Shown: positions 1-64,000 of the stretch, in pieces
How the letters are laid out: every line of letters begins with the position of its first letter
Numbering within the stretch: position 1 is the stretch's first letter
Assembly: GCF_030817355.1 (NCBI RefSeq)
Contig: NZ_JAUSZH010000001.1
Span: 3,845,001 to 3,909,000 of the forward strand
From: Streptomyces sp. V1I1
Lineage (GTDB): Bacteria > Actinomycetota > Actinomycetes > Streptomycetales > Streptomycetaceae
Reading direction: 5' to 3'
DNA length: 64,000 nucleotides
Translations under genes and position numbers: made by a program
The notes under the pieces: generated by a model
The model's database searches: none
Seen by the model: the letters and a program-made list of their open reading frames with translations, nothing else
What the model was told of the DNA's origin: nothing

Positions 1-1
1 G

Positions 2-463
2 GCCGGCTACGAGAAGGTACGGGACCTGCCGTCGGCCCGCTGGTGGGCGAGGTGGCGGCACGTGGTGTGGCTCGGCGTACTCACCGGCTACCTCTTCGTC
101 TCCGCCACCACCACTCTGCGGCGAGAGTCCCCAGCCGGTGCGTTCGCCGCTGCGCTGAGCGCCGTCCTGTTCTTCTGGTGGTCCCAGCGATTGCTGCTCG
201 GCGGGCGGGTCCGCTGGCGCGCCCTGTTTCCCGGCGCGGTGGCCACCGTGATCGGGCTGCTCGGTCTCAGGGTCTTCTCCCGGCTCGTCTTCTCACCGCT
301 GATCGCATCTAACGCTGTTACCTACGGGGCCATTGGAACCGTCCTGGTCATCCAGTCCTGGCTGGTCGGCGTGGGCGTCGTCGTCTTCGGCGGTGCCCTG
401 GTCGGCCGGCTGGTGCATGAAGAGTTCCCACGCGCGGCACATGCACTGAAACGGCAAGGGTGA
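2..463 (+). CDS. YihY/BrkB-family membrane protein, C-terminal part
   Basis: The frame is already open at the first base, so this is the 3' end of a gene that begins outside the window. The 153 visible residues have at least three strongly hydrophobic stretches (around GYLFVSATTTL, LSAVLFFWWSQRLLL and GTVLVIQSWLVGVGVVVFGG) and end in a short charged tail. This resembles the last membrane segments of the YihY/virulence factor BrkB family, integral membrane proteins of unclear function. A 5' fragment of a similar gene lies at about 14.96-15.10 kb on the other strand. Confidence 0.6.
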   Translation, partial: AGYEKVRDLPSARWWARWRHVVWLGVLTGYLFVSATTTLRRESPAGAFAAALSAVLFFWWSQRLLLGGRVRWRALFPGAVATVIGLLGLRVFSRLVFSPLIASNAVTYGAIGTVLVIQSWLVGVGVVVFGGALVGRLVHEEFPRAAHALKRQG

Positions 464-592
464 GATCCCGGAGCTGGTCACGCCTGACTCGGGCAGGAGC
501 CCAAGCCCTCCGGTGGGTTTCCGTGGGCAGTCACCGCCGGAGCGGCGTGGACAGCCCGGCATCAGTGCCTGCGCGGTGCCGTTTGAGGGCCG

Positions 593-1066
593 TTGCTTTC
601 CGCTGGCGGCCGGGGTGCGTCGCTCACTGCGGGTTCGGCCCCGGGACCCGAGCCCTCGCCTGCGGCTGCTTCGCCGGCCTGCATCGCCGTCGCCGTCCAT
701 GCTCTTCGCCGCGATGGCCGGAGGGGAGCCGGACGCCGTAGCCGGCGCGAACACGACGCGTCCGCGCCGGAGCCCGATACTGCCCCGCTCCTCGGGCCCC
801 AGGAGACAGAAGGCCTCCGCACCAGGTGGCAGGAGATCCGGCAGGGATTCGTCGATGACCCGCAGCAGTCGGTGCTTGCGGCAGACGGGCTCGTCGCCGA
901 GGTGATGCAGCTGCTTGCCACCACATTCGCGGACCACAAGCAGGGGATTGAAAGCCAATGGCACCGCGGCAAGGAGGTCTCCATCGAGGACCTGCCCCTG
1001 GCCCTGCGCCAATACCGATCCTTCTTCGAACGCCTGCTCAGCACCCGACCACCGGCCCGGCCCTAA
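593..1066 (+). CDS. Small helical protein, paralogue of the 5594 and 6211 genes
   Basis: I do not recognise a named domain. The C-terminal 90 residues carry the pattern W-x-x-I-R-x-x-F-V-D-D-P-x-x-S-V, then a helical stretch and the ending LALRQYRSFFERLLST. The same pattern, with F-V-E-x-P-x-x-A-V, occurs in the products of 5594-6214 and 6211-6636, and the ending of the latter (LALRQYREITERLL) is nearly identical. The N-terminal part is Ala/Arg-rich and does not look conserved, so the start (TTG at 593) is uncertain and the true gene may begin downstream. The position beside CsbD, ANTAR and Asp23 genes suggests a stress-related role. Confidence 0.5.
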   Translation: MLSAGGRGASLTAGSAPGPEPSPAAASPACIAVAVHALRRDGRRGAGRRSRREHDASAPEPDTAPLLGPQETEGLRTRWQEIRQGFVDDPQQSVLAADGLVAEVMQLLATTFADHKQGIESQWHRGKEVSIEDLPLALRQYRSFFERLLSTRPPARP

Positions 1067-1198
1067 CGACCCGTCGGCCCATCACCGCGGGCACCCGGGC
1101 GCGATGAGCTGGCCGAGTCCCCCCATCGCACGTCACCAAACACCCCGACCTTCGAACGCCGGGAACTCGGAACCGCGGGATTCCCCGCTCCGGAGCGA

Positions 1199-1254
1199 CA
1201 GCCAGGACGAACGCACCGGAGGGTCGAGGTCACAACTTCCGGTGCCGCCTGGCG
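1199..1254. repeat. Dispersed repeat containing a hairpin, copy 1
   Basis: About 56 bases match 14001-14050 closely. Within it GCACCGG at 1213-1219 pairs with CCGGTGC at 1239-1245. It lies just beyond the stop codons of the convergent genes ending at 1066 and 1266, so a bidirectional terminator is plausible. Confidence 0.5.
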
Positions 1255-1265
1255 GGCGCTCGCTG

Positions 1266-1625
1266 TCACCGCCGGTCCGCTGCGTGAAGGCGGCCCAAGG
1301 CATGCCGCAGCGCCTGTTGCATGGCGTCGGTGAGGGCCTCGTCCTCCGTGGTGGCTACCAGGGCCGCGGCTACGTCCCTGAGTTTGACGTTGCAGTGCTG
1401 CGATACGTCCACCAGCAGGCCCCAGGCCCTCTCACGGGAACACGGTGCCAGGGCCATCACCATGCCACGCGCCTGGTCGATCACCGCACGGCTGGCCAGC
1501 GCCCGCCTCAACTGTTCATTCTCGGCCTGCAGTTCCAGAATTTCCGCGACCAGAGCGGCGTCTGCCACCGAGCCCACAGCCGTGAAAGTCCGCTGCTCTT
1601 CATGGATCGTGATCGTCTGACGCAT
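1266..1625 (-). CDS. ANTAR-domain RNA-binding regulator
   Basis: The 119-residue product has a short N-terminal part, a coiled-coil-like stretch (EILELQAENEQLRRAL) and then an ANTAR domain from about residue 47. The domain shows the hallmark helices RAVIDQARGMVMAL and AWGLLVDVSQHCNVKLRDVA. ANTAR proteins bind paired hairpins in nascent RNA and prevent termination; family knowledge suggests that role here. No sensor domain is present, so input would have to come from a partner. Three other ANTAR proteins occur in this window (9623, 10466 and 26609). Confidence 0.85.
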   Translation of the reverse strand: MRQTITIHEEQRTFTAVGSVADAALVAEILELQAENEQLRRALASRAVIDQARGMVMALAPCSRERAWGLLVDVSQHCNVKLRDVAAALVATTEDEALTDAMQQALRHALGRLHAADRR

Positions 1626-1709
1626 GGTGCATACCTCGCAGCGCAGTCATAGCGTCCGGCCGGAGCGAAGCACACCCCTGAGCGTCTGGATACAGGGTCA
1701 CCCCATCGC

Positions 1710-1970
1710 TCACCTGTGATGATCGTGGTCCCGACGGTCCTGGCGATTCCATCGGCTCCGGCGTTGCCGACTGTATCGGCGGTCCCAGCGGTCCTGTTGA
1801 TCCCGGTAGTCCCGGTAATCGGGATCGTCGCCATGGCCCCGGTGCCCGGAATCACCGCGGCCGTAGTGGACGAGGCTAAAGATCAACACGGCTGCGGCCA
1901 CCCACCACATGGGGTTGAGGAAGCCGAAGCCGATCAGAGCCGCGACGAAGGTGAGAAGCAGAACGAACAT
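1710..1970 (-). CDS. Small membrane protein with charged Asp/Arg-rich tail
   Basis: The 86-residue product has two closely spaced hydrophobic segments in its first 37 residues (MFVLLLTFVAALIGFGFL, then WWVAAAVLIFSLVHY), followed by a very polar tail rich in D, R, Y and Q. The start at 1970 was chosen because a GGGGAGG ribosome-binding site precedes it and the hydrophobic core begins immediately. I do not recognise the family. The upstream sequence (about 1983-2045) is partly repeated at 4330-4400. Confidence 0.6.
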   Translation of the reverse strand: MFVLLLTFVAALIGFGFLNPMWWVAAAVLIFSLVHYGRGDSGHRGHGDDPDYRDYRDQQDRWDRRYSRQRRSRWNRQDRRDHDHHR

Positions 1971-2297
1971 CGCGGGCCTCCCCGGAGCGGAACAGGTCAT
2001 CGCTGCCGGGGGCTGGGGCCTCACCGAGCAGCGTAGCCCTGCCCACGGGTTGCGGATAGCGCCCCCTGTCGACTCGTGCTGCCGGGCGTAGACGCCTACT
2101 TGACACCAGCTCGGGGACGAGTTCATGCGCGAACAGCTGGAGGACCTGGCCCAAATAGGCGCCCAGCCGCACATCACCGGCCCCAACGAGGTGCACATCA
2201 AATAAGGAGTTCCGGGCCTACGCCCGCCCCTTCTCCAGGTGCCGGGGAGCGGGACTTGACCTGGTGCCGCTCCACCGGCTGGTGCGGGGCTGAGTGG

Positions 2298-2471
2298 TCA
2301 GTGTTTGAAGGCGTCCTTGATCTTCGCTCCGGCCTGCTTGATGTTGCCCTTCGCCTGACCACCGCGGCCTTCGGCCTGCAGGCGCCGACTGCCGGTGATG
2401 CGACCGACAGTCTTCTTGGCGCCGCCTTTCACCGCCTCGGCTTTGTGCGCAATCTTCTTCGCGATACTCAT
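2298..2471 (-). CDS. CsbD-family stress protein
   Basis: The 57-residue, Lys/Gly/Ala-rich product reads MSIAKKIAHKAEAVKG at its start and has the CsbD pattern of a KxK-rich helix, a central GRITGSRRLQAEGRGGQAKG and an ending NIKQAGAKIKDAF. CsbD proteins are abundant general-stress proteins (SigB-controlled in Bacillus) with no known biochemical activity. A GGTGG ribosome-binding site precedes the ATG. A paralogue lies at 5289-5462. Confidence 0.85.
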   Translation of the reverse strand: MSIAKKIAHKAEAVKGGAKKTVGRITGSRRLQAEGRGGQAKGNIKQAGAKIKDAFKH

Positions 2472-2561
2472 GGGTGGCCACCTGGGTGAGTTTCTGTTGG
2501 GGTGCGAGGGGGGACATCGGCGGCCGCCTGCCGGTGAGCGACCTGCGCGTGCGGCGGCGGC

Positions 2562-3008
2562 CTACTGGGGGGCGGATCGATACCCGAACCAGTGCGGCCT
2601 GCTCCGACGACCCCCGTCCGTAGCGACAGGGCGATCGCCTTGGGGTGAATCGTTCCCCCGCGCATTCGGCGTCTCCGCGCGGGCGGACTCTCGTTGGTCG
2701 ATCAAGTCGTCGCGACCCTGGCCGGCCGCAGCCGTCTCGCGGCGCGACTGCTTGAGTCCGCGGCGCCCGGTGCTGCCCCGGCGAGAGGTGCGGCGTGCAC
2801 CGGTCAGGAGCAGGCTCAGCCCGAACAGGGCCGCCGCCCCGACGATCATGCCGGAAAGGAAAAGCGTGCCGGTGGAGCCGGTCACGTCGAAGCCGAATAC
2901 CGAGAACCCGCCGGTGAGCTCATGCGCGCTGCCGCTGTTGGTGACAACACCGGCCACGCCGACGACTACCGCGGCGAGCAGGATGATGAGTCCGAGGATG
3001 ACGATCAT
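2562..3008 (-). CDS. Two-segment membrane protein, conserved in Streptomyces
   Basis: The 148-residue product has two membrane segments (IVILGLIILLAAVVVGVAGV and about residues 50-70, LFLSGMIVGAAALFGLSLLL) separated by a loop with GGFSVFGFDVTGSTG. A basic, low-complexity cytoplasmic tail beginning GARRTSRRG follows. The start at 3008 puts the first segment at the very N-terminus. I recognise the architecture as common in Streptomyces but know no function. It is divergent from the DUF6131 gene at 3179. Confidence 0.65.
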   Translation of the reverse strand: MIVILGLIILLAAVVVGVAGVVTNSGSAHELTGGFSVFGFDVTGSTGTLFLSGMIVGAAALFGLSLLLTGARRTSRRGSTGRRGLKQSRRETAAAGQGRDDLIDQRESARAETPNARGNDSPQGDRPVATDGGRRSRPHWFGYRSAPQ

Positions 3009-3178
3009 GACGCGCTCCAAGGATCTGCTTCGTATCTCCCTACGGTAGATCTGCACCGTCAAGGAAGCCACTGTCACAGGCGGGCCGTCGGCATCCGAAC
3101 ACCGTGCAAGAGTTTGTCCCGAAAGCGGGCTGGGACCAGCGAGGCAGGGAGATTTACTCCGCGAGATCGGAGGACACC

Positions 3179-3334
3179 ATGATCGTCCTCGGAATCATCC
3201 TGCTCGTCATCGGCTTCGTGGCCAACATCGCCATCCTGTGGACCATCGGGATCATTCTGGTCGCCATCGGGGCCGTCCTGTGGATCCTGGGATCGCTCGG
3301 TCACGCGGTCCGCGGACGACGGCACTACTGGTAG
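3179..3334 (+). CDS. DUF6131-like small membrane protein
   Basis: The 51-residue product is almost entirely two transmembrane helices (IVLGIILLVIGFVANIAILW and IGIILVAIGAVLWILGSLG) with the short basic end GRRHYW. Size and sequence match the DUF6131 family of actinobacterial hydrophobic peptides, which is often found near stress genes. The ATG at 3179 is preceded by a GGAGG-like site. Confidence 0.75.
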   Translation: MIVLGIILLVIGFVANIAILWTIGIILVAIGAVLWILGSLGHAVRGRRHYW

Positions 3335-3527
3335 AGGGTGCAGGCCCCTGAGTTTCATCCCGATCCGTTCCTGGCAGCACGACCCGGCAGTCGGACCGGT
3401 CTTCGCCCTGCCGCACGTCGGCACGACCACCCTCCCGCGGCGTCGGCACGCGCAACAGGCGTGCGGCCACCCGGCGGTACTCTCGGGCGACGTTCGGCGC
3501 TCGGCGGACAGAGTGTGAGCCGACGCG

Positions 3528-3698
3528 TCAGCGGACCGGGCGTCGGCGTGAGCCCAATGCGGAGCGAACAGCGAGGTACGCCACACCGGCGACGAGGAGC
3601 ACGACGCCGATGGAGAGCAGATAGAGCATGCCCTCGACGGCCACTCCGATGATGCCCAGCACGATGGCCACGACGAGCACGAGAAGGAACAGGACCAT
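3528..3698 (-). CDS. Small hydrophobic peptide, 56 residues
   Basis: The reading frame from ATG at 3698 encodes a 56-residue peptide with two hydrophobic helices (MVLFLLVLVVAIVLGIIGVA and LLSIGVVLLVAGVAYLAV) and a basic tail SRRRPVR. A GGAGG ribosome-binding site lies about 11 bases upstream. It sits 32 bases beyond the stop of the PRC-barrel gene, so the two are probably co-transcribed. Its layout resembles the DUF6131 product nearby, but I do not recognise the family. Confidence 0.55.
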   Translation of the reverse strand: MVLFLLVLVVAIVLGIIGVAVEGMLYLLSIGVVLLVAGVAYLAVRSALGSRRRPVR

Positions 3699-3730
3699 GA
3701 GGCGGATGCCTCCTTCGTAGGAGCAGGCGC

Positions 3731-4087
3731 TCAGCGCCGGGCGAGCTGCCGCTCACCGTCGGTGCCCGGCTGGTAGGTCAGGCCGTAGTGCCGGAAGATC
3801 GGTTCCTCCTCCTCAGACGGCAGGACGTCGTCCGTGCCGATCGAGGGGCACTCCTTCACCAACGCCTTGTCGTGGGCGACCCTGACGTGACCCGGCCCTA
3901 CGGTGGCGCCGTCCAGCGGTACGAAGACCAGTCGGTGACGGGTGGGCAGACCGACCTGGACGGTCGCCATGGCCGGCTCGTCGGTGCTGGTGTCCACGTA
4001 GATCGCTTCCAGCATGCCGATCTTGTGGCCGTCGCGGTCGACGACGTCGTGGCCGCGCCAGTCGCGGATATCGCCCACCTGGATCAT
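3731..4087 (-). CDS. PRC-barrel domain protein
   Basis: The 118-residue product carries a PRC-barrel-like fold in its first 80 residues: IRDWRGHDVVDRDGHKIGML, then AIYVDTSTDEPAMATVQVGL and RLVFVPLDGATVGPGHVRV. An acidic ending PSEEEEPIFRHYG follows. PRC barrels occur in RimM and in photosynthetic reaction-centre H subunits; stand-alone actinobacterial copies have no assigned role and often neighbour stress genes. The start at 4087 has an AAGGGA site and gives the standard length. Confidence 0.8.
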   Translation of the reverse strand: MIQVGDIRDWRGHDVVDRDGHKIGMLEAIYVDTSTDEPAMATVQVGLPTRHRLVFVPLDGATVGPGHVRVAHDKALVKECPSIGTDDVLPSEEEEPIFRHYGLTYQPGTDGERQLARR

Positions 4088-4686
4088 CCTGGGTCCCTTC
4101 GTGAGGCCCCGAGGCTCGGGGCGTGCGCGTTCATCTGGCAGCAGCACTTGGACTCGGGCCTGTGGCCTACGCACTCCTCAGTGTGTCTCTGTCTGCTCGC
4201 CGAAACCAGCGCACGCACGCTGCGACCGCTCATGGGCTTCGCATCGCGCTCCCGAAGGTGATCTCTGCGCAGCCTCCCCCAAGTGGAGAGCACCCAGGGC
4301 GATGGGGGAGAAACCGGCCCCTCTGTGCGCCACGAGTTCCTCGGAGCGGAACACGTCATCGCTGCCGGGGGCTCGGGACTCTCCGACCAGCGCAGTCCTG
4401 CCCGTACGCCGTAGACAGCCCTGCGTGGGACAGCCCTGCCCGTCGCCGGATGCCCCTGACGCCTGTTCAGGGTGTGCGTCGACGACTAGCTTGTGTGGTG
4501 CGGCCCGGGCCCCCGGCAGCGTCGTGAAGTTACCGCGCTCCCTCGGGGGCGCACCTTGCGCCTCACGAGCGTGGCCGTTCCGCAGTCGCCGTCGCTATGC
4601 GATCTCGGCGCCGCCTCGATGCGCCCCATGTGGGCACCTCTTCCCCTGCCCGCCACGTCGCACGTATCCGACAACTGGCGGTACAC
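4088..4686. other. Stretch without a recognised gene
   Basis: About 600 bases separate the PRC-barrel gene from the next plus-strand gene. A perfect 8-base palindrome occupies 4106-4122 just upstream of the PRC-barrel start. Bases 4330-4400 repeat part of the sequence at about 1983-2045, including the shared run GTCATCGCTGCCGGGGGCT. I see no convincing reading frame. Confidence 0.4.
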
Positions 4687-4893
4687 ATGTACGCGCTGAT
4701 CGTTCCGGCTGCACTCCCTTTCATCCTGCTCGGCACCGTGATGGGCCTGTCCTGGTGGGAGGACCATGTCCTGCCACCGGCCGAGCCGCCTGAAGCCCTT
4801 GCCGAGGCTCCGTCGACACCAGCGGCCCCAACCGCCCCAGCACAACTCCCCAGCAACTCGGGCACGTTGACAGGGGTCGCCGACGGGCGTTGA
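4687..4893 (+). CDS. Small single-helix membrane protein with Pro/Ala-rich tail
   Basis: The 68-residue product starts MYALIVPAALPFILLGTVMG, one membrane helix, then WWEDHVLPPAEPPEALAEAP and a Pro/Ala/Thr-rich tail. The family is not recognised. A decayed copy lies at about 6928-7083, upstream of the second copy of the hydrophobic gene that follows, so this gene and the next were duplicated as a unit. Confidence 0.5.
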   Translation: MYALIVPAALPFILLGTVMGLSWWEDHVLPPAEPPEALAEAPSTPAAPTAPAQLPSNSGTLTGVADGR

Positions 4894-5013
4894 CTGACAC
4901 CGACGGCGTAGGGCTGTGGTGCTCCGGATTCCCCGGGCAAAGCCTTCACCTTCGCTTCGCCCAGCCCCCGCGGAACGCAGGACATGTCCCTGTGACCGCG
5001 TGGAGGCGCAGCC

Positions 5014-5196
5014 ATGCTGCTCTGGATTCTTCTCCTACTGCTGATCCTGGTTCTGTTCGGGTTCGGCTTCACCATGCAAATCCTCTGGTACGTCGCGGTT
5101 GTACTGCTGGTCGTCTGGATCGCCGGGTTCGCCATGCGCGGCCGCCGTGGTGGTCGCAGTCGAGGCGGGCGTCGATACGGCAGAAGCCGCGGGTAG
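5014..5196 (+). CDS. Small hydrophobic protein, lmo0937/DUF5670-like, copy A
   Basis: The 60-residue product consists of MLLWILLLLLILVLFGFGF, a second helix (ILWYVAVVLLVVWIAGFAM) and a strongly basic GR-rich tail. The ATG at 5014 has a GGAGGCG site. This resembles the small lmo0937-type hydrophobic proteins linked to envelope stress. The nearly identical copy B is at 7201-7353. Confidence 0.65.
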   Translation: MLLWILLLLLILVLFGFGFTMQILWYVAVVLLVVWIAGFAMRGRRGGRSRGGRRYGRSRG

Positions 5197-5288
5197 CCCG
5201 TACCAGGCCCCGTCCCGCCCGCGGGAATGGCGAGTTGTACGGCAATCCCGCGCGGGAGCCCCACCCCAGTGACGAGTAGAGGACAGTC

Positions 5289-5462
5289 ATGAGCTTTGAA
5301 CAGAAGATCAGGAACAAGGCACAGGAACTCAAGGGCCGGATCACGGAGGGCATTGGCCGAGCCACCCGCAACCCGCGGCTGAAGAGGCAAGGGAAGACCG
5401 ACCGAGTCGCCGGCAACCTGAAGCAGTCCGGCGGGAAGGCCAAGGACGCCTTCAGGCGCTGA
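5289..5462 (+). CDS. CsbD-family stress protein, second copy
   Basis: The 57-residue product has the CsbD arrangement: MSFEQKIRNKAQELKGRITE, then the K/R-rich stretch LKRQGKTDRVAGNLKQSGGK and the ending AKDAF. Composition (Lys, Gly, Gln, few hydrophobics) and length fit the family. It follows hydrophobic gene copy A by 92 bases on the same strand and is a paralogue of the gene at 2298-2471. Confidence 0.85.
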   Translation: MSFEQKIRNKAQELKGRITEGIGRATRNPRLKRQGKTDRVAGNLKQSGGKAKDAFRR

Positions 5463-5593
5463 CCACCACCGCCCCGGGTGGTGGTCACGTCGCGTGGACA
5501 TCACCCGGCAGGCACCGATGCGGGGCACGAGCCGACAGGGTTGATGGGAATGCAGCAGAGCGAATTACAACACAAGAGCCAGAGAGGACAGCC

Positions 5594-6214
5594 ATGTTCA
5601 CGGCCGTGATCATTGCCGTGGCCGTCATTGTCGTGGCCGCCGCCCTCTTCGCCGGACTCGGCCGGGGCGGTGGCGGCCGCGGGTTGAAGCGGCGCTTCGG
5701 ACCCGAGTACGACCGTGCCGTCGCCCGCCACGACGGCGACACCAAGGCGGCAGAGCGGGAACTCGGCGAGCGAGTGAAGCGGCACGGGTCCCTCGATGAG
5801 CAGCCGCTGCCGCACGAGGCCCGCGAGCAGTACGTGGCCCAGTGGGCCGGAATCCAGAAGCAGTTCGTGGAGTCGCCGCAGAAGGCGGTCACCGAGGCCG
5901 ACGCGCTGCTGGCGCGGCTGGCGAAGGACCGGGGCTTCCCCGACGGCGAGCAGTTCGAGGAGCAGGCGGCCGCGATTTCGGTGCACCACGCCGACCATGT
6001 CGAGGGCTACCTCAGGGTGCACACGGTGGCGCGTGGCCAAGACGACACGGAAGAGATGCGGGAGGCCATGGTCGAGGCCCGAGGCCTCTTCGACGCACTG
6101 ATCACAGAACAGTCGGCCGACTCGGGCCGACGCCGTCAGCAATCCCCCGACGACCATCGACACACGCCGTGGACTCGTAGCCGACACCACGCGAAGGGAA
6201 GTGGCACGCGATGA
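5594..6214 (+). CDS. Membrane-anchored protein of the FVE-P-AV family
   Basis: The 206-residue product begins with a membrane helix (MFTAVIIAVAVIVVAAALFA), then a Gly-rich linker and a helical domain with WAGIQKQFVESPQKAVTEAD at about residues 84-103. That motif recurs in the products of 593-1066 and 6211-6636. The last part is His/Arg-rich. Its stop overlaps the start of the next gene by four bases (ATGA), so the two are probably translationally coupled. I do not know the function. Confidence 0.65.
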   Translation: MFTAVIIAVAVIVVAAALFAGLGRGGGGRGLKRRFGPEYDRAVARHDGDTKAAERELGERVKRHGSLDEQPLPHEAREQYVAQWAGIQKQFVESPQKAVTEADALLARLAKDRGFPDGEQFEEQAAAISVHHADHVEGYLRVHTVARGQDDTEEMREAMVEARGLFDALITEQSADSGRRRQQSPDDHRHTPWTRSRHHAKGSGTR

Positions 6215-6636
6215 CGTACAACGCGGAGCACGCACGGCAGCCCCCGGCCCAGAGCCCGGCTCCTGCTGAGCAGAACGCCCCGCACGCACCTCGCACCGAA
6301 TCGGCCCGGCAACCGCGCGATCCGGTCAGCAGCGCCGACAGCCCCGCCCGCACCCGGGGCTCGGAACAGCAGTTGTTCCCGCAGGGGGAACGGGACAAGC
6401 TGGCCATCCGCCTCCAGCAGGCCCTCAACAACTTCGTCGAGAACCCGCGCCAGGCGGTGGAGCAGGCAGACAGCGCCTTCGACGAAGTCTCCACCCATCT
6501 CACCGAGGCACTCGCTGAACGGCGGCGCGTCCTGCGAGCGAGCTGGCAGGGCCAGGACACCGAAGCGGAGACAGAGGAACTGCGGCTCGCACTACGGCAG
6601 TACCGTGAGATCACCGAGCGGCTGCTGCGCATGTGA
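6211..6636 (+). CDS. Helical protein of the FVE-P-AV family
   Basis: The 141-residue product has a disordered, Pro/Ala/Gln-rich N-terminal half and a helical C-terminal half containing LQQALNNFVENPRQAVEQAD and ending LRLALRQYREITERLLRM. It lacks the membrane helix of its coupled upstream partner (5594-6214), so one member may be membrane-tethered and the other soluble. It shares its C-terminal end with the product of 593-1066. No named domain is recognised. Confidence 0.65.
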   Translation: MTYNAEHARQPPAQSPAPAEQNAPHAPRTESARQPRDPVSSADSPARTRGSEQQLFPQGERDKLAIRLQQALNNFVENPRQAVEQADSAFDEVSTHLTEALAERRRVLRASWQGQDTEAETEELRLALRQYREITERLLRM

Positions 6637-6927
6637 GTGGCCGGCCATGCAGGTCGGAGCGGGAGGCCGTCGGCGTTGAACTTGGAGGCAGTTGTTGATC
6701 TCCGAGCCGCGGCGCCGGCGGCAGACTGCATGACTCCCACCCGCCTCGAATGATCCGCAGCGTCCGATCGGCACCTGTCACCCCGATGGACCGACGTTAC
6801 TGATCGATCAGATTCTCACCGGGCGAGGAAGCGGTGCCGCCTCGGGCCATGTGGCCGGAGCTGCACTGCTCACGCCCGTTTCTTTACGACGAAGGGTTCA
6901 GCTCGTCCTGGAAAGGGAGGCTGCCAC

Positions 6928-7083
6928 CATCCCTGTCCCAGTGGGAGGACCATGTCTCCTGCCACCGGCCGGGTCGGGCCTGACCTCCCCCGAGGCGCCT
7001 CGCACACCAGCAACCTCGAACTCAAGCCCCAGAACTCCCCAGTCCTACTGATCCGTTGACAGGAGACGTTGCCCGGCGTTGAC
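6928..7083 (+). pseudogene. Decayed copy of the 4687 membrane-protein gene
   Basis: This stretch aligns with 4740-4890: the run GTGGGAGGACCATGTC, the following CTGCCACCGGCCG, and the shared ending around GTTGACAGG and GGCGTTGACTGAC. Small insertions and deletions break the frame and the N-terminal helix is not readable. It sits upstream of hydrophobic gene copy B exactly as the intact gene sits upstream of copy A. Confidence 0.5.
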
Positions 7084-7200
7084 TGACGACGACGGTGCAG
7101 GGCTATGACGCTTCGGATTCTCCGGGCGAAGTCCTCCTCCTTCCGCTTCGCCGGGACCCCGCGGAACACAGGAAATTTTCCGCGACCTGGAGGCCCGACC

Positions 7201-7353
7201 ATGCTTCTCTGGATTCTTCTTCTCCTGCTGATTCTGTTCGGATTCGGCTTACCGATGCTGATCCTTTGGTACGTCGCGGTCGTACTCCTGGCCATCTGGA
7301 TCCTCAGCTTCGCGGTCCGTGGCGGTGGCCGATCCGCCCACAGCCACCAGTGA
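7201..7353 (+). CDS. Small hydrophobic protein, copy B
   Basis: The 50-residue product starts MLLWILLLLLILFGFGL and has a second helix LILWYVAVVLLAIWILSFAV. It differs from copy A (5014-5196) mainly by a short deletion in the first helix region and a shorter basic tail. The ATG at 7201 has the same upstream context (GGAGGC) as copy A. It arose by the local duplication described for 6928-7083. Confidence 0.6.
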   Translation: MLLWILLLLLILFGFGLPMLILWYVAVVLLAIWILSFAVRGGGRSAHSHQ

Positions 7354-7728
7354 CAGCCGACGCATGACTTTCGAAGAGGAGGACCCGGGTGGTACGACGA
7401 AAGGCGCGCATGTCCGCTACGGGAGAGAACACGCCGTCGAAGGGGACCAGGTCCCCCACCGTGAGACGTAGACGGGCCCGCAGGGGCCCGGTAGGGATAT
7501 GCGCCTGTTGCGTCACGACTGTGCCGCGTCCTGGTGACCTCGGGCGGCCTCATCCTGGGTGGCGTGCCTGCGCGCCCAGCGCGCGAAGTGGTGTACGGCC
7601 CCCGCAGCCGGGCACCGCGCACACGCTCGTCGCCAACGAATGCTCGGCCTTCAACAGGGAAGACGACCGATAGCGGCGCAGCCACCGGGATCACGTGTGG
7701 TTCGCCGTCCATTGGCAGGAGAAGTCAG
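7354..7728. other. Stretch without a recognised gene
   Basis: Several short frames are open on both strands but none has a recognisable motif, a good ribosome-binding site or a composition unlike the shadows. Confidence 0.35.
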
Positions 7729-7911
7729 ATGCTGGCATTCGCGGCGGCCGCGCTCTTCGTCATCGCCTTCGTCATTCACGTCACCGAGACGGCGACCGAG
7801 GCGATCTTCAGCCCGACGAGTCTGATGCTTGTCGGGCTTGCCCTCCTCGCTGTGCACTCGGGCGGCGTGGGGTCCGGATGGTCCCCCAGGAGGCGCGGAC
7901 GTCGGCGCTGA
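7729..7911 (+). CDS. Small membrane protein, 60 residues
   Basis: Starting at ATG 7729, with AGGAGA eight bases upstream, the product has two hydrophobic segments (MLAFAAAALFVIAFVIHV and SLMLVGLALLAVHSGG) and an Arg-rich end. The architecture is common among Streptomyces small membrane proteins. The family is not recognised. Confidence 0.55.
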   Translation: MLAFAAAALFVIAFVIHVTETATEAIFSPTSLMLVGLALLAVHSGGVGSGWSPRRRGRRR

Positions 7912-8014
7912 GCGAGGCGACGGCCTTACCTTTCGTAGGCAGCTCCGGCCACAGGGCCGCTGGGGTGCCGACCGGGCGCGCCCCCCGTCGGAGCGTGGCG
8001 CCAGTGCACCCGGC

Positions 8015-8160
8015 TCTCGGTGGTCTCTTCCGCCTGTCGTCCGGCAAGTGAACGTCGTTGAGGGCGGTGTTGACCTCGACGACTTCGAGACCCGTTTTGG
8101 TTCACCGCTGCGATCACATTCCCGCGGACGTGTGCGGCATGTCGGTGATGCTCCCGTCAT
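8015..8160 (-). pseudogene. Asp23/Gls24 C-terminal remnant
   Basis: Read on the minus strand, this stretch encodes TGLEVVEVNTALNDVHLPDD, closely matching the C-terminal end of the intact Asp23 protein at 14147-14635 (TGLEVVEVNIAVSDVHLPDE). The preceding part matches GNVI-type sequence in another frame, so a frameshift separates them. The rest of the gene is missing. Confidence 0.55.
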
Positions 8161-8535
8161 ACGAAGCCACCCGTGCGGTGCAACGGATATGTGCACGCGT
8201 TGCCGCCTCCAGGGCAGTCCAGTCCCTGAGAACAAGGGCTGTCGGCCGCCCACGGGACCGGGCTGAGGACTATGCTGCTGTGTGGACGTCCCAGACCCCG
8301 GCGGCATGTTGTTGCTCAACACAGATGGCTGCGGGGAGCGGATCTTCCGTCCGGTCACCCGGCGCATCCCCCTGGAGGGAACTGGGTGGGTCCCCTGTCC
8401 TGGTACACAGGCTGCAGGACCGGTCATTCGCCTGCCTCCGCCGAAAGTATGCCCCGACCGGCAGCGCGCCAGGAGGAGCCGGAAGTCCGGCATCGCCGCG
8501 GCCGCTGCCCGGATGGTCTCCTGAACCGAGGCGTC

Positions 8536-8961
8536 ATGCCCATTCCGCAGCTGAAGGTCTATCGGCACGACAGAGAGAGCCGGGCGTTGCTCACCCTGGC
8601 CGGTGAAATCGACATCGACACAGCCCCGCTGGTGCGCGAATCGCTTGAGCAGTGCCTGCGCGACGGCATCCGCACCATCGACATCGACCTCACCGCTGTC
8701 GCCTTCTGCGACTGCAGCGGCCTCAACGCTTTCCTCCACGCGTCACAACGGACCACCGCAGCCGGTGGATCACTCCAACTGCACTACCCGCGGCCGCTGG
8801 TGGTTCGGCTCGTCGATCTCACCGACTCCGGCTTCTTGCTCCGCGGCCTCCCGCTCGGACGCCTGCTCGCTCCTCTCCAGGGCGGACCCGTCCCGACTGC
8901 TCCAGCCTCGCCGCGTCGGCCTGCCCCGGTCGTGCCTGCCCTCTCGGGCGGTGTGCTGTGA
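8536..8961 (+). CDS. STAS-domain anti-anti-sigma factor
   Basis: The 141-residue product has a STAS domain over residues 1-105: LTLAGEIDIDTAPLVRESLE, then the phosphoacceptor region IDLTAVAFCDCSGLNAFL, in which the Ser of DCSGL is the usual phosphorylation site. A Pro-rich tail follows. Such proteins bind anti-sigma kinases and release SigB/SigF-type sigma factors. Its stop overlaps the next start (TGATG), and a SigB-type sigma factor lies 2.3 kb downstream in the opposite orientation, so a partner-switching circuit is plausible. Confidence 0.8.
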   Translation: MPIPQLKVYRHDRESRALLTLAGEIDIDTAPLVRESLEQCLRDGIRTIDIDLTAVAFCDCSGLNAFLHASQRTTAAGGSLQLHYPRPLVVRLVDLTDSGFLLRGLPLGRLLAPLQGGPVPTAPASPRRPAPVVPALSGGVL

Positions 8962-9623
8962 TGGCCTGGTCCCGGCGGGGGCAGCCGCGGAAACATGATG
9001 GTCCCGATTCGTCTGCCATGGACGCGGTGCGGCTGCGCCGGGTGAACCGCTGGCAGGCCGAGGAGCTGTGTGAGGATCTGGCGGATCTATACCTGGAGTC
9101 CTCGAACCTGTCGCCGAGTGAGGGACACCGCAGCTGCAGCCGGGAAGAGTTCCTGTACCGCCTCAGTGGCGACATCCGGAGGCCGGGGTTCGCCATGGCC
9201 ATCGCGGAGTCAACTGCCTTGGTGGGATGTGCTTTCGGATTCCCCGTGAGGAGCGACAGCTTCTGGTGGCGCGGGTTCGACGGGGCACTCCCGCCCAGCA
9301 TCGAGCAACTCACCGAGTCCGACAATGTCTTCGCGGTCAACAAGATCTTGGTCGCTCCGCACGAGCAGGACGATGACATCGCCCACCGACTGCAGCAGCG
9401 GCTGCTGACCGACCACCAGGCGTCGCTCGGTGTCACTCTGGTCGATGAGGCCGACCACCCGTCCCTCGCTGCCTTCAGGTCCTGGGGCTGGCGGGACATC
9501 GGAGAGATCCGTAAGCCGCCCGGCCCCACCATGTTCCGTGCGCTGGTTCTTCCCGTCGGGGAGCGAACGGCCTTGAGACTGAACGGGCTTGCCCGCCATG
9601 CCTGGACTCGGTGGCCCGGGTGA
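8961..9623 (+). CDS. GNAT-like acetyltransferase
   Basis: The 220-residue product starts in the TGATG overlap with the STAS gene. Its middle shows a GNAT-like order: a strand FAMAIAESTALVGCAFGFPV, a second strand FAVNKILVAPHEQDDDIAHR that would precede the acetyl-CoA loop, and a late strand LGVTLVDEADHPSLAAFRSW. The canonical Q/RxxGxG loop is weak (EQDDDIAHRL), so activity is uncertain. It also overlaps the next gene by TGATG. Family assignment is by architecture only. Confidence 0.5.
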   Translation: MAWSRRGQPRKHDGPDSSAMDAVRLRRVNRWQAEELCEDLADLYLESSNLSPSEGHRSCSREEFLYRLSGDIRRPGFAMAIAESTALVGCAFGFPVRSDSFWWRGFDGALPPSIEQLTESDNVFAVNKILVAPHEQDDDIAHRLQQRLLTDHQASLGVTLVDEADHPSLAAFRSWGWRDIGEIRKPPGPTMFRALVLPVGERTALRLNGLARHAWTRWPG

Positions 9624-10381
9624 TGCCTCAAAGCCGATCGGCGCGGATCCAGGCGCTGGTCGCCGAGCAGGCAGCCCGACGTGGTGCCCGGGTCGGCGTA
9701 ATGGATGTGTGCACCGCGGCGGTGGCCGCGCTGCCGGTCGGCGGGGCCGGGGTGTCCGCGATGTCCCAGACCGCGGCCAGCCATCCGTTGTGCAGCACCG
9801 ACGACATCAGCCAGCAGCTGGAGGAACTGCAACTCACCCTCGGCGAGGGGCCGTGCGTGGATGCCTTCACGCAAAGCTCCGCCGTTCTGACGCCGGATCT
9901 GCGGACCGATGAACTGCAGGACCGCTGGCCCGTGTTCGCCGATGCGGCCTTGGGAGCCGGAGCACTGGCCGTCTTCGCGCTCCCCCTGCAAATGGGGGCG
10001 ATCAGTCCTGGAGTTCTGGACCTGTACTCCCGAGTGCCGGTCCAGTTGGATGGGGAGGAGCTGGCCGACGCGTTGGCTTTCGCCGATATCGCGACTCTGG
10101 TCCTGCTCGATACGCAGATCGACGAGACAGGCGCGGCGGCCGGCGGAATGTTGCTGGACGGACGCTTCGAGGACCTGGGCGCGTACCGGGCCGAGATCGA
10201 CCAGGCCACCGGCATCCTCACCGTACAACTCGGCGTCGGCATCGAAGAAGCCTTCGTCCGGCTCCGCGCCTATGCCTATGCCCAAGAGCGCCGGCTCGCT
10301 GAGGTGGCCGCCGACGTGGTCGCCCGCCGTCTCAGCTTCTTCCCGAACACGGATCCAGATCAAGGCGATGACGATGCCTGA
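9623..10381 (+). CDS. GAF-ANTAR regulator
   Basis: The 252-residue product has a GAF-like sensor over about residues 15-165 (core LQLTLGEGPCVDAFTQSSAV, then DRWPVFADAALGAGALAVFA) and a C-terminal ANTAR domain (YRAEIDQATGILTVQLGVGI, AYAYAQERRLAEVAADVVAR). The start at 9623 overlaps the previous stop (TGATG); a GTG at 9611 is the alternative. It is followed 84 bases later by a second gene of the same architecture. It probably couples a small-molecule or redox signal to transcript antitermination. Confidence 0.8.
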   Translation: MPQSRSARIQALVAEQAARRGARVGVMDVCTAAVAALPVGGAGVSAMSQTAASHPLCSTDDISQQLEELQLTLGEGPCVDAFTQSSAVLTPDLRTDELQDRWPVFADAALGAGALAVFALPLQMGAISPGVLDLYSRVPVQLDGEELADALAFADIATLVLLDTQIDETGAAAGGMLLDGRFEDLGAYRAEIDQATGILTVQLGVGIEEAFVRLRAYAYAQERRLAEVAADVVARRLSFFPNTDPDQGDDDA

Positions 10382-10465
10382 CACTCCCGCACGGGCCGAT
10401 GGATGCACTGCGCTCCACTTCCCGCCCCTCCCCGGCGGGACTAGCCTCAACAGAGGGTGTCCACA

Positions 10466-11182
10466 ATGAATGAGCAGCTCCTCGCCAAGACCTTCGTCGA
10501 ACTCGCCGACAACCTGGTCGCCGACTTCGACCTGATCGACTTCCTGCGCCTGCTGACCGACCGGTGCGTCGGCATGCTCGGTGCCAGCGCGGCCGGAGTG
10601 CTACTCGCCGACCGGGACGGCGAACTCCGCGTCATGGCCGCCTCCGACGAACAAGTACGCCTGCTCGAGCTCTTCCAGCTCCAGAACGACGAAGGCCCCT
10701 GCCTGGAATGCTTCCACACCGGCGCACCGGTGATCGTCCCCGACCTGCGCACGCAGGCCGACCGCTGGCCGCGCTTCGTCGCGCAGGCCCAGCACAGCGG
10801 GTTCACGGCAGTCCAAGCCGTGCCGATGCGCCTGCGGGACGAGGTCGTCGGCGCCCTCAACCTCTTCCGCACCCACCCCGGCCCCTTCGACCCGGTCGGC
10901 ACACCCATCGCCCAAGCCCTGGCCGACGTCGCCACCATCAGCCTCCTGCAACAACGCTCCACCCACCGCAGCAACGTCCTCAACGAACAGTTGCAGACCG
11001 CGCTGAACAGCCGCGTACTGATCGAACAGGCCAAAGGCAAACTCGCCGAACGCCAGGGCATCGACATGGAGCAGGCCTTCACCGCACTGCGCGGCTACGC
11101 ACGCGCACACAACCGCCGCCTGTCTGACCTCGCCCGCGCCTTCATCGACGACTCCGAACCCCTCGCCGGCCTGGGCACCTGA
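10466..11182 (+). CDS. GAF-ANTAR regulator
   Basis: The 238-residue product has an N-terminal GAF domain (LTDRCVGMLGASAAGVLLAD, LQNDEGPCLECFHTGAPVIV, AVPMRLRDEVVGALNLFRTH) and a C-terminal ANTAR domain (RVLIEQAKGKLAERQGIDME, ALRGYARAHNRRLSDLARAF). This is the classic Streptomyces GAF-ANTAR layout. A GTG at 10457 is an alternative start in the same frame. It closes the four-gene plus-strand set that begins with the STAS protein and faces the sigma factor gene tail to tail. Confidence 0.85.
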   Translation: MNEQLLAKTFVELADNLVADFDLIDFLRLLTDRCVGMLGASAAGVLLADRDGELRVMAASDEQVRLLELFQLQNDEGPCLECFHTGAPVIVPDLRTQADRWPRFVAQAQHSGFTAVQAVPMRLRDEVVGALNLFRTHPGPFDPVGTPIAQALADVATISLLQQRSTHRSNVLNEQLQTALNSRVLIEQAKGKLAERQGIDMEQAFTALRGYARAHNRRLSDLARAFIDDSEPLAGLGT

Positions 11183-11273
11183 CCCTCGCCACGGCGGTTG
11201 CACAACCACATGGCGCCTTTCCCGCTGAGCGAGGCTGTGCCCCGCGCTCGCACGCCCAGCGCGGGCAGCTCTT

Positions 11274-12077
11274 TCAGGCGGCGCCGGCCATCACCTGGTC
11301 GCGCAGCTGCGCGCAAGTGCGAATGATCAGACGGGAGACGTGCATCTGGGAGATACCGAGCTGTTCGGCGATACGGATCTGCGTCATCTCGCAGAAGAAC
11401 CTCAGGTAGAGAATCCGCTGTTCACGCTCGGGCAGCGCCCGCAGCAGCGGCCGGAGCGCCTCGCGGTCCACGACCCGGTCGAAGCCGGGTTCCGCACAGC
11501 CGAGGGTTTCGGCCAGTGAGTAGTCGTCCTCGTAGGGGACCTGGGGGGCTTCCAGTGACAGGGGGGTGAAGCTCTCCAGAGCCCCCTGGCCCAGCCGCAC
11601 TTCCTGCTCGGTCAGGCCGGTGTGCGCGGCGATCTCGGATACCGGGGGCCCGTGGTCGTCGAGCGAACGGCACAGCTCATTGCCGGCGGAGCGGACCTCC
11701 ATCCGCAGCTCCTGGACGCGTCGCGGCACATGCACCGCCCACAGGCAGTCGCGGAAATGCCGCTTCACCTCACCGACGATCGTCGGTACGGCAAAGTTCG
11801 CGAAGGCGGTGCCGAAATCCGGGTCGAAGCGGGAAACCGCCTTGACCAAGCCCAGTTGGGCGACCTGCCTGAGGTCTTCGAAGGACTCTCCGCGGTTGCG
11901 GAACCGCCGTGCGAGCCGTACGGCCATCGGCATCCAGGCACACACCACCTCCTGCTGAAGCGCGGACTTCTCCGGGCCGTCGGGCAGAGATGCGATACGG
12001 CGGAACGCGGCCGCCGTGTCCGGGGCGTCGTCATGAGGGTGCTTGGTCCGGGTGCTGTGCATACGTACGTGCGTCAT
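11274..12077 (-). CDS. SigB/SigF-family RNA polymerase sigma factor
   Basis: The 267-residue product has region 2 (ESFEDLRQVAQLGLVKAVSR, FDPDFGTAFANFAVPTIVGE, then RHFRDCLWAVHVPRR), region 3 (PPVSEIAAHTGLTEQEVRLG) and region 4 (LPEREQRILYLRFFCEMTQI with the helix-turn-helix IAEQLGISQMHVSRLI). Length and the VKRHFRD signature fit the SigB/F/G stress and sporulation group, which is released by anti-anti-sigma factors such as the STAS protein at 8536. ATG 12077 is preferred; an in-frame ATG at 12110 is possible. Confidence 0.9.
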   Translation of the reverse strand: MTHVRMHSTRTKHPHDDAPDTAAAFRRIASLPDGPEKSALQQEVVCAWMPMAVRLARRFRNRGESFEDLRQVAQLGLVKAVSRFDPDFGTAFANFAVPTIVGEVKRHFRDCLWAVHVPRRVQELRMEVRSAGNELCRSLDDHGPPVSEIAAHTGLTEQEVRLGQGALESFTPLSLEAPQVPYEDDYSLAETLGCAEPGFDRVVDREALRPLLRALPEREQRILYLRFFCEMTQIRIAEQLGISQMHVSRLIIRTCAQLRDQVMAGAA

Positions 12078-12416
12078 GGGCACGCGCCTCCCTGGATCGG
12101 TGGTCATCACTCACCGTGGGAGCCGACAGACCGCAGCACGCTGGGGAGCAGCGAGAGTTGCTCCCACGGGCGTGCCTCCGGTCCGAAGCACACAGGTCGC
12201 CTTCCCGGACAACGCACCCCCAAACAGAGTTTCTCCAGGAATCAGCGCCGCCCGAGACGCATGACCGAACAATGATCGGCGGCGCTCGTCCACCAGGCGC
12301 GTAATGGCCGGACAGGCCGGTTCGACCTCGCTGAGGATCTCCGACACGGCGCGCGGTACGCGTCCTCACCCCCCGGGCGCCCGCTTGTTCGCCACCGCTG
12401 CGGGTACTCGGCCGGG
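12078..12416. other. Divergent intergenic stretch
   Basis: This 339-base gap between the sigma factor and the PAP2/lipid kinase gene should hold both promoters. A minus-strand frame from GTG 12347 (VSEILSEVEPACPAITRLVD) reads smoothly for about 30 codons but then loses coding character; it may be a gene fragment. Confidence 0.3.
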
Positions 12417-13841
12417 ATGGGACACCTCCGTGAACGCGACGTGCGATTCATCGAACGCGTAGTGCCGCGCCTGGGCCGGGCCGATCACGGCGTGCTGTGG
12501 CTGGCCGGGGCGGCCGTAATGAGCCTGTCCGGCAATCGCAGGGCACGTCGCGCCTCCCTGCGCGGCACCGGCTCAGTGGTCCTCGCCTGCGCCGCGGTCA
12601 ACATCGCCGCGCAGTCGCTCTCCGCCGACTCGGTACCGTCCATCCACCGGTTTCTCCGACAGCCCATCACCAGGGCGTTCCCGTCCAGGCATGCGGCCTC
12701 CGCTGCCGCTTTCGCGACCGCCGTCACCCTGGAGTCGCCCTGGCTGGGAGCTGCCCTCATTCCCATCGCCGCAGGAGTCGCGGCCTCCCGCGCTCGCACC
12801 GATGGGCACTCCCCCGGTGAAGTACTCGCCGGCGTCGCGGTCGGCATCGGCATCGCGGCAGCTACCTGCCGCTGGTGGCCACTGCACCCGGACGAGCCCG
12901 CCGAGACCGCCAGGCCGAACGTCCCCGTTCCGGCGCTTCCCGCAGGACAGGGACTGATCGCAGTCGTCAACAGCGGCGCGGGCAGCGACGTCCCCGCCGA
13001 AATCGAACTGCGGACCCTCCTGCCAGAGGCGGACATACGGCTCTGCAAGGGAGGGCACGACCTACAACTCGTGCTCGGCCAGGCCGTCAAGGACGTCGGC
13101 GCCCGCGGTGGCGCGCTCGGCATCGCCGGCGGCGACGGCACTGTCAATGCGGCAGCAGTCCTGGCCGCTGAAGGCGGCCTGCCATTGGCGGTATTCCCCG
13201 CCGGCACCCTCAACCACTTCGCCACCGACCTCGGATTACCGACCCTCAAATCCACCGCCGACTCCGTGGAGGCGGGCTGCGGCGGAACCGTCGACCTTGG
13301 CCGCATCACCGTCGGTGGCAGTGCGGGCGCGGCCGGCCCCAGCACGTACTTCCTCAACACGTTCAGCATCGGCTCCTACCCCGAACTCGTCCGGGCCCGC
13401 GAAGCCCGGGAGACGTACCTCGGCAAGTGGCCCGCACTCTGCGTCGGCCTGCTCCGCGTTCTCGCCGACGGCACCCCCAGCAAAGTCACCATCGACGGAC
13501 AACACCGGCGTCTGTGGCTGCTCTTCGCCGGCAACGGCCGCTACGACCCGCCCGGCTTCGCCCCCTCCTACCGCCGCAGCCTCGATGACGGGCTGCTCGA
13601 CATCCGTGCCGTCGACGGCCGCCACCCCTTCGCCCGCACCCGCCTCGTCACCGCCTTCCTCACCGGAACCCTCGCCCGCTCCCGCGTCTACCAAGCCACC
13701 ACCGTGACGCGGCTGCGCATCGGCGGCATGGGAGAGAAAGGGGACTACGCCCGCGACGGGGAAGTAAGCCAGGCCGCCGACACGCTCATCCTCGACAAGT
13801 CACCCCGCGCGCTCACCGTCTACCTACCCGTGCCGCATTGA
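12417..13841 (+). CDS. PAP2 phosphatase - diacylglycerol kinase-like fusion
   Basis: The 474-residue product joins two lipid-metabolism domains. Residues 70-150 form a membrane PAP2-type phosphatase with the motifs AFPSRHAASAAAFA (PSxH box) and ASRARTDGHSPGEVLAG; the usual Asp of the last motif is Glu here. From about residue 175 a diacylglycerol/sphingosine kinase-like domain follows, with IAVVNSGAGSD and the nucleotide-binding GIAGGDGTVNAAA. Such fusions may make or recycle phosphatidic acid or act on prenyl phosphates; the substrate is unknown. Confidence 0.8.
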   Translation: MGHLRERDVRFIERVVPRLGRADHGVLWLAGAAVMSLSGNRRARRASLRGTGSVVLACAAVNIAAQSLSADSVPSIHRFLRQPITRAFPSRHAASAAAFATAVTLESPWLGAALIPIAAGVAASRARTDGHSPGEVLAGVAVGIGIAAATCRWWPLHPDEPAETARPNVPVPALPAGQGLIAVVNSGAGSDVPAEIELRTLLPEADIRLCKGGHDLQLVLGQAVKDVGARGGALGIAGGDGTVNAAAVLAAEGGLPLAVFPAGTLNHFATDLGLPTLKSTADSVEAGCGGTVDLGRITVGGSAGAAGPSTYFLNTFSIGSYPELVRAREARETYLGKWPALCVGLLRVLADGTPSKVTIDGQHRRLWLLFAGNGRYDPPGFAPSYRRSLDDGLLDIRAVDGRHPFARTRLVTAFLTGTLARSRVYQATTVTRLRIGGMGEKGDYARDGEVSQAADTLILDKSPRALTVYLPVPH

Positions 13842-14146
13842 CCCCTGCGCCATCAGGTTGTGCCGCGCTCCGCTCGGGCCGGCAACACACATGGCAGCGG
13901 CCCGGCCAGCCGGTTGGGACCACGGCGGGGAGCCAAGGAGCTGCCGGGCCGGTGTTTGAGATCCACGCGGCGGGCTACTCGGAGTAGGCGTCCGACGGCC
14001 GGCCAGGACGAAGGCACCGGAGGGTTGGGGTCACAGCTCCCGGTGCCGCCCCTTGGACGCACAAGCCATCACCGCCCAGCGCCATCCCGACAAACAAGCC
14101 CACCACGGCAAAGCTCATTGCGCTCCTTCGTGGGTCACCAGGTCGG
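13842..14146. other. Convergent intergenic stretch
   Basis: Both neighbouring genes end here. It contains copy 2 of the dispersed hairpin repeat (14001-14050). No gene is seen. Confidence 0.45.
14001..14050. repeat. Dispersed repeat containing a hairpin, copy 2
   Basis: It matches 1199-1254 with a handful of substitutions. GCACCGG at 14014-14020 pairs with CCGGTGC at 14040-14046. As with copy 1 it lies between convergent genes, which fits a mobile or recurrent bidirectional terminator. Confidence 0.5.
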
Positions 14147-14635
14147 CTACCGGAGCCGTGCCTGGTCTTCCTCCTCGTCCTCTTCGTCGGGCAGATGCAC
14201 GTCGCTGACGGCGATGTTCACTTCCACGACTTCCAGGCCCGTCATCCACTCGACGCCGGAGATGACGTTTTCCCGCACGGCACCCGCCACATCTGTGATC
14301 GAGACGCCGTAGTCGATGACGATCTCCAGATCGATCGCCGTCTGCGTCTCGCCGACTTCGACCTTGACTCCGCGCGAGACGGACTTGGTGGTGCCGGGCA
14401 CACGTTCCCGTGCGGCGCCGAAGGCCCGGGAGACTCCGCTGCCCATCGCATGGACGCCGACCACGTCGCGGGCCGCCATTCCGGCAATCTTCTCGACCAC
14501 GCCGTCGGCGATGGTGGTCCGGCCCCGGGTGCCGGGGTCGCCGCCGCGCTTCGCACCGACGTTCTTCCTGGCGCTGTCACCCTCGGACTCCGTGCTGGAG
14601 TTATCGGGCCGGTTCTGCTGTCCGGTATCGGTCAT
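14147..14635 (-). CDS. Asp23/Gls24 family envelope stress protein
   Basis: The 162-residue product has a disordered, charged N-terminus and an Asp23 domain from about residue 38: RTTIADGVVEKIAGMAARDV, GVKVEVGETQTAIDLEIVID, YGVSITDVAGAVRENVISGV and MTGLEVVEVNIAVSDVHLPD. It ends in a Glu/Asp run. In Firmicutes Asp23 coats the inner membrane through a partner; the actinobacterial role is inferred to be envelope stress. Remnants of related genes lie at about 8.0-8.2 and 35.8-36.2 kb. Confidence 0.85.
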   Translation of the reverse strand: MTDTGQQNRPDNSSTESEGDSARKNVGAKRGGDPGTRGRTTIADGVVEKIAGMAARDVVGVHAMGSGVSRAFGAARERVPGTTKSVSRGVKVEVGETQTAIDLEIVIDYGVSITDVAGAVRENVISGVEWMTGLEVVEVNIAVSDVHLPDEEDEEEDQARLR

Positions 14636-14954
14636 GGCCGGTCGTCCCTTTCCAAGCAGAGGAGCCTGCGGCCTGTTTTTCCACATTAGGTCCGTTTGTT
14701 TGGCAATGCTCCAGGCATGCGGGAGGCATGGGACCGGGGCTTGCCACGTGAGCGGCCGGATCGGGGAGGTTCCGGCAGCCTGGATCACCGAGCGCGCGGC
14801 CTCCGAGGTACCGAGCCGCGCGGCCTCTGGAGTGTCCGGGGTCCGGCCGGGCGCGATGCGGATCCGCCTGGCCGACCCGGAATCAGTGCCGGAGCCGACT
14901 GTTCCTGCGCCTTGGAGCGCAATGCCGCCGGGACCGCTGCAGCAGCGGCACCAG

Positions 14955-15104
14955 AGTGAGGAGCCCGAGGGAGCCGAAGCCCAGCGAACGCGACCACATT
15001 TCGAGATCGTTGAACTGCCTCCGCGCCCGACCGACAAATGGCGGATCAAATTGCGCAGCCGTCCGAAGAGAGATGAACCGGCCTGCGGCATCGGAAGGCT
15101 TCAT
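14955..15104 (-). pseudogene. BrkB-family N-terminal fragment
   Basis: The minus strand encodes RARRQFNDLEMWSRSLGFGS then LGLLTLVPLL, resembling the N-terminal first helix of Streptomyces YihY/BrkB membrane proteins. The frame then runs into Arg-rich noise and no further BrkB motif is readable. It is a truncated remnant. The rest of 14636-15147 shows no gene. Confidence 0.45.
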
Positions 15105-15147
15105 CGGTATGCCAGTCGACTACTACGGGCGACGACGTCGCCCGTAG

Positions 15148-15660
15148 TCACGGGCTGTCTGAAGTCACGCTGCGCACTCCGGGGGAGAAGATCGCCGCCG
15201 CTGCCGTGAGGCGCAGCTTCTCCAGCGTGTCGATCTGGCCCCGCGCCCGGTCCAGCAGATCTTGCAGCTGGGATTCATCCAGACGGGGCTCGCCCGCGGC
15301 CACGACGAGCAGCGTGCGCCAGATCAAGGTCTTCCCCTCGACTCCCAGCCGCAGGGTCTCGAGCTCGATGAACGTGCTCAGCCCGGAGCGCCGGTACAGG
15401 ACGCCGTTCGGTTTCAGGCGCCCGAGCCTCTCGGCCGCCCAGCCACCGTAGACCTTGTAGCGGAGAGCGGGGACGCCGAGTGCGTCCATCAGTTCGAGCA
15501 GGGTCTGCCGGTCCTGGGCGATCTCGTCGGAGATGCGCTGCAGGTCGGCGCTGCGTGCCGAGTGGCGGTGCTGGTGGGCGATGCGCCGCGCGAGTCCGAT
15601 GCCGAAGGTGGCACCGGCCAGGTGGTCATTCAGGTAGATCCCGAGCTTGTCGCGATGCAT
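15148..15660 (-). CDS. Conserved hypothetical helical protein
   Basis: The 170-residue product is predicted to be mostly helical: LNDHLAGATFGIGLARRIAH, DEIAQDRQTLLELMDALGVP, YKVYGGWAAERLGRLKPNGV, LSTFIELETLRLGVEGKTLI and a final helix LLDRARGQIDTLEKLRL. The repeated amphipathic helices suggest a ferritin-like four-helix bundle, but no metal-ligand pattern is obvious. I recognise it as a family common in Streptomyces stress loci without an assigned function. Start at ATG 15660 gives the expected MHRDKLGIYLNDHLAG opening. Confidence 0.6.
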   Translation of the reverse strand: MHRDKLGIYLNDHLAGATFGIGLARRIAHQHRHSARSADLQRISDEIAQDRQTLLELMDALGVPALRYKVYGGWAAERLGRLKPNGVLYRRSGLSTFIELETLRLGVEGKTLIWRTLLVVAAGEPRLDESQLQDLLDRARGQIDTLEKLRLTAAAAIFSPGVRSVTSDSP

Positions 15661-15987
15661 CCTGGGCCCCTGTCTCGACTGTCCTCGGCGATCTCCTCGA
15701 AGGTGCGACCGCGTACGCAGGCGGGCTGGGAGCACCGGCCTCGGATTTCCCCCGCACCACGACAGCAAACCGCGAGTGAACGGAGCCGTCGGGGCGAAAT
15801 GCCGGGAAGGGACCCGAACGGCTCACCAGCCCGAGGTGTTCGGCGGCCGCTGTGGCGCAGGCTGACGCCCCGGCCCGGTGACGGTCGCCGTTCTTGTGAC
15901 GGCGGTGGAACCCGCCAGGGGCCGACCAGCCTGACCGGCAAGGCAAACACGCGAATCAGCGGCTTTGACCGGCTACCGCGCTCAGCA
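15661..15987. other. Stretch without a recognised gene
   Basis: About 330 bases between two minus-strand genes hold no convincing frame. They should contain the promoter of the hypothetical gene ending at 15148. Confidence 0.4.
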
Positions 15988-16965
15988 TTACGGGCCGCGC
16001 GCTGGAGGCGCCGTGCGGCGCGGTGCTGCTGATGCGCCGCTGTTGGCCGCCGCCCCCTGTGGTGCGTCGTCGGCTGCGGAGCTGACCCTCGGATCCGGGC
16101 CCTCACCCTCGGCAGTTTCACCGGGCTGCACCGCCGTCGCCGTCCAAGCGGCGCAGAACAGCAGCAGCCTGGCCATGAGGTTGATCCACAGAACGACGGC
16201 GACCGGCACAGCGAAGGCGCCGTACATGCTCTTCGCCGCGACGCCCTGCAGATAGCCGGTCAGCAACCACTTGAGCAGCTCGAAGCCGACCGCACCGATC
16301 AGGCCGGCCACCACGACCGCACGCCGGCCGGGATGCACCCGCGCCAGCCGGGTGAGCAGGTAGACCAGCAGCAGGAAGTCGACGAGCAGGGCGATGGCCA
16401 AGCCGGCGAAGAACAGCACCGCCCGTCCCGCACCGCCCTCGATCCCGACCTTGTCGGCAGCCCAGCCAACCGCACTGTTCGCGAAGACCGAACTGCCGAT
16501 CGCGACCAGCCCGACCACGCCGAGACCGACCAGCACCCCGGTGTCCTTGAGCCTGAGCAGGATCGGATTTCCCGGGTCCTGTTCCTTCTCCCACACCGCG
16601 CGCAGGCACCCGCGCAGAGCGCCGACCCAGTTGATGCCGATCACGAGCAGCAGCGCGCCCGCGATGAGCCCGACGGTCCCGGCGTGCGCGACGAGGCTGT
16701 CCAGGTCCAGCAGGCCGGAAAGGCCCGGCGCCTGGTCGGCAATCTTGTCCTGGAGCTTCCCGAGCTGGTCCTCGCTCAGCAGCTTGGCGCCGATCGCCGC
16801 GCCCACGGTGATCAGCGGAAAGAGGGCGACGAAACTCGTGAAGGTGATCGCGGCGGCGAGCCGGGCCCAGTGGACCGTCGCCAGCCGGTCGAACGCCCGC
16901 CACACGTGCGTACGCATCAGCCGTGCGATCACAGGAAGCCGCGTCAGCCATTCCATGAAGAACAC
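15988..16965 (-). CDS. YihY/virulence factor BrkB family membrane protein
   Basis: The 325-residue product has about six membrane helices typical of the YihY family (historically misnamed ribonuclease BN): AAAITFTSFVALFPLITVGA, VGLIAGALLLVIGINWVGAL, GVLVGLGVVGLVAIGSSVFA, AVLFFAGLAIALLVDFLLLV, AVVVAGLIGAVGFELLKWLL and a last helix with VPVAVVLWINLMARLLLFCA. The first helix sits after a basic region, and the C-terminal 45 residues are disordered. Transport or export activity has been suggested for the family but is not established. Confidence 0.85.
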   Translation of the reverse strand: MFFMEWLTRLPVIARLMRTHVWRAFDRLATVHWARLAAAITFTSFVALFPLITVGAAIGAKLLSEDQLGKLQDKIADQAPGLSGLLDLDSLVAHAGTVGLIAGALLLVIGINWVGALRGCLRAVWEKEQDPGNPILLRLKDTGVLVGLGVVGLVAIGSSVFANSAVGWAADKVGIEGGAGRAVLFFAGLAIALLVDFLLLVYLLTRLARVHPGRRAVVVAGLIGAVGFELLKWLLTGYLQGVAAKSMYGAFAVPVAVVLWINLMARLLLFCAAWTATAVQPGETAEGEGPDPRVSSAADDAPQGAAANSGASAAPRRTAPPARGP

Positions 16966-17390
16966 CCACCTTCAGCGTACCCACGGCGAGAAAGGAGGTA
17001 TCCAGCGGCGACGAATCCCACCGTCCTCCGTGGCGAGGCCGGTGCCCTGCGCGTGCGGCCGGAGGGACCGGCCGGTGGCCAGGGCCTCGGGAGCGGCGAG
17101 CACCGAAAGTGTCGCTGGCCGGCAGGCGCCACCGATAACCGGCTCCCCTCGCCGGCTGATCGACTTGCACCCGCAGCGTCAGCCTCGCCCCCCTTCAACC
17201 GGCGTGCGAAGAGGCACGTCCTGTCCGCACCCAGGAGAGCTACGGCAACCCTCCGCCGCACTCGTCCCCCATCCATGCCCTTCAGAGTGGTCAACAGCGG
17301 TCAACAGGGGTGCCAGGATTCCCCCTTTATCGGAGCGAGGGCCAGCCATCTGCCCAGGTCAGAGTGTATGTAGGCGCTGGAAGCGCCGTT
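16966..17390. other. Intergenic stretch leading into the first att-like site
   Basis: No gene is seen. Near its end, 17289-17317 carries two tandem GGTCAACAG-type units (arm repeat R1). Confidence 0.45.
17289..17317 (+). repeat. Arm-like direct repeat R1
   Basis: Two tandem units GGTCAACAGC/G are followed by GGTGCCAGG. The same words recur at 18373-18421, 20316-20372, 22950-23001 and 28080-28136. The first four copies each stand 60-80 bases before a tRNA-Gly-like core, the spacing expected for integrase arm-binding sites next to an attachment core. Confidence 0.5.
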
Positions 17391-17436
17391 GATTCCCAAG
17401 CCCAGAGCGCGGGTTCGATTCCCGTCACCCGCTCCA
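17391..17436 (+). repeat. tRNA-Gly(CCC) 3' half, probable attachment site att1
   Basis: The 46 bases fold as the 3' half of a tRNA: anticodon loop TTCCCAA (anticodon CCC, glycine), 3' anticodon stem, T arm with GGTTCGATTCC and the 3' acceptor strand ending GCTCCA. The bases upstream do not supply the D arm or 5' acceptor strand, so this is not a functional tRNA gene. It matches 23078-23123 except for two positions. 3' halves of tRNA genes are the usual scars of tyrosine-integrase elements. Confidence 0.75.
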
Positions 17437-17442
17437 ATAGAT

Positions 17443-17481
17443 AAGGCCCAGGTCAGGGACATGATCCCCAACCCGGGCCTT
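17443..17481 (+). terminator. Hairpin terminator after att1
   Basis: AAGGCCC..GG at 17443-17452 pairs with CC..GGGCCTT at 17472-17481 and is followed by TGTGTTTGT. Related hairpins follow att2 and the scar at 44319, so it probably travelled with the tRNA 3' end. Confidence 0.6.
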
Positions 17482-17500
17482 TGTGTTTGTCTAGACCGAT

Positions 17501-18102
17501 TCAGGCGTCGCGCACCACTTCCGCACCACTTGGGCCCTCTTCTGGCTGGTCAGAGCCCTTCTGCCGCGCGGCCCGGACTGAGTGCTGGTCGATCAGCGCG
17601 GCGGCGAGCAACTCCCGCATGCGCTCCGTGTCCTGCGGCGCGCTCAAGCCGCGCTTGGGCAGTATCAGCACTCCGGCGCCCCATACATCTGGGTGAGTAG
17701 CACGAAGACCCGGCGACCCTCGACGCAGCGCCCGTAGAACTCCCAACGTGTGTGGTTCGTATGGCGCTCGGACACAGTGCCGATCCCTGATTGGTCGACC
17801 GTGACGCGATGTTCGCCCAGGTGCCTGGCGTATCCGAGCAAGCCCAGAGCCATCAGCCAGCGGCACGCGATCATGATGACGATGACGGTCACAGTGAACC
17901 GCAATACCCCCAGGGCAGGGGAATCGATGCCCTTGGCCGCAACGTTGATCGCGATCACCAGGCCGAGGAAGATGCCCACAACCCACAGGACGCGATAACC
18001 CCACCGGCCAACCGGACTGTGCCGCATCTGAAGTTTCAACCCGTCGGATATCTCCCGCGGTGTCACGGTGTACGTGAACTGCACGGATACGTCGGCGGTC
18101 AT
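17501..18102 (-). pseudogene. YcxB-like membrane protein, frameshifted
   Basis: The first frame, from 18102, encodes FTYTVTPREISDGLKLQMRH, two membrane helices (YRVLWVVGIFLGLVIAINVA and VLRFTVTVIVIMIACRWLMA) and a PH-like tail ending FVLLTQMYGAPEC-stop. The sequence continues in the next frame as GAGVLILPKRGLSAPQDTER, the typical YcxB C-terminus. One extra G in the GGGG run at about 17680 would restore a single protein ending at 17501. It is either a real frameshift or a homopolymer error. Confidence 0.6.
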
Positions 18103-18372
18103 ACGTCCGCCCCAGAGCTGACGGACAAGGGATCGTACTGGTAGGCGATCAAGGGCTACTCATCCCACCGCAGCCAGATTGCAAATCTCGGTGAGACCTG
18201 CGGCCCCAGACACTTCGGCGGCCGCCGGGAACGCCCTACCTCCTGGTCCTCGCACACGTCTCCCACGCGGATGCCAGCCGGGTTGCGCGGGTCGGTCGCC
18301 TCATCCATGTCGCCCCAATGTGCCAGGGGTGACCTCGCAACCGCCTCACAGTTTCCGCGGACGCGCACAAGG

Positions 18373-18421
18373 CCGTGCCAGACCCGTGCCAGATCGGTCG
18401 GCAAACCACGGTCAACGACGG
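18373..18421 (+). repeat. Arm-like direct repeat R2
   Basis: It contains CCGTGCCAGACCCGTGCCAG, then GGTCGGCAAACCACGGTCAAC. It aligns with R3 (20316) and R4 (28080), differing mainly near its 3' end. A short tRNA-Gly core lies 78 bases downstream. Confidence 0.5.
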
Positions 18422-18498
18422 GGCCGACCTCCGGCCGAACATTCCAGCAGGAGCACGCAATGCTGCAGCTCAGGCAGCACACATGCCACTCCACCCTC

Positions 18499-18514
18499 GT
18501 GATTCCCAAGCTCA
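18499..18514 (+). repeat. Short att-core copy, 16 bases
   Basis: GTGATTCCCAAGCTCA, including the anticodon loop and 3' anticodon stem of the tRNA-Gly(CCC) half-sites, is present; the T arm and acceptor end are missing. Its distance from R2 matches that of the full sites from their repeats. Confidence 0.45.
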
Positions 18515-18551
18515 TGTCGCTGCGGCCTGGCGCCGAGGTATGTTGCGCAGC

Positions 18552-18704
18552 ATGTCCGATGCCCCGCCCGCATGTCCCAACTGCGATGAGCCACTGAAGG
18601 CTGGCGGCTTTGTCAGTGACGCACGAGCTTCAGGAGCCGTGAGCGCAGACCGAGCTACAAGACGGAGCAGTGGTGGGCTGCCGCCGTCACGAAGCACTCC
18701 ATAG
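18552..18704 (+). CDS. Short zinc-ribbon-like frame, possibly truncated
   Basis: The frame starts MSDAPPACPNCDEPLKAGGF, with one CxxC pair, and then becomes Ser/Arg-rich noise, so a C-terminal part with a second CxxC is probably lost. It overlaps the tail of the convergent KilB-like gene. Confidence 0.3.
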   Translation: MSDAPPACPNCDEPLKAGGFVSDARASGAVSADRATRRSSGGLPPSRSTP

Positions 18705-19131
18705 CTGCTAGAGATTGCTCTGCTCTTCGGTTCAGCTCACCGAGATCCGCCGCGTCTTCGATGGTGATCGATACATCAAATGCGGCTGTGGCTGGTCGAA
18801 CGACTGCGTCCGGGACGCCAGCTAGCCGAAGCCGGAGCAAGCGAGCTCTGCTCAGTGTGCGTGCTTCGAAGCAAGCGTCCTTCGCCTCGCGGTAGGCGTC
18901 ACTACTTCTTCCGTGATCCCGTCTAGTGGACCAGCGCCAGATCTGCCGGCGACGGAGCTCAACTATGGCCTCGGCAAGATCGCAGATGACCGCCTGTTGC
19001 TCTTTCCTAAGGCGCTCTTGACGATCCAGTTGGGCTGCGCGATCCGTCTGGCGCCTATGGAGGACCCCACTGACGATGGATCCGCCCAGAGTTCCGACGA
19101 CAGCGATGAGCGCAACAAGGACGGCCTGCAT
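18655..19131 (-). CDS. KilB-like membrane-anchored protein
   Basis: The 158-residue product starts with a membrane helix (MQAVLVALIAVVGTLGGSIV) and continues with a long basic/acidic helical domain (QLDRQERLRKEQQAVICDLA). This is the layout of proteins named KilB after the pIJ101/pSAM2 transfer regions and common in Streptomyces integrative elements. Function outside conjugation is unclear. A similar protein is encoded at 25313-25771. The start at 19131 places the helix at the N-terminus. Confidence 0.5.
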   Translation of the reverse strand: MQAVLVALIAVVGTLGGSIVSGVLHRRQTDRAAQLDRQERLRKEQQAVICDLAEAIVELRRRQIWRWSTRRDHGRSSDAYREAKDACFEARTLSRARLLRLRLAGVPDAVVRPATAAFDVSITIEDAADLGELNRRAEQSLAAMECFVTAAAHHCSVL

Positions 19132-19409
19132 GCCCGTAAGTTCAGCACTCCCTGGTTCGTCCTGACGAGACCGCGTGCCTGCGGACCGTTCAAGTCCCGG
19201 GGTGTCGCTGCCTGTCGAATGCGTGTCGACAGTCACGCAGCGATCGGCTTGGCAGGTCACACCGTGAACGACACCGACGTGAGCAAGCGCCTTCTAAGCG
19301 CCTGTCCCAGCATGACGGGAAGCTCTCTGCCCTCACGGGAGCGAGTGTCTGTGTCCCTCTGTACTGTCCCGCTCATGACTGAGAGACCCTCGAAGACTGG
19401 CGCGACGGA

Positions 19410-19775
19410 GTGGCTGATGAGGCCAGCAAGGTGGCCGCCGGCACGTTGAACGCTGAGGACGCGTTCATGACAGACCTCTACCCTGTGTCGCTCCTCGACG
19501 CGACCGATGAATCCCTCGGCGCGTTCGAGAGCGAACTACAGACGCTCCGCAGCCCCTCCGACGATGAGGTCTTCGAAGCAGTTGAACGGGTGGTGCTCGC
19601 CCTGAACGTAATCAATGATCAGCACGACGGTGCCGCCTACGAGACCGGCGAACGCGAAGAACTCTGCGCCTACATCGACCAGGCGCTCACAGAGTGCGGC
19701 GTGGACGTTCCTGCGCTCACCGCGCGCCATGGACTGGGCCGGTACGAGATCATCGACAAGTGGCGCGACTGGTAG
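19410..19775 (+). CDS. Conserved hypothetical acidic protein
   Basis: The product (121 residues from GTG 19410, or 102 from ATG 19467) is acidic and helical, with EAVERVVLALNVINDQHDGA, an absolutely regular YETGEREELCAYIDQALTE and the ending HGLGRYEIIDKWRDW. I recognise it as a small protein widespread in Streptomyces, often encoded on mobile DNA, without known function. ATG 19467 (MTDLYPVSLLD) may be the better start. Confidence 0.55.
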   Translation: MADEASKVAAGTLNAEDAFMTDLYPVSLLDATDESLGAFESELQTLRSPSDDEVFEAVERVVLALNVINDQHDGAAYETGEREELCAYIDQALTECGVDVPALTARHGLGRYEIIDKWRDW

Positions 19776-19969
19776 GTACCCCTGCGTGCCATTGCCGTGC
19801 CAGAACGGCCGGACAGTAGCGGTCAGTCGGGGTAGCGGCGTCAGCCTGCACCCTGTGACGGCGGCCGCGCGCAGGCGGGATGAGCTGGGCGAACGTCTCA
19901 GAGATCGGTGCCAGGCATACAGGGCAGCCCTCCACATGCCTCGGTGGCTGTGGCTCGTATCGTGAGGGA

Positions 19970-20166
19970 GTGCGCGACGAGAGACACGACGAGCCGCTGT
20001 CCAGCGACGAGCTGGAGTTGTTCCTGCAGTTCCTTCACCGCTTCCCCGGCACGACGTTGACCGGTTCGCTCTCTTGGAGCTCGGCGACCCCGCCCACCCG
20101 CGCTTCCTGACGCTGACCAGTGAGCCTGCTCCCGGCGTTGACCGGTCTGCATACCGCCGTCCGTGA
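19970..20166 (+). pseudogene. Small conserved protein, frameshifted
   Basis: From GTG 19970, after GAGGGA, the frame reads VRDERHDEPLSSDELELFLQ then FLHRF. At about 20048 the coding signal moves to another frame, HDVDRFALLELGDPAHPRFL, ending at 20166. Together they form a plausible 60-70 residue acidic protein. The family is not recognised. Confidence 0.4.
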
Positions 20167-20315
20167 GCTCATCGTCCGGCCCTGCCTGACATCCATGGCT
20201 GACATCAACGACGGCGGACACCAACAGCACCAGGCGGTCACCAGCAGAGCTGTTGGCCACGATGCGCCCAGTGGTGAGGGCTGCCAGATCGAACGCCTAG
20301 AGCGGTGCTCACCGC

Positions 20316-20372
20316 TCGTGCCCGATCCGTGCCCGACAGGTCGGTAAACCACGGTCAACAGCGGGTGCCAGG
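20316..20372 (+). repeat. Arm-like direct repeat R3
   Basis: This 57-base copy differs from R4 (28080-28136) at about three positions. It contains CCGATCCGTGCCCGAC and GGTCGGTAAACCACGGTCAA. A short tRNA-Gly core follows 58 bases later. Confidence 0.6.
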
Positions 20373-20430
20373 AAGAGCCCTAGGGCTAGCCCTGGCCCCC
20401 GTGCACGCAGGTCAGGCCGCAGCCGGGGCG

Positions 20431-20447
20431 GTGATTCCCAAGCTCAG
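20431..20447 (+). repeat. Short att-core copy, 17 bases
   Basis: GTGATTCCCAAGCTCAG matches the first part of att2 and att3; the T arm and acceptor strand are absent. Confidence 0.45.
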
Positions 20448-20523
20448 GCCTCAGGCGAACGGCGAAATCCCCAAGCCTTCCAAGTGCGCGAGAGTTGCCT
20501 CAAGGCAAGCGTCGGCGGACGCC

Positions 20524-20715
20524 TCATGACCTGAAGAACGACTCCGCGCCCAAGACACCACCGGAGACGATCACCATCCAGCGATGCCCCCGTGATCTCT
20601 CACCGTCAGTCTTGAAGACCACCGAGCACCCTCGCTCGGCTAGCCACCCCATCAGTTCCACAACGTCCACATCCGCCCCCTCCAGGGGATCATGCCAGCC
20701 ACGGGGATGCGGCAT
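20524..20715 (-). pseudogene. Truncated conserved hypothetical protein
   Basis: The minus-strand frame from ATG 20715 starts MPHPRGWHDPLEGADVDVVE and continues LMGWLAERGCSVVFKTDGER then WMVIVSGGVLGAESFFRS. It reads as a small regulatory-type protein that normally continues further; here it ends early next to R3. The family is not recognised with certainty. Confidence 0.35.
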
Positions 20716-20926
20716 CGTCGGGCAGTCTCGGGGCCCTACGAGGGCGACCAGGCGGAGCGACTGCACTGAGCACGCGGCTACAGCAGCGCAGTACCGCAAC
20801 TGCAGCAACCGTCCCCGTCCAGCCAGCTGGTGCGGGCCGCCAAAGACCGCCTCTGAAGCGGTCCGGGCCGTCGCGGGGCTACCACGGTGGCGGCTTGCGC
20901 CCCTGTACAGCACTGGTTGGGAACGC

Positions 20927-22669
20927 CTAGCAGCGGGGCAGGGTGCCGCTCTCCTTGGTGAGTTTGGTGCTGTGGGCCCAGCCTTCGGTGTTCGTCCCAT
21001 CGATACGGGCGTAGATCCACTTGTTGCCGTAGGCGTTGGTGATGTAGCAGTGGTAGTAGAGCTTCACACCGGTCTTGACCACGGTCACGTACTGGCATTC
21101 CGCGTACGGCCCGGTGTAGAGGTGGGACGTCTCGGCCAGGTAGCCGTAGCCGTCGCTGCGGTTCTCGTGGCCCCAGCCGGTGCAGGCCGTCGACACCGGG
21201 GTGGGCTCCTTCACCGTCGGGCTGGGCTTGGTCTCTGGGGAGGCCGACGGGCTCTCGGTCGGCTTGTCGCCTTCGACGCCGGGCTTCTTCGTGGGGCCCA
21301 GCTCCTCGTCCTCGTGACCGTCCGGCTCCTCCGATGTCGACGGCTTCGAGGACGTTCCGGGAGAACCGGCGGACGACGGGATGCTGCCCCCGGTCGGCCA
21401 GGGGCTGTCCGTGGAGACGCCGGGCGGCGTCGCCTGTGCGCCGTCCGTGGTCGTGCCGCCCTGTTGGGACGTCAGAGCGTAGGTGATGCCGGCGCCTGCG
21501 GCGAGGAGCACGACGGCGGCCGCTGCCGCGACGACGGTGCGGTTGCTGCGGCGCCGTGCGCGACGGGCTGCCGTCCGGCTCGTCTCGGGAGCGGGGACTC
21601 CGGCGTGGCCCGCGACCGGCGCGCCGTGCTGCGGCAGCGTCGGCGGCAGGTCGGGCTGTGCGTAGCCGGCGTGCGGAGGCTCAGACTGCGGGGCGGGCTG
21701 GGGGAACAGCGGGGGACCGAACCCGGGGGCCGGTGCGGCGGCGGCCGCAGCCCCGGGACCCACCGTGGGAGCGGGTGTCGGCGTCGGAGCGGCGGATGCG
21801 AGGTGCACCGTCCCGCCCGAGGCGACGCGCTCCAGCATGCCGCGCGCCTGTTCCGCGGTGGGCCGGTTCTCCGGCTCCTTCGCCATCAGCGCCTGGAGCA
21901 CCGGCGTGAGCGGTCCCGCCCGGCGGGGGTCCGGCAGGGGCTCGGTGACGATCGCCGAAAGGGTGGACCACGCGGACGTGCGGCGGAACGGCGAAGTGCC
22001 CTCCACGGCCGCGTAGAGCGTCATGCCGAGCGACCAGATGTCCGACGCGGGACTGGGCTCCCTGCCCTGCGCGCGCTCCGGCGGCAAATAGTCGAGGGAA
22101 CCGACGAGTTGACCGCTCTGGGTCAGCTTGGCCATGGCGTCGTCGCCGGAGGCTTCCATGCTGGCGATGCCGAAATCGGTGAGTACGACCCTGCCGCCGT
22201 GCTCGATCAGCACGTTTCCCGGCTTGACGTCCCGGTGGAGTACGCCGGCCCGGTGCGCGGCGTCGAGCGCGTCCATCAGCTTGGCGCCGATCGCGGCGGC
22301 TTCGTGCGGCTCCAGTGTGCCGCGCTCCATCAGCACGTCGTCGAGCGAGGGCCCGTCGACGAGTTCCATGACGATGACCGGGAGGCCCTGCTCCTCCGTC
22401 ACGTCGTGCACGGTGACCACGCCGCTGTGCCGGATACGGGCGGCGGCCTGCGCCTCCCGCTGCATCCGGGCCCGCACGTCGGCCAGTTCGGCTGCGGAGG
22501 TGTCGGTGAAAGCCCGCAGGACCTTGACGGCGACCTCTCGGTTCAGGAGTTCGTCCACCGCCCGGGCGACCACTCCCATGCCGCCGCGCCCGATCATGGA
22601 GGTCACCCGGTAACGCCCGCCGAGTACCTTGCCCGTCAGCTCTCCGCCATGCGCTTCCCCCGCGGTCAC
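20927..22669 (-). CDS. Transmembrane Ser/Thr protein kinase
   Basis: The 580-residue product has an N-terminal eukaryotic-type kinase: glycine loop IGRGGMGVV at 26-34, catalytic Lys49 in VAVKVL, HRD at 145-147 (LHRDVKPGN), DFG at 165-167 and the APE-like segment YLPPERA. A Pro/Ala linker leads to one membrane helix (VVAAAAAVVLLAAGAGITYAL) at about residue 385. The extracytoplasmic part has a Ser/Pro/Glu-rich stalk and an SH3-like C-terminal domain (about 490-580) with WGHENRSDGYGYLAETSHLY and WIYARIDGTNTEGWAHSTKL. No PASTA repeats. It is the main cargo of the first att-bounded segment. Confidence 0.9.
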   Translation of the reverse strand: MTAGEAHGGELTGKVLGGRYRVTSMIGRGGMGVVARAVDELLNREVAVKVLRAFTDTSAAELADVRARMQREAQAAARIRHSGVVTVHDVTEEQGLPVIVMELVDGPSLDDVLMERGTLEPHEAAAIGAKLMDALDAAHRAGVLHRDVKPGNVLIEHGGRVVLTDFGIASMEASGDDAMAKLTQSGQLVGSLDYLPPERAQGREPSPASDIWSLGMTLYAAVEGTSPFRRTSAWSTLSAIVTEPLPDPRRAGPLTPVLQALMAKEPENRPTAEQARGMLERVASGGTVHLASAAPTPTPAPTVGPGAAAAAAPAPGFGPPLFPQPAPQSEPPHAGYAQPDLPPTLPQHGAPVAGHAGVPAPETSRTAARRARRRSNRTVVAAAAAVVLLAAGAGITYALTSQQGGTTTDGAQATPPGVSTDSPWPTGGSIPSSAGSPGTSSKPSTSEEPDGHEDEELGPTKKPGVEGDKPTESPSASPETKPSPTVKEPTPVSTACTGWGHENRSDGYGYLAETSHLYTGPYAECQYVTVVKTGVKLYYHCYITNAYGNKWIYARIDGTNTEGWAHSTKLTKESGTLPRC

Positions 22670-22949
22670 CGCACGCTCCGTTCCGTGATTGTTCGTGAAC
22701 CATCAATCCGAAGTCCTCAAGAGTAGAGGCAGGGGCGTGAGGGGAAGGCGGCGGCCGTGCGCAAGTATGTGGCTGCCCATCAGGGTTGTCGCCCATGGCG
22801 GGCACGGCGGTCCCTGGCCGTGCGTCTCGGCTGGCGCCAGATGTCAGAGCCGGGTGCTAACTTCCGCCGTCCAAGGGAAAAGCGAAGACGACGGGCCCGG
22901 GGGAAGCCCCACTAGCTCAGCAATGACGCAGGATGCGCCTGCACGGCGA

Positions 22950-23001
22950 GCGCACCAGATACGCACCAGATAGGGCAGCGTTCACCGGTCAACCACGGTC
23001 A
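22950..23001 (+). repeat. Arm-like direct repeat R5
   Basis: It has two GCACCAGATA-type units and ACCGGTCAACCACGGTCAC. It is more divergent than R2-R4 but occupies the same position relative to the core (att2 begins 77 bases later). Confidence 0.45.
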
Positions 23002-23077
23002 CAAGGCGAGGCTGGAGCACACCCCGATTCGTGTCGTTTCCACAGGTCAGCAGGTATGTCCGCCGGAAGCGGCCGGT

Positions 23078-23123
23078 GATTCCCAAGCTCAGAGCGCGGG
23101 TTCGATTCCCGCCACCCGCTCCA
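23078..23123 (+). repeat. tRNA-Gly(CCC) 3' half, probable attachment site att2
   Basis: This 46-base copy matches att1 at 44 of 46 positions: loop TTCCCAA, stem GCTCA, T arm GGTTCGATTCC and acceptor end GCTCCA. A weakened AAGCCCCAGGCC hairpin follows at 23129-23155. No 5' tRNA half is present upstream, so it is a scar and not a tRNA gene. Confidence 0.75.
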
Positions 23124-23196
23124 TATGAAAGCCCCAGGCCAGCGGCCCGGGACTTGTTTGTTGTCCAGACCGCGCTAAGCGTGTCGTGTCAGATCC

Positions 23197-23290
23197 TCAG
23201 TTGATCTGGTCCGGCTCTGCTGTTTCGAACTGATACCACGCCTGGGTCGTCAGCCACGACTGGTAGTCCCCGAAGATTCTGGCGAGACCT
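23197..23290 (-). pseudogene. C-terminal gene fragment
   Basis: The minus strand encodes LARIFGDYQSWLTTQAWYQF then ETAEPDQIN-stop, which looks like a genuine protein C-terminus. Upstream the frame breaks. The family is not recognised. Confidence 0.3.
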
Positions 23291-23521
23291 CACTTCAAAT
23301 CTGCGTCCTCTCCGTGGCGGTCGAGCTCGATCCGGCGCGGGGCACGGTGCGGAAGGTCGGCCGCGCGGTCGTACAGAACAGATGCCGGTCCTGTTCCTCT
23401 GGCCGATCCGGAGTGGAGGTTCTCCGGCTGCGCCAGGACCGTAGGCACGGAACATTTCAGTGGCCGTGCCGTGGCGTAACAGTGGCTCATCACCCACTGT
23501 TACCTGTGTCTGTTACGTCTG

Positions 23522-24010
23522 TTACTTACGCCTGCTGCTGAGCCTGTTCCTCACGCCTGTGACTTGCGCTGACGCCTCGGCCGTCTTGGGGCCACCCGCT
23601 CCGCTGTCGGCGGTGGCCGAAGAGGAGGCGGGCCCCGGGTCCAGGGCGTCGCGGACGGCGGTCAGGATGTCCTCGGTGTCGGCGCCGAGCGCTCGGGCGG
23701 CGGAGGTGAAGTCCCGGGCCAGAGTGGTGAGTTGGTCGGCATCGTGCGCGTGCGGCTCGGACGGGAGCGCCGCGACCCGGGTGCCCGCGCCACGGCGGGT
23801 GCGGATCAGCTCGGCGGCCTCCAGCTCGCGGTAGGCACGAGCCACGGTGCCCGGCGCCAGACCGAGGTCGGCGGCGAGCTGGCGCACGGTCGGCAGGCGC
23901 TCGCCCTCGGCCAGCCTGCCGGTGCGGATCAGCGCAGCCAGTTGGGCGCGGATCTGCTCGTACGGCGGTACCTGGCTGGTGGTGTCGACGCGGACGGCGG
24001 GGTCACTCAT
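23522..24010 (-). CDS. GntR-family (YtrA-type) transcriptional regulator
   Basis: The 162-residue product has a GntR winged helix at residues 10-80: VPPYEQIRAQLAALIRTGRL, GERLPTVRQLAADLGLAPGT and AYRELEAAELIRTRRGAGTR. The C-terminal part is short and helical with no large ligand domain, typical of the YtrA subfamily that represses transporter or membrane-protein operons. The start at 24010 overlaps the end of the upstream membrane protein gene by eight bases, so it is translated from the same mRNA, and the palindromes at 24.8 kb are likely its operators. Confidence 0.85.
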   Translation of the reverse strand: MSDPAVRVDTTSQVPPYEQIRAQLAALIRTGRLAEGERLPTVRQLAADLGLAPGTVARAYRELEAAELIRTRRGAGTRVAALPSEPHAHDADQLTTLARDFTSAARALGADTEDILTAVRDALDPGPASSSATADSGAGGPKTAEASAQVTGVRNRLSSRRK

Positions 24011-24797
24011 CGTCGAAAGTCCCATCGTCGGCTGCCTCGTCGTCGACCGCCCGGGGTGCCACCACGGTGACCAGGGACCATCCGAAGGTGAACAGGCTCA
24101 GCAGGCCCAGGGGGCAGATCACCACGATGGTGGCGGCGCCCAGCGGGCCGGCGCAGGCCTTCTCCGTGAGCGCGACGAAGACCATCAGCACGACGAGCAG
24201 CACCTGGCTCGACACCAGCAGCCCCCAGGCTCCGGTGATCGCCCACGCGCGGTCGCGGCGCTGCTGGTCGTCGCCCGGGCCGTGGGCGATACGGCGCAGG
24301 GCCCAGACGCAGACGGGGGTTCCGACCGCGAGGGCGGCGAACATCGGGCCGCTGAAGTACAGGCCGGGCCAGGGACCGAGGGATGCGCGCATCCCTTCGC
24401 AGGTGACGGTGATGACACGCCCCGCTCTGCCTATCCGGTCGGGGTCGGCGGAGGCCGTGACCGTACCGATCACCAGCAGGGTGACGAGGGACGCCGCCTG
24501 CAGAAGAAGCAGGGGCGCCATACGGGGCGGCACTTGGTCTCGGACCAGGCGCGGGGCGAGACTCGCGGTGCGTACCGTTTCCTGGGGACGCAGGGTCAGG
24601 GCGTCGCCGAGCAGGACACCGGCCACCGCGCACAGGCCGAAAGCGGTGATGGCGAACACGAGGGGCATCGTGATGTCGTCGCTCTCCATCGTGACCAACT
24701 GCTGTGCGGCCACGATGCCGATGGCCAGACCGGACCAGCGGGCGTAGTAGTCGGCGTGGTCGAGGAACCGGGACTGGAGCGGGACGGTGTCGAGCAT
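24003..24797 (-). CDS. Polytopic membrane protein, partner of the GntR regulator
   Basis: The 264-residue product has about six hydrophobic segments (including MPLVFAITAFGLCAVAGVLL, LLLLQAASLVTLLVIGTVTA, FSGPMFAALAVGTPVCVWAL, LLVSSQVLLVVLMVFVALTE and IVVICPLGLLSLFTFGWSLV) and an acidic end. It is the first gene of a two-gene operon with the YtrA-type repressor. No transporter motif is recognised; it may be the permease-like part of a system whose ATPase is elsewhere. ATG 24797 is preferred. Confidence 0.65.
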   Translation of the reverse strand: MLDTVPLQSRFLDHADYYARWSGLAIGIVAAQQLVTMESDDITMPLVFAITAFGLCAVAGVLLGDALTLRPQETVRTASLAPRLVRDQVPPRMAPLLLLQAASLVTLLVIGTVTASADPDRIGRAGRVITVTCEGMRASLGPWPGLYFSGPMFAALAVGTPVCVWALRRIAHGPGDDQQRRDRAWAITGAWGLLVSSQVLLVVLMVFVALTEKACAGPLGAATIVVICPLGLLSLFTFGWSLVTVVAPRAVDDEAADDGTFDDE

Positions 24798-24818
24798 ATG
24801 GAGATCCCCCCAGATCAT

Positions 24819-24894
24819 CTTGTATCAAGCGATGGGTACAAGATGCCCTGGTCGGGATCTTGTGTCAAACGCTCGACACAAGGCGATACAAAGG
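24819..24894. promoter_or_regulatory. Palindromic operator cluster of the GntR operon
   Basis: Upstream of the operon start, CTTGTGTC at 24859-24866 and GACACAAG at 24875-24882 form a perfect 8-base inverted repeat with an 8-base spacer. A second related pair, TTGTA at 24820 with TACAA at 24837, surrounds it, and GATACAA at 24885 matches TTGTATC at 24820 in reverse. Such paired A/T-rich palindromes are typical GntR-family operators. Confidence 0.6.
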
Positions 24895-25185
24895 GAAACG
24901 GCTTCTGGCGCAAGGGAGTTCCCTCCGGCGCAAAGAGGGGACGCCCTCCGGCCCAGGGGTGCCCCCTGGGCCGGCTCAGCCCACGGTGGCGACGTGGGAT
25001 TCCGCATCGCGCGTTCCCTCGTGCGCTGATCCACCTTGTGTGCATGACCGCTTCCCGCGCGCCGTACCAGATCACCTGAGACCAGAGGCGAATCGGACCA
25101 GATCACTTGAGACGCAGACCATATCGACGGAGACGGAACACGGCGCCCTCGGGAGCCCAGGACCGTGCAGCTGTCCCGTCTCAGG

Positions 25186-25216
25186 GAAGGTTGACCGATC
25201 TCACCGAACTTTGACC
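25186..25216 (+). repeat. 31-base inverted repeat, left arm
   Basis: The arm includes GATCTCACCGAACTTTGACC and matches the reverse complement of 25868-25898 at 29 of 31 positions. The two arms bracket the KilB-like gene. Confidence 0.65.
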
Positions 25217-25312
25217 AGTGTGGCCGCTGGTCAGGCGCCGCATACGCATTCGTGCTGGTCAGTCTGCGCTGAGACGCCGCTCCAACGGTGAGACGGAACC
25301 ACCTAGCAGCCG

Positions 25313-25771
25313 TCAGGTGCTCTCGCTCATGCCCAGGTCGGCCCGCATCGCCGTGCGTACTCTCTCTGCATAGTCGATGTACTCGCGCATGCGGACAGTG
25401 CCTTGGACGTTTGTGCCCTCAATGAGGAGGTCTCGCAACGCCTTCGCACGCTGGTCGAAGTCCAGCGCTGGGGTCAGGACCGACTGAGGGGCCAACACCT
25501 CGAGCTCGTAACGCGGGGCGTAGCAGCCGGCGTACGCCGTGCGGGCCCGCTTCCCACGTTCTTCATCCGACAGGCCTGAGGTATCAGCAAGGATGCGCAG
25601 CTGCGCCCGGGTGTGGGCGGGGGCGGCAAGTAAGCGCGCATACAGGTCCTGCTTCGACTTGCGGCGGTCGATGCGGTCCTCCCTGCACTCTCGGCGGCGC
25701 TCGACGAGGAGGGCGGAGCTGAGGGCAATTACCGCACCAAGAAGAGTTGCGAAGAGGGGTAGCCACGTCAT
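25313..25771 (-). CDS. KilB-like membrane-anchored protein, second copy
   Basis: The 152-residue product starts MTWLPLFATLLGAVIALSSA, one membrane helix, and continues LLVERRRECREDRIDRRKSK and a helical domain with LRILADTSGLSDEERGKRAR. The layout matches the KilB-like product of 18655-19131, though the sequences are quite different. It stands alone between the arms of a 31-base inverted repeat. Confidence 0.5.
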   Translation of the reverse strand: MTWLPLFATLLGAVIALSSALLVERRRECREDRIDRRKSKQDLYARLLAAPAHTRAQLRILADTSGLSDEERGKRARTAYAGCYAPRYELEVLAPQSVLTPALDFDQRAKALRDLLIEGTNVQGTVRMREYIDYAERVRTAMRADLGMSEST

Positions 25772-25867
25772 GTCGTGACGATAGGGCCGGCAATGGTAGC
25801 GCGGGGCGAGCGCCACGGTAGACCGCTGCACCGTCGCTTCCCTACGGCGCTGACCACGGCCCGCAGC

Positions 25868-25898
25868 GGTCAAAGTTCGGTGAGATTGGCCAACCTTC
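25868..25898 (-). repeat. 31-base inverted repeat, right arm
   Basis: It includes GGTCAAAGTTCGGTGAGAT, the reverse complement of the left arm with two substitutions. Confidence 0.65.
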
Positions 25899-26401
25899 GG
25901 CGAGATAGGACAGCAGCCGCAGCGTGGAAGCTTGTGACCGGAACGCCTAGAATCGAACGTGCGAACGAGCGCCCACCATCGCGTTTGGAGCTACTCCGCT
26001 TCCTGGAGCGGGTCCAGCTCCAGCAGCTCGACGTGTGTCAGGGTCGCGACGAACTGTTGACGGGGCGGCGCCCCCGGCATGAACGTGGGCACTGAGACGA
26101 GGCTGCGGCAGGGCGAGTTCGCTCCTTCGGCGCGCGGCTCGGTGGGTCGTGTCAAGCTCTGTGTTTCCGCTGACATCAACGGCTGACACCAACAGCAGCA
26201 AACCGAGGCGGTCCCCGGCGAACTCGAGCAGAATCCCGACTGGGCAACTCTCACGGGCGAGCAGGGTCGGGAGTAGCTCGCGATCGACCTGATAAGGATG
26301 ACGTCACAGGTTCAAGCGACGTGGCCGGGCCAGTGGGCCTCAGCCGGACGAAGAGGCCACGCCCCCACTCCCCGGTAAGACTCCTCGGTAGGACTACGTC
26401 C

Positions 26402-26602
26402 CCGCGCAACCTGACCGATCGCGCAAGCCACCCCTGGTACGACGCAAAGACGCCCCGCGCTCACCACAACGCCGAGGGGCGCTACGCGGCGCTGAGTGAG
26501 CGCCTTGCCGCCCTACTTCCGCGGTTGGAAACCGCGGTCCGACAGACGCCGGCCGACTTCGACACCGAGTCCGGCTCGGCCAACGTCGAAGTCCACGCGG
26601 TG
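26402..26602 (+). pseudogene. Possible gene fragment
   Basis: The frame reads HNAEGRYAALSERLAALLPR then LETAVRQTPADFDTESGSAN, helical and protein-like, but it has no good start and runs into the tail of the convergent STAS-ANTAR gene. I would not rely on it. Confidence 0.25.
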
Positions 26603-26608
26603 AGTACT

Positions 26609-27505
26609 TCAGCGGGCCTTGGGTGCGCTGGTTTCTACTGTGCCGGGGGTGCCGTGTGCCTGTAGTGCCTGTACCGCACCGGCCAAGTGGCCGGCGAGGG
26701 GTTCGGGCAGGGCCTGGCCGTCAACGGCCTGCAGGAGTGCGTCGGCGATCAGGTGCAGTTTGATGTTGCTGTGCTGGGAGGCGGCCACCAGCACCTGCCA
26801 GGACTGCTGGCTGGTCAGTTGGAACGATGCCATGAGAATGCCGCGGGCTATGTCGATCGCTGGGTGGGTCTGCAGTGCCCGGCGCAGCTGGGCGATCTCG
26901 GCCGCTTGATTGTCGCTGGATGAGTCTGCTGTCCGTGGCGGCTGTTCCGAGGGCGGCGTGTGATGTCCGGCTGTGGCGGTATCGGCCGCCTTTTCATCTA
27001 CGGCGGAATCTGCCGGATCTGCCGCCTTGGTGTACGCGGGATTGGATGGGGCGGCCAGATGCTCGGCCGCCCCATCTCCGGTGGTGAAGAGTGGAAGGGT
27101 GCTGGTCAGGTCGAGCAGGCGTTCCACGGCCGGGCTGGTGGCACACAGGATGAGGCTCTTGGATGTCTGGAGGGCGCGGTGGCGCACTCGCAGCAGGGCG
27201 TTGAGGGCGGAGCAGTCACAGAAGCCGACCCCTGCGAGATCCAGTTCCAGGCCGCCCGCAGCGTGGTCCAGCGCGTCGCTCAGCGTCTGCTGCAGTACCT
27301 GGTCGCTCTCCAGGTCGAGCTCACCGGACACGGTCACGACGAGCCGGTCGCCGACCGTGTCGACGCTCAGTGTCACAGGTACCGGCGTCTGCGATTGCTT
27401 GAGGGCGGTGCCGCACTCGGTGCAGGGCCCCTCGTGTCGGGGGAGTATCGCGTGATGGGACATAGGAGCTCCCGGCGCATACCGTCGTCTCTGGGCTTCC
27501 AGCAT
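26609..27505 (-). CDS. STAS-ANTAR regulator
   Basis: The 298-residue product joins an N-terminal STAS domain (about residues 30-130: VTVSGELDLESDQVLQQTLS, LDLAGVGFCDCSALNALLRV, with the Ser of DCSAL in the phosphoacceptor position) to a disordered linker and a C-terminal ANTAR domain (TDPAIDIARG-like THPAIDIARGILMASF, SWQVLVAASQHSNIKLHLIA). STAS-ANTAR combines anti-sigma signalling with RNA binding. The start at 27505 has AAAGGGGGG upstream; ATG 27463 is an alternative. It is divergent from the winged-helix regulator at 27592. Confidence 0.8.
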   Translation of the reverse strand: MLEAQRRRYAPGAPMSHHAILPRHEGPCTECGTALKQSQTPVPVTLSVDTVGDRLVVTVSGELDLESDQVLQQTLSDALDHAAGGLELDLAGVGFCDCSALNALLRVRHRALQTSKSLILCATSPAVERLLDLTSTLPLFTTGDGAAEHLAAPSNPAYTKAADPADSAVDEKAADTATAGHHTPPSEQPPRTADSSSDNQAAEIAQLRRALQTHPAIDIARGILMASFQLTSQQSWQVLVAASQHSNIKLHLIADALLQAVDGQALPEPLAGHLAGAVQALQAHGTPGTVETSAPKAR

Positions 27506-27532
27506 CACCCGACCCCCCTTTCACGTCAACGG

Positions 27533-27547
27533 TTACACGAAATGTAA
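27533..27547. promoter_or_regulatory. Small palindrome in the divergent promoter region
   Basis: TTACA-CGAAA-TGTAA lies in the 86 bases between the divergent starts at 27505 and 27592, in a locally A/T-rich patch. It is a candidate operator for the adjacent winged-helix regulator. Confidence 0.4.
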
Positions 27548-27591
27548 TTCACCCTTTTGAATGCGTGAACCAGATGTCGTAGCGTGGGGGC

Positions 27592-27936
27592 ATGGATCGA
27601 GCTCCGGAACCGCATGCAGGCTGGACGTTCCTGACCAACCACGCCCGGGTGCTGGCTGCGATCTTCGAGAATCGCGCCATCCGCGTCCGTGACATCGCCG
27701 TCCGCTGTCAGCTCACTGAACGCGCCGTGCAGAAGATCATCGCCGACCTCGAAGAGGGCGGATACCTCACCCACGTCCGGCACGGTCGGTCGAACGTCTA
27801 CCGCATCGCGCCCGGCACGTTTCTGCGTCATCCGGCAGATACGGGCGCCACTGTCGCAGACCTGCTGTCAGTCCTGGCCAACCAGGAGGCCACGCACGCA
27901 GCTGCCCGCGCCACTGAGTCGCACGAGGGGCGCTGA
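27592..27936 (+). CDS. Winged-helix (MarR/ArsR-like) transcriptional regulator
   Basis: The 114-residue product has one winged helix: WTFLTNHARVLAAIFENRAI, helix-turn-helix RVRDIAVRCQLTERAVQKII, then ADLEEGGYLTHVRHGRSNVY as recognition-helix end and wing. It has no separate sensor domain. Divergent placement next to the STAS-ANTAR gene suggests it controls that gene and itself. Confidence 0.75.
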   Translation: MDRAPEPHAGWTFLTNHARVLAAIFENRAIRVRDIAVRCQLTERAVQKIIADLEEGGYLTHVRHGRSNVYRIAPGTFLRHPADTGATVADLLSVLANQEATHAAARATESHEGR

Positions 27937-27954
27937 CCCGGCACCCGCGGCCAT

Positions 27955-28078
27955 CGCACTGACGGTGGGCTGCCAGCTCCAGCGCGGCCCGCTCGGCCTC
28001 GGTGAAGGCCGTGGCCTCCCGCCACGCCGCGACCAGGACACCGGCCAAAGCCGCAGTCCCGCCATCTGACCGACGCAT
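27955..28078 (-). pseudogene. Carboxymuconolactone decarboxylase/AhpD-like fragment
   Basis: The minus strand encodes LVAAWREATAFTEAERAALE then LA, resembling the WREAPxFTxxERAALALA segment of AhpD-like proteins. The catalytic CxxC part is not present and the frame runs into the neighbouring regulator. Confidence 0.35.
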
Positions 28079-28079
28079 G

Positions 28080-28136
28080 CCGTGCCCGATCCATGCCCGA
28101 CGGGTCGGTAAACCACGGTCAACAGCGGGTGCCAGG
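28080..28136 (+). repeat. Arm-like direct repeat R4
   Basis: This 57-base copy is nearly identical to R3 (20316-20372) in direct orientation, 7.8 kb away. Unlike the other copies, no tRNA-Gly core follows within 150 bases. Confidence 0.6.
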
Positions 28137-28175
28137 GTGTGCCCGCAGCTTCACCCTGGCACCTATTGGTGCTGG

Positions 28176-28414
28176 TCAGCTCTGCGGCTCTCGCTTGTAG
28201 TTCTTCACGATCGACACGACCGGGTTGTCCGGCAGGGGCTTGCCGGGATCCTTCACGGTGAGTTCGTCTTCGCGGGCCACCCTGGCGGTGCCGGTGTCAA
28301 GGAGTCCACTGCCTCCGCGACGTGGCGGCGGGCTTCCTGATCGCTGGGGGAGAGCTCCGCGCGGCGCTCCCAGAGGTCGTCGATGACCGGTGGAATGGGG
28401 GCTGTTCACATGCG
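28176..28414 (-). pseudogene. DapD-like N-terminal remnant, frameshifted
   Basis: In one minus-strand frame the sequence reads PPVIDDLWERRAELSPSDQE then ARRHVAEAVDSL; after a one-base shift it continues LDTGTARVAREDE and ends KDPGKPLPDNPVVSIVKNYK then REPQS-stop. The pattern ExRAELSPxD...AVxxLDTGxARVA resembles the N-terminus of tetrahydrodipicolinate N-succinyltransferases. No acyltransferase hexapeptide repeats follow, so this is at most a remnant. Confidence 0.35.
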
Positions 28415-28457
28415 TCATGGAGCGACACCCTACCCACGGCGTGATGGTCTCTCATGG

Positions 28458-29384
28458 CTAGTGGTCGTTACCCATCATGGGCGGTGCAGCCGAGAATGCG
28501 GCGCTGCAGTTCTCCTCCACCGTGTCGGCGAAGGCCCTCGCCAGCGGCGACAGCGCGTCCCAGCGGCGTATGGCCCAGCCGGTCCACAAAGTGGGCAGTT
28601 CGGGGATCGGAACGAGTTGCAGGTCGGGGTGGGCGGGGCCGTGCCAACCGGGCAGGTCGGGCACGATCGCGTGGCCGAGGCCGAGTTCCGCCAGGAGGAT
28701 GGCGGTGTCCCAGTCGGCGACGCTGGTGTCCGAGGTTGGCTCGATGCCGGACTCGACCAGCCAGGCGTCCAGGCGGGAGCGGGAGGTCGCGCTCTCGGGC
28801 AGGCCGATCAGGTGGATGCGTGCCAAGTCCGCGATGTCGATACCGGACTTGGCGGCCAGTGGGTCGTCGGTGCGGACAGCGAGGACCCACGGCAATTCGA
28901 CGACGGGGCGTTGCTCGATCCCGCGTACGGTTTCGCCGAGGGTGATCCAGGCCAGGTCGAGACCGCCCGCGAGCAGCGCGTCGAAGCAGCCGCGGCTGGA
29001 GTGCGCGGTCTGGAACTCCAGGCTGACGTTGGGGTAGCGGTGACGGAAGGCGACCACGGCCTTCGACATGAAGTGGCGGACCGTAGTGGCGCCGGTGGTG
29101 ATGCGAACCGAGCCGGCCTCGCCGTGCACCAGGTCGCGCAGGCGGCGCAGGGCGTGGTCGATGTCGCCGAGGCCCCCGCCGGCCGCGGTGTGCAGAAGCT
29201 GTCCGGCTGGGGTGGGTATGACGCCGCGCGGGTGGCGCTCGAGCAAGGTGATGCCGGTCTCCCGCTCCAGGCGTTTGATGTGCTGGCTCACCGCGGACTG
29301 TGTGCAGGACAGGTCGCGTGCGACGGCGCTGAGGCTGCCTGTGCGGCACACGGCGACGAAGACGCGCAGATCGTCGAGGGTCAT
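28458..29384 (-). CDS. LysR-family transcriptional regulator
   Basis: The 308-residue product has an N-terminal LysR helix-turn-helix (MTLDDLRVFVAVCRTGSLSA, VARDLSCTQSAVSQHIKRLE, TGITLLERHPRGVIPTPAGQ) and a periplasmic-binding-like effector domain (VRITTGATTVRHFMSKAVVA, LEFQTAHSSRGCFDALLAGG). It is divergent from the TSUP permease gene at 29619 with a 234-base gap, the usual arrangement of a LysR activator and its target. Confidence 0.85.
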   Translation of the reverse strand: MTLDDLRVFVAVCRTGSLSAVARDLSCTQSAVSQHIKRLERETGITLLERHPRGVIPTPAGQLLHTAAGGGLGDIDHALRRLRDLVHGEAGSVRITTGATTVRHFMSKAVVAFRHRYPNVSLEFQTAHSSRGCFDALLAGGLDLAWITLGETVRGIEQRPVVELPWVLAVRTDDPLAAKSGIDIADLARIHLIGLPESATSRSRLDAWLVESGIEPTSDTSVADWDTAILLAELGLGHAIVPDLPGWHGPAHPDLQLVPIPELPTLWTGWAIRRWDALSPLARAFADTVEENCSAAFSAAPPMMGNDH

Positions 29385-29618
29385 GGAGGGTGAAGCTACA
29401 GCTAGGGGGTGGCTAAGGAAACCCGAGGATTGACTTGGCAGTTGGGTGGGCGGGACGATCTTTTCCGGGCCCAGGGCGGCAACCCGGCCGGGCCCGGGCA
29501 CCGCTCCGGACGGCGCTCGGGCCCACGCCGGGTGCCGACCCACCCACCCCGGGACCATCCTCTTCCTCCCCCGGATCCCTCGCGCTCCGGTGCTGGGCCA
29601 TGCCCGGAAAGGCGACCA

Positions 29619-30371
29619 GTGCAAGCACTCGAAACAGCGGCCGTAGCGGCCGCGGCCGTTGCGGCAGGCGGCATCAACGCCGTCGTCGGCTCCGGAACCC
29701 TGATCACCTTCCCCACCCTGCTCGCCTTCGGCTGTCCTCCGATCCTGGCCAACGTCTCCAACACCATCGGACTCGTACCGGGCGTCATCAGCGCGGCCTA
29801 CGGCTACCGCAAAGAGCTCAAGGGACAGCTGCCGAGGCTGATGAAATTCGGCGGCGCGGCACTCGCCGGTGGGCTCGGCGGCGCAATCCTCCTGCTACAA
29901 CTGCCCGCCGACACGTTCCGCGCGATCGTGCCGATCCTCATCCTGCTCGCCTGCGTCCTCGTCCTGCTCCAGCCCCGCCTCAACGAGTGGCTGAAGCAGC
30001 GCCGCGAGAAAGACCGCGAGGACGGCGGTGTGCCGGTGTGGATCGGAGTGCTGGGAACAGGAATCTACGGCGGCTACTTCGGCGCGGCCCAAGGTGTCCT
30101 GCTCATGGGCCTGTTCGGCACATTCCTGCGGGACGACCTGCAGCGTCTGAACGCAGACAAGAACGTACTCGCCGCTCTTGTCAACGGCATCGCGGCGGCC
30201 GTTTTCATCGTGGCGACGGACGTCGACTGGACGGCGGCCGGCGTGATCGCCCTCGGCTCCACTCTCGGCGGGCTTCTGGGCGCCCGGGTGGGCCGCCGAA
30301 TGCCGCCCACCGTGCTGCGCGGAGTGATCGTCGCGGTCGGCGTGACCGCGTCCGTCGCCGTGGCCGTGTGA
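29619..30371 (+). CDS. TSUP/TauE-SafE family permease
   Basis: The 250-residue product has eight hydrophobic segments in two similar halves, each opening with the family signature: GGINAVVGSGTLITFPTLLA in the first half and YGGYFGAAQGVLLMGLFGTF in the second. TSUP proteins move sulfite, sulfonates or related anions across the membrane. GTG 29619 is chosen because it follows GGAAAGG and the first helix starts there; the frame is open further upstream but Pro/Arg-rich. Confidence 0.8.
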   Translation: MQALETAAVAAAAVAAGGINAVVGSGTLITFPTLLAFGCPPILANVSNTIGLVPGVISAAYGYRKELKGQLPRLMKFGGAALAGGLGGAILLLQLPADTFRAIVPILILLACVLVLLQPRLNEWLKQRREKDREDGGVPVWIGVLGTGIYGGYFGAAQGVLLMGLFGTFLRDDLQRLNADKNVLAALVNGIAAAVFIVATDVDWTAAGVIALGSTLGGLLGARVGRRMPPTVLRGVIVAVGVTASVAVAV

Positions 30372-30401
30372 TGCCCGAACGCTGGGAAGGAAGCCACCTC
30401 C

Positions 30402-30971
30402 ATGAATCTGGACGTCGACCCCGCCCGTGCCGCACGGCAACTCCTGCGCGACCGAGGAGCCGAGACCCTCGACCACCCCGGCGGAACCCTCCTGGCGCAC
30501 CTTGAACGTGTGCGGCACCTGCTCGCGCGCTGGAACGCCCGCCCGGCGCTGCAGCTCGCCGGCCTTTGCCACGCGTTCTACGGCACCGACGGCTTCGCCC
30601 CCGTTCTGCTGGCGCCCGATCAGCGTTCAAGGCTGGAGGCGGTCATCGGCTCCGAAGCCGAGTCCATCGTGTACATCTACGCAAGCTGCGACCGGCAAGC
30701 CACGTACCCTGTGCTCACTGACCGCGCCATGCGCTTCCGGGACAGGTTCACCAGCCGCTCCTACACATCCACCCTCGAACAGAGGAAGGACTTCGCCGAA
30801 CTCACCGCAGCGAACGAACTCGACATCGCGTGCATCGACAGCGACTTCCGCGAGCGGTGGGGAGCCGACCTCTTGGAGCTGTTCACCAGACTCCGCCCCT
30901 TGCTGAGCCCTTCAGCCTGGCAGGACTGCAAGGCCGTACTGGACAGCGGCCTACGGCCGAGACTGGGATAA
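30402..30971 (+). CDS. DUF6817-like (HD-like) protein
   Basis: The 189-residue product begins 30 bases after the TSUP gene and is probably co-transcribed. It shows LLAHLERVRHLLARWNARPA, then LAGLCHAFYGTDGFAPVLLA, a His-containing pattern like the HD-hydrolase-related DUF6817 family, and VYIYASCDRQATYPVLTDRA. An ending with ELFTRLRPLLSPSAWQDCKA follows. Similar proteins occur near natural-product and transport genes; the reaction is unknown. Confidence 0.6.
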   Translation: MNLDVDPARAARQLLRDRGAETLDHPGGTLLAHLERVRHLLARWNARPALQLAGLCHAFYGTDGFAPVLLAPDQRSRLEAVIGSEAESIVYIYASCDRQATYPVLTDRAMRFRDRFTSRSYTSTLEQRKDFAELTAANELDIACIDSDFRERWGADLLELFTRLRPLLSPSAWQDCKAVLDSGLRPRLG

Positions 30972-30976
30972 CGGGC

Positions 30977-31097
30977 ATGAGCCGGATGTACCGATTCGAC
31001 GCCGATACACGGGTCACACCCACCGACGACAAACGCTGGCTGGCACAAGTTCACCCGGAATGGGCCCCATGGGCGGCACACCCAACGGCGGCCGGCG
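30977..31097 (+). pseudogene. Thioesterase N-terminal fragment
   Basis: The frame starts MSRMYRFDADTRVTPTDDKR then WLAQVHPEWA, and a one-base shift gives GGTPNGG. This resembles the N-terminus of acyl-CoA thioesterase-type hotdog proteins (FDxxTxVxPTxDxxW...PNGGY). The remainder is replaced by a DUF1152 fragment. Confidence 0.4.
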
Positions 31098-31100
31098 ACT

Positions 31101-31605
31101 GTGATCGACCCGCACCACGGCGCCGAGGGCATCACCCGCCAGCTCGAAGAACTCACCGAGCACCTGCCCCCGAGTCCATCGACCTCCTGGACGTCGGAGG
31201 CGACATCCTCGCCAAGAGTGACGAACCAACCCTCCGCAGCCCGCTCGCCGAGGCCCTCATGCTTGCAGCGTGCTGCCAAGTCAACGCCCCGGTAAGGCTC
31301 CTGGTCGCCGGCCCCGGCCTGGACGGCGAAGTACCCGCCGAGGATCTGCACGACCGCATGGGTGCATCCTTCCTGACACTCACGGCCGAACACGTCGGGC
31401 CGGTCAGCTCAGTACTGGAATGGCACCCGTCCGAAGCGACAGCCAAGCTCGCGGCCACTGCCCGAGGAGTCCGCGGCCTGTGCGAAGTCAGAGACGCCGG
31501 CCTACCAGTCCCGCTCACCGACGAGAGCCCCACCGTCCACGAAGCCGACCTCGACGACGCCCTCACCCGCAACCAGCTCGCCCGAGCCATCCTCGCGACA
31601 GAGAC
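31101..31605 (+). pseudogene. DUF1152 protein fragment, frameshifted
   Basis: The reading starts IDPHHGAEGITRQLEELTEH, then shifts frame to IDLLDVGGDILAKSDEPTLR, RLLVAGPGLDGEVPAEDLHD, VSSVLEWHPSEATAKLAATA and ADLDDALTRNQLARAILATE. These are central and C-terminal DUF1152 segments. Both the N-terminal nucleotide-binding-like part and the last residues are missing; the end abuts a GNAT fragment in the opposite orientation. Confidence 0.55.
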
Positions 31606-31930
31606 CCCCGGCGGGCCACATCGGCCGCGTGCGCGGCCAGCGCGGTGCCCAGTCCCTTGGACTGCCAGGCGTCCTCGATCAGCACGGCAAGTTCGCCGAC
31701 CCCTTGCTGATCGGTGCGCATGACGTTGGTCATGGCGATAATGCGGTCCGTGTTCCGGGCGGTGGTGGTGACCAAGGTGGTGCCGCGCTCCGGGTCGGAC
31801 AGCATCTTCCATCCGGCCCGAGACAGCTCGGGTTTGCCCGCGTGATAGCGCAGGGCGCGGCTGCCCGGCGAGCAACGGTGGTGCAGCGCCTGGATGGGTC
31901 CGAGGTCGGCGTGGGTCAGCTCCTGGGTCC
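31606..31930 (-). pseudogene. GNAT acetyltransferase fragment
   Basis: The minus strand encodes SRALRYHAGKPELSRAGWKM, then DRIIAMTNVMRTDQQGVGEL and AVLIEDAWQSKGLGTALAAH, with the acetyl-CoA loop QSKGLGTALA. There is no start codon in frame and the C-terminus is cut off at the junction with the DUF1152 fragment. Confidence 0.55.
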
Positions 31931-31952
31931 GGGTGGCAGTGCCGGGTTTGCG

Positions 31953-33080
31953 TCAGCCGGCCGGTCCGGGCTGCGCTGGTACGAGTGCGGGTTCCGCCCC
32001 GGGCGAGGCCCCCGCGCCCGTGACACCTGTGCGCTGGACGGTGCGCCGCCACAGCCGTCCCAGGGAGCGGTAGAAGCGGTCCGGCAGGAACACGGCATCG
32101 GCGACGATCATCGCGCCGGAGAAGAGCGGCAGTCCCATGAGTACCGCGATATTCACGTGCATGCCCAACAGCACGATCAGTACAGGGTATTTGAGCCTGC
32201 CGAACAGGACGAACGGAAAGGCGACCTGCACCAGCACCGTCAGGTAGCCGACGACGGCGATCAGCAAGTGATGGCCGTCGACCATCTGGGACAGCCCGGG
32301 CCAGGGCCGGAACAGGTCGATGTTCAGGACGTAATGGAGGGCGGTGCCGTTGCCCCAACTGGGGCCCTGCACCTTGTACAGGCCCGCGCATCCGTAGAGG
32401 AAGCAGACCTGGGCGGCGATGACGAACATGCCGCAGTTGTGCAGCACGGTGGTCAAGATATTGCGGGCGTCGCCGAGTTGGTGCCGGAGACCGCCGCGCG
32501 GGCCTGCTGTCCTGCCCGCCGACGCTTGGAGCCGGGTCCTGCGCGCGTCGAGGGACCAGCGCCGACCGCACGCGGTGAAGACGAGGTAGACGGCCATGAG
32601 GACCATGAGATTGTCCCCGCCGTCCGCCATGAAGATCGCCTTGGCGTGGAACGACACCACCACGACCGCGAACAGCACGGACACCGCCCGGGTCCGCCAG
32701 CCCAGCAAGAACAGCGCACACGTGACCAGAGCCACGGCGTAGCAGACCTCGAAGTACACCCGGCTGTCGGACAGGGTGAGGACGCTAACCCACCCGCTCT
32801 GATCGAGCATCTGTCTGGCCAGCGCGGGCGTCCACGGTGAACCTGGGCCCCACATCTCGTCGCGGTGTGGAAACTCGCGGAGCAGGAAAGCGAGATAGAG
32901 CAGCCCGTACCCGATGCGCAGCACCGCCGCCGCGTACAGGGAGACCGGCCGCTCGGTCAGGAGGACGAAGAACCCATGGACCCGGTCGAACACGCGCTGC
33001 GGCATGCGTACGGCCGCCCGCTCGGTGGTGCGTCGGGACGCTGTGGGCGCCGCGACCGATGCCTGCTCAGTCCCTTCCAT
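31953..33080 (-). CDS. HTTM-domain (vitamin K-dependent gamma-carboxylase-like) membrane protein
   Basis: The 375-residue product has several membrane helices and the HTTM pattern: LYAAAVLRIGYGLLYLAFLL, then SDSRVYFEVCYAVALVTCAL, AVSVLFAVVVVSFHAKAIFM followed by ADGGDNLMVLMAVYLVF, and the lumenal-type GCAGLYKVQGPSWGNGTALH. The family is named for vitamin K-dependent gamma-carboxylase, but bacterial members have no proven reaction. It overlaps the upstream DUF5819 gene by 14 bases, so the pair is coupled. Confidence 0.8.
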   Translation of the reverse strand: MEGTEQASVAAPTASRRTTERAAVRMPQRVFDRVHGFFVLLTERPVSLYAAAVLRIGYGLLYLAFLLREFPHRDEMWGPGSPWTPALARQMLDQSGWVSVLTLSDSRVYFEVCYAVALVTCALFLLGWRTRAVSVLFAVVVVSFHAKAIFMADGGDNLMVLMAVYLVFTACGRRWSLDARRTRLQASAGRTAGPRGGLRHQLGDARNILTTVLHNCGMFVIAAQVCFLYGCAGLYKVQGPSWGNGTALHYVLNIDLFRPWPGLSQMVDGHHLLIAVVGYLTVLVQVAFPFVLFGRLKYPVLIVLLGMHVNIAVLMGLPLFSGAMIVADAVFLPDRFYRSLGRLWRRTVQRTGVTGAGASPGAEPALVPAQPGPAG

Positions 33081-33771
33081 GCGAGGCCACCTTCCACCAG
33101 GGCAGATACCGGGTTTCGGCCCGCGCCGGCGCCGCGGCGGCCGAGTGGAGACCGCCCGCTGTGCCGGGCGCGGCAATGGGCAGCGTGATCACCCGGAGCT
33201 GGATGGACTCGAAGGTGCCGCCACGTCGGGCGGCGACGCGATCCGCTGCGATGTTGCGCAGATACTTCTGGATCAGAAGAGCCCGCTCCGAGCGCGGCTG
33301 GTCGTCGCCGCCGTGCGTTTTGAGGTAAGAATTCCAAGCCTGGCGCAGCATGTTCTGTGCCGTATGGCTCGGGAAGACGTTGTGCTTGACGGCGGAATCG
33401 TCCATGGCGCTCAAATCGATCCAGTCGCTCACTTGTGCGGTGCCGTCCGGTGCTGTCTGTCTGGTCCTCGCCGAGATCTGCCGGTTGACCGACTGAGGGT
33501 TCGGGGCGAAGAGCCGCCAGTTCTGCTCGAACACGGGCCGGACCCACGCGTTGATCTGCCGGCTGTACGCCGTCGAGATGACGTTCGGGGGCGCCACGTA
33601 CAGAAACACCAGGAGCACGTGGACCAGGGTCACTGCCAGACACAGGGCCACCGCGGCTCCCGTTCCCGCGCTCAGCGGGCGGGGTGGCCCTGAAATCCCA
33701 CGGGTCCCACCCGGTCCCCCGCCATCGTCCTGCGCTGCCGGCTCAGCGCCGGTCCGCTGCGGTTCTTTCAC
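33067..33771 (-). CDS. DUF5819 family protein, partner of the HTTM protein
   Basis: The product (234 residues from GTG 33771, start uncertain) has one membrane helix (AAVALCLAVTLVHVLLVFLY) followed by an external domain: NAWVRPVFEQNWRLFAPNPQ, VSDWIDLSAMDDSAVKHNVF and LRVITLPIAAPGTAG. The RPxFxQNWxLFAPNPxS motif marks DUF5819. These proteins repeatedly occur directly upstream of an HTTM gene, suggesting a two-component membrane enzyme or modification system. Confidence 0.75.
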   Translation of the reverse strand: MKEPQRTGAEPAAQDDGGGPGGTRGISGPPRPLSAGTGAAVALCLAVTLVHVLLVFLYVAPPNVISTAYSRQINAWVRPVFEQNWRLFAPNPQSVNRQISARTRQTAPDGTAQVSDWIDLSAMDDSAVKHNVFPSHTAQNMLRQAWNSYLKTHGGDDQPRSERALLIQKYLRNIAADRVAARRGGTFESIQLRVITLPIAAPGTAGGLHSAAAAPARAETRYLPWWKVASHGRD

Positions 33772-33995
33772 ATTCGTCGACTCAAGGCCGCCCAGCACAG
33801 CCCCACCCGGTCCTTCCCATCCCGACTGCTCGCACCTGTTTCTCCCTGCTTCCACAGGCGGCGCGCGACGGAATCGATGCCGATCCTCCGCGCGCCACCC
33901 GTCCCACTCGCATGTGGGGGCGACTACCTGTGCGCGAACTCCGCCGAAGGGTCCAGGCACGGCTCACTGCTCCCACCGGACTGCGGGGGAAGAAC

Positions 33996-35308
33996 TCACT
34001 CAGTGGTGAAGTGCACCTGGTGGTTCCCCTCGTCCTTGCCGAGCTCCCAGGTCTCCCAGGGCTTCACGGGCTTGGGCCTCACGGGCTTCCAGGGCTTGCA
34101 CGGCTTCCCGGGCTTCCCGGGCTTCCCCGGCTTCCCCGGCTTCCCCGGCTTCCCGCCGTAGTCGCAGTCGTCGTCGCGTCCGCCCGTGGCGTCACCGGTC
34201 GCACCGTCACCGGTCGCGGCATCACCCGTCGCACCGTCACCAGTCGCGGCATCACCCGTCGCACCGTCACCAGTCGCGGCATCACCCGTCGCAGCGTCAC
34301 CCGTCGCACCGTCACCGGTCGCAGCGTCACCCGTCGCGGCATCACCCGTCGCACCGTCACCGGTCGCAGCGTCACCCGTCGCACCGTCACCGGTCGCAGC
34401 GTCACCCGTCGCACCGTCACCGGTCGCGGCATCACCGGTCGCACCGTCACCGGTCGCGGCATCACCCGTCGCACCGTCACCGGTCGCGGCATCACCCGTC
34501 GCACCGTCACCGGTCGCGGCATCACCCGTCGCACCGTCACCGGTGGTTGTGGTTGTGGTTGTGGTGGTGCTGTCACACGTCGGCCTGGTGATCACGTTGT
34601 TGTCCAGCGTGACGGCCCCATTGCGGGCCAGCGCCCGGCCCTGGATGGCCGTCCCATTAGTAACAGTGATCGAGGTGAGCGCCATGAGGGTGCCCACGAA
34701 GGTGGAGCCGGTTCCGAGCGTGGCCGATTCATCGGTCACCCAGAACACGTTGCACGCCCGGGCGTCATTGAGAAGGACCACGCGGCTCGCGGATGCCGTT
34801 GTCAGGCCCGCGGGAATCTTGAACACCCAGACGGCATCGGGATTGCCGCCGGCGTCCAGGGTCCAGGTGCCGTTGAGCAGGAGACCGGACGTGACGGAGT
34901 AGGTGCCCGGAACCAGCGTGGGATTCACGGGCGCCGCGGAAAGGCTGAATTGCGTGGGCTGGCCGAAGGCATTGCCGTACGCCGTGACCAGGTCGGCCTT
35001 TGCCTGCATTGCCACACCGTTCGCGGCGTGGATCGTCCCGTCCTGCACCCCCCCGGGCGGGAATCCTTCTACGGCGGACCCCGAATGTACGCCGACGTTT
35101 CCGGTGATCACAGAATCGCCCGCGTTGGTGACCGTCGAACCGGCCAGCACCGCGAAGCTTTCCGCGGTACCCAGAGGTACAAGTGTTGCTGCATTTGCCC
35201 GTGTAGGCGTCACTTCACAACGGCAACGGCGACCAGCAGGGTGAGTACCACCGCGATCCAGGCCGTCATTGTGCGCCTTTGCGGCGCATCGGGAATATTC
35301 AACGTCAT
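33996..35308 (-). pseudogene. DUF3494 ice-binding-like surface protein, frameshifted after the signal peptide
   Basis: ATG 35308 opens a 32-codon frame with a basic start and a hydrophobic helix (TMTAWIAVVLTLLVAVAVV) that stops at 35210. One base out of frame the sequence continues TPTRANA, a typical cleavage site, then the DUF3494 domain (LGTAESFAVLAGSTVTNAGD, ITGNVGVHSGSAVEGFPPGG, ARACNVFWVTDESATLGTGS, GRALARNGAVTLDNNVITRP). A Thr run, the (GDGATGDAAT)n repeat and a collagen-like GKPGKPGKP tail follow, ending at 33996. With the frame restored it would be a secreted ice-binding or adhesin-like protein. Confidence 0.75.
34198..34543. repeat. Coding tandem repeat, unit 30 bases (some 15)
   Basis: About 11-12 units of GCACCGTCACCGGTCGCGGC plus 10 more bases, with scattered 15-base half units, encode GDGATGDAAT on the minus strand. 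The units are contiguous with no spacers, so this is a protein repeat and not a CRISPR array. Confidence 0.9.
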
Positions 35309-35770
35309 CGAGGAGCCAACTCCTGTGGGGGGGGTGGTGACGTCCGGCGTTCCTCGTCCAATGGAATCGCCTCTTTTGCCGACGGAATATTACGCAGACA
35401 CCCACGCCCGGTTGCGATTCATCCAGGTGATGTCGCCGGAACTCACCATATGTATCGAAGAATGTATGACAAATATTGAGCCGACTGGCTGCAATTCATC
35501 CCGTACGGCAAGCCACCTGTCGATGCAGCCAATCACTCCTGGCACGCCGACCGTCGGCCACTACCCGTCAGCGGAATAGGGGGCCGGCGTCTCGCCCGCA
35601 CCAGTGTTTTTCCTCAACTGGAAGGCTTTTGCCCTGGAATTGGACAAGTGGGCAGCGAATGTCCCCTGGACGCAGCCCGGAAAATCATCCGCCGGGCGGA
35701 TGCGGATTCCGGGACAGTCACGCATCCGCGTCGTCGGGCCCGTGAGCCGACTACGCGACTGAGTCTGCGG
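35309..35770. other. Upstream region of the ice-binding gene, low in GC
   Basis: The stretch 35370-35560 is clearly more A/T-rich than its surroundings (for example GAATATTACGCAGACACC) and should hold the promoter. No gene is seen. Confidence 0.45.
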
Positions 35771-36165
35771 TCAGGCCGACAGGGCCCGGCTCGGTTCCAC
35801 TGCTGTCACGAGGACGGCGATCGTCACGGGGCCGGGAGCATCGTGCTGCGCCACTGCGATCCCAGCCGTACGGACGGCGAGTGCGACGTCGAGGACGCGA
35901 CGGTCGCCGGCGACGCCAAGGGGATCTGGACATGTCTGCCAGGGGGCTCGTCACTGTCCTCGATCCGGACGGGTTGAGCGAACGCTCCCCTGACCTGGGG
36001 CATGGACAGTCCATGGCCGGGGGCGAGGCGGGCCACGCCGGGTACAGCGGTCATGACGTCGGCCAGTTCCGCTGCCGGCGCCCGCGCCGGCACCGGTCCC
36101 GGCGCAGGATGCCCGGTCGTGCCTTCCGCGCCGTGCGAGGCAGCGGTTTCGGCAGCTGCGCTCTC
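35771..36165 (-). pseudogene. Asp23-like remnant, frameshifted
   Basis: One minus-strand frame reads AAELADVMTAVPGVARLAPG and PPGRHVQIPLA; after a one-base shift the sequence continues VAGDRRVLDVALAVRTAGIA then VAQHDAPGPVTIAVLVTAVE before the stop at 35771. The order (a helix with VPGVxRL, then a strand-helix-strand end with RTAGIAVAxHDxPGPVTIAVLV) fits the short Asp23-related proteins of Streptomyces. Its start is lost at the junction with the integrase remnant. Confidence 0.45.
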
Positions 36166-36335
36166 AAAGGCCGACGCGCATCGGTCCGTACGCACCGAGG
36201 AACCACCAGCCGCCACCCCGGCCCGATCGCGTCGGCGAGCGCATCGACCTGGGCGACGGTGGGGATCTGCGGTTCGGCGGAGGACTCTTCGCCCGCGCCC
36301 TTGATGCGACAGGGGTTGCAGTGGATCACTGCCGA
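36166..36335 (-). pseudogene. Tyrosine recombinase (integrase) remnant
   Basis: The minus strand encodes NPCRIKGAGEESSAEPQIPT then VAQVDALADAIGPGWR, and one frame over LGAYGPMRVG. This matches the middle of actinobacterial phage-type integrases (NPCRIKGAG...RPVLTVAQVxALADAI..RYRALVLLGAYGPMRxGE). The catalytic R of xxLRWGE/PMRVGE is just reached; the catalytic C-terminal domain is gone. It is the only integrase trace in the window. Confidence 0.55.
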
Positions 36336-36502
36336 CTCGGTACCGGTGCTCTCAGGAAACGCGTCGTTGCCGGGCGGCGCCCCCGCTGCGCTGAACCTCT
36401 CTGCCACCCGTGCACTTCTTCATGGGTGGTTCATGACAATCGCGACTGTTGCAGGCCATGGCGGCGTGAAATCGTCTGAACGACACCGGCCGAAGGAGTG
36501 CG

Positions 36503-39100
36503 ATGAACAAGGGGTACGCCGTCTTCTGCGACGCGAACCGGCAGTTCTACGACGCTCCGCACCGGTCCCACGAGGAAGGCAGCGGTTCCTCCGCTCTCTA
36601 CGAGGCCGTGCGGCGCGAGCTCCCGGACGGCTGGCAGCGTCACCGGTCGGGCGACTGGCTGGCGTTCCGACCGCTCGACAGTGCACTGCCCAACCAGGGA
36701 TGGAAGATCCACATTTCCGCCTGCCTGGACAACGCGGAGAAGGTGCTCGCCCAGGTCTGGGACTACTGCGTCCCTCGATCCGTAGCCTTCAAGTGCATGC
36801 CCAGCCGGTACTTGCTGCACACCCGCAACGCCAAATACGCCGACCGCGCCGCCAGTGGGAAGTTCCTCACCGTCTACCCCGCCGACGACGACCAGTGCCG
36901 CACCATCGCGGAAGACCTGGACCGTCTGCTCGGAGGCGAGCCCGGTCCGTACATACTCAGCGACTTACGCTGGGGCGCCGGTCCGGTTTATGTGCGCTAC
37001 GGCAGCTTCACAGAGCGGCACTGTTACGACGACCGGGGTGAGCTGTGCCCCGCGGTCGAGGACAACCATGGACGACTTGTTCCCGACCGGAGGGACCCGA
37101 CGTTCCACGTCCCGGACTGGGTCACCCTCCCCGCGTTTCTCGAACCGCATCTGGCCGCCCGCTCCGCCACCACGCTCAACGACATCCCGTACCGGTTCGA
37201 GCGCGCGCTGCATTTCTCCAACGGCGGCGGCGTGTTCGTCGGCCGGGACCTGCGCACCGATGAGCAAGTGGTCTTGAAGGAGGCCCGGCCACACGCCGGT
37301 CTGGCCGCGGACGAGGCCGACGCGGTGACCCGGCTGGAGCGCGAGAGGGATGCACTGCGGCGGCTGTCCGGGCTCGGCTGCACCCCCGAGGTGCGCGACT
37401 GGTTCACCCTGGGCGACCACTCCTTCCTCGTCATGGAGTTCATCGAGGGCCGCCCGCTCAACAGCTTCTTCGCACACCGGCACCCGCTGATCGAGGCGGA
37501 TCCCAGCCCGGAGCGGCTCGCCGAGTACACCCAGTGGGCTATGCGGGTGCACCGCCTGGTGGAGGACGCCGTATCGGCGATCCACGCGCGGGGCGTCGCC
37601 TTCAACGACCTGCACCTTTTCAACATCATGCTGTCCGAGGACGAACGCTCGGTGGTGCTGCTGGACTTCGAGGCCGCCGCGGTCGATGACGTGAACCGGC
37701 GTCAGGTGGTTGCCAATCCGGGGTTCGTCGCACCTGCCGACCGCAGGGGCTTCGACGTCGACCGGTACGCCCTGGCGTGCCTGCGCCTGGCCTTGTTCCT
37801 GCCCCTCACCAGTCTGTTCGCCGTGGACCGGGCAAAAGCCGCGCATTTGGCGGAGATCGCAGCCGAGCAGTTTCCGGTGCCGCGCGATTTCCTCCAGGAA
37901 GCGGTCGCCGAGATCCTTCGCGGCCATCGTGGCACGGACCTGCCCGGGGGCAGGACCCGCGGCGCAGCGGACCCCTACTTACCCGTCGAGCTCGCCGACT
38001 GGCCACGCAGCCGCGACTCCATGGTCCGGGCGATCCTGGCCTCCGCCTCTCCGGAACGGGAGGATCGTCTCTTCCCCGGAGACATAGCCCAGTTCGGGCC
38101 GGTCGGCGGCGCATGCTTCGCCTACGGAGCGGCCGGCGTCCTCTACGCCCTGGCCGAGACCGGCGCCGAACCGGCTCCGGAAGCCGAAGAATGGCTGCTG
38201 AGGGCCGCGAAGACCCCCGCTTCCGGCAGCCCACTCGGTTTCTATGACGGCCTGTCCGGCATCGCCTGGGTCCTGGACCGGCTCGGGCACCGCGAACGCG
38301 CCCTGGACCTCGTCGAAACGATCACCTCCCAGAGCTGGGAGGACATGGCCCCCGACCTGCACAGCGGACTGGCCGGACTCGGCCTGGCCCTCGATTCCCT
38401 GGCCACCTCCACGGGCGAGAGTGCCCTGCGCGACAAGGCGCTCCAGTGCGCCCGGCTCGCGGCCGACAAGGCCGGCGCTCCCTCGTCCGGGCAAGCCGGC
38501 GCCGGGACCCCGCGGGCCGGACTCCTCCACGGAGCCACCGGAGCGGCGCTGCTCCACCTGCGTCTGTACGAGGCGACCGGCGACCACGCCCTGCTGGACC
38601 TGGCCGCCGACGCGCTCCGCCGCGACCTGGCCCGTTGTGTACGAGGCGTGGGCGGAGCCCTCCAGGTCGACGAGGGCTGGCGGACCATGCCCTACCTGGG
38701 CGCCGGCAGCGTCGGCATCGGCATGGTGCTCGACGACTACCTCGTCCACCGCACCGACGAAGAGTTCGAGAAGGCCAGAGGCGAAATCGTGCAGGCGGCG
38801 CAGGCCAAGTTCTATGCCCAGCCCGGCCTGTTCCGCGGTGCCGCGGGCATGGTGCTGCACTTGAGCCGCACCACGACCGGAGGCCCGGGCACCCACGCCG
38901 CCGACCTGCGCCGTCAGATCGACTCACTCTCGTGGGGCGCGATCCCCTACCAGGGGCATCTCGCCTTCGCCGGCGAGCAGATGATGCGCCTGTCCATGGA
39001 CCTCAGCACCGGCACAGCCGGCTGCCTGCTCGCACTGGGCAGCGCGCTGCACGACCAGCCCGTGCACCTGCCCTTCCTCCCGCCGCCACGGCGGCCCTGA
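36503..39100 (+). CDS. ramC: RamC: class III lanthionine synthetase for SapB
   Basis: The 865-residue product has the three-domain LanKC layout. Residues 1-215 form the lyase-like region (KIHISACLDNAEKVLAQVWD, SRYLLHTRNAKYADRAASGK). A kinase domain follows with glycine loop SNGGGVFVG at about 239, Lys259 in VVLKE, catalytic FNDLHLFNIM at about 368 and LLDFEA at about 390. A LanC-like cyclase domain occupies the last 330 residues (DGLSGIAWVLDRLGH, LLHGATGAALLHLRLYEATG) and lacks the zinc-binding Cys-His set, as usual for class III. It phosphorylates, dehydrates and cyclises the RamS precursor encoded 66 bases downstream. GAAGGAG precedes the ATG. Confidence 0.95.
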   Translation: MNKGYAVFCDANRQFYDAPHRSHEEGSGSSALYEAVRRELPDGWQRHRSGDWLAFRPLDSALPNQGWKIHISACLDNAEKVLAQVWDYCVPRSVAFKCMPSRYLLHTRNAKYADRAASGKFLTVYPADDDQCRTIAEDLDRLLGGEPGPYILSDLRWGAGPVYVRYGSFTERHCYDDRGELCPAVEDNHGRLVPDRRDPTFHVPDWVTLPAFLEPHLAARSATTLNDIPYRFERALHFSNGGGVFVGRDLRTDEQVVLKEARPHAGLAADEADAVTRLERERDALRRLSGLGCTPEVRDWFTLGDHSFLVMEFIEGRPLNSFFAHRHPLIEADPSPERLAEYTQWAMRVHRLVEDAVSAIHARGVAFNDLHLFNIMLSEDERSVVLLDFEAAAVDDVNRRQVVANPGFVAPADRRGFDVDRYALACLRLALFLPLTSLFAVDRAKAAHLAEIAAEQFPVPRDFLQEAVAEILRGHRGTDLPGGRTRGAADPYLPVELADWPRSRDSMVRAILASASPEREDRLFPGDIAQFGPVGGACFAYGAAGVLYALAETGAEPAPEAEEWLLRAAKTPASGSPLGFYDGLSGIAWVLDRLGHRERALDLVETITSQSWEDMAPDLHSGLAGLGLALDSLATSTGESALRDKALQCARLAADKAGAPSSGQAGAGTPRAGLLHGATGAALLHLRLYEATGDHALLDLAADALRRDLARCVRGVGGALQVDEGWRTMPYLGAGSVGIGMVLDDYLVHRTDEEFEKARGEIVQAAQAKFYAQPGLFRGAAGMVLHLSRTTTGGPGTHAADLRRQIDSLSWGAIPYQGHLAFAGEQMMRLSMDLSTGTAGCLLALGSALHDQPVHLPFLPPPRRP

Positions 39101-39165
39101 AACCGGTCCCCCCACTCGGGGGGACCTGAGCAAGATCCGTCCCCATGAAGGAGAGGAACACCACC

Positions 39166-39300
39166 ATGGCACTTCTCGACCTGCAGACGATGGAAACCCC
39201 CAAGTCCGAGGTCACCGGCGAGATCGGGACCGGCGGCGGCAGCCGCGCGAGCCTGCTGCTCTGCGGCGACAGCAGCCTGAGTGTCACCACCTGTAACTGA
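39166..39300 (+). CDS. ramS: RamS: SapB-type lanthipeptide precursor
   Basis: The 44-residue peptide has the class III leader motif LLDLQTMETP and a core SRASLLLCGDSSLSVTTCN. The two S-x-x-S-x-x-x-C units (SRASLLLC and SSLSVTTC) are the ring-forming segments of SapB, the surfactant that lets aerial hyphae rise. Compared with the S. coelicolor precursor as I remember it, the leader-core junction has extra Gly (TGGGSR) and V replaces I near the end. GGAGAGG precedes ATG 39166; an in-frame ATG at 39145 is less likely. Confidence 0.95.
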   Translation: MALLDLQTMETPKSEVTGEIGTGGGSRASLLLCGDSSLSVTTCN

Positions 39301-39311
39301 CCCACGGGTGG

Positions 39312-39333
39312 CCACAGGGCTTCGGCCCTGTGG
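39312..39333 (+). terminator. Hairpin between ramS and ramA
   Basis: CCACAGGGC at 39312-39320 pairs perfectly with GCCCTGTGG at 39325-39333 around a TTCG tetraloop. It begins 12 bases after the ramS stop and is not followed by a T run. It probably acts as an attenuator or mRNA stabiliser that keeps ramCS expression above ramAB. Confidence 0.7.
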
Positions 39334-39429
39334 TGACACCGGCGCCGCGGTCCCGGGCTGACAACTTCGCCCGGGACCGCGGTGCGCCTGCCCCGCATCT
39401 CTCCGACGGAGGCGAGGACTGCACCCCCC

Positions 39430-41208
39430 ATGGCCCCGACGCCCCGGAACGCCCCGTCCCGCAACGCCGCGGAACCCGTACCCCTCGCCCGTGCTTCAGG
39501 CATCCTGGCCGGTGCGGTGCGGCACAGTGCGAGCCGCACACTCGCCCTCTTCCTGTTCAGCACCGCATCTGCCGCCGCGGCCGTCGCCCTGCCTGCCGCG
39601 CTCGGGCACACGCTCGACCTGCTGCTCGAAGAAGCCGCGGGGGAAGAAGCCGCGGGCGTGGAGCTAGCCGTCGTGCTGTGCGCCGTGCTGGTCGCCGCCG
39701 AGGTTCTCTTCGACGCCCTGGAGGCCCTGGTCGGCGGCGCGACCAGCGCCCGCAGTACCGCCTGGCTGCGCCGCTGCGGAGCCGACCACCTTCTGTCCCT
39801 CGCGCCGCACCGTGCCGCCGGCCGCTTCACCCCGGGCGACCTGGTGACCCGGCTGACCGGCAACGCCGCAGAGACGGGCACCGCGCCCTCCACGGCGGCC
39901 ATCGGCCTGGCTTCGCTTCTCGTCCCGGCCGGCGCTCTGGTCTCCCTGGCGCTCATCGACCTCTGGCTGGCCGTTGTCTTCCTCGCGGGGATCCCCCTGC
40001 TGGCCCTGTTGCTACGGGCCTTCGCCCGCGGGTCGTCCGACAGCATCTCCCAGTACCAGCGCGTGCAGGCGGACGTCGCCGGCCGCCTCCTCGAGGCCCT
40101 CGGCGGCGCCCGTACCGTCGCCGCCGCGGGGACCGCCGAGCGTGAACTCGCCCGCGTGCTGGCGCCGCTTCCCGAACTGGGCGCGCAGGGGCGGCGCATG
40201 TGGCAGGTCTACGGACGCGCATCGGTCGGCAGCGGGATTCTGGTGCCCCTGCTGACCACGGTGGTCCTCGCCGTCGGCGGGATGCGGCTGGTCGGTGGAA
40301 GCCTGTCCGTGGGCGACTTGCTGGCAGCCGCCCGCTATGCGGCCCTCGCCGCCGGCCTGGGCGCGGTGGTCGGACAGCTCAACTCCCTTCTGCGCAGCGG
40401 CGCCGCGGCCCGCCGCATCGCCGAACTGCTCGCCCTTCCCGCCGTACGCCACGGGACGCGTCCACTGCCCGCCGGCGGTCCTGGGCGCGTCGAGCTGCGG
40501 GCGGTCACCCTGAGCCGCGGCGGCGCTCCCGTGCTGCGGGGGGTCGATCTGGTCGTGCCAGGGGGCACGACGATGGCCGTCGTCGGGCGCTCCGGCGCGG
40601 GCAAGTCCACTCTCGCCGCCGTCGCCGGACGGCTGGCCGACCCCGACGCGGGGGTGGTGCTACTGGACGGCGTACCGCTGACCGAGACGGATCCGTCGGA
40701 GCTGCGCCGGGAGGTCGGGTACGCCTTCGAACGGCCGGTCCTGTTCGGCGAAACGGTCGGCGCGGCCATCGGATTCGGACCGTACGAGCCCACCGTCTGC
40801 GAGATCGGGGCCGCGGCTCGGGCGGCGGGGGCCGACACCTTCGTCCGGCTCCTGCCCGGCGGGTACTCGGCGCCGCTCGCCGACGCCCCCCTGTCGGGCG
40901 GAGAACTGCAACGCCTCGGGCTGGCACGGGCCTTCGCCCACGCCGGCCGATTGCTGATCCTCGACGACGCCACCTCCAGCCTCGACAGCGTCACCGAACT
41001 CCACGTCGGCCGGGCACTCGTACACGACGTCCGGACGGGTACCCGGCTGCTGATCGCCCACCGCGTCTCCTCGGCGGCGCGTGCCGACCTGGTCGCATGG
41101 GTCGAGGACGGCCGCATCCGCAGGGTGGGCCCGCACGAACGCCTGTGGGAAGAGCCCGACTACCGGGCCGTGTTCGCAGACACCGGCCAGGACACGGGCG
41201 GGAGTTGA
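39430..41208 (+). CDS. ramA: RamA: ABC transporter (permease-ATPase) of the SapB locus
   Basis: The 592-residue product has an N-terminal membrane domain of about six helices (SRTLALFLFSTASAAAAVAL, LIDLWLAVVFLAGIPLLALL, ILVPLLTTVVLAVGGMRLVG) and a C-terminal ATPase: Walker A VGRSGAGKST at about 387, signature LSGGELQRLGLARA at about 488 and Walker B LLILDDATSSLD. With RamB it forms the predicted exporter for the modified peptide. ATG 39430 is chosen, with a GTG at 39382 as an alternative. Its stop overlaps the ramB start (TGATG). Confidence 0.9.
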   Translation: MAPTPRNAPSRNAAEPVPLARASGILAGAVRHSASRTLALFLFSTASAAAAVALPAALGHTLDLLLEEAAGEEAAGVELAVVLCAVLVAAEVLFDALEALVGGATSARSTAWLRRCGADHLLSLAPHRAAGRFTPGDLVTRLTGNAAETGTAPSTAAIGLASLLVPAGALVSLALIDLWLAVVFLAGIPLLALLLRAFARGSSDSISQYQRVQADVAGRLLEALGGARTVAAAGTAERELARVLAPLPELGAQGRRMWQVYGRASVGSGILVPLLTTVVLAVGGMRLVGGSLSVGDLLAAARYAALAAGLGAVVGQLNSLLRSGAAARRIAELLALPAVRHGTRPLPAGGPGRVELRAVTLSRGGAPVLRGVDLVVPGGTTMAVVGRSGAGKSTLAAVAGRLADPDAGVVLLDGVPLTETDPSELRREVGYAFERPVLFGETVGAAIGFGPYEPTVCEIGAAARAAGADTFVRLLPGGYSAPLADAPLSGGELQRLGLARAFAHAGRLLILDDATSSLDSVTELHVGRALVHDVRTGTRLLIAHRVSSAARADLVAWVEDGRIRRVGPHERLWEEPDYRAVFADTGQDTGGS

Positions 41209-42965
41209 TGACGATGACGGGCTCACGGCTCCTGCCGCAGGCCGTGCGCTTCCTCGGACGCCGCAAACGCGTGCTGCTGAAGCTCAGTGGCTGGTCCCTG
41301 CTGGAATCGGCCCACACCTTCCTCGGCGGTTACGCCGTGGCGATGGCGCTCGACCGCGGCTTTCTCGCCGGCCGCACCGGCACCGGCCTGGCGTGGCTGA
41401 CGGTGGCCGCGCTGGCCATCGTCATAGGGGGCCTGGCCACCGGCGGTGTCTTCCGAGGGCTGGCCGACCTCGTCGAACCGCTGCGGGACGGCCTGGTACG
41501 CCGGGTGGTGACCCGGTCGCTGGACCAGGCGTTGGCCGAACCGGCGCACGCCGCCGACAGCGCGGTGGTCTCCCGGCTGACCAACCAGACGGAGATTGCA
41601 CGGGACAGCTTCGCGGGGCTGGTGCTCGTGGCCCGGTCCTTCGTCTTCACCTCAGTCGGGGCGCTTTTCGGGCTTGCGGCGCTCGCTCCCGCACTGCTGG
41701 TCGTCGTGGCGCCACCGCTGCTGACGGGACTGCTGCTTTTTCTGGCCACGCTGGCGCCGATGGCCGCCCGACAACGCGACTTCCTCTGTGCCGACGAGGC
41801 GCTGTCGGCACAGTTCGGCTCGATGGCTCAGGGACTGCGCGACGTGGTGGCCTGCGGCGCAGGGGCACCCATCGCGGCGCAAACGCACGCGCTGATCGAG
41901 CAGGAAGCCAAGTCGGCACGGTCCCTCGCCCGGTGGGCGAGTGCCCGCTCCCTGGCACTCGGCATAGCCGGACACCTTCCGGTGGTCCTGCTCCTGGTCG
42001 CCGCACCATGGCTGCTGCGTCAGGGCGTCACGGCGGGCGCCCTGCTCGGCGCGCTGACGTATCTGACCCAGGCCCTGCTGCCCGCTCTGCACAACCTGAT
42101 GAACGCGCTTGGCGCGGCCGGCACCAGGCTGCTCGTGGTCCTCAGCCGGCTGGCCCCCGGGCCGGACCCCCGCCCGACCGTCCCGGTACCCGCGGGCAAC
42201 CCCGAACGGCCGGCGCCGGCACCGGGACGCCCCGGCGCACCGCGGGTCGAACTGCGTGCGGTGACGTTCGCCTACGGTCCGGCGGCGCAACCCGTGCTGC
42301 GTGGCCTCAACCTGACGATCGAGCCCGGCGAGCACCTCACCGTGGTGGGGCCCAGCGGCATCGGCAAGTCCACGCTGACCTGCCTGCTGGCCGGCCTGCT
42401 CGAACCGGACAAGGGCGAGGTACGGCTCCACGACCGGCCGGCGCACACGCAAGCCGGCCGTGGAGCCGACCCCTCCCGGCTGCGCGTGCTCATCCCTCAG
42501 CAGGCCTACGTCTTCACCGGCAGCCTGTACGAGAACCTGCTCTACCTGTGCCCGGACGGAGCTTCGCGGTCGGCGGTGGACGCCTCGTCGGAAGCGGTCG
42601 GCCTCGGCCCCCTGGTGCGCAAGCTCGGCGGGTTCGACGCGCATGTCGATCCCGCGGCCCTGTCGCACGGCGAAAGGCAGCTCATCGCGCTCGGCCGGGC
42701 GCATCTCTCTCCCGCGCCGCTCGTCATCCTGGACGAGGCCACCTGCCACCTCGATCCGGCGGCCGAAGCCCGGGCCGAACGGGCCTTCGCCCTGCGGCCC
42801 GGGACGCTGATCGTGGTTGCCCACCGGATCAGTTCGGCTCGGCGCGCCGACCGGATCCTGGTGCTCGACGGCCTCAACGCCACCTGTGGGAGTCATCAGG
42901 AGCTGCTCGACCACTCGTCGCTCTACCGTGACCTGGTGGGACGCTGGCACGCCGAGAGGATCTGA
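41208..42965 (+). CDS. ramB: RamB: ABC transporter (permease-ATPase) of the SapB locus
   Basis: The 585-residue product repeats the permease-ATPase layout: helices such as WLTVAALAIVIGGLATGGVF and GLAALAPALLVVVAPPLLTG, then Walker A VGPSGIGKST at about 379, signature LSHGERQLIALGRA at about 484 and Walker B LVILDEATCHLD. It is coupled to ramA by a TGATG overlap, as expected for a heterodimeric exporter. A second in-frame ATG at 41214 could also start it. ramR converges on its 3' end. Confidence 0.9.
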   Translation: MTMTGSRLLPQAVRFLGRRKRVLLKLSGWSLLESAHTFLGGYAVAMALDRGFLAGRTGTGLAWLTVAALAIVIGGLATGGVFRGLADLVEPLRDGLVRRVVTRSLDQALAEPAHAADSAVVSRLTNQTEIARDSFAGLVLVARSFVFTSVGALFGLAALAPALLVVVAPPLLTGLLLFLATLAPMAARQRDFLCADEALSAQFGSMAQGLRDVVACGAGAPIAAQTHALIEQEAKSARSLARWASARSLALGIAGHLPVVLLLVAAPWLLRQGVTAGALLGALTYLTQALLPALHNLMNALGAAGTRLLVVLSRLAPGPDPRPTVPVPAGNPERPAPAPGRPGAPRVELRAVTFAYGPAAQPVLRGLNLTIEPGEHLTVVGPSGIGKSTLTCLLAGLLEPDKGEVRLHDRPAHTQAGRGADPSRLRVLIPQQAYVFTGSLYENLLYLCPDGASRSAVDASSEAVGLGPLVRKLGGFDAHVDPAALSHGERQLIALGRAHLSPAPLVILDEATCHLDPAAEARAERAFALRPGTLIVVAHRISSARRADRILVLDGLNATCGSHQELLDHSSLYRDLVGRWHAERI

Positions 42966-42982
42966 GACGGCCCGCCCCGTCT
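42965..42982. terminator. Bidirectional hairpin between ramB and ramR
   Basis: AGACGG at 42965-42970 pairs with CCGTCT at 42977-42982. It overlaps both stop codons of the convergent genes. Confidence 0.45.
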
Positions 42983-43568
42983 ACACCCAACCCGCCCCGT
43001 GCGAAATACGGACGACGTCAGTCCAGTTACGGGCGTTGGTCTTGCGGATGATTGCGGACATGTAGTTCCGCACAGTCCCCTTGCTCAGTTGCAGAGTACT
43101 GGCGGTCTCAGGGACGGAAGCGCCGTCCGAAGCGAGTGCCAGCACGCTCAATTCACGGGGAGTCAGTGACATGTCGGCCGCCTGGACAAGGTCCGGGGCG
43201 AGCGAGGCGTCGACGTACCGCTTCCCCGCTGCCACAAGCCTGATCGCGTTCAGCAACAGGGTTGGCGACGCGTCCTTGTTCACGAAGCCCAGAGCCTTGG
43301 CCTGGGCGGCACGCCGCAGAACACCGGGCCTGCACGAGGTGGCCAGGACGAGCAGCTCGCATTTCTGCCCGGTGGGATTGGCCGGTAATCGCGAGGCCCC
43401 CGGACAGTCCGCGTCCACAACACAGAGGTCAGGCCGTAACAAGCGAGCCTGGCTCGGTGCCTTCTCCCAACAGGCGGCTGTCGCCTCGATGCCGTCCGCA
43501 TGTTCCAACAGCGCTGTAAGAGCCGATCGCATCAACCATATGTCGTGCACCAATAGCACCCGGGTCAC
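42981..43568 (-). CDS. ramR: RamR: LuxR-type response regulator of the SapB locus
   Basis: The 195-residue product has an N-terminal receiver-like domain (VTRVLLVHDIWLMRSALTAL, LRPDLCVVDADCPGASRLPA, AKALGFVNKDASPTLLLNAI) and a C-terminal LuxR helix-turn-helix (MSLTPRELSVLALASDGASV, TLQLSKGTVRNYMSAIIRKT). The acidic pair normally found near the start is His-Asp here, so phosphorylation may be atypical, as noted for RamR. It is expected to activate ramCSAB. GTG 43568 with GAGG upstream is preferred. It converges on ramB. Confidence 0.85.
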   Translation of the reverse strand: MTRVLLVHDIWLMRSALTALLEHADGIEATAACWEKAPSQARLLRPDLCVVDADCPGASRLPANPTGQKCELLVLATSCRPGVLRRAAQAKALGFVNKDASPTLLLNAIRLVAAGKRYVDASLAPDLVQAADMSLTPRELSVLALASDGASVPETASTLQLSKGTVRNYMSAIIRKTNARNWTDVVRISHGAGWV

Positions 43569-44072
43569 GTTCGCCTCACTTCGACAAGAAGTACCGAAAC
43601 TTGCGCCGCGCACGCCCATCCCTACCCGGCTCGGATGGAGCGATGGCTCGGCTTTCGGCCAGCTACGGGTGTCCCTTGTCCGAGCGGCGAGACCGGCCTC
43701 CACGGGGCGAGGTCGGTTTCCCCTCCTGCCTGGGGCTTCCATCTCCTGGCCGGACTCGACGGGCCGCTCGGGGGGCAGGGCACCGCTTCCGGTCTCCGGC
43801 TGGCCTTCCATGCGGCCGTCGACGGAGTCCAGGTGGCTGCCACCAGCGCCGACGTGCTCGGCACCGAGCCGGACGTGGAGCAACCGGCCGGCCGGCGGCT
43901 GTGGCCGGTCCCCGCTGGTGGACACCGCCTGGCCGACGCGGTCACTCGCCGACGGCGCACCCAGGTGCTGGACCGGTTCAAACGTTGCGCACCAGGTCCG
44001 GGCCGGGGGCTCTGTAGTGCAGCCATCCGCGTCGTGAACGCGGGCCATCCAGGTTGGGAGGACACTGGTCGT
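43569..44072. other. Stretch between ramR and the next gene
   Basis: Long frames are open on both strands but none shows a known motif. The plus-strand frame at about 43800-43920 (VDGVQVAATSADVLGTEPDV) is the most protein-like; it has no clear start. I leave it unannotated. Confidence 0.35.
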
Positions 44073-44318
44073 ATGGCCCTACCCAAAACGCATCAATGCC
44101 CGGCCTGCTCGGACGGAGCCGCGCCGGACACAGTCCTGCACGAAGACCTCGTCGTCGGAGCACCACTGTCCATGGAGGATCTCACCGACGCGCAGCGCCT
44201 CGACCGGTTCGCCCGCAAGTATGCCCACGACGGTTGCCAGGTCAGAGAAGTCCGGCGGGTCCCGCACGACGGCTTGAGCGGCTACGCCTGGTCCGTCCGC
44301 TTCACCGAGAGTTCGTGA
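44073..44318 (+). CDS. Small hypothetical protein with one CxxC
   Basis: The 81-residue product starts MALPKTHQCPACSDGAAPDT, with one CPAC knuckle, followed by MEDLTDAQRLDRFARKYAHD and VREVRRVPHDGLSGYAWSVR. A GGGAGGAC site precedes ATG 44073. A single CxxC without a second pair makes zinc binding uncertain. I do not recognise the family. Confidence 0.5.
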   Translation: MALPKTHQCPACSDGAAPDTVLHEDLVVGAPLSMEDLTDAQRLDRFARKYAHDGCQVREVRRVPHDGLSGYAWSVRFTESS

Positions 44319-44361
44319 CACCCACTCCACGCAAAAGCCCCAGGCCGGCGGCCCGGGGCTG
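44319..44361 (+). terminator. Terminator hairpin with a possible tRNA-Gly 3' scar
   Basis: CACCCACTCCA at 44319-44329 is one base different from the acceptor end of the att sites. It is followed by AGCCCCAGGCC pairing with GGCCCGGGGCT (about 44336-44360), the same hairpin type that follows att1 and att2. It therefore terminates the small upstream gene and may also be a fourth, strongly shortened attachment scar. Confidence 0.5.
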
Positions 44362-44410
44362 CTGTGTCGTCCGGGACTTCCCGGAGGGTGCTGCGCTCGG
44401 ATGCACGACG

Positions 44411-45937
44411 TCAGCCCGGATTCGCGCCGCGGGCGTCTTGGGCGATGTCCCTCTGCAGTGCGGCCTGCGCGATGTTGCGGGCCATACCGCCGAACACGAC
44501 CGCATGGAAGGGCGACACGCTCCACCAGTAGACATGCCCGAGCAGACCGTGCGGGTGGAACAGCGCCCGCTGCCGGTAGCAGGCCCGGCCTTTCTCGTCC
44601 CGGTCGGCGTACATCTCCAGCCAGGCGAGCCCCGGCAGGCGCATCTCGGCACGCAACCGCAGCAGCCGGCCCGGTTCGATCTCCTCCACGCGCCAGAAGT
44701 CCAGCGAGTCCCCCACCCGCAGCCGTGCGGCGTCCCGGCGGCCACGGCGGAGTCCGACGCCTCCGACCAGCCGGTCGAGCCAGCCTCGTACCGCCCAGGC
44801 GAGCGGGAAGGAGTACCAGCCGTTGTCACCGCCGATCCCCTCGATGACCTGCCACAGTGCCTTCGGTGAGGCGTCGACGGCGAGCGCGCGCCGGTCGACG
44901 TAGAGGCTGCCGCCGGCCCAGTCGGGGTCCGTGGGCAGAGGATCGCTCGGAGCTGCGGGCAGCGCTGCGGAGGACCAGCGGGTGGTGACCTGAGCGTCGC
45001 GTACGCGCTGAATGGCCAGGTTGAGGGCCTGGTCGAAGCCGATCGGCGCACCGGGCGGATCGGGTACGTACTGCGCGATGTCGTGCTCGCGGCAGACGAC
45101 CTCGTGGCGCAGCGACTCGGCCAGCGGCCGGGCGAGGGAGGGGGGAACGGGCGTGACCAGACCGATCCACAGACTGGAGAGGCGGGGGGTCAGCATCGGT
45201 ACGCGCACGATGAAACGGCGCGGCAGGCCGGCCACCACCGCGTACCGCCGCATCATCTGCTCGTAGGTCACGACGTCGGGCCCGCCGATGTCGAACGCGC
45301 GGTTCACCTCGTCGGGCATGTCCGCACTGCCCACCAGATACCGCAGCACGTCCCGGACGGCGATCGGCTGGATGCGGGTGCCGACCCACCTCGGGGTGAC
45401 CATGACCGGCAGCCGCTCGGTGAGGTAGCGCAGCATCTCGAAGGACGCGGAACCGGAGCCGATGATGACCGCAGCACGGAGCACGGTCGCCGGTACCGGC
45501 GAGCGTAGGAAGGTCTCGCCGACCTCGGAGCGGGACCGCAGATGGGGTGACAGTGCGCGTTCCGGCACGCCGGCCGGGGTCAGTCCGCCCAGGTAGACGA
45601 TGCGCCGTACGCCCGCGGCGCGGGCCCGCTCGGCGAAGGCCCGGGCGGCCTTCCGGTCGGTTTCCTCGAAGTCGTCTCCGGCCCGCAGGGCGTGTACGAG
45701 GTAATAGGCCACGTCGATACCGCGCAGGGCGTCGCCGACCGATTCCGGATCGGTCACATCCCCGCGTACCACCTCGGCGCGTCCTGCCCAGGGGTGATCG
45801 CGCAGCTTGTCCGGAGACCGGGCCACGCACCGTACGCGGTGCCCGGCATCCAGCAATTCAGGCACCAGCCGGCCTCCGATGTAGCCCGTCGCGCCTGTCA
45901 CGAGACAGTGCAGGCTCTGCGTATCCCGGCCGCTCAT
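44411..45937 (-). CDS. SDR-type NAD(P)-binding protein fused to DUF2867
   Basis: The 508-residue product has an N-terminal atypical short-chain dehydrogenase fold: nucleotide loop VTGATGYIGGRLVPELLDAG at about residue 13, then VVRGDVTDPESVGDALRGID, VAYYLVHALRAGDDFEETDR and RIVYLGGLTPAG. The last 170 residues are a DUF2867/SRPBCC-like domain (LYVDRRALAVDASPKALWQV, GWYSFPLAWAVRGWLDRLVG, HVYWWSVSPFHAVVFGGMAR). This fusion is common in actinobacteria and thought to act on isoprenoid or quinone-like substrates, unproven. GGAGGCTCCC precedes ATG 45937. Confidence 0.85.
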   Translation of the reverse strand: MSGRDTQSLHCLVTGATGYIGGRLVPELLDAGHRVRCVARSPDKLRDHPWAGRAEVVRGDVTDPESVGDALRGIDVAYYLVHALRAGDDFEETDRKAARAFAERARAAGVRRIVYLGGLTPAGVPERALSPHLRSRSEVGETFLRSPVPATVLRAAVIIGSGSASFEMLRYLTERLPVMVTPRWVGTRIQPIAVRDVLRYLVGSADMPDEVNRAFDIGGPDVVTYEQMMRRYAVVAGLPRRFIVRVPMLTPRLSSLWIGLVTPVPPSLARPLAESLRHEVVCREHDIAQYVPDPPGAPIGFDQALNLAIQRVRDAQVTTRWSSAALPAAPSDPLPTDPDWAGGSLYVDRRALAVDASPKALWQVIEGIGGDNGWYSFPLAWAVRGWLDRLVGGVGLRRGRRDAARLRVGDSLDFWRVEEIEPGRLLRLRAEMRLPGLAWLEMYADRDEKGRACYRQRALFHPHGLLGHVYWWSVSPFHAVVFGGMARNIAQAALQRDIAQDARGANPG

Positions 45938-46042
45938 GGGAGCCTCCGATCCGCAGGGGTCCGACATTGCCACTCTCGCCCCTGTCGGCGCATTCCGCTC
46001 ATGGGGGGCCGCCCCAGAAGCGGTGCGCGGGCTTACCTGCCG

Positions 46043-46087
46043 GTGATTCCCAAGCTCAGAGCGCGGGTTCGATTCCGATCACCCGCT
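46043..46087 (+). repeat. tRNA-Gly(CCC) 3' half, probable attachment site att3
   Basis: It matches att2 from GATTCCCAAGCTCAGAGCGC through the T arm, then has CGATC where the others have CCGTC/CCGCC, and ends GCTCC with T in place of the final A. No 5' tRNA half is present. It is the right-hand boundary of the accreted region as I read it. Confidence 0.7.
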
Positions 46088-46153
46088 CCTTATGCCCCGA
46101 GGCAGAGGCCGCAACGCGTGTGGTCCTCGCTGCGGCCCTGGTGCCGGGGGTGA

Positions 46154-47476
46154 TCAGGAGAGGCGTACGGGCAGGGCGCGGTGTCCGTTGGAGATGAAGG
46201 AGTCCACAGGCCCCAACTCCTCCGGCGGCACGGCAAGGGCGAGGCCGGGGAACCGCTCGAAGAGCGCCGGCAGGGCGATACGGGCCTCCATGCGGCCCAG
46301 CGGCGCCCCGAGGCAGTAGTGCACGCCGTAGCCGAAGGCCAAGTGCTCCTTGTCGGCCCGGGTGACATCGAAGCGGTCGGCATCCTTCCCGTACCGCTCG
46401 GGATTGCGTCCAGCGGCGGCGTACGCGGCCAGGATCGCCTCGCCCTTGCGGATGATCGTCCCGTCCAGTGCGATGTCCTCCACGGCGTACCGCAGTGGCA
46501 GGCTGGCGACCGGCGCGTCCGACCGCAGCGTCTCCTCGATCACGTCGTCCCACGAGGCGCGGCCCGCCCGTACATGCGCGAGCTGTTCCGGGTGGGTGAG
46601 CAGTGCGTGGATGGCGTTGTCGATGAGATTGACCGTGGTCTCATGACCGGCGCTGATCATCAGCACCAGGGTGTCGAGCAGCTCCTGCTCGCTCAGCCGG
46701 GTGTCGCCCTCGTCGTCGCGTGCGGCGATGAGGCCGCTGGTCATGTCGTCGGCGGGCGCCTGGCGCTTGGCGGCGACGAGTTCACCCATGGCGGCGTAGA
46801 TCCGGGTGTAGGTGGCAGTGACCTCTTCCGGATCGGCGGAGGTGTGGAAGATGCTGTCGACGATGGACCGCAGCTCCTCACCCTTCTCCTCGGGAAGGCC
46901 GAACAGCTCGCTGATCACCTGAATCGGCAGGGGATAGGCGAACTCCTCCCGCAGATCCACCACGTTGTTCCGCTCCCCGGCCTCGGCGATGCGGTCCAGC
47001 AGATCCGTGGTGATCTCCTCGATGCGCGGCCGCAGAGCGGCGGTCCGGCGCGCGGTGAACGCCTTGGTGACCAGGGTCCGCAGCCGCTTGTGCTCGCCCC
47101 CGTACGCGGTGAACATGTTCTGCACCGCGACCCAGGTGAACAGTGGCCACTCCGGAGAGATCTCCCCGTGGATCCAGGCCGGCCAGTGCCGGCGCGGGTC
47201 CTTGGATACCCGCGGATCGGTGAGCAGCTCCTTCAGCAGTTCGGGGCTGCTGACTGCCCACGCCTCGACCCCACCGGGGAGTTCGACGCGCGCCACCGGT
47301 CCCATCTCGCGTAATCGGGTCGCTTCTCCGTGTATGTCGCGGCCGGTCGGGTCTATCACCAAGCGGGACTGGTCTCGCACCAGAGCCTCCCTGACATTCG
47401 CATTCCAATACGGCACTTCGCGCACGCTACGCGTGGTCCGGCTTCGGAACGAGACCGCATCGAACACGCTGCGTAC
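46154..47476 (-). CDS. Cytochrome P450
   Basis: The 440-residue product has the P450 landmarks: I-helix oxygen-binding AGHETT ([20 protein letters not shown]), K-helix ExxR in EETLRSDAP, and the haem loop [15 protein letters not shown] with the Cys ligand at about residue 388. It is closest in style to the actinobacterial CYP105/CYP107 enzymes that hydroxylate macrolides, steroids or xenobiotics. No ferredoxin or reductase gene is adjacent, so redox partners are encoded elsewhere. GTG 47476 follows AAGGAAGC. Confidence 0.9.
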
Positions 47477-47696
47477 GATGGCTGCTTCCTTACGCCTGCG
47501 CCATGAGGGCGGCCAGTGGCAGTGCGGCGACGTCGTTAACTGTTCGCACTGGCCTGGCAGTTGTCCTGGCGCGATGCGGCCGACGGGAGGCGCTGAGCCC
47601 CTGCCGGGCGGATCATGTGGAGGCGCAGGGTCTGGCGCGCGCATCCTTAGACATCAGAACAAGCTGGCCCTCAGTGCCAGTTGACTCGACTCACGG

Positions 47697-48071
47697 TCAC
47701 TGCGTCCGCTCTGCGGCGCTGCGCTCGACGCAGAACTCGTTGCCCTCGGGATCGGCCAGGGTCACCCAGCCGGTCCTGTCGGCCCTGCGGTGATCGCCGA
47801 CAACGGTGGCGCCCAGGGCGAGGATGCGCTCCACCTCCTCATCCCGCGACCGGTCCTGTGGCTGCAGATCCACATGCAGCCGGTTCTTCAAGGTCTTGGC
47901 ATCCGGCACCGTCACGAACAGCAGTGCCGAGCCCGGCGCCGTGACCAACGCCTCGGGATCTCCAGGGAAGTCGTCATCAGCGAGCGAGCCATCCAGAACA
48001 GCTGCCCAGAACTGCCCCAAGCGGTAGGCGTCGGAGCAGTCGATGGTGAGGTGTCGTACACGAGAAGCCAT
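47697..48071 (-). CDS. VOC-family (glyoxalase-like) protein
   Basis: The 124-residue product opens MASRVRHLTIDCSDAYRLGQ then FWAAVLDG and has a second half with LKNRLHVDLQPQDRSRDEEV, ILALGATVVGDHR and GWVTLADPEGNEFCVE. These are the paired beta-alpha-beta units and DPEGNEFC motif of the vicinal oxygen chelate superfamily. The likely metal ligands are His in the HLTIDC and HVDLQP strands and Glu near the end. Substrate unknown. Confidence 0.85.
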   Translation of the reverse strand: MASRVRHLTIDCSDAYRLGQFWAAVLDGSLADDDFPGDPEALVTAPGSALLFVTVPDAKTLKNRLHVDLQPQDRSRDEEVERILALGATVVGDHRRADRTGWVTLADPEGNEFCVERSAAERTQ

Positions 48072-48178
48072 GCGGCGCACTATCGATCAGGCCCGCTGCG
48101 TCTGTCCAGCGCAATTCCGCCGGGCTCCTTCGGCATTCGGCCGATCACCCCGCCCCGTGCCGCGCACATGCGAGCAGG

Positions 48179-48503
48179 TCAAGGGCGTCGGGCGGCTTCG
48201 GGAATAGCGGAGCGCACTCGGTACAGGCGTAGACGTTGAAGCCGGGACCGGAAGCGGCGTGCCAGCGCAGTCATGCGCTCCTTGTCACGGCAGACGACAG
48301 CCAGCCAGAAGGCAGTGGTCCAACTACCGGCGTCCATGAGGGGCATCGAACCGGCCGGGGCCGGGGTTCCCTCGGGGAGCTTCACCATGCCGTCGCCGAG
48401 GTCGACCGCGCCCTTGGGGATCTCAGCGCCGTCAGGCAGGTGCAGCGTGCCGTCGGGCATCTTGAACGAGCCCTCCGGCAGCGTGATCTCGCCCTCGGGA
48501 GTG
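48179..48503 (-). pseudogene. Chimera of toxin repeat region and Imm49 fragment
   Basis: The first 45 or so codons match the PEG-repeat part of the toxin gene (PEGEITLPEGSFKMPDGTLH, then IPKGAVDLGDGMVKLPEGTP and APAGSMP). The frame then continues directly into an immunity-protein segment, DAGSWTTAFWLAVVCRDKER, as in the three Imm49 genes (DAGNWLTAFWLAVVCRDQ). The ending is unrelated and Arg-rich. It looks like the scar of a deletion between a second toxin gene and its immunity gene. Confidence 0.65.
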
Positions 48504-48545
48504 GAAGAACTCAGGTGCTGCTACGGCAGCGGTCGAGGCCGCGGA

Positions 48546-49406
48546 TCAGGTCGGGAACTCGCCGAGCCAACCGCGCTGTAGGAGGTGCTTGGGCAGGTAC
48601 TCGGACTCGACCTCGATCGGGATCTCCCCGTCGTAGGCCAGGCAGGCGGTGGCCAGCGGGCCCAGGGCGATACTGCCGTCGATGTCCGCCTCCCGGTCCT
48701 CGTCCAGGGTCCAGTACGCCTTGTGCAGCTTCAACGCCTCCACCAGAGCCGGGCTGAAGCCCTCCTCGTCCTTGCGCACGAAGTGGTAGAAGAGATTGAT
48801 CGGCGGATAGAGCACACCCTGCAGCAGGTCCCGCGGAGCGACCCGCACCACCGCGGGATCCGACGCCTCGATCGCGGCGATGAGCTTGTCCACCAGCCCG
48901 GGCCGCTGCAACCAGTACGTCTGCAGCACATCCGCCCAGTGATAGACGTACTCGTCGTACTGCCCCTCCGGCGACCGCAGCCGCTCCAGCGGGATCTCAC
49001 ACAGCTGCGTCATCCGCGTCTGGTCACGGCAGACGACAGCCAGCCAGAACGCCGTCAGCCAGTTCCCCGCGTCGGCAGTCGACAGTGGGCCGACCGCCGG
49101 TATGGTCCGCAGCTTCCGATTGATGCGGCACTCGACGGAACCCTCGCTCACACCCGTCACGGCGAACAGCGCCGAGCCCAGCTGCATCGCATTGACCGCC
49201 GCCTCCCACGTCTCCACCGCCGCCGCTCGTGGGTCGACGACGCAACGGGCACGCAGCGTCAGGAGAGCGGTGCCGAACGTGGAGTCGATGACGTCCGCCG
49301 ACTCCACGAGACCGTCGATGCCCTTGACCAGGTGCTCGCTCAGCCGCTCCGCGAACGGCTCGGCGTTGGGCCCTGGCGCACCGTGCCGGGCAACAGTGCC
49401 GGTCAC
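48546..49406 (-). CDS. Imm49 family immunity protein, copy c
   Basis: The 286-residue product reads TALLTLRARCVVDPRAAAVE, NAMQLGSALFAVTGVSEGSV, DAGNWLTAFWLAVVCRDQTR, CEIPLERLRSPEGQYDEYVY and ends EVESEYLPKHLLQRGWLGEF. This is the Imm49 pattern of polymorphic-toxin immunity proteins, helical cytosolic proteins thought to bind and block a toxin domain. GTG 49406 aligns with the starts of the other copies. It is the last intact gene of the toxin operon and is closest to copy a. Confidence 0.85.
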   Translation of the reverse strand: MTGTVARHGAPGPNAEPFAERLSEHLVKGIDGLVESADVIDSTFGTALLTLRARCVVDPRAAAVETWEAAVNAMQLGSALFAVTGVSEGSVECRINRKLRTIPAVGPLSTADAGNWLTAFWLAVVCRDQTRMTQLCEIPLERLRSPEGQYDEYVYHWADVLQTYWLQRPGLVDKLIAAIEASDPAVVRVAPRDLLQGVLYPPINLFYHFVRKDEEGFSPALVEALKLHKAYWTLDEDREADIDGSIALGPLATACLAYDGEIPIEVESEYLPKHLLQRGWLGEFPT

Positions 49407-49461
49407 GGAAGGCTCCTCATGCTGACTTGTGTCCAGCGTCGTCCGTAGCGCTTCCGGTGGC

Positions 49462-50330
49462 TCACGTGTCGTACTCGCCCACCCAGCTGCGCTGAAGGAG
49501 GTGCTTAGGTAGGTACTCGGACTCGACCTCGATCGGCATGTCGGCGTCGTAGGCCATGCAGGCGATGGCGAGCGGACCGAGGGCAACCAGGCCCTCGCCG
49601 CTCAGGGAACGTGCCTCATTGGCGGTCCAGTACTCCTTGTGCCAGGTGAGAGCGTCGACCAGCGCCGCGTTGAACTGCTCGGCTTCCTGGCGCTGGTAGC
49701 GGTGGAAGAGCTCGAGGGGCGGATAGAGGATCTTCAGCATCAGCTCTTTGCTGGCGACCTGTGTGGTCTCGGGGTTGGTGCCGCTGACCGCGGTGACCAG
49801 GCTGTCCCAAGTCTCCGGCCGGCCGAACCAGGCGTTCTGCAGGGCCTCCACCCACGCGTAGATGTACTCGTCGAACTCCGCGCCGGACTCGCGGAGGAAT
49901 GAGACGGGTACCTGAGCCAGCTGGTTGACACGGTCGTTCTCACGGCAGATCGCCGCCAGGTAATAGGCGGTGAGCCAATTTCCCGCGTGCAGGTAGTCCT
50001 GAGGTCCGTCGCGGGCAGGTTCTTCACCTCGTCGTCAGCCCCGATACGACACGGCACAGGCCCGTCGGCCGCCGTGCCCGCGGCGAACAGTGCGGAGCCG
50101 ACCTGCATGGCCGTGACCCACGCCTCCCAGGTCGGGAAATTCTCCGCTGTGGGGTCCGTCAAGCAGTGCCACTGCGCTGTAGTCAGCGTGTAGTCCAGGG
50201 CATCGAAGCGATCGAACTCCGAAGTCTCTAGCTCGTTGAGCACGTCCTTGGCGCTCTTGGTGATCGGTTCCATGTCTTCGGCAGCGCTGTCCGTGCGGAA
50301 GTCGTGGCGGGGAATGCTCGTCATCGTCAC
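49462..50330 (-). pseudogene. Imm49 family immunity protein, copy b, frameshifted
   Basis: From GTG 50330 the frame encodes MTSIPRHDFRTDSAAEDMEP, then DPTAENFPTWEAWVTAMQVG and CRIGADDEVKNLPATDL; at about 50000 one base is missing and the coding continues in the next frame with QDYLHAGNWLTAYYLAAICR, EYIYAWVEALQNAWFGRPET and an ending EVESEYLPKHLLQRSWVGEY. It is the most divergent of the three copies. It starts seven bases after the copy a stop. Confidence 0.75.
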
Positions 50331-50337
50331 AGAAGGC

Positions 50338-51198
50338 TCAGGTGGGGAACTCGCCCAGCCAGCCACGCTGGAGGAGGTGCTTGGGCAGGTACTCGGACTC
50401 GACCTCGATCGGGATCTCCCCGTCGTAGGCCAGGCAGGCGACGGCAAGAGGGCCGAGTGCGATACGCCCGTCGGGGTCCTTGGCCCTGTCCTCATCAGCG
50501 GTCCAGTACGCCTTGTGCAACTCCAGCGCCTCCACCAGTGCCTGGTTGAAGCCCCCCTCGTCCTTCCGCACGAAACGGTGGAAGAGGTTGATCGGCGGAT
50601 AGAGCACGCCCTGCAGCAGATCCCGAGGAGCGGCCGAGACCACTTCGGGATCCGACGCCTCGATCGCGGCGATGAGCTTGTCCACCAGCCCCGGCCGCCG
50701 CAGCCAGTACGTCTGCAGCACATCGACCCAGTGGTAGATGTACTCGTCGTACTGCCCCTCGGGGGACCGCAGACGGTCCAGCGGGATCTCGCACAGCTGC
50801 GTCATCCGCTTCTGGTCACGGCAGACGATCGCCAACCAGAACGCCGTCAACCAGTTCCCCGCATCGGCGTACGAACGCGGACCGATGGCGGGAAGGGTGC
50901 GCGTCTCACGATTGATCCGGCACTCCACGGTGCCCTCGGTCGCACCCGTCACGGCGAACAACGCCGACCCCAACTGCATCGCGGAGACTACCGCCTCCCA
51001 GGTCTCCAACTCCGCCGCCCTCGGATCCACCGTGCAACGCGCCTCCACATGCAGCAGAGCAGTGCGGAACGCAGAGTCGATCATGGTCGGCGACGTTTCG
51101 AGGCGAACGATGGACTTGGCCAAGCTCTCACCGAGAGCTCCAGCCCAGCGCGCGGAGTTGAGCCCTGGCGCACCATGCCTAGGAACAGTGATGGTCAC
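50338..51198 (-). CDS. Imm49 family immunity protein, copy a
   Basis: The 286-residue product matches copy c over its whole length (TALLHVEARCTVDPRAAELE, SAMQLGSALFAVTGATEGTV, DAGNWLTAFWLAIVCRDQKR, EVESEYLPKHLLQRGWLGEF). GTG 51198 overlaps the toxin stop by four bases (GTGA), so it is translationally coupled to the toxin and is the most likely cognate immunity gene. Confidence 0.85.
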   Translation of the reverse strand: MTITVPRHGAPGLNSARWAGALGESLAKSIVRLETSPTMIDSAFRTALLHVEARCTVDPRAAELETWEAVVSAMQLGSALFAVTGATEGTVECRINRETRTLPAIGPRSYADAGNWLTAFWLAIVCRDQKRMTQLCEIPLDRLRSPEGQYDEYIYHWVDVLQTYWLRRPGLVDKLIAAIEASDPEVVSAAPRDLLQGVLYPPINLFHRFVRKDEGGFNQALVEALELHKAYWTADEDRAKDPDGRIALGPLAVACLAYDGEIPIEVESEYLPKHLLQRGWLGEFPT

Positions 51199-53732
51199 GG
51201 TGTGCTCCGTTCAGCAATGTCGAACTGCCTCATGTGGTAGCCAGCATACGTGCCGGCGTTCTTCTCACCCTTGACGACTACGTATTCCAGCTTTCCTGCG
51301 TCAAGGGCGGCATCCAATTCGTCCGCAAGGAGAAGTTCATCGGTATTGCTTTCTCCTCGCTTCCTCATTTCCGCGATGATGTCCAGGAAGTATTCCCTGG
51401 TCCCCTGCGAGACGCGCTTTCCGTTCGGAAGGTTACGGGCACCCAGTTCCGTACCGACGCTGCTCTTCGCCTCGATGACGACATAACCACCGTCTTTACG
51501 TCGCCAGACCTGGTCGAACTGGTCATTTCCGTTCGCAGGGCCATCAAGCGTCTCCCTCACTGCCCCCGGATGACGTTCGGCAATGTAGTGGTGTTCGGCA
51601 GCAGCTTCGCCAAAGTCCTCGGCTGCATCACGCATGACGCTGTGGGACTCCTTGTAGGCTCCCACGCTCTCCCCCCGGTGCGCTGCCGAGTCCACTGTGT
51701 CCAGGAGGTCGTGTGCCTCCGTGGTCTCTTTCTTCCACGCGTCCATGAGCTGGTCGTGGCGGATGGCAAGGTGACGTTTCAGCGCTGCCTCGTCCAACGT
51801 CTTGAGCCTTTCAGGGCTCGTTACATCGCCCGTTCCCCTCTTGTCCCAGCCACCGATGTAGTCGGGCTTGATGGGCTCGGGACCTTCCTTGACCGTGACC
51901 CACGGATGATTCTCGGATGCCCTGGTCAGCTGGGGAGGCGTGAACCCGCTCTCGTCGACAAGTTCCAGCTTCTTCCGGTTGCCGTTTTTCTTGTAGAAAT
52001 CCTCGAAGTACCCGGGCTCGTGGTTGGCCCGGTAGACCTGGATCTCCGCGATCTGCTCGTCCGTGAGCGAACCGCGCGGACCGTACGGGTTGTCGCCGTC
52101 GCGCATGAAGCTGGGACGCTCGATCACCCGGGGCGGCGTGGATGCGCCATCACCCGGGGAAGTCGCGTCGTCGCCGGCGCGGGCCGCGTCGCCCGCCGCG
52201 TCGTTGCCAGTGCGGCCCAGTTCGTCCAAGCCACCCCCGCCCGGCGTCTCGGGGCGCGCCGGGAGACCTTCGTCGACCGCCCCGGTCGGGAGGTCGCGGC
52301 CGCCGCCGCCCGCGCCCGGAGTCTCCGAGCGGCCGCCCGGGACGGTGTTGTCGCCGAGGTTGCCGCCGGGCGGAGTGCTTCCTGCACCGGGGGTGTTGTC
52401 GCCGGTCCGGCCCGCGCCGCCCGCCGCGTTGTCCAGCTCGTTGGTCGGCAGGTTGTCGCCCGCCGTGCCGCCCGGGAGGTTGTTGCCAACCTGGCCCGTT
52501 GGCAGGTTGTCGCCCACGCCGCCGCCCGGCGTGTGGTCGACCGCTCCGCCGCCCGGTGCGTCGTCGCCCAACCGCCCCACATCGCCCAGGTTGTCGACCA
52601 AGCTGTCGCCGAGGCGGGTGACACCGCCCGCGTTGTCTCCGACGTGGGCCGCGCCCGCGCCGACCAGGGCCGGTTCGCGGGTCGGGTTCGGCACGCGGGG
52701 GTTGTCCGCGCCGGCGGTCGGGTTGGCAGGGTCGGCTCCCTGGCCGCCCGGCTCCTTGGTGGCCGCGGAGTGGTGCTGCTGGAGGGTGCCGTCCTCCTTG
52801 AGGAGGTTGCCCTTGCCGTCGACGTAGACGGTGTTGCCGTCCAAGTCGGTCACCTTGGCCGTGCCTTCGGGCAGGGCGGTCGTGCCCTCGGGGACCTTGA
52901 CCGCGCCCTCGGGTACCGGCATCGAACCGGCCGGGGGCGGTGTGCCGTCGGGCATCTTGACCATGCCGTCGCCGAGGTCGACCGCGCCCTTGGGGATCGC
53001 CGCGCCCTCGGGCAGTTGGACCGTGCCCTTCGGGACCTCGAACGCGCCCTTGGGGATCGCCGCGCCCTCGGGCAGGTGGAGCGTGCCGTCGGGCATCTTG
53101 AACGAGCCCTCCGGCAGCGTGATCGCACCCTCGGGAAATGCCGGAATCTCGATCTTCCCCATGCCCTTGAGGCCGGCCATCACATCGCCGATCTTCGACA
53201 GGCCCGCACCGGCGCCCTTGAAGATGTACGTCGTCGGGTCGATCGCCCGGCCCGCCTTGCCCGCGAAGGACAGGGCCTTGGCCGCCGCGCCCGCCTTGCC
53301 CGCGCCGGCCGCCGCGCCTCCGGCGCCGCCGGTGAAGACGGTCGTCACCACGTTGAAGGTGACCGCGCCGACCGCCCGGGCGGGGTTCTCGCCCCACTGG
53401 TCCCAGGCCACCAGCGCCTTGCCCGTCTCCTTCATCGCCGTACGCGAGTCCCGCAGCCAGGCGGGCATGTCCTTGTCGTCGGCCATCCAGAACGCCGCGT
53501 TCGCACCCGGGATCGAGGTGATCAACAGACCGGTGGCGAGCTTGCCCAGACCGACCCACGCCTGGCCCGCGGCGTCCCAGCCGCTGAAGCCGACCAGGGT
53601 GCCCAAGCCCTTGATGGTGCCCCAGACTCCGTCGACGATGACGCCCTTGCCGAAGTCCCAGGCGTGCTCCCACACCTGCCACGCAGGCGTCGACTCCTCG
53701 ACCGCGTCACCCCAGGGCCGCCGGTTCCCCCT
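51195..53732 (-). CDS. Polymorphic toxin with C-terminal nuclease-like domain, 5'-truncated
   Basis: The frame is open from 53732 and encodes VEESTPAWQVWEHAWDFGKG, normally an internal segment of much longer secreted toxins; the first usable start is GTG 53675 (826 residues). There follow a helical region, PEG-type repeats (LPEGSFKMPDGTLHLPEGAA, about residues 180-275), a Gly/Asp/Asn-rich stretch (290-520) and a C-terminal domain (560-826) with NDQFDQVWRRKDGGYVVIEA then KSS and SQGTREYF. The D...ExK arrangement suggests a PD-(D/E)XK nuclease fold. No secretion signal remains, so it may be non-functional unless expressed internally. Confidence 0.75.
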   Translation of the reverse strand, partial: RGNRRPWGDAVEESTPAWQVWEHAWDFGKGVIVDGVWGTIKGLGTLVGFSGWDAAGQAWVGLGKLATGLLITSIPGANAAFWMADDKDMPAWLRDSRTAMKETGKALVAWDQWGENPARAVGAVTFNVVTTVFTGGAGGAAAGAGKAGAAAKALSFAGKAGRAIDPTTYIFKGAGAGLSKIGDVMAGLKGMGKIEIPAFPEGAITLPEGSFKMPDGTLHLPEGAAIPKGAFEVPKGTVQLPEGAAIPKGAVDLGDGMVKMPDGTPPPAGSMPVPEGAVKVPEGTTALPEGTAKVTDLDGNTVYVDGKGNLLKEDGTLQQHHSAATKEPGGQGADPANPTAGADNPRVPNPTREPALVGAGAAHVGDNAGGVTRLGDSLVDNLGDVGRLGDDAPGGGAVDHTPGGGVGDNLPTGQVGNNLPGGTAGDNLPTNELDNAAGGAGRTGDNTPGAGSTPPGGNLGDNTVPGGRSETPGAGGGGRDLPTGAVDEGLPARPETPGGGGLDELGRTGNDAAGDAARAGDDATSPGDGASTPPRVIERPSFMRDGDNPYGPRGSLTDEQIAEIQVYRANHEPGYFEDFYKKNGNRKKLELVDESGFTPPQLTRASENHPWVTVKEGPEPIKPDYIGGWDKRGTGDVTSPERLKTLDEAALKRHLAIRHDQLMDAWKKETTEAHDLLDTVDSAAHRGESVGAYKESHSVMRDAAEDFGEAAAEHHYIAERHPGAVRETLDGPANGNDQFDQVWRRKDGGYVVIEAKSSVGTELGARNLPNGKRVSQGTREYFLDIIAEMRKRGESNTDELLLADELDAALDAGKLEYVVVKGEKNAGTYAGYHMRQFDIAERSTP

Positions 53733-53768
53733 TCACTCCTTGCCCGTGATCATTCGGACGTCTGAAAC

Positions 53769-54020
53769 GTGCCGTCAGTTCCCAAGTTGAGCCGAAGAGC
53801 GTCGGTGCGCGCAATGATGCACGGGCGCCCTCCGCGCGCCCCACCCAGACCACTGGCGCATCCGGAGCGCGAGCGCTTCGCCCGGGCACTGGCAGAGGCG
53901 ATCAGCGATCCGGAGCTGCACGCCCTGCCGCTCTGCAGGAGCGTCGACCAGTGGGCCGACAACACCGACTTCCTCGCGCAGGGCCTGGGGGGCCTTCGGC
54001 GGGCGGCGGAATGCGGTTGA
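53769..54020 (+). pseudogene. Possible gene fragment
   Basis: The frame includes HPERERFARALAEAISDPEL then HALPLCRSVDQWADNTDFLA, which looks protein-like, but it has no domain I recognise and is flanked by the truncated toxin and an insertion sequence. The sequence from here to 54240 holds nothing else. Confidence 0.25.
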
Positions 54021-54350
54021 TTTGCCCGGTGCTCAAGCTCTTGTCGCAGCCCCGGTGACCTGGTTGTGTACCGCAGACGATCTCGAACAGGACCGCCGAC
54101 GGGCCGCGCGTTCCGCCGTGGGTACGAGGTCGACGATGGGAGCCGTGGCACCAGTGACAGAGCAGAAAGTACGAGGCACTCTGCCTCAGGGACTCGGTGA
54201 CGCAGCATCAGTTGTCCGACATCAGCTGTCAGATGTCAGAAGCTGTTGTCTTTCCGAACTTGAGGACTGCGTTTCCGCTGGTCGGGCATGGGGCGGGCGT
54301 TCCCGTGGGAGTGGTGGCGTGTCGTGTCGTCGCTCCGGTGGAGGTTGTGG

Positions 54351-54904
54351 ATGCCGTCGGTGGTGGGGCTGCTGGAACAGCGCGAGGTCGCCGCCCGCCG
54401 TCGCGTGGATGGGCTGCGGGAGGAGGCCGACCGCATCCAGGCCGAGTTGGCCGTGGCCGAGCTGGAATGGCGGGAGTGGACCATCGCCCGCTCGCGGGTC
54501 GGCGAGGTGCTGGCCCCCGTGGAGGAGCCCGGGCAAGGCCACGCCCAGGCCGATGGGACAGCGCCGGCCATGGGACAGGCCGAGGAGGCATCGTCAGCGC
54601 CGACCGCGGCGAAGTCGAAGTCGCAGGTGCCGGTGTGGCGTGAGGGGCTGGCCTGGTCGGTGCTGTCGGTGGATTACCAGCGCATCCTGGAAGTGCTCGC
54701 GGACCGGTCCCGGCTCCATCAAGGGCCGCTGACCTGCCAGGAGATGGCCGCGGTGTTCGGCATGGACGTGGTGCCGGCGCGGGTGGAGGCACTGCGGTCG
54801 AAGGCGAAACGTCTGGTCGCGCGCGGCTGGCTGGCCGAGCCCGCGCCGGGCCGGGCCGGTTCACGCTCGCGCAGGGTGTGGCCGGGCCAGGCGGCGGGTC
54901 ATGA
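54351..54904 (+). CDS. Passenger gene of the insertion sequence, frameshift near its end
   Basis: From ATG 54351 (GGAGGTTGTGG upstream) the product reads MPSVVGLLEQREVAARRRVD, a coiled coil GLREEADRIQAELAVAELEW, and a winged-helix-like end VLADRSRLHQGPLTCQEMAA then VFGMDVVPARVEALRSKAKR. A one-base shift at about 54857 leads to RFTLAQGVAGPGGGS-stop. Similar proteins accompany many Streptomyces transposase genes and may be DNA-binding. Its 3' end overlaps the transposase gene. Confidence 0.55.
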
Positions 54905-55778
54905 GCAGGATCATCGACCAGTAGATCATCGCTTCGGCGCTGGTGGTGCGGCGCTCGTAGTCGCGTGCCAGGCGGCGGGTGCGCATCAGGTGGGCGAAGA
55001 GGCGCTCGACGATCCACCGCTTGGGCAGGACCACGAAGCCGCGCATGTCGTCGCTGCGTTTGACGATCGCCAGGACCAGGGCGAGCACGGTGAGGCAGTA
55101 GGCGACGAGGCTGCCGGTGTAGCCGCCGTCGGCCCAGACCAGCTCCAACTGGTGGTGTGTGGCGGCGACTTGCCGCAGAAGCACGTGGGCGGCGGTGCGG
55201 TCGCCGACATCCGCGGCGGTGACCATCACGCCCAGCAGCAGGCCGAGCGTGTCGACCACGACGTGCCGCTTGCGGCCATTGATCAGCTTGCCGCCGTCGA
55301 AGCCACGGCTGTCGGAGCCGACGACGGCGTCCGCCTTGACGGACTGCGAGTCGATCACACCGGCCGTCGGCTCCACGTCGCGGCACAGCTTCTCGCGGAC
55401 CTTGGCGCGCAGCCGGTCGTGGAACTCCTTGACCAGCAGGTGGTCGCGCCAGCGGCGGAAGAACGCGTAGACCCGGTCCCACGGCGGGAAGTCCGCCGGC
55501 ATCGCCCGCCACTTGATGCCATTGTCGACCAGGTAGCGGATCGCATCGAGTATCGCCCGGTGGCAGTACGCCTCCGGCTGCCCTCCCCGGCCGCGCAACC
55601 AGCCCGGCACCGGCAGCAGCGGCCGGACCACGGCCCACTCCGCGTCCGTCATGTCCGAGGGATAGCGCCGAACACGTTCCGGGTGATCGGCCGCATTCCC
55701 GAACCGGTGAGCGACACAATCACACGACGGTGCAACCGAGTTGAACTCCACCGGCTCCAGCACGTACAACTGCGGCAA
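54861..55778 (-). CDS. IS5-family transposase
   Basis: The product (305 residues, or 263 from ATG 55652) has the IS5 pattern: MTDAEWAVVRPLLPVPGWLR, then AILDAIRYLVDNGIKWRAMP, the DDE-domain strands GVIDSQSVKADAVVGSDSRG, GKLINGRKRHVVVDTLGLLL, LELVWADGGYTGSLVAYCLT and RWIVERLFAHLMRTRRLARD then YERR. The Asp of GVIDSQ, Asp of VWADGGY and Glu of IVER are the likely catalytic triad. It appears intact. Confidence 0.85.
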   Translation of the reverse strand: MPQLYVLEPVEFNSVAPSCDCVAHRFGNAADHPERVRRYPSDMTDAEWAVVRPLLPVPGWLRGRGGQPEAYCHRAILDAIRYLVDNGIKWRAMPADFPPWDRVYAFFRRWRDHLLVKEFHDRLRAKVREKLCRDVEPTAGVIDSQSVKADAVVGSDSRGFDGGKLINGRKRHVVVDTLGLLLGVMVTAADVGDRTAAHVLLRQVAATHHQLELVWADGGYTGSLVAYCLTVLALVLAIVKRSDDMRGFVVLPKRWIVERLFAHLMRTRRLARDYERRTTSAEAMIYWSMILLMTRRLARPHPARA

Positions 55779-55968
55779 CAGGGTCTCCTGGATCTCGGTT
55801 GGCTTCGCAACCCCGAGCTACCAAGAGGCCCTGTCTTCATGCCCGCAGTCGGCAGCAACCACCCGATCGAGACTCCCGTTCGACGCACACCCCTCAAGAT
55901 CGGAACGACAACAGCTACTCAGACATCAGCTGTCGGCATCAGCCGTCAGGCATCGGAGAGAGGGTGCA

Positions 55969-56466
55969 TCAGGCGGCCTGCTCCAGCTTCTTGGCGCCTG
56001 CCTCGGCCGCCGAGATGCCGAAGATGTCGACCGCGTGGTAGTACGTCCAGGCCGTGCCGTTGCAAGCCGTCCTGGTAGCGCCCGAGTAGTTGGCGCAGAC
56101 GCGCTTGAGATCCTCGTAGAACGCTGAGTCGATGCGGGCCTTGTTGGCGGAGAAGATGCCGGCCGCCTTGTGGTTGCGGTAGCCGAAGTCGTGGCGGGCG
56201 CAGGCAGTTCGGAAGGGGAAGCCGAACGGGTTGTCGGGCGAGGAGCTGCAGTAGTCCGTCGACCAGTCGAAGCCGTACGCGGCCCAGGTGCCCTGGTTCT
56301 GACGGGCGGCGTTCCAGGCGTTGTAGCTGGAGGCGCTCGTCCGGGTCCAGGAGCTGAGGACCTGGGGCTTGTCCGCGGGGGCCGCCGAGGCGGACGCGGC
56401 CGGGATCAGGGAGATGGGCACCGACAGAACGGCGGCAGCGAGGGGTGAGGCGAAACGACGACGCAT
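55969..56466 (-). CDS. Secreted phospholipase A2
   Basis: The 165-residue product has a signal peptide (RRRFASPLAAAVLSVPISLI, cleavage near ASASAAP) and the prokaryotic phospholipase A2 domain: WAAYGFDWSTDYCSSSPDNP, then the catalytic FRTACARHDFGYRN, with His and Asp in ARHDFGY, and four Cys that would form two disulfides. It resembles the well-known Streptomyces violaceoruber enzyme, which hydrolyses the sn-2 ester of phospholipids with calcium. The start at 56466 is the first ATG before the signal core. Confidence 0.9.
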   Translation of the reverse strand: MRRRFASPLAAAVLSVPISLIPAASASAAPADKPQVLSSWTRTSASSYNAWNAARQNQGTWAAYGFDWSTDYCSSSPDNPFGFPFRTACARHDFGYRNHKAAGIFSANKARIDSAFYEDLKRVCANYSGATRTACNGTAWTYYHAVDIFGISAAEAGAKKLEQAA

Positions 56467-56757
56467 GCGTGACCTCCATGGGTGGGGGCCGTGCACCCCG
56501 TGGGATCTCACGAGGCGGCTCAAGCGTGCCGTCATGTCCCTGCCAGAAAAGCCAAAACAGTGCAGGGATAGGCAGATTCCTAAAGCTTCCGGACCTCCAC
56601 GTCTTCGATTTGCCGGGGGAGCTACAGAAGTTCAAGGAAAAGGAAGTTTCAAGGAACGTCAGACCAAACCGCACCCCGCCCCGGTGACGCAGAGAACAGC
56701 CCGAGGCCGACTGCTGGTACCGACCCTCGCCGGCGGACAGCTGGCCAACCTTCTCTG

Positions 56758-57110
56758 ATGACCACCGAGCTGACGCTGCTGTCGCGGGTCTCCTACCGCG
56801 ACCATGAGATCACCGCGCCCGGGCTGCGCGGCCTGCTCACCCTCCTCGCGGGCGAGCTGCGCACAGGGTGCAGCACCGCACTCCTGGTGGACGGGCTCTG
56901 GCCGGACGAGCAACCGGAGAACCCGACCAAGGCGCTGCAGATCCCTGTCTCGCGCGCCCGGGCCCGCCTCGGTGCCGACGTGATCGCAGCACCCCCACCG
57001 GCTACCGCCTCGCGTTGGGCGAGGACCAGGTCGACGCTTCCGCCGTCGTTCTCTGCGCCGCCGCGGGCGCGGAGCGCTCCCGGGCGGGGGACCACGTGGC
57101 GGCGCCGGCA
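56758..57110 (+). pseudogene. SARP/AfsR-type regulator N-terminal fragment, frameshifted
   Basis: The frame encodes TELTLLSRVSYRDHEITAPG, LRGLLTLLAGELRTGCSTAL, LVDGLWPDEQPENPTKALQI and SRARARLGADVI, the N-terminal DNA-binding domain of an AfsR/SARP-type activator. A shift then gives STPTGYRLALGEDQVDASAV. The transcription-activation and ATPase parts are absent; the fragment joins a CoA-ligase piece in the opposite orientation. Confidence 0.55.
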
Positions 57111-57181
57111 ACCGGGTCGGGGATCGCGATGACGGCGGCCTCGGCGACGGCCGGGTGATCCAGCAGGATTTTGTGACGGAG
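57094..57181 (-). pseudogene. Acyl-CoA synthetase C-terminal fragment
   Basis: The minus strand encodes LLDHPAVAEAAVIAIPDPVA then GAA, the typical C-terminal subdomain entry of AMP-forming acyl-CoA synthetases (LxxHPAVxEAAVxGIPDPVxGE). Only about 28 codons are readable. Confidence 0.4.
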
Positions 57182-57676
57182 CGGGGTGCCTGGCCTCACG
57201 GCGCGGCGCCGCCGGCTCCTCACGCGCGGCGCGGTGATCCCGTAGAGGTCCAGGGTGACGTGGCACGTCCATCGCCCAGTGACATCGGCCACATGGACTT
57301 TTGGCACTTGGGTCGCTGAATAGTAGATGGCGCCTTGGCGACATAGTGATATTTGTCCGTCTTGGTGCAGACATGCCCGGCGCAGGGTTTGGCACCATTC
57401 GGCCCGCTCAGCCCTTTCGCCCGTTCATCGAGCGAGCAAGGACTTCTGACGGAGCAACAGAATTTTCCGGAAGTCCAGAAGCCGGACCAGCACGCCTGTG
57501 CGCCCGTTTCAAGAGCCGTCCGGTACTACGAACCGAGATAGTACTGCCGCTCATTGCCCTGACCTGACTCCGCTTCTAAGAATGGCGGCCGCAAGGCGTC
57601 TCCGCAGCTCAGGCGCAGGATCTGCGCTGAGTCGGCGATACCGGAGGCGCTCCGCGATTATCGAGCGAGGTCACGC
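57182..57676. other. Stretch upstream of the CAP gene
   Basis: No gene is seen. A relatively A/T-rich patch at 57300-57360 (TAGTAGATGG, GATATTTGTCC) could carry a promoter. Confidence 0.35.
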
Positions 57677-58393
57677 ATGAGGAAGCATCGCAGGAAGACG
57701 TACTACCGGCAGATAACCATCGCTGCCGTCGCCGTGGGAGCCGTGGCTGTGCCCTCTGCCGCCATGGCCTGCCTGGACACTCAGGAGAACCCGGGCCGCC
57801 AGTCCCACGGCCACTGGAAGAGTGCGAACTCCGAGCAGCGGTGGACGGGTGGCCACTGGGGCCAGAAGCCGACTGCGGGAGCCTCGCAGACGCCCGCTGC
57901 GTCTCCAAGCGCCCCGAAAACCACTACGCCCCCAAGCGCACCGAAGACCACTACGCCCCCAAGCGCACCGAAGACCACCGCGTCTCCAAGCGCCCCGAAG
58001 ACCACCGCCCCGGCATCCGGGGCTGCGGCCAGCGTGTTGAAGCTCGTCAACAGCGAGCGCAGCAAGGTCGGATGCTCTCCGCTGGCCTTGAACGCGAAGC
58101 TGACAAAGGCCGCTCAGGACCACAGCAAGGACATGGCATCCCATCGGAACATGTCCCACACGGGCTCCGACGGATCGTCTCCGGGCGACCGGATCACGCG
58201 TGCGGGTTACAACTGGAGCACCTACGGCGAGAACGTCGCCTACGGCTACACCACACCCGAGAGCGTCATGGCCGGCTGGATGGGCAGCCCCGGCCACAAG
58301 CGCAACATCCTCAACTGTGCGTTCAAGGAGATCGGCATCGGCCTCGCGCAGCCCGGCAATTACTGGACGCAGGACTTCGGAACGGCCCGATAG
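57677..58393 (+). CDS. Secreted CAP-domain (SCP/PR1-like) protein
   Basis: The 238-residue product has a signal peptide (YYRQITIAAVAVGAVAVPSA, ending AMA), a linker with four APKTT(T/A)PPS-type repeats (about residues 75-112), and a CAP domain: VLKLVNSERSKVGCSPLALN, AAQDHSKDMASHRNMSHTGS, AGYNWSTYGENVAYGYTTPE and VMAGWMGSPGHKRNILNCAF, with the conserved His and Glu residues. CAP proteins are secreted and structural or lytic roles are suggested. A strong terminator follows at 58467. Confidence 0.9.
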   Translation: MRKHRRKTYYRQITIAAVAVGAVAVPSAAMACLDTQENPGRQSHGHWKSANSEQRWTGGHWGQKPTAGASQTPAASPSAPKTTTPPSAPKTTTPPSAPKTTASPSAPKTTAPASGAAASVLKLVNSERSKVGCSPLALNAKLTKAAQDHSKDMASHRNMSHTGSDGSSPGDRITRAGYNWSTYGENVAYGYTTPESVMAGWMGSPGHKRNILNCAFKEIGIGLAQPGNYWTQDFGTAR

Positions 58394-58466
58394 AGGGCAC
58401 AAGGATCCGCCCACCACTTGCCCCGGCTCACTTCTGCGGGGATGGTGCGCATTTTCCACCGGATGA

Positions 58467-58496
58467 AAGGCCCCGACCGTCGCCAGTCGGGGCCTT
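58467..58496 (+). terminator. Rho-independent-type terminator after the CAP gene
   Basis: AAGGCCCCGAC at 58467-58477 pairs perfectly with GTCGGGGCCTT at 58486-58496 around an 8-base loop, followed by CGTCGTC. Confidence 0.75.
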
Positions 58497-58601
58497 CGTC
58501 GTCGGCGCGTCACAAAAGCAGTGTATGCATGTGAACTGGCCCCTTCGCCTCGCCGACGCAGACCTCACGACGGCCGGAGGGAGCCGCCCCGGGGAGTCCC
58601 C

Positions 58602-59777
58602 TCAGCCGCCGCTCAAAGGAGTGTCCGGAGCCATATGGTTGGCGATCGAGATCAAGACCGCGGTGCTGGAATTGTCGTCGGCGTTGTTGCCGGTGCCCTG
58701 TGTCGCGACCCTCGCGATCGCGATCTTCTTGGAAGGCAGATAGGCGACCGTTGCCTGACAGCCGGCGAATGACGGATTCTGCAGGAGCCAGGTCTTCTGT
58801 ACGAACACCCCAAGGGCGAAGGAGGCCGTCGGCGACACCTTGGAGACGGGTGTGATCTGTTCCTTGTACGACTCGGGCGTCAGCAGCTTCCCTTCGCCCA
58901 ACGCCGTCACGGACTTCCCCAGATCCTCCAATGTTCCCGTCATGATTGCTCCCGGTGCCAGCGTCCATGACGGATTCCAGTAGGTGGAGTCCTCGAATAC
59001 GCCCCGTTCGTTGTCGAAGGCATGGAGCACCGGGTAGGCGATCTCGGCTGTGGACGGGTTTTCGGTCTGGGTCAGGCCGAGGGGCTTCAAGATTTCATTC
59101 CGCATCACTTCCGCCAGGGGCTTCTTCTCCACCTTCGAGATGATGTCACCCAGGATCACCCAATTGGCGTGCGAATAGACAAAACCCGCTCCCGGGGGTT
59201 TCACAAGGGGCTTGGAAACGGAGATCTTCACCCGTTCTTCCGCCGACCATTGACTGAACGGATTCTTGTAGAGTTCGGCCAAGAACTTAGGATCCCGGAC
59301 GTAGTCCGAGTATCCGGAGGTGGCAGAGGCCAGCATCTTCATAGTGATCTCGTCCGCGTGCGGAAGGTCGGGGCGCCACCGGGAAATCTTGTCGTCAAGC
59401 TCGACCTTGCCCTCGTCGACGAGCTTGAGCAATTCGGTCGTCAAATAGGGAATCGCAACCGACCCGATCCGGAAATGCATGTCCGTCGAAACAGGGACGC
59501 CCGTCATCGACTCTCCTGAAGCGACGGTCGAAATTCTTTTGCCGTCGACCCACACCCCTGCCATGGCTGCATTGAGTTTGTACGTCTTCAGGGAGTCTTC
59601 GACCTGCTTCTTGGTGAAGTCGGCGGTGTCGGCCGGAATGCACGTGCCACCTTGAGAGATCTGGCCGGACGGACATGACTTCGCCGCGCTCTCGGCCTCC
59701 GTGAAGGCGCAGCCCGCCGGCGAAGCGCCCAAGAGCAGTTGCAGGCACATGAGGGTGACCGTCTTGGGTCTACGCAC
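58602..59777 (-). CDS. Serine beta-lactamase/DD-peptidase-like lipoprotein lacking the catalytic Lys
   Basis: The 391-residue product has a lipoprotein-type start (TVTLMCLQLLLGASPAGC, Cys23) and a class C beta-lactamase-like domain: MAGVWVDGKRISTVASGESM, MHFRIGSVAIPYLTTELLKL, VDEGKVELDDKISRWRPDLP, SATSGYSDYV and GFVYSHANWVILGDIISKVE. The SxxK motif is Ser106-Val-Ala-Ile109, and the YxN motif is Tyr201-Ser-His203, so two of the catalytic residues are replaced. It is probably a binding protein and not an enzyme. GTG 59777 follows GGAGG. Confidence 0.8.
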   Translation of the reverse strand: MRRPKTVTLMCLQLLLGASPAGCAFTEAESAAKSCPSGQISQGGTCIPADTADFTKKQVEDSLKTYKLNAAMAGVWVDGKRISTVASGESMTGVPVSTDMHFRIGSVAIPYLTTELLKLVDEGKVELDDKISRWRPDLPHADEITMKMLASATSGYSDYVRDPKFLAELYKNPFSQWSAEERVKISVSKPLVKPPGAGFVYSHANWVILGDIISKVEKKPLAEVMRNEILKPLGLTQTENPSTAEIAYPVLHAFDNERGVFEDSTYWNPSWTLAPGAIMTGTLEDLGKSVTALGEGKLLTPESYKEQITPVSKVSPTASFALGVFVQKTWLLQNPSFAGCQATVAYLPSKKIAIARVATQGTGNNADDNSSTAVLISIANHMAPDTPLSGG

Positions 59778-59973
59778 GGTGGAGCCTCCATGCAGGTCGA
59801 ATACCGCGATCCCTTATATCGCAATTGCGGACTTTGTCCGGATGCTAACCGTCGGCGTCAGCCGTCGCGCTTCAGACTGCGAGCGGCCCGAGCCCGCGTC
59901 TCCGTTGGAGGCGGCCAGGTCCGCCGCCACGGCGACCGTGTTCCGGCGGCCGGCCAGGAGTTCCACGGACGCA

Positions 59974-60116
59974 TCAAGTCCGGCCTTTTCCTGGCCGGTT
60001 ATATCGTCGCCGGGGACACGGAGGACGACGTGGCCGCCAATATGGACAAGGTGGCGGCCTGGTTCTCCGGGCAGGCCAGACGGCGTTCCACCGAGTCCAT
60101 GGGCGGCACACATTGA
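59974..60116 (+). pseudogene. ATP-grasp-like C-terminal fragment
   Basis: The frame encodes RIKSGLFLAGYIVAGDTEDD then VAANMDKVAAWFSGQARRRS, resembling the final strand and helix of ATP-grasp ligases (GYxVAxGDTxEEAxxNxxKV). The upstream part is not readable as ATP-grasp. Its stop overlaps the TTG start of the rhodanese gene (TTGA), suggesting an ancestral operon. Bases 59778-59973 hold no gene. Confidence 0.35.
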
Positions 60117-61036
60117 GCGCACAGAACCCGCTCGTCCCGATCAGCCCGCTCTCCGGCCCGTTCTCCGGCCCGCTGGTCGGCAATGACTGGCTCGCGCCCC
60201 GGCTGGGTGCGCCGGGGCTGGTGGTCCTCGACGCCTCCGTGGGCGCGCACCGCGGCGCGGCGCATGGGGTATCCCCTGCTCGAAGAGCTTGGGTAAGGAT
60301 CCCGGGGGCACGGCCCTTCGACATCGACGGGGCGCTGTCCGACCATTCCAGCCCGCTGCCCCACACCATGCCCGGAGCCGGCCAATTCACGGAGGAGATG
60401 CGCTCCCTCGGCGTCGACGACGCCGACACCGTCGTCGTCTACGACGCCGCGGGAATCTATTCCAGCGCCCGGGCGTGGTGGATGCTGCGGGCGATGGGCT
60501 TCGACCGCGCCGCGGTGCTCGACGGTGGCCTGCCCGCCTGGGCCGCGGCCGGGCAGCCGCTGGAGGGCGGCGATCTCGTGGCCGCCTGGCCGCGCGGCGA
60601 CTTCACCGCACGGCCACGCGCGGGGCTGGTCGTCGGGAGCGGCGAGGTGGTGGCGGCCCTGGCCGACCCGGCCTCGGCCGTCTTCGACGCCCGCTCCCGG
60701 GAACGGTTCTCCGGCGCGGCCCCCGAACCCCGCCCGGGGCTGCGCGGCGGCCACATGCCCAACGCGTTGAACCTGCCCTTCGGGGAGACCCAGCACGGGG
60801 GCCGGATGCGCCCCGCGCCGGAGCTGCGTGCCGCCTTCTCCGACCTCTCCGGGGGCCGGGAGAAGATGGTCTTCAGCTGCGGGTCGGGCGTCACCGCCTG
60901 CATCCTGGCCCTCGGCGCCGAACTGGCCGGGTATCGCGAGCTGTCCGTGTACGACGGATCCTGGAGCGAATGGGGGCTGCCCTCGGATCTGCCCGTCGTA
61001 ACCGACGAAGCGGAGAGCGGGGGCCCGCTGCCGTGA
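60113..61036 (+). CDS. Rhodanese-type sulfurtransferase
   Basis: The 307-residue product has two rhodanese domains. The first has VVLDASVGAHRG, DDADTVVVYDAAGIYSSARA and WWMLRAMGFDRAAVLDGG; the second, active, has AVFDARSRERFSGAAPEPRP, GLRGGHMPNALNLPFG and the active loop MVFSCGSGVTACILALG with the persulfide Cys. This is the layout of thiosulfate or 3-mercaptopyruvate sulfurtransferases. TTG 60113 overlaps the preceding stop; there is a short low-complexity insertion (HGVSPARRAWVRI) in the first domain. Confidence 0.85.
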   Translation: MSAQNPLVPISPLSGPFSGPLVGNDWLAPRLGAPGLVVLDASVGAHRGAAHGVSPARRAWVRIPGARPFDIDGALSDHSSPLPHTMPGAGQFTEEMRSLGVDDADTVVVYDAAGIYSSARAWWMLRAMGFDRAAVLDGGLPAWAAAGQPLEGGDLVAAWPRGDFTARPRAGLVVGSGEVVAALADPASAVFDARSRERFSGAAPEPRPGLRGGHMPNALNLPFGETQHGGRMRPAPELRAAFSDLSGGREKMVFSCGSGVTACILALGAELAGYRELSVYDGSWSEWGLPSDLPVVTDEAESGGPLP

Positions 61037-61691
61037 CGGCATCCCTCTCAGTACGTCGGTGCTGTTCGCCCTGATCGCGGTGGCGCCCACCAGGTCACCA
61101 TGAAGCCCGTGCCACCAGGTTCAGGCCCGCAGCCGCGAGTGCTGGGGGGCCACATGAGTGCAACCACTGCGCCGTCCTGCGGAGCACCAAGCGAGCCTGT
61201 TTGGCCCGAGCCGCCCACGTCTATGGATCCTGTTGCTTGATTTCGGTCAATGGCCTTGCTGTCCGATGAGTCGTGGCCCGGGAGTCGTCCGAATCGGGCA
61301 GTCGGCGGTGGCACAAGGCCTGCGGCAGTGCCGATTGAGGCAAGGGAGTGATCAGCGCGATGTTGGTAGAGGTGGTGCAGACGGCGGAACTGTTCACCAA
61401 CGCCATGGTGCGCCCTTCAAGCGCGCGAACACGGACCGAGTCGATTTCGCACTGGGGCCAGTCCACGTGGTCGTCCACACCGAGCTGCTCGAGGACAACG
61501 CGGTGGGGCTCATGCCACACCGGCGCGGCGGTTCAGTCGGTAAGGAAGCGCTGCAGCACATGCCGAAAGGCGCCGAAGACCGGCGGGAGTTGCCACCAGG
61601 CAATAGCCGGCCACGGAGCCACGGCCTGAAACAGAAACATCCCACCACGAACGATCACTCATAAAGCGCCTTCCGAAGGAGCCCCGAACCG
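61037..61691. other. Intergenic stretch with a transposase trace
   Basis: Apart from the remnant at about 61340-61530 I see no gene in these 655 bases. Confidence 0.35.
61340..61530 (-). pseudogene. Transposase remnant (IS5/IS4-like)
   Basis: The minus strand encodes RVVLEQLGVDDHVDWPQCEI then DSVRVRALEGRT, resembling the segment before and at the first catalytic Asp of IS5-type transposases (L..LG..g.vDW..c.iDSv.VRA.kGG). Stops and frame changes occur on both sides. Confidence 0.4.
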
Positions 61692-62564
61692 ATGCCCAGA
61701 CGTTCTAGACGGCGTGTCGCCATGGCCATCGCCACCGCAAGCCTGATTGCAGCTGTTCCGCTGGTGGTCGCCGAGCCGGCGTTCGCACAGTACCCGCCGG
61801 CTCCCGGTGTTGTGATCGACGACGCCACCGTGGCCCCCGGTGATCCGATCAACTTCACCGCTACTGGCTTCCAGCCGGCCGAGCAGGTTGTCGCCAGCCT
61901 CGTCCCCGGCGCCGCCGCTGGAGCCGCGGCTGCGGCCGCACGTTCACTGAGGACATCGCCCTCGTCCGTCCAGCCCATTGCGGCGGCCACACCGAAGGGC
62001 GATGACTGCGATGACGGAGGAGACGGGGACACCGTTGTGCTCGGCACCTTCACCGCCGACGCCAACGGCATTGTGACTGGAACGGTCACCATCCCCGAGA
62101 GCGTCCCACCGGGCATCTACCTCTTCCAGCTCGTCGGCAGTACATCCGGAGTTACGGTGTCCGCGCGGGTGACCGTGACCGGTGACGCGAGCCCACCGCC
62201 CGGGGACTGTGACGGGAACGGACGGCCCGGCGACGGCGACGACGACGACGACCACGGCCGGCCCGGCGACGGCGACGGCGACCATGGCCGCCCGGGTGAC
62301 GGCGACGACGACCACGGCCGCCCGGGTGACGGCGACGGCGACGACGACCACGGCCGCCCCGGCAGCGGTAACGGCGACGACGACCACAGCCGCCCCGGCC
62401 ACGGCAACGGATCCGGTCACGGCAATGGCTCCTCGGGGCTCGCGGACACCGGTTCCTCAGATGCACCGGTGGCGCTGCTCACCGCGGCAGGTGGTCTGGT
62501 GCTTCTCGGCGGCGCGTCACTGGTGATCGCCAGGCGCCGGCGCACTCGCACTGAACGCGGCTGA
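61692..62564 (+). CDS. LAXTG-type cell-wall-anchored protein
   Basis: The 290-residue product has a signal peptide (VAMAIATASLIAAVPLVVAE, ending AFA-Q), an Ig-like beta domain (VVIDDATVAPGDPINFTATG, ESVPPGIYLFQLVGSTSGVT), an Asp/Gly/His/Pro repeat region (units of DGDDDHGRPG, about residues 175-240) and a C-terminal sorting signal: LADTG at about 250, a hydrophobic helix VALLTAAGGLVLLGGASLVI and a basic end RRRRTRTERG. LAXTG signals are substrates of class E sortases in Streptomyces. It probably sits on the hyphal surface. Confidence 0.85.
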   Translation: MPRRSRRRVAMAIATASLIAAVPLVVAEPAFAQYPPAPGVVIDDATVAPGDPINFTATGFQPAEQVVASLVPGAAAGAAAAAARSLRTSPSSVQPIAAATPKGDDCDDGGDGDTVVLGTFTADANGIVTGTVTIPESVPPGIYLFQLVGSTSGVTVSARVTVTGDASPPPGDCDGNGRPGDGDDDDDHGRPGDGDGDHGRPGDGDDDHGRPGDGDGDDDHGRPGSGNGDDDHSRPGHGNGSGHGNGSSGLADTGSSDAPVALLTAAGGLVLLGGASLVIARRRRTRTERG

Positions 62565-62574
62565 GCGGCCAACG

Positions 62575-64000
62575 ATGCCGTGGACCATCCACAAACTCTC
62601 GGACAGCACCGTTCTGTCCCACATCAACGGCCTGGTGCGACGGAACCACCGTCGTACCAGGCCGTTGATGTGGGCGGCGGCCGGCCTTCTCCTCGCCGGT
62701 TCGGGCTGGGTTCTCGTAACGGGCCTGTACGCCCGTAGCGAGCTGCTCGCGGCCCGACACGACCTGGAAACGCTGCGGAACACGGTGACGGCGCCCCCCT
62801 CGCCGGTCTCGACGGCTGGGGACACCACGGACCGCGGGGCGCGCACCGAAGCAGCGGCCCGTTCCGCTGCGGCGCACGCGGCCCGGGCACATCGGCTCAC
62901 CACCGGACCTGCGTGGTACGTGGCCGCGCATCTGCCCCGCCTCGGAGGCCCCCTCGAGACCTTCCGTGGTACGGCCAAGGCCGTCGACCGGCTGACCGGC
63001 GAGGTGCTGCCTGCCGTCGTACGCACCGTCGGCAACCTCACCGACGACGCAGGCGCCGGTGGCGGGCACCTGAACCTGTCCGAACTGCGCAGGGCCGCCC
63101 CGGCTCTGGAGCAGGCCTCACGCCAGGTGGCCGCAGCTCGCACGGAGGCCCACAGGTTGCCCCGCCGCACCTGGCTGCCCGCCGTGGACCGGGTCCGAGA
63201 CCAACTCCTCAGCCGGCTGGACCGGATGGCGCCCGCTTTGGAGGACGCCGCCACCGGCGCCCGGCTCCTGCCGCCGATGCTGGGGGCGGACGGTCCGCGG
63301 CGTTACCTCCTGGTGTTCCAGAACCCCGCAGAGTCGCGTGGAACCGGTGGGATGCCCGGTGCCCATGCCGTACTGACGGCCGACCGGGGGGCGCTGGAGC
63401 TGACGCATTTCGGAAGCGACGCCGAGATGGTGGGCGCTCGCCCCGAGGTGGACCTCGGTTCCGAATTCGCCGCCATGTACGGACGTGGCGATTCGGTGAA
63501 CACCTGGGCCAACTCCAACATGAGCCCGCACTTCCCCTACGCCGCGCGTATCTGGTCGGCCACCTGGCTCTACCAGAGCGGCGAGCGAGTCGACGGCGTA
63601 CTCGCACTGGATCCGGCCGCGCTGGCCCGGCTGCTCGCAGCCTCCGGCCCGGCGCTCACAGCCGACGGAACGGTCGTCACCGCGGACAACGTGGTGGATC
63701 TCAGCGAGCGAACCAACTACGTGACGCACACGGACCAGGTCAAGCGCAAGGCCTATCTGCTGGACGTGGCCCGAGCCGCCGCCGGGCGGTTGCTGACCGC
63801 CGCCGAGGATCCCCAGCGGCGGCCCTCGCTGCTCCTCGGTCTGTACGTGTTGCTGGGCAACGGGCAGGTGACCGCCTGGAGCGCCCACGCGAAGGAGCAG
63901 CAGGAGCTGGAATCACACCCGGTGGGCGGCTCCTTGCCGCGGCGTCCGGAGCCCTATGCCGGGCTGGTGGTCAACAACGCCGCCGGCACCAAGCTCGACT
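62575..64000 (+). CDS. DUF4012 family protein, 5' part
   Basis: The frame starts at ATG 62575 and is open to the end of the window (475 codons). An alternative start at 62668 lies after the large hairpin. It has one membrane helix (MWAAAGLLLAGSGWVLVTGL), a helical region (ARSELLAARHDLETLRNTVT), and the DUF4012 core RRYLLVFQNPAESRGTGGMP, EFAAMYGRGDSVNTWANSNM and DGVLALDPAALARLLAASGP. DUF4012 is related to the LytR/CpsA-like envelope proteins; its function is unknown. Confidence 0.8.
   Translation, partial: MPWTIHKLSDSTVLSHINGLVRRNHRRTRPLMWAAAGLLLAGSGWVLVTGLYARSELLAARHDLETLRNTVTAPPSPVSTAGDTTDRGARTEAAARSAAAHAARAHRLTTGPAWYVAAHLPRLGGPLETFRGTAKAVDRLTGEVLPAVVRTVGNLTDDAGAGGGHLNLSELRRAAPALEQASRQVAAARTEAHRLPRRTWLPAVDRVRDQLLSRLDRMAPALEDAATGARLLPPMLGADGPRRYLLVFQNPAESRGTGGMPGAHAVLTADRGALELTHFGSDAEMVGARPEVDLGSEFAAMYGRGDSVNTWANSNMSPHFPYAARIWSATWLYQSGERVDGVLALDPAALARLLAASGPALTADGTVVTADNVVDLSERTNYVTHTDQVKRKAYLLDVARAAAGRLLTAAEDPQRRPSLLLGLYVLLGNGQVTAWSAHAKEQQELESHPVGGSLPRRPEPYAGLVVNNAAGTKLD
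62620..62672. promoter_or_regulatory. 24-base-pair hairpin at the start of the DUF4012 frame
   Basis: Bases 62620-62643 (starting CACATCAACGGCCTGGT) pair with 62649-62672 around a 5-base loop, with a single G-T pair and no other mismatch. It lies 56 bases after the LAXTG gene stop and ends at the alternative start ATG 62668. It could be the terminator of the LAXTG gene or a control element of the next one. Confidence 0.7.

Follow-up and report, generated by a model that had tools for sequence, protein, structure and literature searches.

A tRNA-Gly(CCC) array in Streptomyces sp. V1I1, probably accreted from AICEs and small cassettes and since decayed

The DNA behind the tRNA-Gly(CCC) gene of Streptomyces sp. 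V1I1 is very probably a somewhat integron-like array of AICEs and cis-mobilizable cassettes that accreted at this tRNA and has since decayed. In the window, which is the whole stretch of 64,000 nucleotides analyzed, a 45-base pattern of the tRNA 3' half (up to three mismatches) has three plus-strand matches, at 17391, 23078, and 46045, compared with 0 matches in 100 dinucleotide shuffles. These bear out the three copies postulated by a first-pass annotation, the last of them at 46043, but not the extent given for them: identity with the tRNA begins at the 7-base anticodon loop TTCCCAA, which is preceded by a foreign arm, and since the bases directly 5' of the loop are GA in the scars and GC in the tRNA, it runs from 17393, 23080, and 46047. 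As annotated, the scars lack a 5' half, and none belongs to an intact tRNA. A genome search places the intact gene at contig positions 3844423 to 3844496 (window -577 to -504), just left of the window, on the side where a seeding tRNA had been expected; the array therefore measures ~47 kb and not the 29 kb first proposed. ARAGORN calls no Gly tRNA in the window, and its tRNA-Arg call at 38152-38239, within ramC, is considered false.

17393..17435, plus strand: scar 1, tRNA-Gly(CCC) 3' half with one change, between an element arm (left) and a terminator-like hairpin (right)
23080..23122, plus strand: scar 2, tRNA-Gly(CCC) 3' half with one change
44312..44372, plus strand: degenerate scar, end of the 3' half plus part of the terminator (profile search, E 2e-7)
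46047..46089, plus strand: scar 3, tRNA-Gly(CCC) 3' half with two changes, the rightmost scar found

A terminator-like hairpin follows each site that has a 3' half, and the scars within one array all share the 3' half and the terminator. An intact tRNA stands at one end, and the displaced 3' copies all point the same way, as in tandem accretion at a tRNA gene. Sites also occur away from tRNA-Gly(CCC), both on plasmids and in V1I1, where two minus-strand sites, at contig 4047.2 and 4051.6 kb, lie 156 and 161 kb past scar 3; no tRNA is called to a distance of 1.5 kb around the second of them.

Shorter cores had been annotated near 18499 and 20431, and TGATTCCCAAGCTCA is indeed found exactly at 18500 and 20432; allowing one mismatch, it occurs at seven places across the 8.3-Mb genome, five of them exact. 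The cores divide the DNA left of scar 2 as follows.

17393..18502, plus strand: unit opening with a 3' half
18503..18514, plus strand: short core TTCCCAAGCTCA without a tRNA 3' half (profile E 5e-4)
18503..20434, plus strand: core-only unit
20435..20446, plus strand: short core TTCCCAAGCTCA, marking the left boundary of the kinase cassette
20435..23079, plus strand: kinase cassette; aligns at 97% identity with its counterpart in Streptomyces sp. ISL-1, and the alignment stops at the sites
20927..22669, minus strand: Ser/Thr protein kinase gene (Pfam PF00069, E 1e-45)

The kinase cassette is common to V1I1 and ISL-1 exactly from core to scar, while the left arm and neighbor differ between the two genomes. 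A second ISL-1 contig carries a matching unfilled site, giving one filled/unfilled pair, and the left end of the cassette and this unfilled site have only ~13 bases in common (TTCCCAAGCTCAG). Core-to-scar sharing and the unfilled site together counter a chance occurrence at 20435, and loss of a 3' half by deletion is rejected given the same core-only end standing behind two different arms. These comparisons fit a reading in which 18503 and 20435 are genuine sites whose short cores act as cassette boundaries; for 18503 the support is an arm-like flank and the same core, the filled/unfilled pair being known for 20435 only. The right arm of the core-only unit (20308-20434) matches the arm at the ISL-1 unfilled site with 88% identity. 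A very weak match to an integrase C terminus at 17504-18178 (best E 0.014) is not counted as evidence. CIMEs carry att sites at both ends and no integrase or transfer gene, and this is what we observe for the kinase cassette. The term, for cis-mobilizable element, is used in the cited part of PMC3146451.

Core-only sites also appear in our scar survey of arrays. Their existence, and the fact that shared blocks stop at the sites, make it extremely improbable that the repeats are copies of the tRNA end with an RNA or regulatory function instead of insertion scars, although the hairpin after each copy with a 3' half would suit such a role.

Arrays behind tRNA-Gly(CCC) recur in the genus, and many of their cassettes end in a copy of the tRNA 3' half. 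In a comparison of one genome per species, the left gene g04 is kept at 86 to 97% in 17/17 loci having the tRNA and left flank, and we observe no common gene order to the right of the tRNA among the relatives compared, none of those examined having the complete 17- to 46-kb order. The first-pass proposal of successive tyrosine-integrase insertions at the tRNA gains support from this pattern. The cassettes measure 1.1 to 2.4 kb, are mostly toxin-antitoxin-like, lack an integrase, and are shared between species with ends at sites and in differing order. Two of them, alpha and beta, have att sites at both ends, and neither ORF listing nor Pfam shows an integrase or transfer gene in them; for a third, gamma, the match starts at the left end and does not reach the right end. 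A "RelE-like" label for the second gene of beta was dropped (no Pfam, NCBIfam, or PADLOC match, and PDB matches not meaningful). Neither the short cores as boundaries nor the many small, integrase-free units of relatives had figured in the first-pass annotation.

It seems unlikely that all units are shrunken former AICEs and the small shared units vertical leftovers. Integrase fragments or broken copies are present in several arrays (V1I1, G010, and G057), and decay between repeats is described in the cited part of PMC9513070. However, leftovers should keep their order, and a 1.2- to 1.36-kb unit, also present in G052 and G057, stands first in G005 and G053 but third in G019.

Unit ends were examined in 31 interior inter-array alignments: 11 begin at the core in both genomes, 11 finish 50 to 110 bp beyond it in both, and 5 do both, whereas none of 2,000 random placements gave more than 1. 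A further 14/31 have neither end at a site, so either much sharing occurs off unit borders or borders have decayed. Upstream of the scar sites, CAGGTCAG (up to one mismatch) is found at 22 to 48 nt in 49/61 cases and in 80/5,000 control windows, a slightly favorable count since the profile that found some of the sites spans the arm. Homologous recombination between the repeated 3' half and terminator (45 to 75 bp) could have swapped cassettes after old insertions with no integrase. The stretch is common to all scars in an array, alignments often continue beyond the scar and across the terminator, and an intact integrase is missing from several genomes that bear arrays. Yet the arms at scars are conserved, and the ~13 bases (TTCCCAAGCTCAG) at the kinase cassette are short for homologous recombination; we consider this explanation quite unlikely.

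"Mobile-element-type genes" had been annotated between the scars, but Pfam matches among 50 window ORFs include no transposase, no intact integrase, and no rep or transfer family. A single integrase remnant was found.

36176..36347, minus strand: fragment of the tRNA-Gly(CCC) AICE integrase, 58 codons (residues 145-202, two frames), beside the ramC cluster

Over 154 bp, the DNA of the fragment is 83% identical to that of S. xantholiticus, and the row in V1I1 seems to have lost its integrase. Identified from a block conserved behind the tRNA, the integrase belongs to a pSAM2-type AICE, forms its own subfamily, and lies 51 to 130 bp behind tRNA-Gly(CCC) in nine loci examined; ISL-1 has it as well. 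The cited parts of PMC9513070 and PMC3218068 describe Streptomyces AICEs that sit at a tRNA, carry int, rep, and an FtsK-type transfer gene, and form tandem rows bounded by direct repeats; in G036 a PF00589 integrase, RepSA (PF20199, E 3e-152), and FtsK/SpoIIIE (PF01580) all lie behind the tRNA. Such an AICE is the likely helper. An intact ortholog of the integrase is absent from array-bearing V1I1, G004, G029, G035, G037, G044, and G053, which implies either that a helper is gained and lost or that a different enzyme is at work. A search with PF00589 for one integrase common to array-bearing genomes was dropped: the matches listed are diverse, and several adjoin tRNA Thr, Pro, Arg, or His. 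Another integrase, found within the G025 array in the middle of a unit and next to a small HTH gene, was judged to be cargo and set aside. The attP pattern gave 0 stretches in viral contigs; a 48-nt query matched 330 phage records, 53 over >80% of its length, and those listed are phages of other genera, likely matched via tRNA similarity.

We propose that the AICE tyrosine integrase would act at tRNA-Gly(CCC), most likely within TTCCCAA. Insertion would rebuild the tRNA with the element's own 3' half, and the displaced old half would stay as a scar behind the element's arm. Small cassettes without an integrase share those sites and may be mobile, moved by the integrase in trans. Those with a 3' half could enter the tRNA or a scar, and core-only cassettes, such as the kinase cassette, would enter scars and not the tRNA, which would be broken. 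With entry at both, the row would grow at its head and inside. In V1I1, with the integrase reduced to a fragment and the scars mutated, it is probably frozen, short of the arrival of a helper AICE.

Pfam matches among the window ORFs are regulators, stress and envelope genes, and the SapB cluster, in addition to the Ser/Thr kinase. Right of scar 2 lie the following genes.

31953..35405, minus strand: HTTM, DUF5819, and ice-binding genes
36503..39100, plus strand: ramC, class III lanthionine synthetase (NF038151 above cutoff; RamC_N)
39145..39300, plus strand: ramS, SapB/AmfS precursor (NF033212 above cutoff)
39430..42965, plus strand: two ABC transporter genes, ramA/ramB by position
42981..44048, minus strand: ORF for a LuxR-type response regulator, ramR judging by position; its true start is uncertain
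44411..45937, minus strand: NAD-binding/DUF2867 gene, the sole gene called between the degenerate scar and scar 3

Relatives of the HTTM, DUF5819, and ice-binding genes are held by one delimited unit of the G004 array. The ramC cluster, for the aerial growth peptide SapB, is the only one found in the V1I1 genome. A broader reading, which we regard as evenly balanced, is a genus-wide integron-like exchange platform with tRNA-Gly(CCC) as landing pad, an AICE integrase that would act in trans, toxin-antitoxin cassettes stabilizing the row, old scars as landing sites for core-only cassettes, and developmental genes (the SapB cluster) drawn in.

Mobile integrons hold a row of exchangeable small cassettes, toxin-antitoxin cassettes among them, with the integrase outside the cassette. 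The tRNA-Gly(CCC) arrays are similar in their small exchangeable cassettes and external integrase, and differ in the tRNA anchor, in tRNA-derived sites with an arm, and in an integrase that scores 40 bits against the integron/Xer model NF040815 (cutoff, 220). Like CIMEs, the cassettes are att flanked and lack integrase and transfer genes; unlike them, the minimal units are mostly of toxin-antitoxin type and may miss the tRNA half on one side. Published AICE accretion, as far as the cited parts of PMC9513070 and PMC3218068 describe it, likewise involves tandem elements at a tRNA and decayed members without an integrase, for which cis-mobilization is proposed. It concerns whole or defective AICEs at tRNA-Arg and other sites, whereas here we see many 1- to 2-kb toxin-antitoxin-type cassettes, their order varying between species and some without a tRNA half. 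The Dehalococcoides ssrA islands, in the cited part of PMC3146451, are similar in that the 3' end of an RNA gene is repeated directly many times downstream of it, in that islands occur with and without integration genes, and in that cis-mobilizable elements are discussed, but they have a tmRNA gene and a serine recombinase in place of tRNA-Gly(CCC) and an AICE tyrosine integrase, and larger cargo. Tycheposons are likewise islands anchored at a tRNA that carry a tyrosine recombinase along with cargo; the cited part of PMC10872708 describes elements of 4 to 200 kb, and 1- to 2-kb cassettes do not feature in that description.

Accretion at tRNAs is already known; exchange at cassette scale and core-only cassettes look new. 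They offer a testable route by which integrase-free modules of one or two genes, most of them of toxin-antitoxin type, may move between Streptomyces species, and explain why the DNA behind tRNA-Gly(CCC) differs between the species compared. They also bear on the question, raised in the cited part of PMC3218068, of whether tandem arrays can arise from elements that have a single target. Finally, if the SapB cluster was captured in the array, a developmental locus sits in mobile ground.

The first-pass annotation expected the seeding tRNA gene to the left of the window (bases 3845001-3909000 of an 8.27-Mb contig), and an intact tRNA-Gly(CCC) gene was found there, at contig 3844423-3844496. Pattern searches of the window and genome also confirmed the three long copies of its 3' half and the two short cores. 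A search with a profile built on 45 of 47 collected sites, all with a 3' half, added a degenerate scar. In window positions, the features are as follows.

-577 to -504, intact tRNA-Gly(CCC) gene
17393, 23080 and 46047, long scars (displaced tRNA 3' halves)
18503 and 20435, short cores lacking the 3' half
20435-23079, cassette with a Ser/Thr protein kinase gene
36176-36347, integrase remnant (residues 145-202, two frames)
36503-44048, ram/SapB cluster (ramC-ramS-transporters-ramR, the transporters and ramR assigned by position)
44312-44372, degenerate scar

In every long scar, identity to the tRNA begins at the anticodon loop TTCCCAA and extends to the 3' end; the bases preceding TTCCCAA and the arm farther left are foreign. 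Strand exchange by a tyrosine integrase inside the anticodon loop would leave such scars. With the profile, zero sites above 40 bits were seen on the minus strand of 28 oriented stretches from 27 genomes. Off the tRNA there is a second small cluster of the same sites, on the minus strand at contig positions 4051592 and 4047212 (L014, contig 4040001-4060000), and 3.7 kb adjoining these is 96% identical to Streptomyces xantholiticus contig C20, which has similar sites.

Synteny with relatives bears out the proposed accretion island: the left gene g04 is retained, and a common gene order right of the tRNA is absent. The g04 protein is 86 to 97% identical in all 17 relatives' loci holding the tRNA and left flank (orientation reversed in G037). 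Single genes do reappear behind the tRNA; examples are g39-g41 (G004 array) and g48 (G018). Of 100 genomes, 20 contain the element-side core TGATTCCCAAGCTCA, every one of them among the 61 same-genus genomes (own counted) and 0 of the 39 outside the genus, a lower bound since the G004, G012 and G025 arrays have a different tRNA allele. In the arrays read, scars match the allele of their own host, point changes aside, as expected if a cassette 3' half must pair with the host 5' half.

Between uncut arrays, we counted 31 interior alignments (≥500 bp, ≥80% identity), interdependent and drawn from genomes selected for having sites, with own site 20435 added by hand. The left end fell at the core in both genomes in 11 of them, the right end 50 to 110 bp beyond the core in both genomes in 11, both ends at sites in 5, and neither in 14; random placement never gave more than 1.

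Cutting the arrays at sites yielded 49 delimited units, and several cassettes recur.

Alpha, 1.2-1.36 kb, AbiEii nucleotidyltransferase; unit 1 in G005 and G053, unit 3 in G019, also in G052 and G057; copies 85-96% identical pairwise
Beta, 1.35 kb, Phd/YefM antitoxin and a gene without family label; common to G029 and G053 (94% over the whole length), twice in G057, each over most of its length
Gamma, about 2 kb, HTH protein with an AbiEi match below cut-off; G012 and G025, similarity beginning at the left end and stopping short of the right
Delta, CcdA-like and PIN (the PIN match below cut-off); G005 and G029, partial copies elsewhere

Toxin-antitoxin-type genes, assigned by Pfam or by nucleotide identity to a Pfam-scanned unit, are present in 15 of the 20 delimited units below 2.5 kb, two gamma units among the 15 being weak. 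One G029 unit carries a long gene for an RHS-repeat protein that includes a bacterial toxin domain (L025 4968-9764). In ISL-1 (Streptomyces sp. ISL-1), pieces of the first unit (window 1202-1592 and 10186-10517) are adjacent at 96 to 97% identity (L129 11899-12618), behind an integrase remnant. Large linear Streptomyces plasmids (L089-L093) hold isolated sites similar to scars or to the 3' half of the tRNA, with no annotated integrase in the five 12-kb stretches. Related topics appear in published work on AICE accretion and decay (PMC3218068, PMC9513070), ssrA islands (PMC3146451) and tycheposons (PMC10872708). Text searches, with subscription papers and preprints outside their scope, found no paper about the tRNA-Gly(CCC) array or combining Streptomyces AICE, toxin-antitoxin, tRNA and cassette.

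The kinase cassette bears on the short cores. ISL-1 has a 97% identical copy of window 20429-23142 (L127 5461-2723), in which a different arm precedes the core on the left. On a second ISL-1 contig, the window's arm left of 20435 is present (88% over 150 alignment columns) and continues via TTCCCAAGCTCAG into a complete tRNA 3' half. The site is thus unfilled in ISL-1; in the window the kinase cassette occupies it, and the 3' half comes after the cassette, at 23080. We infer that such a cassette, bringing no 3' half, would disrupt the tRNA and not a scar. Sites without a 3' half make up 6 of the 61 in the alignment-end test; the one in G035 is internally shortened, and the kinase cassette accounts for two of the other five.

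Nine loci (G036, G019, G030, G058, G002, G047, G027, ISL-1 and S. xantholiticus) have a 387-aa tyrosine integrase starting 51 to 130 bp behind the tRNA; in G012, G023 and G025 it sits 4 to 7 kb inward, with other DNA in front. Orthologs (63 to 100%) occur in 13 of the 61 same-genus genomes searched, the G017 copy with one stop; further same-genus genomes have broken or partial ones. Behind the integrase, G036 encodes RepSA (E 3e-152), proteins of the DUF2637 and FtsK/SpoIIIE types and a GntR-UTRA regulator, which identifies an AICE. At E 1e-20 the integrase has no match in the own genome, which, like G004, G029, G035, G037, G044 and G053, bears an array without an intact ortholog, a pattern that fits helper turnover without proving it.

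The ramC gene has a single match in the own genome at E 1e-60. In G005, G012, G015, G019, G027 and G036, it is distant from the tRNA (both on one long contig) and 57 to 69% identical. The two closest carriers found in a pattern-limited scan, S. xantholiticus and ISL-1, match window 36395-43820 and 36274-43963, respectively, at 91 to 92%. The flanks are unmatched, except that 433 bp of the ISL-1 locus resemble window 59445-59876, and outside the block the two carriers are unlike save for 200 bp at 70%; the cluster thus changes place readily. In S. xantholiticus, it lies ~1.7 kb from a tRNA-Leu gene (L094 8226-8311). A tRNA-Arg called by ARAGORN on the opposite strand inside ramC (window 38152-38239) is probably false. 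Our guess that the SapB cluster may have arrived via an AICE draws on two neighbours, the integrase fragment to the left of the cluster and the degenerate scar to the right.
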